21,785 nt of DNA from a virus. The stretch is from the IMG/VR virus record IMGVR_UViG_3300009441_000058, positions 1-21,785 of that record; one strand, written 5' to 3'. Each line of letters begins with the position of its first letter. Position 1 is the first letter of the stretch. Below are positions 1-21,785 of the stretch, in pieces. Below the pieces are notes generated by a model, which saw only the letters and a list, made by a program, of their open reading frames with translations, was not told the origin of the DNA and did not search any database. The translations under genes and the position numbers were made by a program.

Positions 1-1387
1 ACTGTCTGCAACATCTCCACAACTTGAAGCCGCACTATTAGATATGGCTGACGGAGTTGCTAACGATCCACTTACACAACAGTTAATGGCCAACAACGAA
101 ACGTTTAGAACACAAGCACAAAACGTACAGAATATGACGGCTGAACAAGCCGCACAGTTTGCCGTAAATGTTGGCAAGGACGGTATGAAATTTGCCAAAA
201 CACTAGGCGATGCAGGTACACAAGCCGCATTAGCGGCAGGCGGAAGTGCGGCAGAATACCTTCAGATGACTGGTCAACTTCAAACAGCACAAACAACACA
301 AGCAGGTGCCACAGATAAAGAAACAGGCGCACGTGATGCACTTACCGCAAAACTAATGACCTTTGCTGAAACAGTTGCTGATATACAAGGTAAAATACAA
401 GTTGCATTTGTTGATAGTGGAATATTTAAAAAAGCAAGCGACATGATTGCAGACTTTATTCCGTCAGGTGAAGAAGCTAAAACTATGTTTGATAAATTAT
501 CTAAAGAATTTTCAGACAACGTATTACCATCTATTACAAAAACATGGGAATGGCTAAAGGGTGATGGCTTAACTATGATGAAAAATGGAGTTACTAAATT
601 CATAGCATCTATAACTGATTTGTTTATGGGCGAAAAAATACCAAACGAACCAGGCGGCTCTCGAGGCGGTCAACGTGAAGGCGGCATAATATCAACAATG
701 TCAAGTATGTTTTCAACACTTAGTGATCTGTGGACAAAATACAAACCTGCTATTGTAGAGTTCTTTGAAAAGTTATTCACTGATCCTAAAAAGTTATTCA
801 TAGATACAATAAAGCCATTACTGAGTAGTGCGTTTAGCTCAATATTTGAAAACTTAGGATGGGTAGCTATTGGATTAGGAATTACTACGTTAATAGTTAA
901 AATGTTAGCCACGTTAAATCCTTGGGTTAAAATAGCTACTTTGCTATTTGCAGGTATTGCTTCAGTGTTTGATTGGGAAGGAATCAAAGACAAATTTAGC
1001 GCATCTGAACTAGGTAAAAGTATTAGTAAGAAGTTTAACACTATAGTAGCAGGCATTTCGAGTATATTTAATTGGGAAAATATTAAAGCCTGGCTATTAA
1101 ATTCATTACCTAGCTGGACCCCAGACTGGGTTAAAAATAAGTTAGCGGCAGGCCCAACAGCTTCAGAACCAAGTACAACTACATCTAATCCAGAAGTAAC
1201 AGCACCAGTAACAGCACCAGACACCAGCGGATCAACAACATCATCAGATCCTAGCGGATCAACAACTACTCCAGAAGCAGAGGGTGATAGTTGGTGGGAT
1301 AAGCTAAGTACTAAGATAGACGAGTTAAAAGACGAATTTAAAAAGAACACTACAGCAACTAGAGAGCTTAAAGGCAATTTGCAATAG
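1..1387 (+). CDS. Tape-measure-like structural protein, C-terminal part (5' truncated by window edge)
   Basis: The reading frame is open from base 2 to a TAG at 1385-1387. The first ATG (44) has no ribosome binding site, so the true start lies left of the window. Numbering from that ATG, the first ~130 residues are Ala/Gln/Thr-rich and helical-looking. A stretch at about 272-311 is hydrophobic and could hold one or two membrane-type helices (GWVAIGLGITTLIVKML, then IATLLFAGIASVF). There are repeated Trp/Phe amphipathic segments (SVFDWEGIK and SIFNWENIK look like duplicated units). Residues ~370-418 are a Ser/Thr/Pro-rich linker, followed by a charged C-terminal helix. Long helical sequence plus central hydrophobic segments is typical of tail tape-measure proteins, but no diagnostic motif is visible, so this is inference. 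It lies 24 bases before the portal gene, where T4 has the tail tube gene 19. Confidence 0.5.
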   Translation, partial: LSATSPQLEAALLDMADGVANDPLTQQLMANNETFRTQAQNVQNMTAEQAAQFAVNVGKDGMKFAKTLGDAGTQAALAAGGSAAEYLQMTGQLQTAQTTQAGATDKETGARDALTAKLMTFAETVADIQGKIQVAFVDSGIFKKASDMIADFIPSGEEAKTMFDKLSKEFSDNVLPSITKTWEWLKGDGLTMMKNGVTKFIASITDLFMGEKIPNEPGGSRGGQREGGIISTMSSMFSTLSDLWTKYKPAIVEFFEKLFTDPKKLFIDTIKPLLSSAFSSIFENLGWVAIGLGITTLIVKMLATLNPWVKIATLLFAGIASVFDWEGIKDKFSASELGKSISKKFNTIVAGISSIFNWENIKAWLLNSLPSWTPDWVKNKLAAGPTASEPSTTTSNPEVTAPVTAPDTSGSTTSSDPSGSTTTPEAEGDSWWDKLSTKIDELKDEFKKNTTATRELKGNLQ

Positions 1388-1411
1388 TATACTAATTTAG
1401 GAAAACGAAAC

Positions 1412-3139
1412 ATGAGTTGGAAAAGATATTTTACACCAGTTGAAGGTGACGCAGGTACACGTAGCCCGCTAAGTATGGGACAAGGCCAGCAACCCGGACC
1501 AGCAAGGTCTAATTACTCCAGTTTCCTTCCAGATGTTTACACAGGCGCTCCTAACAGAGTTGAGCGTTACGGTCAATACAATACTATGGATCAAGATAGT
1601 GAAGTAAATGCGGCACTAGATATTCTTGCTGAATTTTGCTCACAACAGAATCCAATCAATAAAACAAGTTTTAGTATTGATTTTAAGAAAATAGCAACCA
1701 ACTCAGAAGTTAAAGTACTTGAGCAATACTTACAACAGTGGACTAAAATGAATAACTTTGGTACACGTATGTTTAGAATTGTTCGTAATGTTTTTAAATA
1801 CGGCGATGCATTTTTTATTAGAGATCCAGAAACTGCAAAATGGCATCACGTTGATCCTGCAAAAGTTTCAAGTATTATTGTTAATGAATCAGAAGGTAAA
1901 ACTCCTGAGCAATATATTGTAAGAGATATTAACTTAAATTTTATTGACAACGTAGCTACAACTCCTTTCCAAACAAACGGTAATGCAACTGGTGGCGGAG
2001 ACGGATATTTAACAGGTGGCGTTAGAGGTATGGTTGGCAACACACAAACCTCTGGTTCAAGTGCTGGTAGATTTGGGCATGACAAAACAAAAGAAATTGC
2101 AGTTGATGCCGCACATATGGTACACCTAAGTTTATCAGAAGGATTAGACAACAATGCACCCTTTGGTAACAGTTTACTTGAAGGTATCTTTAAAGTATAC
2201 AAACAAAAAGAATTGCTTGAAGATGCGATTATTATCTATCGTACACAACGAGCTCCGGAAAGAAGAGTATTCTACGTTGATGTGGGCAACATGCCATCAC
2301 ACCTTGCTATGCAATTTGTTGAGCGTGTTAAAACGGAAATTCATCAAAGGCGAATCCCATCGAAGACAGGCGGCGGAACATCAGTCATAGACTCAGCTTA
2401 TAACCCTTTGTCAACTAACGAAGATTACTTCTTCCCACAAACTGCTGAAGGTAGAGGTTCTAAAGTTGAAACACTGCCAGGCGGAACTAACTTAGGTGAG
2501 ATTGACGATCTAAAATACTTTACTAACAAACTTGTTAGAGGATTGCGTATTCCAAGTAGTTACTTACCAGCCGCGGCGCAAGATGACGTTGGCGCACAAA
2601 TTAGTGATGGTAGAGTAGGTACAGCATATATTCAAGAACTACGCTTTAACAAGTATTGCGAACGTTTACAAAATCTAATTGCAGAAGTGTTTAACCAAGA
2701 GTTTAAACGCTATCTAATAGAAAAGGGTATTAACGTTGATATTGCAATGTTTGATCTTTTATTCCAACCACCACAAAACTTTGCAAGTTACAGACAAAGT
2801 GAATTAGATAATCAGCGTATTGGTACATTTGCACAAATACAAACTATTCCGTTTATTAGTAATAGATATGCAATGAAACGTTTCTTAGGAATGAGCGATT
2901 CAGAAGTTGCAGAAAATGAACGTTACTGGAAAGAAGAGAACGATGAGTTAATCACAACATCACCTACTGATGCGGCAGGCGAAATGCGTGGCGCAGGTAT
3001 TACAGGTGCTGGTATGGATGCAGACCTAGATGCAAGCGTTGATGAACTTGAAGGCGGCGAAGGCGGCGAAATTGTTGGAGCAGGCGAAGGTCCTGACTCA
3101 GTAACCACCCCGGCACCAGAAGCTCCGGCAGAGGCATAA
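1412..3139 (+). CDS. 20: T4-like portal vertex protein gp20
   Basis: This is the head portal protein. In T4-like phages twelve copies form the ring at one capsid vertex that starts prohead assembly, docks the terminase and joins the tail. The 575-aa product is slightly longer than T4 gp20 (524 aa). It shows the family's general sequence character: an N-terminal segment with NRVERYGQYNTMDQDSEVNAALDILAEFC, then NVFKYGDAFF, a central KELLEDAIIIYRTQRAPERRVFYVDVGNMP block, and DDLKYFTNKLVRGLRIPSSYLP. The last ~60 residues are a Gly/Glu/Ala/Pro-rich acidic tail of low complexity. The ATG at 1412 is preceded by TTAGGAAAA. The gene ends with TAA at 3137-3139, 8 bases before the next ATG. It is the first gene of the head cassette and is recognised with high confidence from sequence and synteny. 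Confidence 0.95.
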   Translation: MSWKRYFTPVEGDAGTRSPLSMGQGQQPGPARSNYSSFLPDVYTGAPNRVERYGQYNTMDQDSEVNAALDILAEFCSQQNPINKTSFSIDFKKIATNSEVKVLEQYLQQWTKMNNFGTRMFRIVRNVFKYGDAFFIRDPETAKWHHVDPAKVSSIIVNESEGKTPEQYIVRDINLNFIDNVATTPFQTNGNATGGGDGYLTGGVRGMVGNTQTSGSSAGRFGHDKTKEIAVDAAHMVHLSLSEGLDNNAPFGNSLLEGIFKVYKQKELLEDAIIIYRTQRAPERRVFYVDVGNMPSHLAMQFVERVKTEIHQRRIPSKTGGGTSVIDSAYNPLSTNEDYFFPQTAEGRGSKVETLPGGTNLGEIDDLKYFTNKLVRGLRIPSSYLPAAAQDDVGAQISDGRVGTAYIQELRFNKYCERLQNLIAEVFNQEFKRYLIEKGINVDIAMFDLLFQPPQNFASYRQSELDNQRIGTFAQIQTIPFISNRYAMKRFLGMSDSEVAENERYWKEENDELITTSPTDAAGEMRGAGITGAGMDADLDASVDELEGGEGGEIVGAGEGPDSVTTPAPEAPAEA

Positions 3140-3147
3140 ATAACATT

Positions 3148-3387
3148 ATGATACTACGTGAACTATTTTATTTTGATAAAGAAACACTTGAGCCTATTGA
3201 GGACAAGTCCTACGATGCTACTGATGACAAGAGCATTGTTAATCGTGACGACACACGTAAAACACGGCTTACATTAAAACAGATCAATAAAGCACGTAGG
3301 GGTTCAGAAATGCACGCCGAAGAGAAACAAAAAGAATTATCATTTGTACGCCAAATGTATGGTATCCAAGCACAGCCTGAAATATAG
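3148..3387 (+). CDS. Small conserved protein between portal and prohead core genes
   Basis: This encodes a 79-aa, highly charged protein starting MILRELFYFDKETLEP, with a central DDTRKTRLTLKQINKARR motif and a C-terminal FVRQMYGI motif. I recall very similar small proteins directly after gp20 in marine T4-like phages, where they occupy the place of T4 gene 67. I cannot confirm that it is a prohead core component. It has no signal peptide or membrane segment and should be mainly helical. The start follows the portal stop codon by 8 bases and no strong Shine-Dalgarno is present, which suggests translational coupling to gp20. Its role is unknown; a structural or assembly role is inferred only from position. 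Confidence 0.75.
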   Translation: MILRELFYFDKETLEPIEDKSYDATDDKSIVNRDDTRKTRLTLKQINKARRGSEMHAEEKQKELSFVRQMYGIQAQPEI

Positions 3388-3395
3388 GATTTTAA

Positions 3396-3995
3396 ATGAC
3401 CGTTGCTTTCGTAATAGGTAATGGCACTAGCCGTAAAGACCTTGAACTGCACTCTTTAAAAAAATACGGAAAAGTATATGCATGTAATGCAGTATTTCGT
3501 ACATTTGAGCCTGACTACTTGGTTGCTGTAGATGTAAAGATGATTTTAGAAATTAACCATGCTAAGTATCAGATGAATCATCCAGTATGGACAAATCCAA
3601 ATAAGCAATACAGTGGCATGCAAGGATTTAATTTTTTTCAACCAGCAAAAGGATGGAGCAGTGGTCCTACAGCATTATGGTTAGCAAGTACACACGCACA
3701 TGATACTATATACATCTTAGGTTTTGACTTTCATGGCACAAAGGACGATGTGGGGAACCGCACAAAGGTAAATAACTTATACGCAGGAACACACAATTAT
3801 AAAAAACAAGGTGAGCCTGCAACTTATTTTGGTAACTGGGAAAGGCAAACAGCATCAACTTGTGATGCACATCAAGGCAAGAAATTTATTAGAATAGTAT
3901 CAGATAACGACGACTTTGTACCTAAGCAATTAAAAAAATGTACGAATTTGTCACACATAACAGTTAGCGAATTTAAAAGATATTATGATTTTTAG
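3396..3995 (+). CDS. Putative sialyltransferase/DUF115-like sugar-modifying enzyme
   Basis: The 199-aa product has features reminiscent of the Rossmann-type fold shared by GT42 sialyltransferases and DUF115/MptE-like proteins. These are an N-terminal VIGNGTSR loop (residues 6-13) after a beta strand, VYACNAVFR (28-35) matching the family's CN motif, YLVAVD (41-46), and a C-terminal helix/strand pair SSGPTALWLA...DTIYILGFDFHG (88-114). In GT42 enzymes the equivalent blocks bind the CMP-sugar. The protein is shorter than typical GT42 enzymes (about 250-300 aa), so substrate and even activity are uncertain. It follows the 79-aa gene by 8 bases and is read in the same direction inside the head operon, a place where T4 has no such gene. 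It may modify a virion protein, the host surface or a nucleotide-linked compound. The enzyme class is inference from motifs. Confidence 0.6.
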   Translation: MTVAFVIGNGTSRKDLELHSLKKYGKVYACNAVFRTFEPDYLVAVDVKMILEINHAKYQMNHPVWTNPNKQYSGMQGFNFFQPAKGWSSGPTALWLASTHAHDTIYILGFDFHGTKDDVGNRTKVNNLYAGTHNYKKQGEPATYFGNWERQTASTCDAHQGKKFIRIVSDNDDFVPKQLKKCTNLSHITVSEFKRYYDF

Positions 3996-4008
3996 ACGGT
4001 TTATTTCA

Positions 4009-4032
4009 AAACGACTCGTAATGAGGCCGTTT
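4009..4032 (+). terminator. Hairpin downstream of the sugar-enzyme gene (weak terminator or processing site)
   Basis: AAACG (4009-4013) pairs with CGTTT (4028-4032), and inside it CTC (4015-4017) pairs with GAG (4023-4025) around a GTAAT loop, with a 1x2 internal loop. No run of T follows immediately, so rho-independent termination would be weak. It lies in the 110-base gap before the acidic core protein gene. Confidence 0.3.
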
Positions 4033-4054
4033 ACCGTGTATTTTCTAATCATTA

Positions 4055-4062
4055 TGTAAATA
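4055..4062 (+). promoter_or_regulatory. Candidate T4-type late promoter (TGTAAATA)
   Basis: TGTAAATA differs by one base from the late consensus TATAAATA and sits in the 110-base gap, 43 bases before the ATG at 4106. The gap after a hairpin makes a new transcription start plausible, but one mismatch in an AT-rich stretch can arise by chance. Confidence 0.3.
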
Positions 4063-4105
4063 ATATTAGACAGCCTTACGAAACTTAAATTATAGGAGAG
4101 AACAA

Positions 4106-5011
4106 ATGGCGGATAACAAACTCGAGCAAATGCTTGAAAAATTAGTTAATAACGATCGTGCGGGAGCCGATGAGCTTTTCCACGAATTTGTGATTGAAAA
4201 ATCACGTGGTATCTACGAAAAGATGCTAGAAACAGATTTAGAAGATCTTGAAGTTGCTGAAGAAACTGACGAAGAAGTTGATGAAACTACAGATGAAGAA
4301 GTAGATGAAGCAACTGATGAAGAAGTAGATGAAGCTTCAGATGACGAAGATCTTGACGAAACTACCGACGAAGAAGTTGAAGAAAACTTCGGAGAATTCA
4401 CACCAGAAGCAGATCCAATGGGCGGCGACGCTACAGACGATATGCTCGGCGACATTGAAGCCGATGGTGATGAAATGGATATGGGCGACGAAATGGACGA
4501 TGCAGATGTTGAAGATCGTGTAGTTGACCTAGAAGATGCACTTGATGACCTTAAAGCAGAATTTGAAAAAATGATGAGCGGCGAAGACGACAGCGAAGAA
4601 GCTGGCGACGACGAAGCTGACATGGATATGGATGATGAAGAAGAAGGTGATGAAGATGAGCAGGAAGAGTCTTATGAAACTTCCGAACTTAGCGATGAAG
4701 TACCGGCTTATGAAGGTACAAAGACTGAAGGCGAACAAATGCGTGAGTACGTAGAAAAAGTATCAGCACCAACAGGTGAAGATAACAAAGCTACATCACC
4801 AGTTGCAAGCAAAAATGACATGGGTGGCACAACTGCTAATATCGCAAAAGGCGGTACAGGTAGTGAAGCAGGCTCAGCAATGTCAGCTAAAGAAGATAAT
4901 GCAGGGAACGTAAACGTACCAGGCGGAAAAGCTTCTAAGTCAATGTCAAACGCTAAAGCACCTGCTACAGGTGAAAAGGCCGCTAACACTAAAAGTGTTG
5001 TTGGCAAGTAA
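4106..5011 (+). CDS. Prohead core (internal scaffold) protein, gp67/gp68-like, extremely acidic
   Basis: This encodes a 301-aa protein. The N-terminal ~45 residues form a helical segment (LEQMLEKLVNNDRAGADELF, then HEFVIEKSRGIYEKMLE) that resembles the start of T4 prohead core protein gp67. Residues 52-93 are five imperfect 8-9 aa repeats of the type E-T-T-D-E-E-V-D. A further Asp/Glu-dominated region runs to about residue 195, with a predicted coiled-coil stretch (DRVVDLEDALDDLKAEFEKM). The last ~90 residues are Gly/Ser/Ala/Lys-rich and probably disordered. It is much longer than T4 gp67 (80 aa) or gp68 (141 aa). In T4 such core proteins fill the prohead and are degraded by gp21 before packaging. 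The start has an AGGAGAG ribosome binding site, and the next gene is gp21 after 12 bases. The family assignment rests on position, the N-terminal helix and acidity. Confidence 0.7.
   Translation: MADNKLEQMLEKLVNNDRAGADELFHEFVIEKSRGIYEKMLETDLEDLEVAEETDEEVDETTDEEVDEATDEEVDEASDDEDLDETTDEEVEENFGEFTPEADPMGGDATDDMLGDIEADGDEMDMGDEMDDADVEDRVVDLEDALDDLKAEFEKMMSGEDDSEEAGDDEADMDMDDEEEGDEDEQEESYETSELSDEVPAYEGTKTEGEQMREYVEKVSAPTGEDNKATSPVASKNDMGGTTANIAKGGTGSEAGSAMSAKEDNAGNVNVPGGKASKSMSNAKAPATGEKAANTKSVVGK
4259..4384 (+). repeat. Five tandem 24-27 base repeats encoding acidic octapeptides
   Basis: In-frame units lie at 4259-4282, 4283-4306, 4307-4330, 4331-4357 and 4358-4384. They encode EETDEEVD, ETTDEEVD, EATDEEVD, EASDDEDLD and ETTDEEVEE. 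Units two and three are nearly identical at DNA level (GATGAAGAAGTAGATGAAG is shared), which points to recent slippage or unequal recombination. Confidence 0.85.
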
Positions 5012-5023
5012 TAAGGAACTCAG

Positions 5024-5665
5024 ATGAATAAGATGTTTAATTTAACTGAAACACTATCATTCGACCAGGCAAAGATGGTCGTCGAGACTACTGAAAATGA
5101 TGCAGGTGGAAAAGACTTGTATCTCAAGGGTATTTGCATTCAGGGAGGTGTTCGTAACGCCAACCAACGTGTTTATCCTGTAAGTGAGATTAGTAGAGCT
5201 GTCAACACGCTCAACGATCAAATCAAAGGTGGATATAGTGTACTAGGTGAAGTTGATCATCCTGAAGGCCTTAATATTAACCTTGACCGTGTAAGTCATA
5301 TGATTACAGAAATGTGGATGGATGGCCCAAATGGTTATGGTAAGTTGAAAGTAATTCCAACTCCGATGGGACAGCTAGTTAAAACAATGCTTGAGAGCAA
5401 CGTTAAACTAGGTGTTTCATCTAGGGGTTCAGGAAATGTGAAAGACGATGGAAGTGGCGAGGTCAGCGAATTTGAAATTATTACAGTTGACGCCGTTGCC
5501 CAACCAAGTGCTCCTGGAGCGTACCCAACTCCAATTTACGAACACTTAATGAATACTCGTGGTGGGTATAAGGCAATCAATATGGCTCAAGAATTACAGG
5601 GCGATGCAAAGGCACAGAAATACCTAAAGGAATCGTTGGTGAATATTATCAGCGGTCTCCGCTAA
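5024..5665 (+). CDS. 21: Prohead core protease gp21
   Basis: This is the maturation serine protease of T4-like proheads. It cleaves scaffold, core and capsid precursors after the consensus [L/I]-x-E and then itself. The 213-aa product matches T4 gp21 (212 aa) in length. It shows the herpes-protease-type catalytic region: GEVDHPE with His79, and GVSSRG with the nucleophile Ser132 or Ser133. Next comes the conserved ITVDAVAQPSAPGA strand/loop (residues 153-166). The N-terminal half contains NANQRVYPVSEI, typical of the family. The gene starts 12 bases after the acidic core protein, with AAGGAAC upstream, and is followed after 13 bases by the scaffold gene. The two fit together functionally because gp21 degrades gp22. 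Confidence 0.93.
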   Translation: MNKMFNLTETLSFDQAKMVVETTENDAGGKDLYLKGICIQGGVRNANQRVYPVSEISRAVNTLNDQIKGGYSVLGEVDHPEGLNINLDRVSHMITEMWMDGPNGYGKLKVIPTPMGQLVKTMLESNVKLGVSSRGSGNVKDDGSGEVSEFEIITVDAVAQPSAPGAYPTPIYEHLMNTRGGYKAINMAQELQGDAKAQKYLKESLVNIISGLR

Positions 5666-5678
5666 CAAGGAGAAAAGA

Positions 5679-6779
5679 ATGTTAGATGCACTGAAGACAC
5701 TCTTTGAAAACAATGTTGTTTCAGAAGAAATCAGAGCAGAAATCGAAGGAGCTTGGGAGCAGAAGATTCAAGAGAATCGTATGCAAGCTACTGCTGAACT
5801 TCGCGAAGAGTTCGCTCAGAAATATGAGCATGACAAAGCATCAATGGTGGAAGCTATTGATACAATGTTAGAAGAAAAACTCGGCGAAGAGATTACTGAA
5901 TTCGCAGATGACCGTCAAAAACTAGCTGAAGCAAGAGCAAAATATGCAGTAGCAATGCGTGAAAACGCAGGACTAATGCAAAAATTTGTGACGCAACAGT
6001 TGGGCAAAGAAATTGGCGAGCTACACGAAGATCAGAAAGCTATGGCAAGTAAATTTTCCAAACTTGAGAATTTTGTTATTGATGGATTATCAAAAGAAAT
6101 TGCAGAGTTTTACGAAGATAAAAAAGATTTAGCTGAAACCAAGGTAAAACTTGTACGTGAAGCTAAAACACATCTAGCTAAAGTTAAAACTAAGTTTATC
6201 ACAGACGCAACAAAGATTGTTGCAGAGACAGTTGAGAAAGGTCTTAACAAAGAAATGACTCAACTTAAAGAGGACATTGATACAGCACGTAAGAATGATT
6301 TTGGACGTAAGATTTTTGAATCTTTTGCATCAGAATATACTAACAGCTATCTTAATGAAAAATCTGAATCTGCAAAACTACTTAAAGTAGTTGGGTTGAA
6401 AGATAAACAATTAGCTGAAGCTAAAAAGATCGCAGGACAGGCAGTAAGTCTAGTTGAAAGCAAAAATGCTGAAATTAAACAAGCTACTAACAGCGCGGTA
6501 CGTAAGGAAACTATGAATGAATTACTTTCACCTTTAAACGAAGGTCAAAGAGATATCATGGCGGACTTGCTGGAATCTGTACAAACCGATAGACTACAAA
6601 AGTCGTTCGATAAGTACATGCCTAGCGTAATTGCAGGAAGCACTCCAGCGAAGAAGACCAAGGCAACACTTACTGAAGGCACACAAATCACAGGCAATAA
6701 ACAAACAAATGACATAGATGCAAGCCCATTAGCTACGGATAACGTAGTTGATATTAGACGCCTTGCAGGATTGAAATAA
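5679..6779 (+). CDS. 22: Major prohead scaffold protein gp22
   Basis: The 366-aa product is strongly charged and almost entirely helical, with long heptad-like stretches, as expected for the gp22 scaffold around which gp23 assembles. The first ~60 residues (MLDALKTLFENNVVSEEIRAEI...) are characteristic of the family. Three similar segments, LGEEITEFADDRQKLAEAR, LGKEIGELHEDQKAMAS and LSKEIAEFYEDKKDLAETK, form an internal repeat of roughly 45-50 residues. Several [L/I]-x-E sites such as LLE, LNE and LTE could be cut by gp21. The C-terminal ~50 residues (AKKTKATLTEGTQITGNK to DIRRLAGLK) are polar, and in T4 this end contacts the capsid shell. The ribosome binding site is AAGGAGAAA. T4 gp22 is 269 aa, so this one is longer, as in marine relatives. 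Confidence 0.92.
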   Translation: MLDALKTLFENNVVSEEIRAEIEGAWEQKIQENRMQATAELREEFAQKYEHDKASMVEAIDTMLEEKLGEEITEFADDRQKLAEARAKYAVAMRENAGLMQKFVTQQLGKEIGELHEDQKAMASKFSKLENFVIDGLSKEIAEFYEDKKDLAETKVKLVREAKTHLAKVKTKFITDATKIVAETVEKGLNKEMTQLKEDIDTARKNDFGRKIFESFASEYTNSYLNEKSESAKLLKVVGLKDKQLAEAKKIAGQAVSLVESKNAEIKQATNSAVRKETMNELLSPLNEGQRDIMADLLESVQTDRLQKSFDKYMPSVIAGSTPAKKTKATLTEGTQITGNKQTNDIDASPLATDNVVDIRRLAGLK

Positions 6780-6789
6780 GGAGAATGAA

Positions 6790-7953
6790 ATGTCAGAACT
6801 ATTAGAAAGTCGCTGGCAGGATACAAAGACTGCACTTCTTGAAGGCCTAACAGGCAATAAGAAAGCCGTAATGGGCGTGACTCTTGAGAATACCAAAAGG
6901 TATTTAGCAGAGACAGCTACAGCGGGTGCATCTTCAGCAGGTAATGTTGCAACTCTTAACAGAGTTATCCTACCAGTAATCAGACGTGTTATGCCGACTG
7001 TTATTGCCAACGAATTAGTTGGTGTACAGCCTATGACAGGTCCCGTGGGTCAGATCCACACATTAAGAGTTCGTTATGCGGATACATTAGATGATGTAGT
7101 TGCAGGCGAAGAAGCACTATCACCGTTCAAAATTGGTGTTGGCTACAGTGGCGGCGGTTCTACCGACAAAGCAGATGCAACAGCAACACTTGAAGGTGCG
7201 GCAGGCAAGCGTTTGTCAATTCAAATCTTGAAGCAGACAGTGGAAGCGAAGACACGTAAGTTAAGTGCTCGTTGGACATTTGAAGCGGCTCAAGATGCAC
7301 AAGCACAGCAAGGCATCGACATCGAAGCTGAAATCATGGCGGCATTAGCACAAGAAATTACTGCTGAAATCGACCAAGAAATCTTAGCTTCTTTACGTAG
7401 TTTAGCTGGCTCTGCAGAATCAGACGTGCAATTCGACCAAGCTGGCGTAAGTGGCACTGCTACTTTTGTTGGTGATGAGCATGCGGCATTAGCTGTTATG
7501 ATCAACAGAGTTGCTAACAAGATTGCGGCACGTACACGTCGCGGTGCAGGTAACTATGCAGTGGTTTCACCATTTGCATTAACTATCCTACAGTCTGCAA
7601 CAACAAGTGCATTTGCACGTACAACTGAAGGTACTTTTGAAGCTCCAACTAACACTAAAATGGTTGGTACTTTAAACGGTGCAATGAAAGTATACGTTGA
7701 CGCATATGCTTCAGACGCAACTGACGTACTAGTTGGATTTAAAGGATCAAGCGAATCAGACGCACCAGCGTTCTACGCTCCTTATATTCCACTAATGTCA
7801 AGTGGTGTTGTATTGGATCCAGGCACATTTGAGCCTGTTGTATCGTTCATGACACGTTACGGCTACGTTGAATTATCAAACGTTGCTAGTTCACTTGGTA
7901 ACGCGGCTGACTACCTTGGAAGAGTAAGTATTTCCAACGTAACATTCAGCTAA
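6790..7953 (+). CDS. 23: Major capsid protein gp23 (short form)
   Basis: This is the HK97-fold major head protein of T4-like phages. The N-terminal delta region MSELLESRWQ...TKRYLAE is followed by the family-typical segment VILPVIRRVMPTVIANELVG, then VQPMTGPVGQIHTLRVRY. The expected gp21 cleavage site is after LAE (residues 39-41), so the removed peptide would be 41 aa against 65 in T4. At 387 aa the precursor is well below T4 gp23 (521 aa) and most cyanophage gp23 proteins (~450-470 aa), which suggests a small or missing insertion domain. The C-terminal half contains AQEITAEIDQEILASLRSLA, typical of the spine and E-loop side, and ends YVELSNVASSLGNAADYLGR. The ribosome binding site is AAGGAGAATG and the ATG at 6790 is chosen over one at 6785. 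A strong terminator follows 24 bases after the stop. Confidence 0.93.
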   Translation: MSELLESRWQDTKTALLEGLTGNKKAVMGVTLENTKRYLAETATAGASSAGNVATLNRVILPVIRRVMPTVIANELVGVQPMTGPVGQIHTLRVRYADTLDDVVAGEEALSPFKIGVGYSGGGSTDKADATATLEGAAGKRLSIQILKQTVEAKTRKLSARWTFEAAQDAQAQQGIDIEAEIMAALAQEITAEIDQEILASLRSLAGSAESDVQFDQAGVSGTATFVGDEHAALAVMINRVANKIAARTRRGAGNYAVVSPFALTILQSATTSAFARTTEGTFEAPTNTKMVGTLNGAMKVYVDAYASDATDVLVGFKGSSESDAPAFYAPYIPLMSSGVVLDPGTFEPVVSFMTRYGYVELSNVASSLGNAADYLGRVSISNVTFS

Positions 7954-7977
7954 GTTGTTTCTTAGTAGATAGAAATT

Positions 7978-8008
7978 AAAATAGGCCCTTTAGGGGGCCT
8001 ATTTTTTT
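7978..8008 (+). terminator. Rho-independent terminator after gp23
   Basis: The left arm AAAATAGGCCC (7978-7988) pairs with GGGCCTATTTT (7995-8005) around a 6-base loop, and seven T (8002-8008) complete the tract. This 11-bp stem with a GC-rich core is the clearest terminator in the window. It separates the head cassette from the virion surface module. Confidence 0.88.
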
Positions 8009-8025
8009 GACTTGAGTTCCACTTT

Positions 8026-8033
8026 GATAAATA
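8026..8033 (+). promoter_or_regulatory. Candidate T4-type late promoter (GATAAATA)
   Basis: GATAAATA matches the late consensus at 7 of 8 positions and stands directly after the gp23 terminator and 86 bases before the next start codon, where a new transcription unit must begin. A transcript from here would start near 8039 and carry an ~80-base leader with hairpins. Confidence 0.55.
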
Positions 8034-8050
8034 CATTGTCATAGAGAGAA

Positions 8051-8088
8051 CCTCAATGATGAGGACTTATGCTGTACCCACAGCGTAG
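8051..8088 (+). other. Two adjacent hairpins in the leader of the 8120 gene
   Basis: CCTCA (8051-8055) pairs with TGAGG (8060-8064) around ATGA. TTATGCTGT (8067-8075) pairs with ACAGCGTAG (8080-8088) around ACCC, with two G-U pairs. Both lie in the predicted untranslated leader, upstream of the AAGGAG at 8107-8112. They may stabilise the mRNA or affect translation; no known riboswitch class is recognised. Confidence 0.45.
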
Positions 8089-8119
8089 ACCTAGAACGTC
8101 TTACATAAGGAGAAAACAA

Positions 8120-8737
8120 ATGGGAAGACCAATTAATAAAAAGCACATCGGTGATGGAGCAGGTAAAATTCAAGTAACAGCAGTTAAATTTGCGGCTGGC
8201 GGGGAAATTACTACTGAGTCACATATTGTGTCACAAAGATCAACAAACAAATTTATTGTAACTGATGGAACTAAAACAGAAACTTGTACACTTGTTAACA
8301 AGTCAATTGCGGCATTAGGCGCAAGTGAATTCTGCATTAACGTAACTGACAGTGACGGTGTTACTAAGCAAGTTACTAAACTAATGAACAGAAAAATGCA
8401 ACTTGAAGGTGCATCTAATCACAAGTGGGCAAGAACAGCTACAGGTACTTCGGCCGCAGTTGAAAAAGTTATTTCAGGTGCTACAGCGGCAAATCCATGT
8501 GTTATCACAGCAACTGGACACGGCTTTAGCAACGGAGATAAAGTATCTATCCGTGGCGTAGTTGGAATGGTTGAGCTTAACCTTGAAACTGCATACACAG
8601 TAGCTGGTAAAACAACTAATGGGTTTCAATTATCAGGTGTTAATAGTACTGGCTTTACTGGTTATACATCAGGTGGTGTAGCAACTAAAGCGGCTACTGA
8701 AACTGGTGGTGTTGTAGTTGACGCACAAGCATCTTAA
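8120..8737 (+). CDS. Putative capsid decoration/virion structural protein
   Basis: The 206-aa product starts MGRPINKKHIGDG, a start I recall from small structural proteins lying downstream of gp23 in marine T4-like phages. The ATG at 8120 is preferred over an in-frame ATG at 8069 because it follows AAGGAGAAAACAA, and the earlier ATG falls inside a hairpin. Residues 1-105 form a beta-rich domain with SHIVSQRSTNKFIVTDG and CTLVNKS, ending TKLMNRKMQLEG. Residues ~115-190 form a second module, ITATGHGFSNGDKVSIRGV...YTVAGKTTNGFQLSGV...GYTSGG. That pattern is common in phage tail and adhesin proteins and is often labelled FCCH/Ig-like. It has its own promoter and leader, consistent with an abundant virion protein. 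The decoration role is inferred from position. Confidence 0.7.
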   Translation: MGRPINKKHIGDGAGKIQVTAVKFAAGGEITTESHIVSQRSTNKFIVTDGTKTETCTLVNKSIAALGASEFCINVTDSDGVTKQVTKLMNRKMQLEGASNHKWARTATGTSAAVEKVISGATAANPCVITATGHGFSNGDKVSIRGVVGMVELNLETAYTVAGKTTNGFQLSGVNSTGFTGYTSGGVATKAATETGGVVVDAQAS

Positions 8738-8777
8738 TTTAAGATAAGAATGTTGTGGGGGCAAGTTCCCCACAACA
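8731..8777 (+). terminator. Hairpin(s) after the 8120 gene, terminator-like
   Basis: TGTTGTGGGG (8751-8760) pairs perfectly with CCCCACAACA (8768-8777) around a 7-base loop. It is followed only by GTTTAAGG, so the T tract is short. Just upstream, ATCTTAA T TTAAGAT (8731-8745) is a perfect inverted repeat spanning the stop codon. The GC-rich hairpin is either a leaky terminator reducing transcription into the fibre gene or a 3' stabiliser. Confidence 0.55.
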
Positions 8778-8794
8778 GTTTAAGGAAATTATAA

Positions 8795-9745
8795 ATGTCA
8801 AAGATTTTAAATGTTAATACAGGAAACTATGTAGCTAGAGTAGCAAGCGGTAATACAATTACACTTGACACTGGAGCACAAGCTGGCACGGTTGTTATAA
8901 CCGGCGATCTACAGATAAACGGAGAAACTACTACAGTTAGCTCCCAACAGTTAGATCTAGTTGATAATATTATTACATTAAATAAAAATGAATCCGGCGC
9001 AGGCGTTACCTTAAATCAAGCAGGAATTCAAATTGATAGAGGAAGTCTTACAGATGCATTACTTGTATTTGATGAAGATATTTCTTTTAACGATCCTATT
9101 ACGCAGACTGTTAAATCAGGTACGTTTGTTTTAAAAACAGCAGACAATGCTATTATTGGATTACGTACAAACGCCATTACAACAGCAGGCGGCGACTTAT
9201 TTTTAATTAACTCAGGCACGGGTGTAATTAGCGTAAGTGGTACAGCTGACTATGAAAATCAAGTAACAGACGACGATGACATTCCAAATAAAAAGTATGT
9301 AGACGACACAGTTACAACTGGTATTCAAACAATTACTATTCAAAGTATTCAACGTGGAGATTCTGCACTTAACTTGTATGATTCGGGATTAGATGCGGGC
9401 GTTAGTGCGTTTAGAGTGTCAATTGACGGAACTGAAGTTGCGTTATTTAAAAGCGGAAGCACTGAAATAGAAGACATTGTATTTGAAAATAACACAATAT
9501 CCACAGTAACTAGTGCAACAGACTTAACACTGAGTAGTTCGGGAACTTCATTTGTTGTTATCGATGGTGTTTTAAAAATGCCAATCCAGAGTGACGCTAC
9601 ATCGTTTACTCCAGGAGATAATATAGTAGTATACGGAAAAGATCCAGGCTTTGGTAACTCCGGAGTATATTATACAAATAAGAACAACTACGAAGACGAG
9701 TTAATAAGTACTAACAGATCACTAATGTTTAGTATGTTATTTTAA
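8795..9745 (+). CDS. Tail-fibre-like virion structural protein
   Basis: The 316-aa beta-rich product has an N-terminal MSKILNVNTGNYVARVASGN block. It is followed by VITGDLQINGETTTVSSQQL with DLVDNIITLNKNESGAG, a motif found in fibre proteins of marine T4-like phages. Around residue 155-175 is VTDDDDIPNKKYVDDTV, a widely shared fibre motif. The C-terminus, GFGNSGVYYTNKNNYEDELIS then TNRSLMFSMLF, resembles terminal segments of related phage structural proteins. There is no enzymatic signature, signal peptide or membrane segment. The gene starts 18 bases after a GC-rich hairpin, with AAGGAAAT as ribosome binding site, and the next gene follows after 12 bases. It is probably a fibre or baseplate-attached structural protein; the exact location in the virion cannot be read from the sequence. 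Confidence 0.75.
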   Translation: MSKILNVNTGNYVARVASGNTITLDTGAQAGTVVITGDLQINGETTTVSSQQLDLVDNIITLNKNESGAGVTLNQAGIQIDRGSLTDALLVFDEDISFNDPITQTVKSGTFVLKTADNAIIGLRTNAITTAGGDLFLINSGTGVISVSGTADYENQVTDDDDIPNKKYVDDTVTTGIQTITIQSIQRGDSALNLYDSGLDAGVSAFRVSIDGTEVALFKSGSTEIEDIVFENNTISTVTSATDLTLSSSGTSFVVIDGVLKMPIQSDATSFTPGDNIVVYGKDPGFGNSGVYYTNKNNYEDELISTNRSLMFSMLF

Positions 9746-9757
9746 GGAAAGAGAAAT

Positions 9758-10102
9758 ATGGCTATTATAAACGGACAAATATCGATTGCAGACAAAACAC
9801 TACTAACGGTGCCTGCATCCAAGCGATATGCAATTACAACTATTTTAGTATGTAATACGCAACCAGAAGACACAGGCGGAACTAACGATACGCAATTAGA
9901 TTTGCACGTAGTACCATCTGGACAAACAAAAGGTAATTCAGATCCAAACGCAAACCAAATTTTAAACAATCTTAAAATTGCAGGCGGTGACACTTTTACC
10001 TTTGACACAGAAAAACTTGTACTAGAAGCAGGCGACAAAATTATAACAGCAAGCCAAGCACCTGCAAACTTAGTTGCAACAATTAGTTATTTGGAAGTAT
10101 AA
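9758..10102 (+). CDS. Small virion-associated beta protein (paralog of the 18559 product)
   Basis: The 114-aa product, MAIINGQISIADKTLLTVPASKRYAITTILVCN..., has alternating beta strands and a C-terminal block KLVLEAGDKIITASQ...ATISYLEV. The same pattern (KIVLDAGNVLYVTSD...VILSLVEIV) closes the 109-aa protein encoded at 18559, so the two appear homologous. It has no enzyme motif. The ribosome binding site AAGGAAAG lies upstream, and its stop codon directly abuts the next ATG at 10103, which suggests coupled translation. It is likely a small structural or adaptor protein co-expressed with the fibres. Confidence 0.7.
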   Translation: MAIINGQISIADKTLLTVPASKRYAITTILVCNTQPEDTGGTNDTQLDLHVVPSGQTKGNSDPNANQILNNLKIAGGDTFTFDTEKLVLEAGDKIITASQAPANLVATISYLEV

Positions 10103-10606
10103 ATGAGATTTATTAAAGCACAAACTACATCGAGGGGAATTAACTCCGACACTAAGGGTATTAACGTTGATACACTTGGATTAGTTAGTGTTAATACAAA
10201 CAAGGCTGTTATTGTTCCTAAAGGAACACAGAATCAAAGACCTGCTACAGGTGTTGAGGGCATGCTACGTTATAACTCCGATACTAGTGACTTTGAAGTT
10301 TATCAAAATAGTGCATGGAAACCAATTAGATTTAGAGAACCAACTGTTATTGTACAACAGAATTTAGGTAACGGCGACGGATCTGAAACTAAGTTTGGCC
10401 CACTTAACTCTGGTGATTCGTATTATCCTGTGCCTATTTCACAAAACAATATATTAGTTACAATCGAAAACGTATTTCAACTAGCAACTACTAACTATGT
10501 GTTAGAACAAAATCCTACAGGTTATGCTACTGGTTGGTACATTGTGTTTGGTTCAGCAGTTCCTACAGGAAAACCAGTACAAGTACTACATAACTTCGAC
10601 AAGTAA
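10103..10606 (+). CDS. Virion structural protein with PKGTxxQRP fibre module
   Basis: The 167-aa product contains VPKGTQNQRPATGVEGMLRY followed by NSDTSDFEVYQNSAWKPI (residues ~38-76). This is the module found repeatedly in phage fibres, and it also occurs in both giant fibres downstream. The C-terminal half (LVTIENVFQLATTNYVLEQ, YIVFGSAVPTGKPVQVLHNF) is beta-rich and reminiscent of small conserved virion proteins of marine T4-like phages. The ATG overlaps nothing but directly follows the previous stop, and no separate ribosome binding site is visible, so translation is probably coupled. A late promoter follows 4 bases after its end. Confidence 0.7.
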   Translation: MRFIKAQTTSRGINSDTKGINVDTLGLVSVNTNKAVIVPKGTQNQRPATGVEGMLRYNSDTSDFEVYQNSAWKPIRFREPTVIVQQNLGNGDGSETKFGPLNSGDSYYPVPISQNNILVTIENVFQLATTNYVLEQNPTGYATGWYIVFGSAVPTGKPVQVLHNFDK

Positions 10607-10610
10607 TTCC

Positions 10611-10618
10611 TATAAATA
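10611..10618 (+). promoter_or_regulatory. T4-type late promoter (TATAAATA)
   Basis: This is a perfect TATAAATA octamer in the 37-base intergenic gap, 25 bases before the ATG at 10644. It leaves room for a start near 10624 and the ribosome binding site GAGAGGG (10631-10637). Confidence 0.75.
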
Positions 10619-10643
10619 GTATTAATATTAGAGAGGGATTCAC

Positions 10644-13600
10644 ATGGCACAAGTCGCCCGCATTGGTGGACAGTTATTACAAGACAATTTACAAAGAGAA
10701 CTTGCAGACCTTGCGTTTGACACAGACCTCTTAGTTGTAAAAAGAGATAACACTCTTGGTATTAACACAACTACTACTCCTAGAAATTTAACAATCGCAG
10801 GTACGTTACGTACAGCATCAGGTAATAGTGATCCTGATATTGTCTTTGGCAATAGTTTTAAAGTTGGTGATATTACACTAGCAACTACTGGTATAAGTCA
10901 AGCAAGTGGCGATGTAACTATAAAATCTACACACGCTGAAGGGTATATTACTACTACCGGAATTGGCAGTAATAATTTTGCAATTAAAGGCGACGGCATT
11001 ATAGCATTGCAAACTAACGGCGGCATTGGTCTGCGATCAGAAGTGCTCGACGGACAAACTGTAGCCTGGGAATTAAACAGCAACTACGGTAATTATTGGA
11101 ACCCTGGCCCAATAAATAGCGCAAGTAGTACTCCTAATGACATGAATAGGTTGTATGATTACGCACTAACATTATCGCAATCAGGTAACTGGACCGCAGA
11201 AGAGCTTGCGGCATTAGACTTTGACGGCGATGGTGATATACAAGCAGATGATGTTCTTAAACTAGGAACAATGAATACAGCATTTGTTGGTGGAGTTGCA
11301 TATCCTGCATCCTCAACATTAGCAGACCATGCTAACACTAGTGCATTTAAAGCATATATTGAAAAATATTATCCTACATCAGCTCCTAGGCGACTTCAAT
11401 TAGAAACTGGCGATACACTAACAGTAACAGGTAATGTACATGCTACTGGAAATATTACATACAGTGGCGGATCGATTACTATTGGTGACGATAGTACTGA
11501 CACTGCAAGTTTCTTAGCAGAATTTAAAAATGATTTAATACCAGATGATAGCGATAGATTTCACATTGGTAAAGACGATGATAGTACTGGGCCTAACAAG
11601 CGATTTAAAATTGCTGTCACGGAGTTGATTGCAGACAGCATACAAGCAAATGGGCTAGTTTATCAAGGTATTGAATTAACAAAAAACGTTGGTATTATAT
11701 ATGTTAGTAGTAATAACGGTGCTGACACTAACACAGGCACAAACCCAGGTGGACCATTTGCATCGATTGCTAAAGCATTAACACTAGCAGGCGATGGTGA
11801 TTTAATTTACATTTATCCGGGACAGTATCAAGAAGCATTTCCGTTAACAGTTGCAAAAGGCGTTACTATACAAGGTGACAGCATTAGAGGAGTTGAAATT
11901 TCTCCAACTTCTGCAACGCAAAGTAATGATGCATTTTTAGTTAACAGTGATGTTACGATTGAAAATTTAACAATTAAAGATTTTTATTATAACAGTGGCG
12001 CCAATACAGGTTACGGTTTTAGACTTGTTACTAATTTTACAACAACTATTTTTGAACAAGAGCCAGGAAGAAGCCCTTATATTAGAAACGTAACAGTTCT
12101 TACTAAAGGCACGACAACAAGTGCAAGCGACCCAAGAGGATTTGCAAGCGGCGATGCTGGTAAAGGAGCATTAGTTGACGGAGCAGTTGTTGATCAAAAT
12201 AGTATATCAGCAAGTATGTTATTCCATAGTTGCACATTTATTACCCCTGGTGTAGATGCATTAACAATTACAAACGGGGTACGAGTTGAATGGCTCAACA
12301 GTTTTACTTACTTTGCTAACAGGGGCATTTATATGTCACAGGGTTCGGGTAGAACAGCAAAAGACGGAACTACAGTCTATGGTGCTGAACTACGAACTAT
12401 TGCAAGTGCTAACGTATACGGTAATAAAGGCATTGAAGCAGATGGTGCTAGTTGTTTAGCATACATGGTTAATCATAACTTTGCATATATTGGTGCAGGG
12501 AAAAGTGTTACTAATGATAATACATTGGCAATACAAGCAAACGAAGTAGTAGAATTAAATAGTGCAACGGTTTACTTTACAGGACAAGATCATAAAGGTA
12601 ACTTTAGAATCGGTGACAACTTCCATGTTGATTTAGAAAACGAAAGAACTAGCTTTGACATTGAAAGTATTTTTGCAAATAACTCACAAGTACAAATTAG
12701 AAACGGAAATGATGTTGTTACAATTAATCCTGGCACAGTAAACTTAGATAATATTGTAATTAACGGAAACATTTTACAAACAACTAGATCCGAAATAAAC
12801 TTTAACAGCGCAGGAAATATTGTATTCCAAGGTAATGTATTTGCACCTAGTGTAGAATTATCAGGCAATTTAAGTGTAAGTGGCGCAGTTAGTGCCATTG
12901 GCGATAATAGCAATGATACGGTTGACTTTAATACTAACATTAGTCAAAACTTTGAACCAGGGTCAACTGAAGGATTGGTATTAGGTACAGCAACACATCG
13001 TTGGAAAGAACTTAATGCAACTACAGCAGTTATTAATAGCATTTCTATATCATCACAATTAATTTCAACAAACGAATCAAATGCAGACTTATATATTACT
13101 GCTTTAGGAACTGGTAAAGTTAGAGTAAGTAATATTGAACTTGAAGATAATAAAATTATTGGTAAGTTTAGTCCAAGCGGTGTGTTTGTTGTTAACGATT
13201 ATGAACTATCAACACCTACAATTTTTAATGGCTATTCATCCTTTAAAACTCAATTACCTAGATATACTACAGTATTTGGAATTCCGGTATTAGGAACTGC
13301 TACAGTATCTGACAACGCAATTAAGCATGCCGCAAATATGTTAGCAAGTTATCTTGATAATAACTTTGACGGTGTTGCCGAAAACACAGCACTACTTAAT
13401 ACGTTTGCAGATGGATTGTACGGTATTGTTGTGTATGCTAACTCAACAGAAGAAACATCATTAGCAAGTACATTTGGATCGTTTGCTATAAACAGAACGT
13501 TCGGTGTGTACGAAAGCGAAATGAATAATTTCTTAGGAGACGGAGCAAGCTCTAATAGAGACCTAGCTAGTGAAAAAATATTAAAGACCATGCTTATTCC

Positions 13601-14693
13601 AAGAATAAGCGGATTGTACTCAGCACTAAGCACAACTAGATCAAGTACGCTTACGACGGCATTAGACGTGGCTCGCGGCGGATATCAAGGTGGTGGACAA
13701 GCTGGTTATAACTATCCAGCATTTGCTTGGTATACTGACCCAACTGGACTAAGTTATAACGACTTAGTATACGAATATTTGTATTTGCTAACAGCGACTA
13801 TGGCAGGAAGTTTAACTTGGAGATCGGCAACTATTGGGTCTTTATGGGACCCCTACACTAGTGTATTATTAGATGACGCTGACCCAACAGGATTATCAAT
13901 AGCAACCACTGCATCATACTACTTGCCTATTACAAACAGTCCTTCAATTGATTATTGGACAAGTGTAACAAATAATCTAGGCGGAACAAAGCGCGATGTT
14001 AATTTTGCACCAACCGAAAATTTAAGTATAAGTGCAAATAAAGATTTAAGAATTCCAAAAGGTACTACAGCACAACGTCCGGCAATACAAGCAGGACTGA
14101 GATACAATAATACTTTTAACACATTTGAAGGACTCGAAACCGGCGGCGCAATTAGTTTAGCAGGAATATACGATACAGATCGTAATACATACCTTGATCT
14201 TTCAAATAACCAATTTAACTTTACTACAAATAACGTAACAAATCATACACTAAACGGAACATTGCTGGAATCAAATGGATTTAGTAGTGGGGGTAAATTT
14301 AGTATTGACGGCGCTATTGTATCAGCAGATGATGCTAATGGTAATAGTATATTACGATCTAATGGTACAGGACATACTGTTATTAACACTCTTAAATTTA
14401 GAGATAGTGAGTTACTTAATAATACTAGTAGTAATTTTATAATTAATTTAACTAATCCTAGCGGTACATCTTTCTTAAAAATTGAGAATACGAGCGGTAT
14501 GGTTGTACCACAGGGTAACACAGCCGCAAGACCCGGATCGCCCGAAGTTGGACACACACGTTACAATACACAAGTACAGTATGTCGAAACATGGAACGGA
14601 ACTGCGTGGATTAATGCGGCTGGCGAAGTTGAAAGTATTGAATCTTCAGACGTTGAAGATTTAGCATACGTATTCAACCTTATACTAGATTAA
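10644..14693 (+). CDS. Giant tail fibre/adhesin with beta-helix and inserted domains (1349 aa)
   Basis: The N-terminus (VARIGGQLLQDNLQRELADL, then AFDTDLLVVKRDNTLGI) matches that of the next giant protein at 14833 and probably attaches the fibre. Residues ~136-258 are a segment absent from the paralog; it carries a complete EF-hand/dockerin-type loop at 192-203 (DFDGDGDIQADD). Residues ~350-670 form a right-handed beta-helix-like region beginning IYVSSNNGADTNTGTNPGGP, with YIYPGQYQEAFPLTV, DFYYNSGANTG and DPRGFASGDAGKG shared with the paralog. Residues ~853-1110 are an inserted domain with YLDNNFDGVAEN, ALDVARGGYQ and YPAFAWYTDP. The C-terminus holds two PKGT/PQGN-type modules (from ~1137 and ~1288) with RYN...W signatures. 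It is likely a host-recognition fibre; receptor and location are unknown. Confidence 0.82.
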   Translation: MAQVARIGGQLLQDNLQRELADLAFDTDLLVVKRDNTLGINTTTTPRNLTIAGTLRTASGNSDPDIVFGNSFKVGDITLATTGISQASGDVTIKSTHAEGYITTTGIGSNNFAIKGDGIIALQTNGGIGLRSEVLDGQTVAWELNSNYGNYWNPGPINSASSTPNDMNRLYDYALTLSQSGNWTAEELAALDFDGDGDIQADDVLKLGTMNTAFVGGVAYPASSTLADHANTSAFKAYIEKYYPTSAPRRLQLETGDTLTVTGNVHATGNITYSGGSITIGDDSTDTASFLAEFKNDLIPDDSDRFHIGKDDDSTGPNKRFKIAVTELIADSIQANGLVYQGIELTKNVGIIYVSSNNGADTNTGTNPGGPFASIAKALTLAGDGDLIYIYPGQYQEAFPLTVAKGVTIQGDSIRGVEISPTSATQSNDAFLVNSDVTIENLTIKDFYYNSGANTGYGFRLVTNFTTTIFEQEPGRSPYIRNVTVLTKGTTTSASDPRGFASGDAGKGALVDGAVVDQNSISASMLFHSCTFITPGVDALTITNGVRVEWLNSFTYFANRGIYMSQGSGRTAKDGTTVYGAELRTIASANVYGNKGIEADGASCLAYMVNHNFAYIGAGKSVTNDNTLAIQANEVVELNSATVYFTGQDHKGNFRIGDNFHVDLENERTSFDIESIFANNSQVQIRNGNDVVTINPGTVNLDNIVINGNILQTTRSEINFNSAGNIVFQGNVFAPSVELSGNLSVSGAVSAIGDNSNDTVDFNTNISQNFEPGSTEGLVLGTATHRWKELNATTAVINSISISSQLISTNESNADLYITALGTGKVRVSNIELEDNKIIGKFSPSGVFVVNDYELSTPTIFNGYSSFKTQLPRYTTVFGIPVLGTATVSDNAIKHAANMLASYLDNNFDGVAENTALLNTFADGLYGIVVYANSTEETSLASTFGSFAINRTFGVYESEMNNFLGDGASSNRDLASEKILKTMLIPRISGLYSALSTTRSSTLTTALDVARGGYQGGGQAGYNYPAFAWYTDPTGLSYNDLVYEYLYLLTATMAGSLTWRSATIGSLWDPYTSVLLDDADPTGLSIATTASYYLPITNSPSIDYWTSVTNNLGGTKRDVNFAPTENLSISANKDLRIPKGTTAQRPAIQAGLRYNNTFNTFEGLETGGAISLAGIYDTDRNTYLDLSNNQFNFTTNNVTNHTLNGTLLESNGFSSGGKFSIDGAIVSADDANGNSILRSNGTGHTVINTLKFRDSELLNNTSSNFIINLTNPSGTSFLKIENTSGMVVPQGNTAARPGSPEVGHTRYNTQVQYVETWNGTAWINAAGEVESIESSDVEDLAYVFNLILD

Positions 14694-14705
14694 ATTTCAA
14701 AATCG

Positions 14706-14713
14706 TATAAATA
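14706..14713 (+). promoter_or_regulatory. T4-type late promoter (TATAAATA)
   Basis: This is a perfect octamer 12 bases after the stop of the 1349-aa fibre gene. With the usual late-promoter spacing the transcript would start near 14719-14720, exactly at the base of the first hairpin of the leader. Confidence 0.75.
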
Positions 14714-14719
14714 ATAGTA

Positions 14720-14820
14720 ATGCAAAGAAGACCAACTATACTCTTTGCAGAGACAAACTGTGGTTAGCCAGCAAAGAGTGAAAGCTGTAAATTTAGGCTA
14801 GAGGGACAGGATCCCCGTAT
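14720..14820 (+). other. Structured 5' leader with mutually exclusive hairpins
   Basis: TGCAAAGA (14721-14728) pairs with TCTTTGCA (14742-14749). Alternatively ACTCTTTGC (14740-14748) pairs with GCAAAGAGT (14771-14779). These two pairings exclude each other because they share 14742-14748. CAGC (14769-14772) can pair with GCTG (14784-14787), enclosed by TAGC (14765-14768)/GCTA (14797-14800); this excludes the second pairing. GGGA (14803-14806) pairs with TCCC (14812-14815) just before the AAGGAG at 14822-14827. A 15-codon reading frame (14720-14767) starts at the predicted transcript end but has no ribosome binding site. No known riboswitch consensus is recognised. Confidence 0.5.
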
Positions 14821-14832
14821 TAAGGAGAGAAG

Positions 14833-17800
14833 ATGGCAATTGGTCGCATATCGGGTCCTCTCTTAAAGGAAAACCTCCTACGTAATGGGACGGATTTGGC
14901 CTTTGAGACAGACCTTTTATATTTAGATGTAACAAATCGTCGAATCGGTGTAAAAACCACTAGTCCTCAATACGCATTAGACATTGTAGGCACTGCAAGA
15001 GTTACCGACTTAGAAATTACAAATACTACATTCCAAGTAGGTAATGTAACAATCAACGGTGCTACTAGCACTATTTCAACTACTGCACAAGAATTTTCAA
15101 TAGCTACTGCTGACAATACTATTGTTGGTAACAGAGTTATTGTAGGCGACTTAGAACTTAATAACAACTTTATTGAAAACACAAATACTAACAGTGATTT
15201 GTTTATTCGTGCAAACGGAACTGGTGAAATTAACATTATTGGTAACACTACTGTTAATGGTAATCTACATGCTACTGGAAATATTAGTGCAGACGGCAAT
15301 ATTACTATTGGTAGTGATGACACTGATAACATTTTTATTAATGCAGATATTGCTAGTGATCTTATGCCAGACATTGACAACACGTACAATATCGGTACAT
15401 CATCAAAGCGTTGGGCAACTGGTAACTTTGCTAACGTAACAACAAATACACTAACAACAAATGACCTAGACTTTGGTGCTATTGATTTAATTAGTACTCC
15501 GGGCAATTTGATATACGTTGCTACAAACGGTAGTGATTCTAGAACAGGAACACACCCGCAAGATCCGGTTGCGACTATTGCAAAAGGTTTAGAACTTGCT
15601 GGCCTACACGATACAGTTTACATTTATCCAGGACAATATCAAGAAGCATTTCCATTAACTGTTCCACAAGGTGTTACAGTAAGAGGGCACAGTTTACGTG
15701 CAGTTGAGATTTCTCCAACAAGTGGAACACAAAGCAACGATGCATTTTTAATGCAAGGCGACTCAGCAGTTGAAGATGTTACACTTAAAGATTTTTATTA
15801 TAATAGCGGAGCAAACACAGGACACGGTTTCCGTTTTGCTAACAACGTTAGAATTTATGAAAGATCACCATACATAAGAAACGTTAGTGTAATCACAAAA
15901 GGTACAACAACTAGTACTGATGATCCAAGAGGATTTGCAAGTGGTGACGCAGGTAAAGGTTGTTTCATTGATGGTGCAGTTGCACATTCAGATTCAAGAG
16001 AAGCCGCAATGCTTTTCCACAGTGTAACATTTATTACTCCAGGAGTTAGTGGACTTAAAGTTACTAATGGCGCAAGGGTAGAATGGTTAAATTGCTTTAC
16101 ATACTTTGCAGACAAGGGTATTGAAATACTTGAGGGTGCTAGTGGACTTAAAGGCGATGGAAAAACAAAAATTAAATATAGCGGATTTGCTGGAACAGCA
16201 GTAGCCGCAGGGCAAAATATTGTTCTTAAAGACGCAGGCGGCGCAACATTAGCAACAGCCGCAATTGAATCAATTGATACTAATACTGTAATTATTGATG
16301 GTAAAGCAACTGGATTTATTAAGCCATTAAGTAGAGCTAAGAAAACTGTTACAGCAGTTGGTAACGCTCAAGTTTCTACAGGAACTCCTATAAAGTTTGG
16401 AACAGGAATTGGATTATTTGACGGCACAGGCGATAGATTCTCACTAACTTCTGCGAGTGATTTTGGCTTTGGCACAGGTGACTTTAGTGTAGAAGGGGTA
16501 ATTTATATCTCAGATGACACTGGTACAGAAATGATGTTTGACTTTAGAGCAGGCTCGGCTACTGACAATGCATTAAATTTTTACACAGTTGATAGAGTTC
16601 CAAAAATTAACATTGGTACTACTTCAATTATGGCTCCGGCTATTACACTTATTAATACTACTTTTTATCATATTATGATTTCGAGAGTTGGTACAACAAT
16701 TAAGTTCTTTGTTGACGGAGTACAGCAAGCTACTGCATCAAATAATACTAATTTAGGAACAACTAAGCCATTAATTATTGGTTCGGACTACGCAGGCGTA
16801 AATGGTTTTGCAGGACGTATTGACGACTTCCGTGTTAGAAAAGGAGCAGGTCAAGCATCTGCATTTACTAATCCAACTAGTGCTTCAATAGTTGATCAAT
16901 ACACTGTATTAAAATTAGATTTTGACGAAGACAGTGGATCACAAGTACTTGTTGATAATGATACATTTATTCAAGACGTTGAGTTTAGCGGAGGCGGCAC
17001 TGCTACAGCATTAACATTTATTGATCACTCGGACTTTGGTGGTGAAATTAGAAGTATTGCAAGTGCAAGTGTTTACGGTAATTACGGTATTCACGGAACA
17101 GGCAGTGGTTCGATTGTGTATGCTATTGGGATGAACTTAGCTTACATTGGCACAGGTAAAGACGTTACTAATGATGTAACTGAAGTTATCCAAGCAAACG
17201 AAGTTGTTGCTAACAGCGATGCAAATATATACTTTAGTACAGTTGACCACAAAGGTGACTTTAGAGTAGGCGATTTATTTAGAGTTAACCAAGAAACAGG
17301 CGAAGTAACATTTACTAACGCAGAATTCTTATTTAATAACAACCAAGGTATTACGTTTACTGACGGTACAAACACAACGATTATTGATGGCACAAAGGTT
17401 GAAGCTGGAAATATTAGAGTTAGCGGAAATACTATTAGTAGTACTAGCGGCGATATTAATATTAACAGTTCAACAGGCAACATTAATTTACAAGACAACG
17501 TTAATATTACTGGTAACTTAGATGTAACTGGCAATGTAACAGTTGGCGGAAATATTACACTCGGCGACGAAGATACTGACACAATTAATATCAACGCAAG
17601 AATTGACAGTGACATTGTTCCAAATGTTGACGATACATATAAGTTAGGAACAACATTACTTAATTGGTCAGAAATAAATGTTGGCAAGGTATTTGTCGAT
17701 GATATTATTATTGACAACGATACTATTACTACAAATGCAAGTAATGGCGATATTAATGTTACACCAAACGGAGTTGGCCAAGTTATTATTGATCAACTAC

Positions 17801-18549
17801 AACTTAGTGATAACATTATTGCTAACCTAAGTGGCGACATCATATTAGATCCAAGTAGTGAGTCTGTAACAATCGATGCTACAGGAGCATTAATACTTCC
17901 TAAGGGTACAACAGCACAGCGTCCTGGATCACCAATTACTGGTATGATTAGATATAACACTGATACTAGTGTTTTTGAAGCATATGACGGAAGCTGGATC
18001 CAGCTAGGCGGAGTATACGATGTTGATAGAGATACATACATTACACCCGAGTTAACACCGGGCGCCAACGATAATACACTAAGATTTTATGCAGGTGGTT
18101 CGCTTGTAGCTGATGTAAATACAGAACGATTTAACGTAGCAAGACTTGAAGTAGATGACATTGCTATACACGATAATGTTTTAGAAACAATTACTACTAA
18201 CGAAGATTTAGTTTTACGTGCAAACGGCAGTGGTTTTGTAACAATTGAAAACTTTAGTTTTAACGGAAATGTGATAACTAATACTATAGACGGTGCTGTT
18301 ACTACTTTAAAACAAGCAGGATCAGGATACTTTAAAGTTGAAGGAACAGGCGGATTTGTTATTCCTGTTGGTAACAACGCTAACAGGCATCCTAGTCCAG
18401 AACTTGGAATGATGCGGTATAACACAGTTGAAGACAGAGTAGAAATATACGATGTCGGCAATAACTGGGTTTCGGTTGCAGGTGCTACAGGTGCTGTTAC
18501 ATTTAATGATGCAGAGGAAATTGCAATAAAACTTGCATTACTATTATAG
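14833..18549 (+). CDS. Giant tail fibre/adhesin with beta-helix and LamG-like insert (1238 aa)
   Basis: This is a paralog of the preceding fibre. The N-terminus IGRISGPLLKENLLRNGTDL aligns with that of the 1349-aa protein. A module NITIGSDDTDNIFINADIAS...DNTYNIGTSSKRW (from ~residue 153) recurs near residue 907 (NITLGDEDTDTININARIDS...DDTYKLGTTLLNW). The beta-helix starts at ~226 (IYVATNGSDSRTGTHPQDP) and shares YIYPGQYQEAFPLTV, DFYYNSGANTG and DPRGFASGDAGKG with the paralog. It is interrupted at ~438-731 by an insert; residues ~507-700 of this look like a LamG/concanavalin-type jelly roll (FDGTGDRFSL, FSVEGVIYI, IKFFVDGVQQATASN, GFAGRIDDFRVRKG). Two PKGT-type modules close the protein (from ~1022 and ~1177). 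The ribosome binding site is AAGGAGAG. It is probably a carbohydrate-recognising host-range fibre. Confidence 0.82.
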   Translation: MAIGRISGPLLKENLLRNGTDLAFETDLLYLDVTNRRIGVKTTSPQYALDIVGTARVTDLEITNTTFQVGNVTINGATSTISTTAQEFSIATADNTIVGNRVIVGDLELNNNFIENTNTNSDLFIRANGTGEINIIGNTTVNGNLHATGNISADGNITIGSDDTDNIFINADIASDLMPDIDNTYNIGTSSKRWATGNFANVTTNTLTTNDLDFGAIDLISTPGNLIYVATNGSDSRTGTHPQDPVATIAKGLELAGLHDTVYIYPGQYQEAFPLTVPQGVTVRGHSLRAVEISPTSGTQSNDAFLMQGDSAVEDVTLKDFYYNSGANTGHGFRFANNVRIYERSPYIRNVSVITKGTTTSTDDPRGFASGDAGKGCFIDGAVAHSDSREAAMLFHSVTFITPGVSGLKVTNGARVEWLNCFTYFADKGIEILEGASGLKGDGKTKIKYSGFAGTAVAAGQNIVLKDAGGATLATAAIESIDTNTVIIDGKATGFIKPLSRAKKTVTAVGNAQVSTGTPIKFGTGIGLFDGTGDRFSLTSASDFGFGTGDFSVEGVIYISDDTGTEMMFDFRAGSATDNALNFYTVDRVPKINIGTTSIMAPAITLINTTFYHIMISRVGTTIKFFVDGVQQATASNNTNLGTTKPLIIGSDYAGVNGFAGRIDDFRVRKGAGQASAFTNPTSASIVDQYTVLKLDFDEDSGSQVLVDNDTFIQDVEFSGGGTATALTFIDHSDFGGEIRSIASASVYGNYGIHGTGSGSIVYAIGMNLAYIGTGKDVTNDVTEVIQANEVVANSDANIYFSTVDHKGDFRVGDLFRVNQETGEVTFTNAEFLFNNNQGITFTDGTNTTIIDGTKVEAGNIRVSGNTISSTSGDININSSTGNINLQDNVNITGNLDVTGNVTVGGNITLGDEDTDTININARIDSDIVPNVDDTYKLGTTLLNWSEINVGKVFVDDIIIDNDTITTNASNGDINVTPNGVGQVIIDQLQLSDNIIANLSGDIILDPSSESVTIDATGALILPKGTTAQRPGSPITGMIRYNTDTSVFEAYDGSWIQLGGVYDVDRDTYITPELTPGANDNTLRFYAGGSLVADVNTERFNVARLEVDDIAIHDNVLETITTNEDLVLRANGSGFVTIENFSFNGNVITNTIDGAVTTLKQAGSGYFKVEGTGGFVIPVGNNANRHPSPELGMMRYNTVEDRVEIYDVGNNWVSVAGATGAVTFNDAEEIAIKLALLL

Positions 18550-18558
18550 GGAAAAAAG

Positions 18559-18888
18559 ATGGCAACGAATTTTAAAAATATCATAGGAAAAGAAGTAGGC
18601 ACAAGCCGGGTAGCAGTTTATACAACTCCTGCCGCTACTAGTGCAACTGTTATCGGAATGAATATCGCTAATTTAACAAGTGGCATGGTAAGTGCTACCC
18701 TTGAAGTTGGTGACGAAGCAAGTTCGATTGGTGTACTAATTAAAGGGATGCCTATTCCTCCTAATACTGCAATGAAGCCAATTGGCAAGGGTGAGAAAAT
18801 TGTTCTTGATGCAGGTAACGTATTATACGTTACGTCGGATACAACTGAATCACTTGATGTGATTCTTAGCTTAGTGGAGATTGTATAA
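18559..18888 (+). CDS. Small virion-associated beta protein (paralog of the 9758 product)
   Basis: The 109-aa product, MATNFKNIIGKEVGTSRVAV..., is predicted all-beta with a hydrophobic C-terminal block KIVLDAGNVLYVTSDTTESL followed by DVILSLVEIV. This parallels the end of the 114-aa protein encoded at 9758. It has no enzymatic or membrane motif. The start follows GGGAAAAAAG by a few bases, and its TAA overlaps the next ATG by one base (TAATG at 18886-18890), so translation of the two is coupled. It lies between two giant fibres and is likely a virion component; its exact place is unknown. Confidence 0.7.
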   Translation: MATNFKNIIGKEVGTSRVAVYTTPAATSATVIGMNIANLTSGMVSATLEVGDEASSIGVLIKGMPIPPNTAMKPIGKGEKIVLDAGNVLYVTSDTTESLDVILSLVEIV

Positions 18889-19247
18889 TGTCAGATAACT
18901 TTTTAGGTCAAAGCATACAAAATATGATTGACCAAACAGATGCAAGATATTTTTATGGATTGCGTAGAACAGACGACGGTGAATTGTATGTAGCTAAAGT
19001 TGATCAGCTTACAAGTCATGATAGTATTGCAATTAACGCTGAAGGCGATCCAACAGATAACTATGAAGACTTTGATCAAGGTGAAAATTTCTTTGAAGGA
19101 AGAAATGTAAACCACGAGAGGCTTTATAAGAATTTAAATTATGAACAATTTAGATGGGATAACAGAAATATTAGTTACTATATTGACGATAGCGGAAATT
19201 TAGTAGCACGAATTAACGAAGATTACACATACCCAACGGGTGTATAA
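18888..19247 (+). CDS. Conserved small virion protein
   Basis: The 119-aa product, MSDNFLGQSIQNMIDQTDAR..., is acidic and rich in Tyr, Asp and Asn. It contains YFYGLRRTDDGELYVAKVDQ, a central FDQGENFFEGRNVNHE motif and a C-terminal ISYYIDDSGNLVARINEDYTYP. I recall closely similar small proteins from marine T4-like phages, usually called virion structural or hypothetical. The ATG overlaps the previous stop codon by one base. A late promoter octamer overlaps its own stop codon and starts the next transcription unit. Function cannot be stated beyond a probable structural role. Confidence 0.7.
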   Translation: MSDNFLGQSIQNMIDQTDARYFYGLRRTDDGELYVAKVDQLTSHDSIAINAEGDPTDNYEDFDQGENFFEGRNVNHERLYKNLNYEQFRWDNRNISYYIDDSGNLVARINEDYTYPTGV

Positions 19248-19250
19248 ATA
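19243..19250 (+). promoter_or_regulatory. T4-type late promoter (TATAAATA) overlapping a stop codon
   Basis: This is a perfect octamer overlapping the TAA at 19245-19247 and ending 17 bases before the ATG at 19268. It predicts a short leader of about 12 bases that contains the GAAGG/GAG ribosome binding region. Confidence 0.7.
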
Positions 19251-19267
19251 CTTAGAAGGTTGAGAAA

Positions 19268-21785
19268 ATGGCAGAATTTAAACTAAGCAGAATAAGATTT
19301 AATTGGAAAGGCACGTGGACAGGCGGCTCAGACTATATCGTTGATGATATGATCGAGTACCAAGGGTTTACATATGTTGCTTTACGAACACACACTGGCG
19401 CTACATTTTATAATGATCTTGCAGGTACTGATGTTACACCGGCATTACCAAAATGGAAAAAACAGTCAGAAGGTAAAGTTTGGAAAAATGGTTGGGCTAC
19501 AAGCACGATATACGCAGTAGGTAATATTGTAAAATACGGTGCTAGTATTTACGAATGTACTGAGTCTCATACTTCTGCCGCAACATTTGCTTCAGGCACA
19601 GACGGACTAGTTGCTGACATTGGAAAATGGACACTAGTTGCTGTTTCGTCAGCAGACTGGAAGTACAACTGGACAGTTAGCACACTATACAGAACAAACG
19701 ATCTAGTACGTTACAATGGTAAAGTTTACAAAGCTGTTAATCAGCACGTATCTGCCGCAACAACACTTGCAGGCTTAGAAGCTAACCAAGGAGATTGGGC
19801 AACACTATCTGATAGTGATACTTGGAGAGCAAACTGGTCAATTGGTGTACGTTATCGTATAAACGATATTGTAAAATACGGCGGCATTGTTTACCAATGT
19901 GTTCAAGGACACACTTCGGCTGATAACGCAACGCTAGGTTTAGAAGAAGATCAATCCAAGTGGGCTGTACAACTTGACGGTATTGAGTATGTTGCTATAT
20001 CAACAACAGACGAAGATGGTGTTGTAACAATTTCATCAGAGTGGGTTTCATCTTACAGATATAAGAAAAATGATATCGTAAAGCGTGGCGGAAACTTGAT
20101 GCAGTGTATACTAGGTCATACGTCATCAACAGGGTCAAACGGATTTAATACTGATTATGCGGCCAATAACTGGACAACATATCTTCCAGGTAGTGAATAC
20201 GAAGGAGTATGGGCTGATAACGTTTACTATCAACCAGGCGATACTGTACTATACGGCGGATACATTTATAAAGCAGTTACATTTAACTTTGCATTAGCAC
20301 CAAGTACATATACAACTGATTGGAATTTAACTTTTGAAGGTTATAAATTTAGGCAAGATTGGAACGCCGAAGATGGCGACAGTTCATTTGTAAATTACAA
20401 AACAGGTGATATGGTTCGTCATTCAGGAAGTTTATATATTGCTATTCAAGATAGTACAAACTTACAACCTGATGCATGGCCTGCATATTGGGAACAAATT
20501 ATAGATGGTCGTCAATACAGAAACTTCTGGGAAGACAATGTTGAATATTTTCCAGGAGATATTGTTACTTGGCAAGGGACTGCATATCTTGCACTAACAT
20601 ATCATAGATCAACAGAATCGGCTTCTAGACCCGATATGGACATTAACCAACCAGATCAAAATTACTGGAAAGTAATGATTCTTGGTACACTAACTAACAA
20701 GTTAGCAAGACGCGGTGACTTAAAAACATTTGAAGATCAAGACTCAACTGCAATAGACACACAACGACTTGCAATTGGCTCAACTGGTCAAGCATTAAGA
20801 GTTACAGGAACAGTTCCGGCATGGGACTCACTTGATCTACAAGCAAAACTTTATTATGTATCAACTAATGGCATTGATGATGCAACACAAGGCGGCACAT
20901 TAAACGCTCCGTTTAGAACAATTAGATTTACAATGGCGTACTTGTTAGCAGACCAGGCTCACAGAGTTGGCCAAGGTGCAACTGTAAAATGTATGTCAGG
21001 TGAGTTTGCTGAAATTCTTCCAATTAGTATTCCAAGTAAAGTTGCACTTGTTGGTGCTGAATTAAGAACAACAACGATTCGTCCAGCAGTTTCTACTGAT
21101 GTTGTATTAGGTGAGAGAACTTACATCAACGGTGTTGTACAACCTCAATTAGTACTAAGTGTTGGAGATGATAACGTTAGATCAAATATGTTCTATGTTA
21201 GAAACGGCAGTGGACTTAGAGATTGTACACTTACAGGACTTACTGGAGCACTAGTAGGACCAAACTCATACGGAACTAAGCGACCAACAGGCGGCGCATT
21301 TGTGTCACTTGACCCTGGTACAGGACCGGACGACACAAGTGTTTGGATTGCAGATGCTAATAAAATGCAATATACACCAACGGCAGGTACATACGCTCCG
21401 GCATCTGGTGTAATGACATTAACTATTCCTTCTGCAGAATATACACCTACAACAGGAACAACTTATGATCCAGCAAACGGGTTAATGACAATAGAATTTG
21501 GAACAGTACACGGATTACAGCCAAAAGAAGAAATTAGCTTTGATCCTAACAGTTTAACATTTACATGTGCAAAAGATGATTTTTTAACAAATCATACATA
21601 TCCAAGAATAACAGATCCTGCATACGGTGAAAAACGTAAAATTATTGCAGTTACGCCTACAAGCATTGTAGTAAATGTTGGAGTTAATCCAGACGGAGTT
21701 TACGAACACAGGTTTGTTAGTGCTACTAACGACTCAATAAATTGGTCTCACAATATTACACCAGGACAATCAGTAAGTATAGATG
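19268..21785 (+). CDS. Large fibre with eight tandem CBM-like modules and a beta-helix (3' truncated)
   Basis: The frame is open from ATG 19268 through the right edge (839 complete codons seen). Residues ~12-472 hold eight repeats of about 50-60 aa with the pattern W-x(4-8)-Y-x(3)-D/G-D/N-I/V-V-x-Y-G-G-x-x-Y-x-A/C-x(4)-H-T/S, ending in a Trp. Examples are WSIGVRYRINDIVKYGG and WADNVYYQPGDTVLYGG. This resembles carbohydrate-binding modules of families 5/12 found in chitinases and phage adhesins. From ~residue 535 a beta-helix-like domain follows (LYYVSTNGIDDATQGGTLNA, PFRTIRFTMAYLL). Later come two YTPTxGTYxPAxGxMT repeats and a SLTFTCAKDDFLTNHTYPRI block that I recall from marine phage fibres. 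It has its own late promoter. It is likely a glycan-binding fibre or baseplate adhesin; the C-terminal domain is outside the window. Confidence 0.8.
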   Translation, partial: MAEFKLSRIRFNWKGTWTGGSDYIVDDMIEYQGFTYVALRTHTGATFYNDLAGTDVTPALPKWKKQSEGKVWKNGWATSTIYAVGNIVKYGASIYECTESHTSAATFASGTDGLVADIGKWTLVAVSSADWKYNWTVSTLYRTNDLVRYNGKVYKAVNQHVSAATTLAGLEANQGDWATLSDSDTWRANWSIGVRYRINDIVKYGGIVYQCVQGHTSADNATLGLEEDQSKWAVQLDGIEYVAISTTDEDGVVTISSEWVSSYRYKKNDIVKRGGNLMQCILGHTSSTGSNGFNTDYAANNWTTYLPGSEYEGVWADNVYYQPGDTVLYGGYIYKAVTFNFALAPSTYTTDWNLTFEGYKFRQDWNAEDGDSSFVNYKTGDMVRHSGSLYIAIQDSTNLQPDAWPAYWEQIIDGRQYRNFWEDNVEYFPGDIVTWQGTAYLALTYHRSTESASRPDMDINQPDQNYWKVMILGTLTNKLARRGDLKTFEDQDSTAIDTQRLAIGSTGQALRVTGTVPAWDSLDLQAKLYYVSTNGIDDATQGGTLNAPFRTIRFTMAYLLADQAHRVGQGATVKCMSGEFAEILPISIPSKVALVGAELRTTTIRPAVSTDVVLGERTYINGVVQPQLVLSVGDDNVRSNMFYVRNGSGLRDCTLTGLTGALVGPNSYGTKRPTGGAFVSLDPGTGPDDTSVWIADANKMQYTPTAGTYAPASGVMTLTIPSAEYTPTTGTTYDPANGLMTIEFGTVHGLQPKEEISFDPNSLTFTCAKDDFLTNHTYPRITDPAYGEKRKIIAVTPTSIVVNVGVNPDGVYEHRFVSATNDSINWSHNITPGQSVSID
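19300..20685 (+). repeat. Eight tandem CBM5/12-like protein modules
   Basis: These are degenerate in-frame protein repeats with one aromatic-rich unit per ~170 bases. Approximate unit openings are WKGTWTGGSDY, WKNGWATSTIY, WKYNWTVSTLY, WRANWSIGVRY, SEWVSSYRY, YEGVWADNVYY, FRQDWNAEDGD and YRNFWEDNVEY. DNA identity between units is low, so this is an old amplification. Confidence 0.75.
21371..21495 (+). repeat. Duplicated YTPTxGTY motif in the fibre
   Basis: YTPTAGTYAPASGVMTLTI and YTPTTGTTYDPANGLMTIEF are consecutive units of about 21 residues, clearly duplicated at protein level. Similar repeats recur in fibres of marine T4-like phages, to my knowledge. Confidence 0.65.

Follow-up and report, generated by a model that had tools for sequence, protein, structure and literature searches.

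Elimination of restriction sites from viral genomes has been documented before. Staphylococcus phage K, with a genome given as 140 kb, is described as having eliminated its GATC (Sau3A) sites (PMC6532042), and a survey of dsDNA phages, in which GCWGC is among the sites named, reports that in about one-tenth of viral genomes orthodox Type II sites have been eliminated completely or nearly so (Rusinov et al. 2018; PMC6286503). Among marine viruses, the pelagiphages are described as dividing by phylogeny into GANTC-depleted and other members (PMC9516812). Methyltransferases relevant to GCWGC have also been characterized: expression of the gene for M.AbaBS3I, from freshwater Chloroflexi, is reported to block cutting by TseI (PMC6329791), and M.BatI, from a Bacillus anthracis prophage, is reported to methylate GCGGC too. 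In the phages described here, site elimination is total, occurs on separate branches and is often accompanied by the loss of other cutting sites.

Absence of GCWGC and its synonymous replacement

The window, i.e., the whole stretch of 21,785 bp that was analyzed, carries portal, head protease and capsid genes of T4 type (Table 1), which by their sequence point to a putative lytic T4-like phage. Neither GCAGC nor GCTGC occurs in it on either strand, confirming the initial annotation, although its estimate of 15 or more expected sites was too low, 34-35 being computed. Under a maximal-order Markov model, 35.4 GCWGC sites are expected, and the motif is the lowest of the window's 5-mers (z -7.7; next-lowest -5.0); 100 dinucleotide shuffles gave 34.3 ± 5.0. 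The pentamer count that had been proposed against a codon-preserving null yielded 0 versus 33.2 ± 2.7 sites (minimum 26 in 200 shuffles of the coding sequence). GCCGC and GCGGC are frequent, as had been noted: the window holds 54 GCSGC, with 36.8 expected from the Markov model, 13.5 from the dinucleotide shuffles and 12.1 from the codon shuffles.

Because the source record extends no further than the window, relatives took the place of the rest of the genome, where sites at near-expected frequency would have spoken against the initial claim. In ten contigs of the T4-like group that lack the word (zero contigs; 507,815 bp with the window included, contigs of 126,586 and 97,865 bp among them), GCWGC was seen 0 times against 596.4 expected. 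With elimination defined as an observed/expected ratio below 0.1 with at least 15 sites expected, both the window (0/35.4) and the ten contigs (0/596.4) qualify. The loss is specific to this very word. When seven zero contigs were pooled, GCWGC stood at 0 of 442 expected; none of the other 512 5-mer classes fell below 0.51 of expectation, and the 13 classes one mismatch away from GCWGC all lay between 1.03 and 1.56. Avoidance of the Fnu4HI-type word GCNGC was not found, GCSGC being plentiful in the window and GCCGC standing at 1.56 of expected in the pooled contigs. GCWGC is its own reverse complement, which is the symmetry of Type II recognition sites.

Where residues agree between phages, the protein is retained in zero phages without the site. 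The claim that about 34 Ala-Ala steps begin with GCG or GCC held for the window's ORF set, in which the first codon is GCC in 15 and GCG in 19 of 34 steps and never GCA or GCT, despite these two making up 517 of the 597 Ala codons counted. Two of the three examples were placed correctly; the third, previously given as 15999-16009, lies at 16003-16008 (Table 1). Portal genes (81 rows) were compared at positions where a phage with normal counts carries a site and both residues are conserved, 1726 further comparisons being left aside because residues differ. Zero phages keep the site in 0 of 1265 comparisons; between normal phages, the site is kept in 2606 of 3833 (68%). Sites have been removed without residue change in the zero phages.

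Chance, a library artefact or a bias in mutation or codon use has a practically negligible probability of accounting for this pattern. Nothing speaks for such an origin beyond the fact that palindromes of several kinds tend to be scarce in these phages, whereas codon-preserving shuffles still produce the sites, the one-mismatch neighbors are undepleted, and a single IMG dataset (3300024346) yielded both a locus with 20 sites (L015) and one with 0 against 11.5 expected (L031).

Table 1. Genes and Ala-Ala codon runs of the window
Feature	Coordinates	Strand	Basis or remark
T4-type portal protein (gp20)	1412..3139	+	Pfam PF07230, E 4.9e-109
Ala-Ala-Ala gcc-gcg-gcg	2570..2578	+	Portal gene; GCSGC where GCWGC would be usual; window sequence
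Head maturation protease	5024..5665	+	PHROG 207, E 4.9e-57
Major head protein (gp23 type)	6790..7953	+	PHROG 138, E 9.4e-97
Ala-Ala gcg-gca	7339..7344	+	Major capsid gene; window sequence
Tail protein-like gene	8069..8737	+	PHROG 584 major tail protein, E 3.4e-8
Large gene, 1349 aa	10644..14693	+	Without Pfam match
Large gene, 1238 aa, lectin-like Laminin_G_3 stretch	14833..18549	+	PF13385, E 1.9e-13
Ala-Ala gcc-gca	16003..16008	+	Large structural-type gene; window sequence
Large gene running off the window, four CBM_5_12 stretches	19268..21784	+	PF02839, E 5.9e-45

Distribution of the zero state among relatives

Relatives were retrieved with the window's portal gene, which also served as the basis of the tree, and with its major head protein gene as a second probe. 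The 151 distinct contigs, which are fragments with none established as a complete genome, comprise 32 with zero GCWGC, 21 partly depleted and 98 normal. In this test of the motif in related phages, suggested at the outset, the zero state stands beside normal counts. A single-clade origin of the 22 zero portal rows was rejected (AU p 0.000465), as was a single clade of these rows with L007 added (AU p 0.0099), and the portal tree requires at least four changes between the zero and non-zero states. The state has changed more than once in this phage group. L007, with normal counts, is nested within the window's own clade (SH-aLRT 86); its position there and the partly depleted contigs count against an explanation by host restriction, which would need turnover of hosts or enzymes.

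Other eliminated words

GCWGC is the word eliminated most often in the group, but it is not the only one. AGCT is absent from G002 (0/226.7 expected), RCATGY from G001 (0/37.5), GCGC from G010 (0/92.8) and G026 (0/66.8), and CTGCAG from G030 (0/23.8), and CATG is eliminated in seven loci. Two of five isolated relatives have likewise eliminated a palindrome, namely GAP32 (GCGC 0/22.6) and Atu_ph07 (CCWGG 0/27.9 over 42 kb); none was found in the other three. Several palindromes are generally under-represented in these phages.

These co-losses bear on the possibility that another host system reading GCWGC in duplex DNA, rather than an orthodox Type II pair, exerted the selection, a multi-specific version of which might explain the joint loss of AGCT. 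Such a system would fit the finding that 12 of 13 AGCT-purged loci also lack GCWGC, a count that ignores kinship, and the link between elimination and orthodox Type II systems is, in the relevant part of the published survey, correlative (PMC6286503). Nevertheless, we consider it highly improbable: GCWGC, AGCT, RCATGY, GCGC and CATG are exact palindromes, the classic Type II pattern, while locus L213 lacks AGCT and retains 13 GCWGC, and 19 of 31 zero-GCWGC loci are unpurged of AGCT.

Search for enzymes, marker genes and hosts

The proposal that the phage encodes its own methyltransferase found no support in the relatives' contigs searched. Two profile searches for PF00145, over 22 and 11 records, gave no match, and neither did searches for PF01555 and PF02086 over 25 records each; these contigs are possibly fragments, and the window's record lay outside the lists. 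This reading is further weakened because a phage protected by its own methylase would have no need to purge the sites.

A phage-encoded GCWGC endonuclease could instead digest host DNA, the phage's own genome being site-free rather than modified. Degradation of host DNA is a property of T4-type phages, and self-protection would require total purging, as seen. Also in favor of such a gene, 33 of 107 ORFs in G001, 25 of 81 in G002 and 9 of 57 in G029 (ORFs with a length of at least 100 aa) are without a counterpart in the nine normal contigs, and G001 proteins match PADLOC profiles with restriction names (E 8.4e-13 to 3.4e-4; 88 of 133 ORFs scanned), although we infer that the matching proteins are helicases. 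The G001 annotation covered the same 88 of 133 ORFs; the Pfam families listed numbered 25 of 60, and the PHROG families 25 of 68. For G002, PADLOC applied to 67 of 91 ORFs, together with 4 ORFs of G005, matched only the pVip, pVip-kinase and PDC-S01 profiles.

Against an endonuclease of this kind, no gene family is widespread in the zero contigs yet missing from the normal ones, the contigs being fragmentary. The widest zero-only family, hemB-like, occurs in 3 of 10 zero contigs (G003, G005 and G029, with Pfam ALAD searched for G005 only) and was unseen in the other 7; six further zero-only families occur in 2 of 10 each, and a normal-only family is present in 6 of 9 normal contigs and in the partial G007. 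A putative SGNH/GDSL-like hydrolase (G001, G002 and the partial G007) was rejected as a marker, with a member also in the normal G025. Two nuclease candidates are not zero-specific: the TnsA-like PF08722 is spread over all three classes of records (zero, 2 of 10; partial or near-zero, 1 of 4; normal, 6 of 9), as is phrog_274, named 'DNA endonuclease V' in PHROGs (2 of 10, 1 of 4 and 3 of 9, respectively). Moreover, loss of AGCT, RCATGY, GCGC and CATG would demand further enzymes. Collectively, these observations make a phage-encoded endonuclease very unlikely.

Neither a host nor a GCWGC restriction enzyme or methylase was found for these phages. The one genome scan, which used the aldehyde dehydrogenase of G001, returned 10 loci (of 13 stretches) in unrelated phyla at 31-53% identity, from which no host was inferred.

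Discussion

The loss of GCWGC was very probably driven by a host-encoded Type II restriction endonuclease of the TseI/ApeKI type, which recognizes GCWGC and not GCSGC. A mutation creating a site would lead to cutting of the phage genome on entry, and removal of the site by synonymous or neutral change would allow the genome to survive; we infer that the cutting enzyme is a host-encoded restriction-modification enzyme. Evasion of host restriction, as first suggested for the window, is the best-supported reading because the motif is an exact five-base palindrome centered on A/T, its loss is total, replacement is synonymous, and other Type II-like palindromes have been lost in other lineages. That the missing word is a fingerprint of the host is reasonable but unproven.

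Restriction alone does not explain why elimination of GCWGC outranks that of other words in the group. One possible, if rather speculative, reading is that recurring host specificities (GCWGC most often; AGCT and RCATGY in some branches) have been met repeatedly by separate branches of this uncultured T4-like group, whose searched contigs yielded none of the common DNA-methyltransferase families. The set of missing words would then be a readable, switchable record of each branch's hosts, and the joint loss of GCWGC and AGCT may reflect a linked enzyme pair or one dual-specificity system.

The zero state provides a clean, testable imprint of a probable host defense enzyme on the genomes of these phages. 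Matching missing words to methylomes could suggest hosts for phages that have not been cultured, and because the zero state comes and goes across one phage group, public contigs allow the pace at which restriction changes genomes to be measured.

TseI/ApeKI, M.AbaBS3I and M.BatI share the recognition word that is missing here; a link between the bacteria carrying M.AbaBS3I or M.BatI and these phages was not found, and M.BatI, as reported, also covers GCGGC, whereas GCSGC is in excess in these phages. In the pelagiphages, the motif and the phage group are different, and GANTC is described as depleted, not absent (PMC9516812). Elsewhere in the literature, GCWGC appears in a Sargasso Sea paper solely as part of a PCR primer and is absent from PMC12570018, and GATC in PMC6022877 is solely the name of a company. 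The survey of Rusinov et al. 2018 deals with phages with known hosts and, in the account drawn on here, describes no GCWGC-free lineage beside GCWGC-rich sisters (PMC6286503). Phage K, as described, resembles this group in that a short palindrome has been purged from a large phage genome (PMC6532042). However, both the host and the enzyme are known for phage K. In the group described here, the motif is GCWGC and, unlike in phage K, the zero state is scattered over several branches, with two or three motifs often lost together.

The motif in the window and in its relatives

The initial annotation held that GCWGC (GCAGC and GCTGC) is missing from the window, that its absence constrains the codons of Ala-Ala pairs and that GCSGC (GCCGC and GCGGC) is plentiful. 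These observations are borne out: the window contains no GCWGC, and three null models agree on the number expected, namely, 35.4 under a maximal-order Markov model, 34.3 ± 5.0 after dinucleotide shuffling, and 33.2 ± 2.7 (minimum 26) in 200 codon-preserving shuffles permuting synonymous codons. GCSGC is over-represented (54 sites), and all 34 Ala-Ala steps open with GCC or GCG, compared with GCA or GCT in 203 of the 221 steps of the normal relative G010. The source record, an uncultured virus fragment of 21,785 bp, ends where the window ends and carries T4-type head genes. The isolates closest to it in the phage collection belong to the large T4-like phages, with portal identities of 45.7-51.3% among the 40 matches listed and capsid identities reaching 69.9%; GCWGC is present at normal or higher numbers in five isolated relatives.

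Features with coordinates in the window and in related contigs
Contig	Feature	Position	Pfam
Window	Portal, T4-type head gene	1412-3139	PF07230
Window	Head protease, T4-type head gene	5024-5665	
Window	Major head protein, T4-type head gene	6790-7953	
Window	Large genes of structural type	Downstream of major head protein	
G008	Gene with clustered GCWGC sites	1295-2300	
G005	hemB-like gene	L099:8757-9665	ALAD, E 4.1e-44
G003	hemB-like gene	7476-8384	
G029	hemB-like gene (G029_014)		

The portal scan (best 80 of 592 confirmed relatives) yielded 21 loci without GCWGC, 8 depleted and 51 normal, and the capsid scan (best 80 of 600) added 77 further loci. Once 7 loci on contigs already counted had been dropped, the best matches of both scans comprised 151 contigs, the window and near-identical relatives included: 32 without a site (zero), 21 partial (GCWGC below 0.65 of expected) and 98 normal. 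Single short zero loci are weak evidence, since the shortest have merely 6-9 expected sites; the long contigs settle the zero state. Pooled with the window, the tabulated zero contigs contain 0 sites against 596.4 expected in 507,815 bp. Contig G027 has 1 site against 78.8 expected, inside ORF G027_039, which we read as its capsid gene. In the seven first zero contigs pooled (0 of 442 expected), none of the 13 one-mismatch classes of GCWGC is depleted.

Sites observed/expected in contigs of the group
Contig	GCWGC	Other words
G001 (126,586 bp)	0/132.1	RCATGY 0/37.5
G002	0/91.7	AGCT 0/226.7; RCATGY 0/17.0
G029	0/84.5	AGCT 2/150.1; RCATGY 0/20.7; GCWWGC 2/25.7
G005	0/54.9	AGCT 10/88
G003	0/52.1	AGCT 5/112.2
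G004	0/43.0	
G028	0/41.8	
G006 (20,000 of 20,549 bp counted)	0/31.7	
G032	0/29.2	AGCT 0/55.4
G007 (partial)	63/220.9	
G031 (partial)	18/76.4	
G008 (partial)	23/45.4	
G010		GCGC 0/92.8
G026		GCGC 0/66.8
G030		CTGCAG 0/23.8
G009, G013, G030		GTGCAC 1-2/17-23
G013		GKGCMC 1/26.4

Site loss across the phage group

Where a portal GCWGC of a normal phage faces an unchanged residue pair in a zero phage, none of 1265 comparisons shows the site retained, whereas 2606 of 3833 do so between normal phages. These comparisons are mutually non-independent and exclude a further 1726 in which the residues had changed. Within the Ala-Ala frame, zero phages have GCCGC or GCGGC in 1001 of 1001 portal cases. The portal tree, a quick IQ-TREE reconstruction from 81 rows, requires the zero label to change at least 4 times, with 3 of these changes forced by starred branches. 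Constraining the 22 zero rows to one group was rejected (p = 0.000465), as was grouping them with L007 (p = 0.0099), a locus with 28 sites against 26.2 expected that is placed within the window's clade (SH-aLRT 86). The partial contigs look like lineages in transition; 9 of the 23 sites of G008 fall within one gene, which might have been acquired recently, with the purge still pending.

Other missing words

In a missing-palindrome test corrected for 416 palindromes × 23 contigs, AGCT passes in G002, G032, G029, and G003 and is below significance in G005, and the tabulated deficits of RCATGY, GCGC, CTGCAG, GTGCAC, GKGCMC, and GCWWGC pass as well; no motif is significant in 7 of the 23 contigs (G007, G008, G011, G012, G023, G025, and G031). 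AGCT (AluI), RCATGY (NspI), GCGC (HhaI), CTGCAG (PstI), CATG (NlaIII), and CCWGG (EcoRII) are established Type II specificities. Loss of AGCT goes with loss of GCWGC: among 149 loci with enough expected sites, 12 of the 13 purged of AGCT also have zero GCWGC, the exception being L213 (Fisher p = 1e-8, kinship ignored). Among the five isolated relatives, GAP32 (L231) has GCGC at 0/22.6, GGYRCC at 0/11.3, and GAYRTC at 1/30, and Atu_ph07 (L233) has CCWGG at 0/27.9, both in 42-kb stretches; Vibrio phage 2.275.O, Phosso, and PA5oct have no palindrome eliminated. Non-palindromic ACTGC/GCAGT is strongly depleted in G013 (39 against 136 expected), and CACTG is under-represented in G001, G002, and G012, possibly reflecting further restriction specificities.

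Probable host restriction and phage-encoded alternatives

We favor restriction by a host Type II enzyme, a very probable source of such a pattern, because the motif is an exact palindrome with an A/T center and its loss is lineage-specific and total. A duplex-specific enzyme would recognize such a palindrome, and its specificity would vary among related phage lineages, with all sites eliminated. Of the two routes proposed initially, evasion of host restriction fits this pattern, and the phage's own methyltransferase finds no backing: PF00145 had no match in 22 and 11 records, nor PF01555 and PF02086 in 25 records each, and self-methylation of DNA seems absent from these phages within the three Pfam families. 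A phage-encoded nuclease behind the loss is improbable, as no zero-specific gene family was found among the compared contigs and both nuclease-labelled families checked also occur in normal contigs. The contigs are fragments, however, which makes that absence less telling, and roughly one in three ORFs of 100 aa or longer are unmatched in normal contigs (33 of 107 in G001, 25 of 81 in G002), which raises this alternative slightly and lowers host restriction slightly.

Unusual phage genes

Three zero contigs carry a hemB-like gene, a possible auxiliary metabolic gene for tetrapyrrole synthesis. The 71 scanned proteins of set A2 (67 from G002, L089-L092) include 9 radical-SAM proteins, 5 Asp/Asn beta-hydroxylase-like proteins, and 1 tryptophan halogenase-like protein, a set unusual for a phage. 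G001 (L087-L088; 126-kb contig) carries genes for proline dehydrogenase, aldehyde dehydrogenase, a pyruvate:ferredoxin oxidoreductase-like protein, and a beta-eliminating lyase. Matches to phrog_274 (PHROGs "DNA endonuclease V"), 1-6 per contig and frequently in tandem, occur in G001, G007, G011, G023, G025, and G029; in our reading the G001 copies resemble proteins of 2OG-oxygenase type, and the label may therefore be mistaken.

Relation to known site elimination

Among the papers listed on GCWGC, its avoidance by phages, and its occurrence with AGCT in marine contexts, no title concerned these phages, and a search for restriction site avoidance in uncultured phages gave no paper. Phages that have eliminated Type II sites are already documented in a survey (PMC6286503) and in phage K (PMC6532042). 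The present phages therefore add a case to a known phenomenon, one for which the comparative record is unusually clear.
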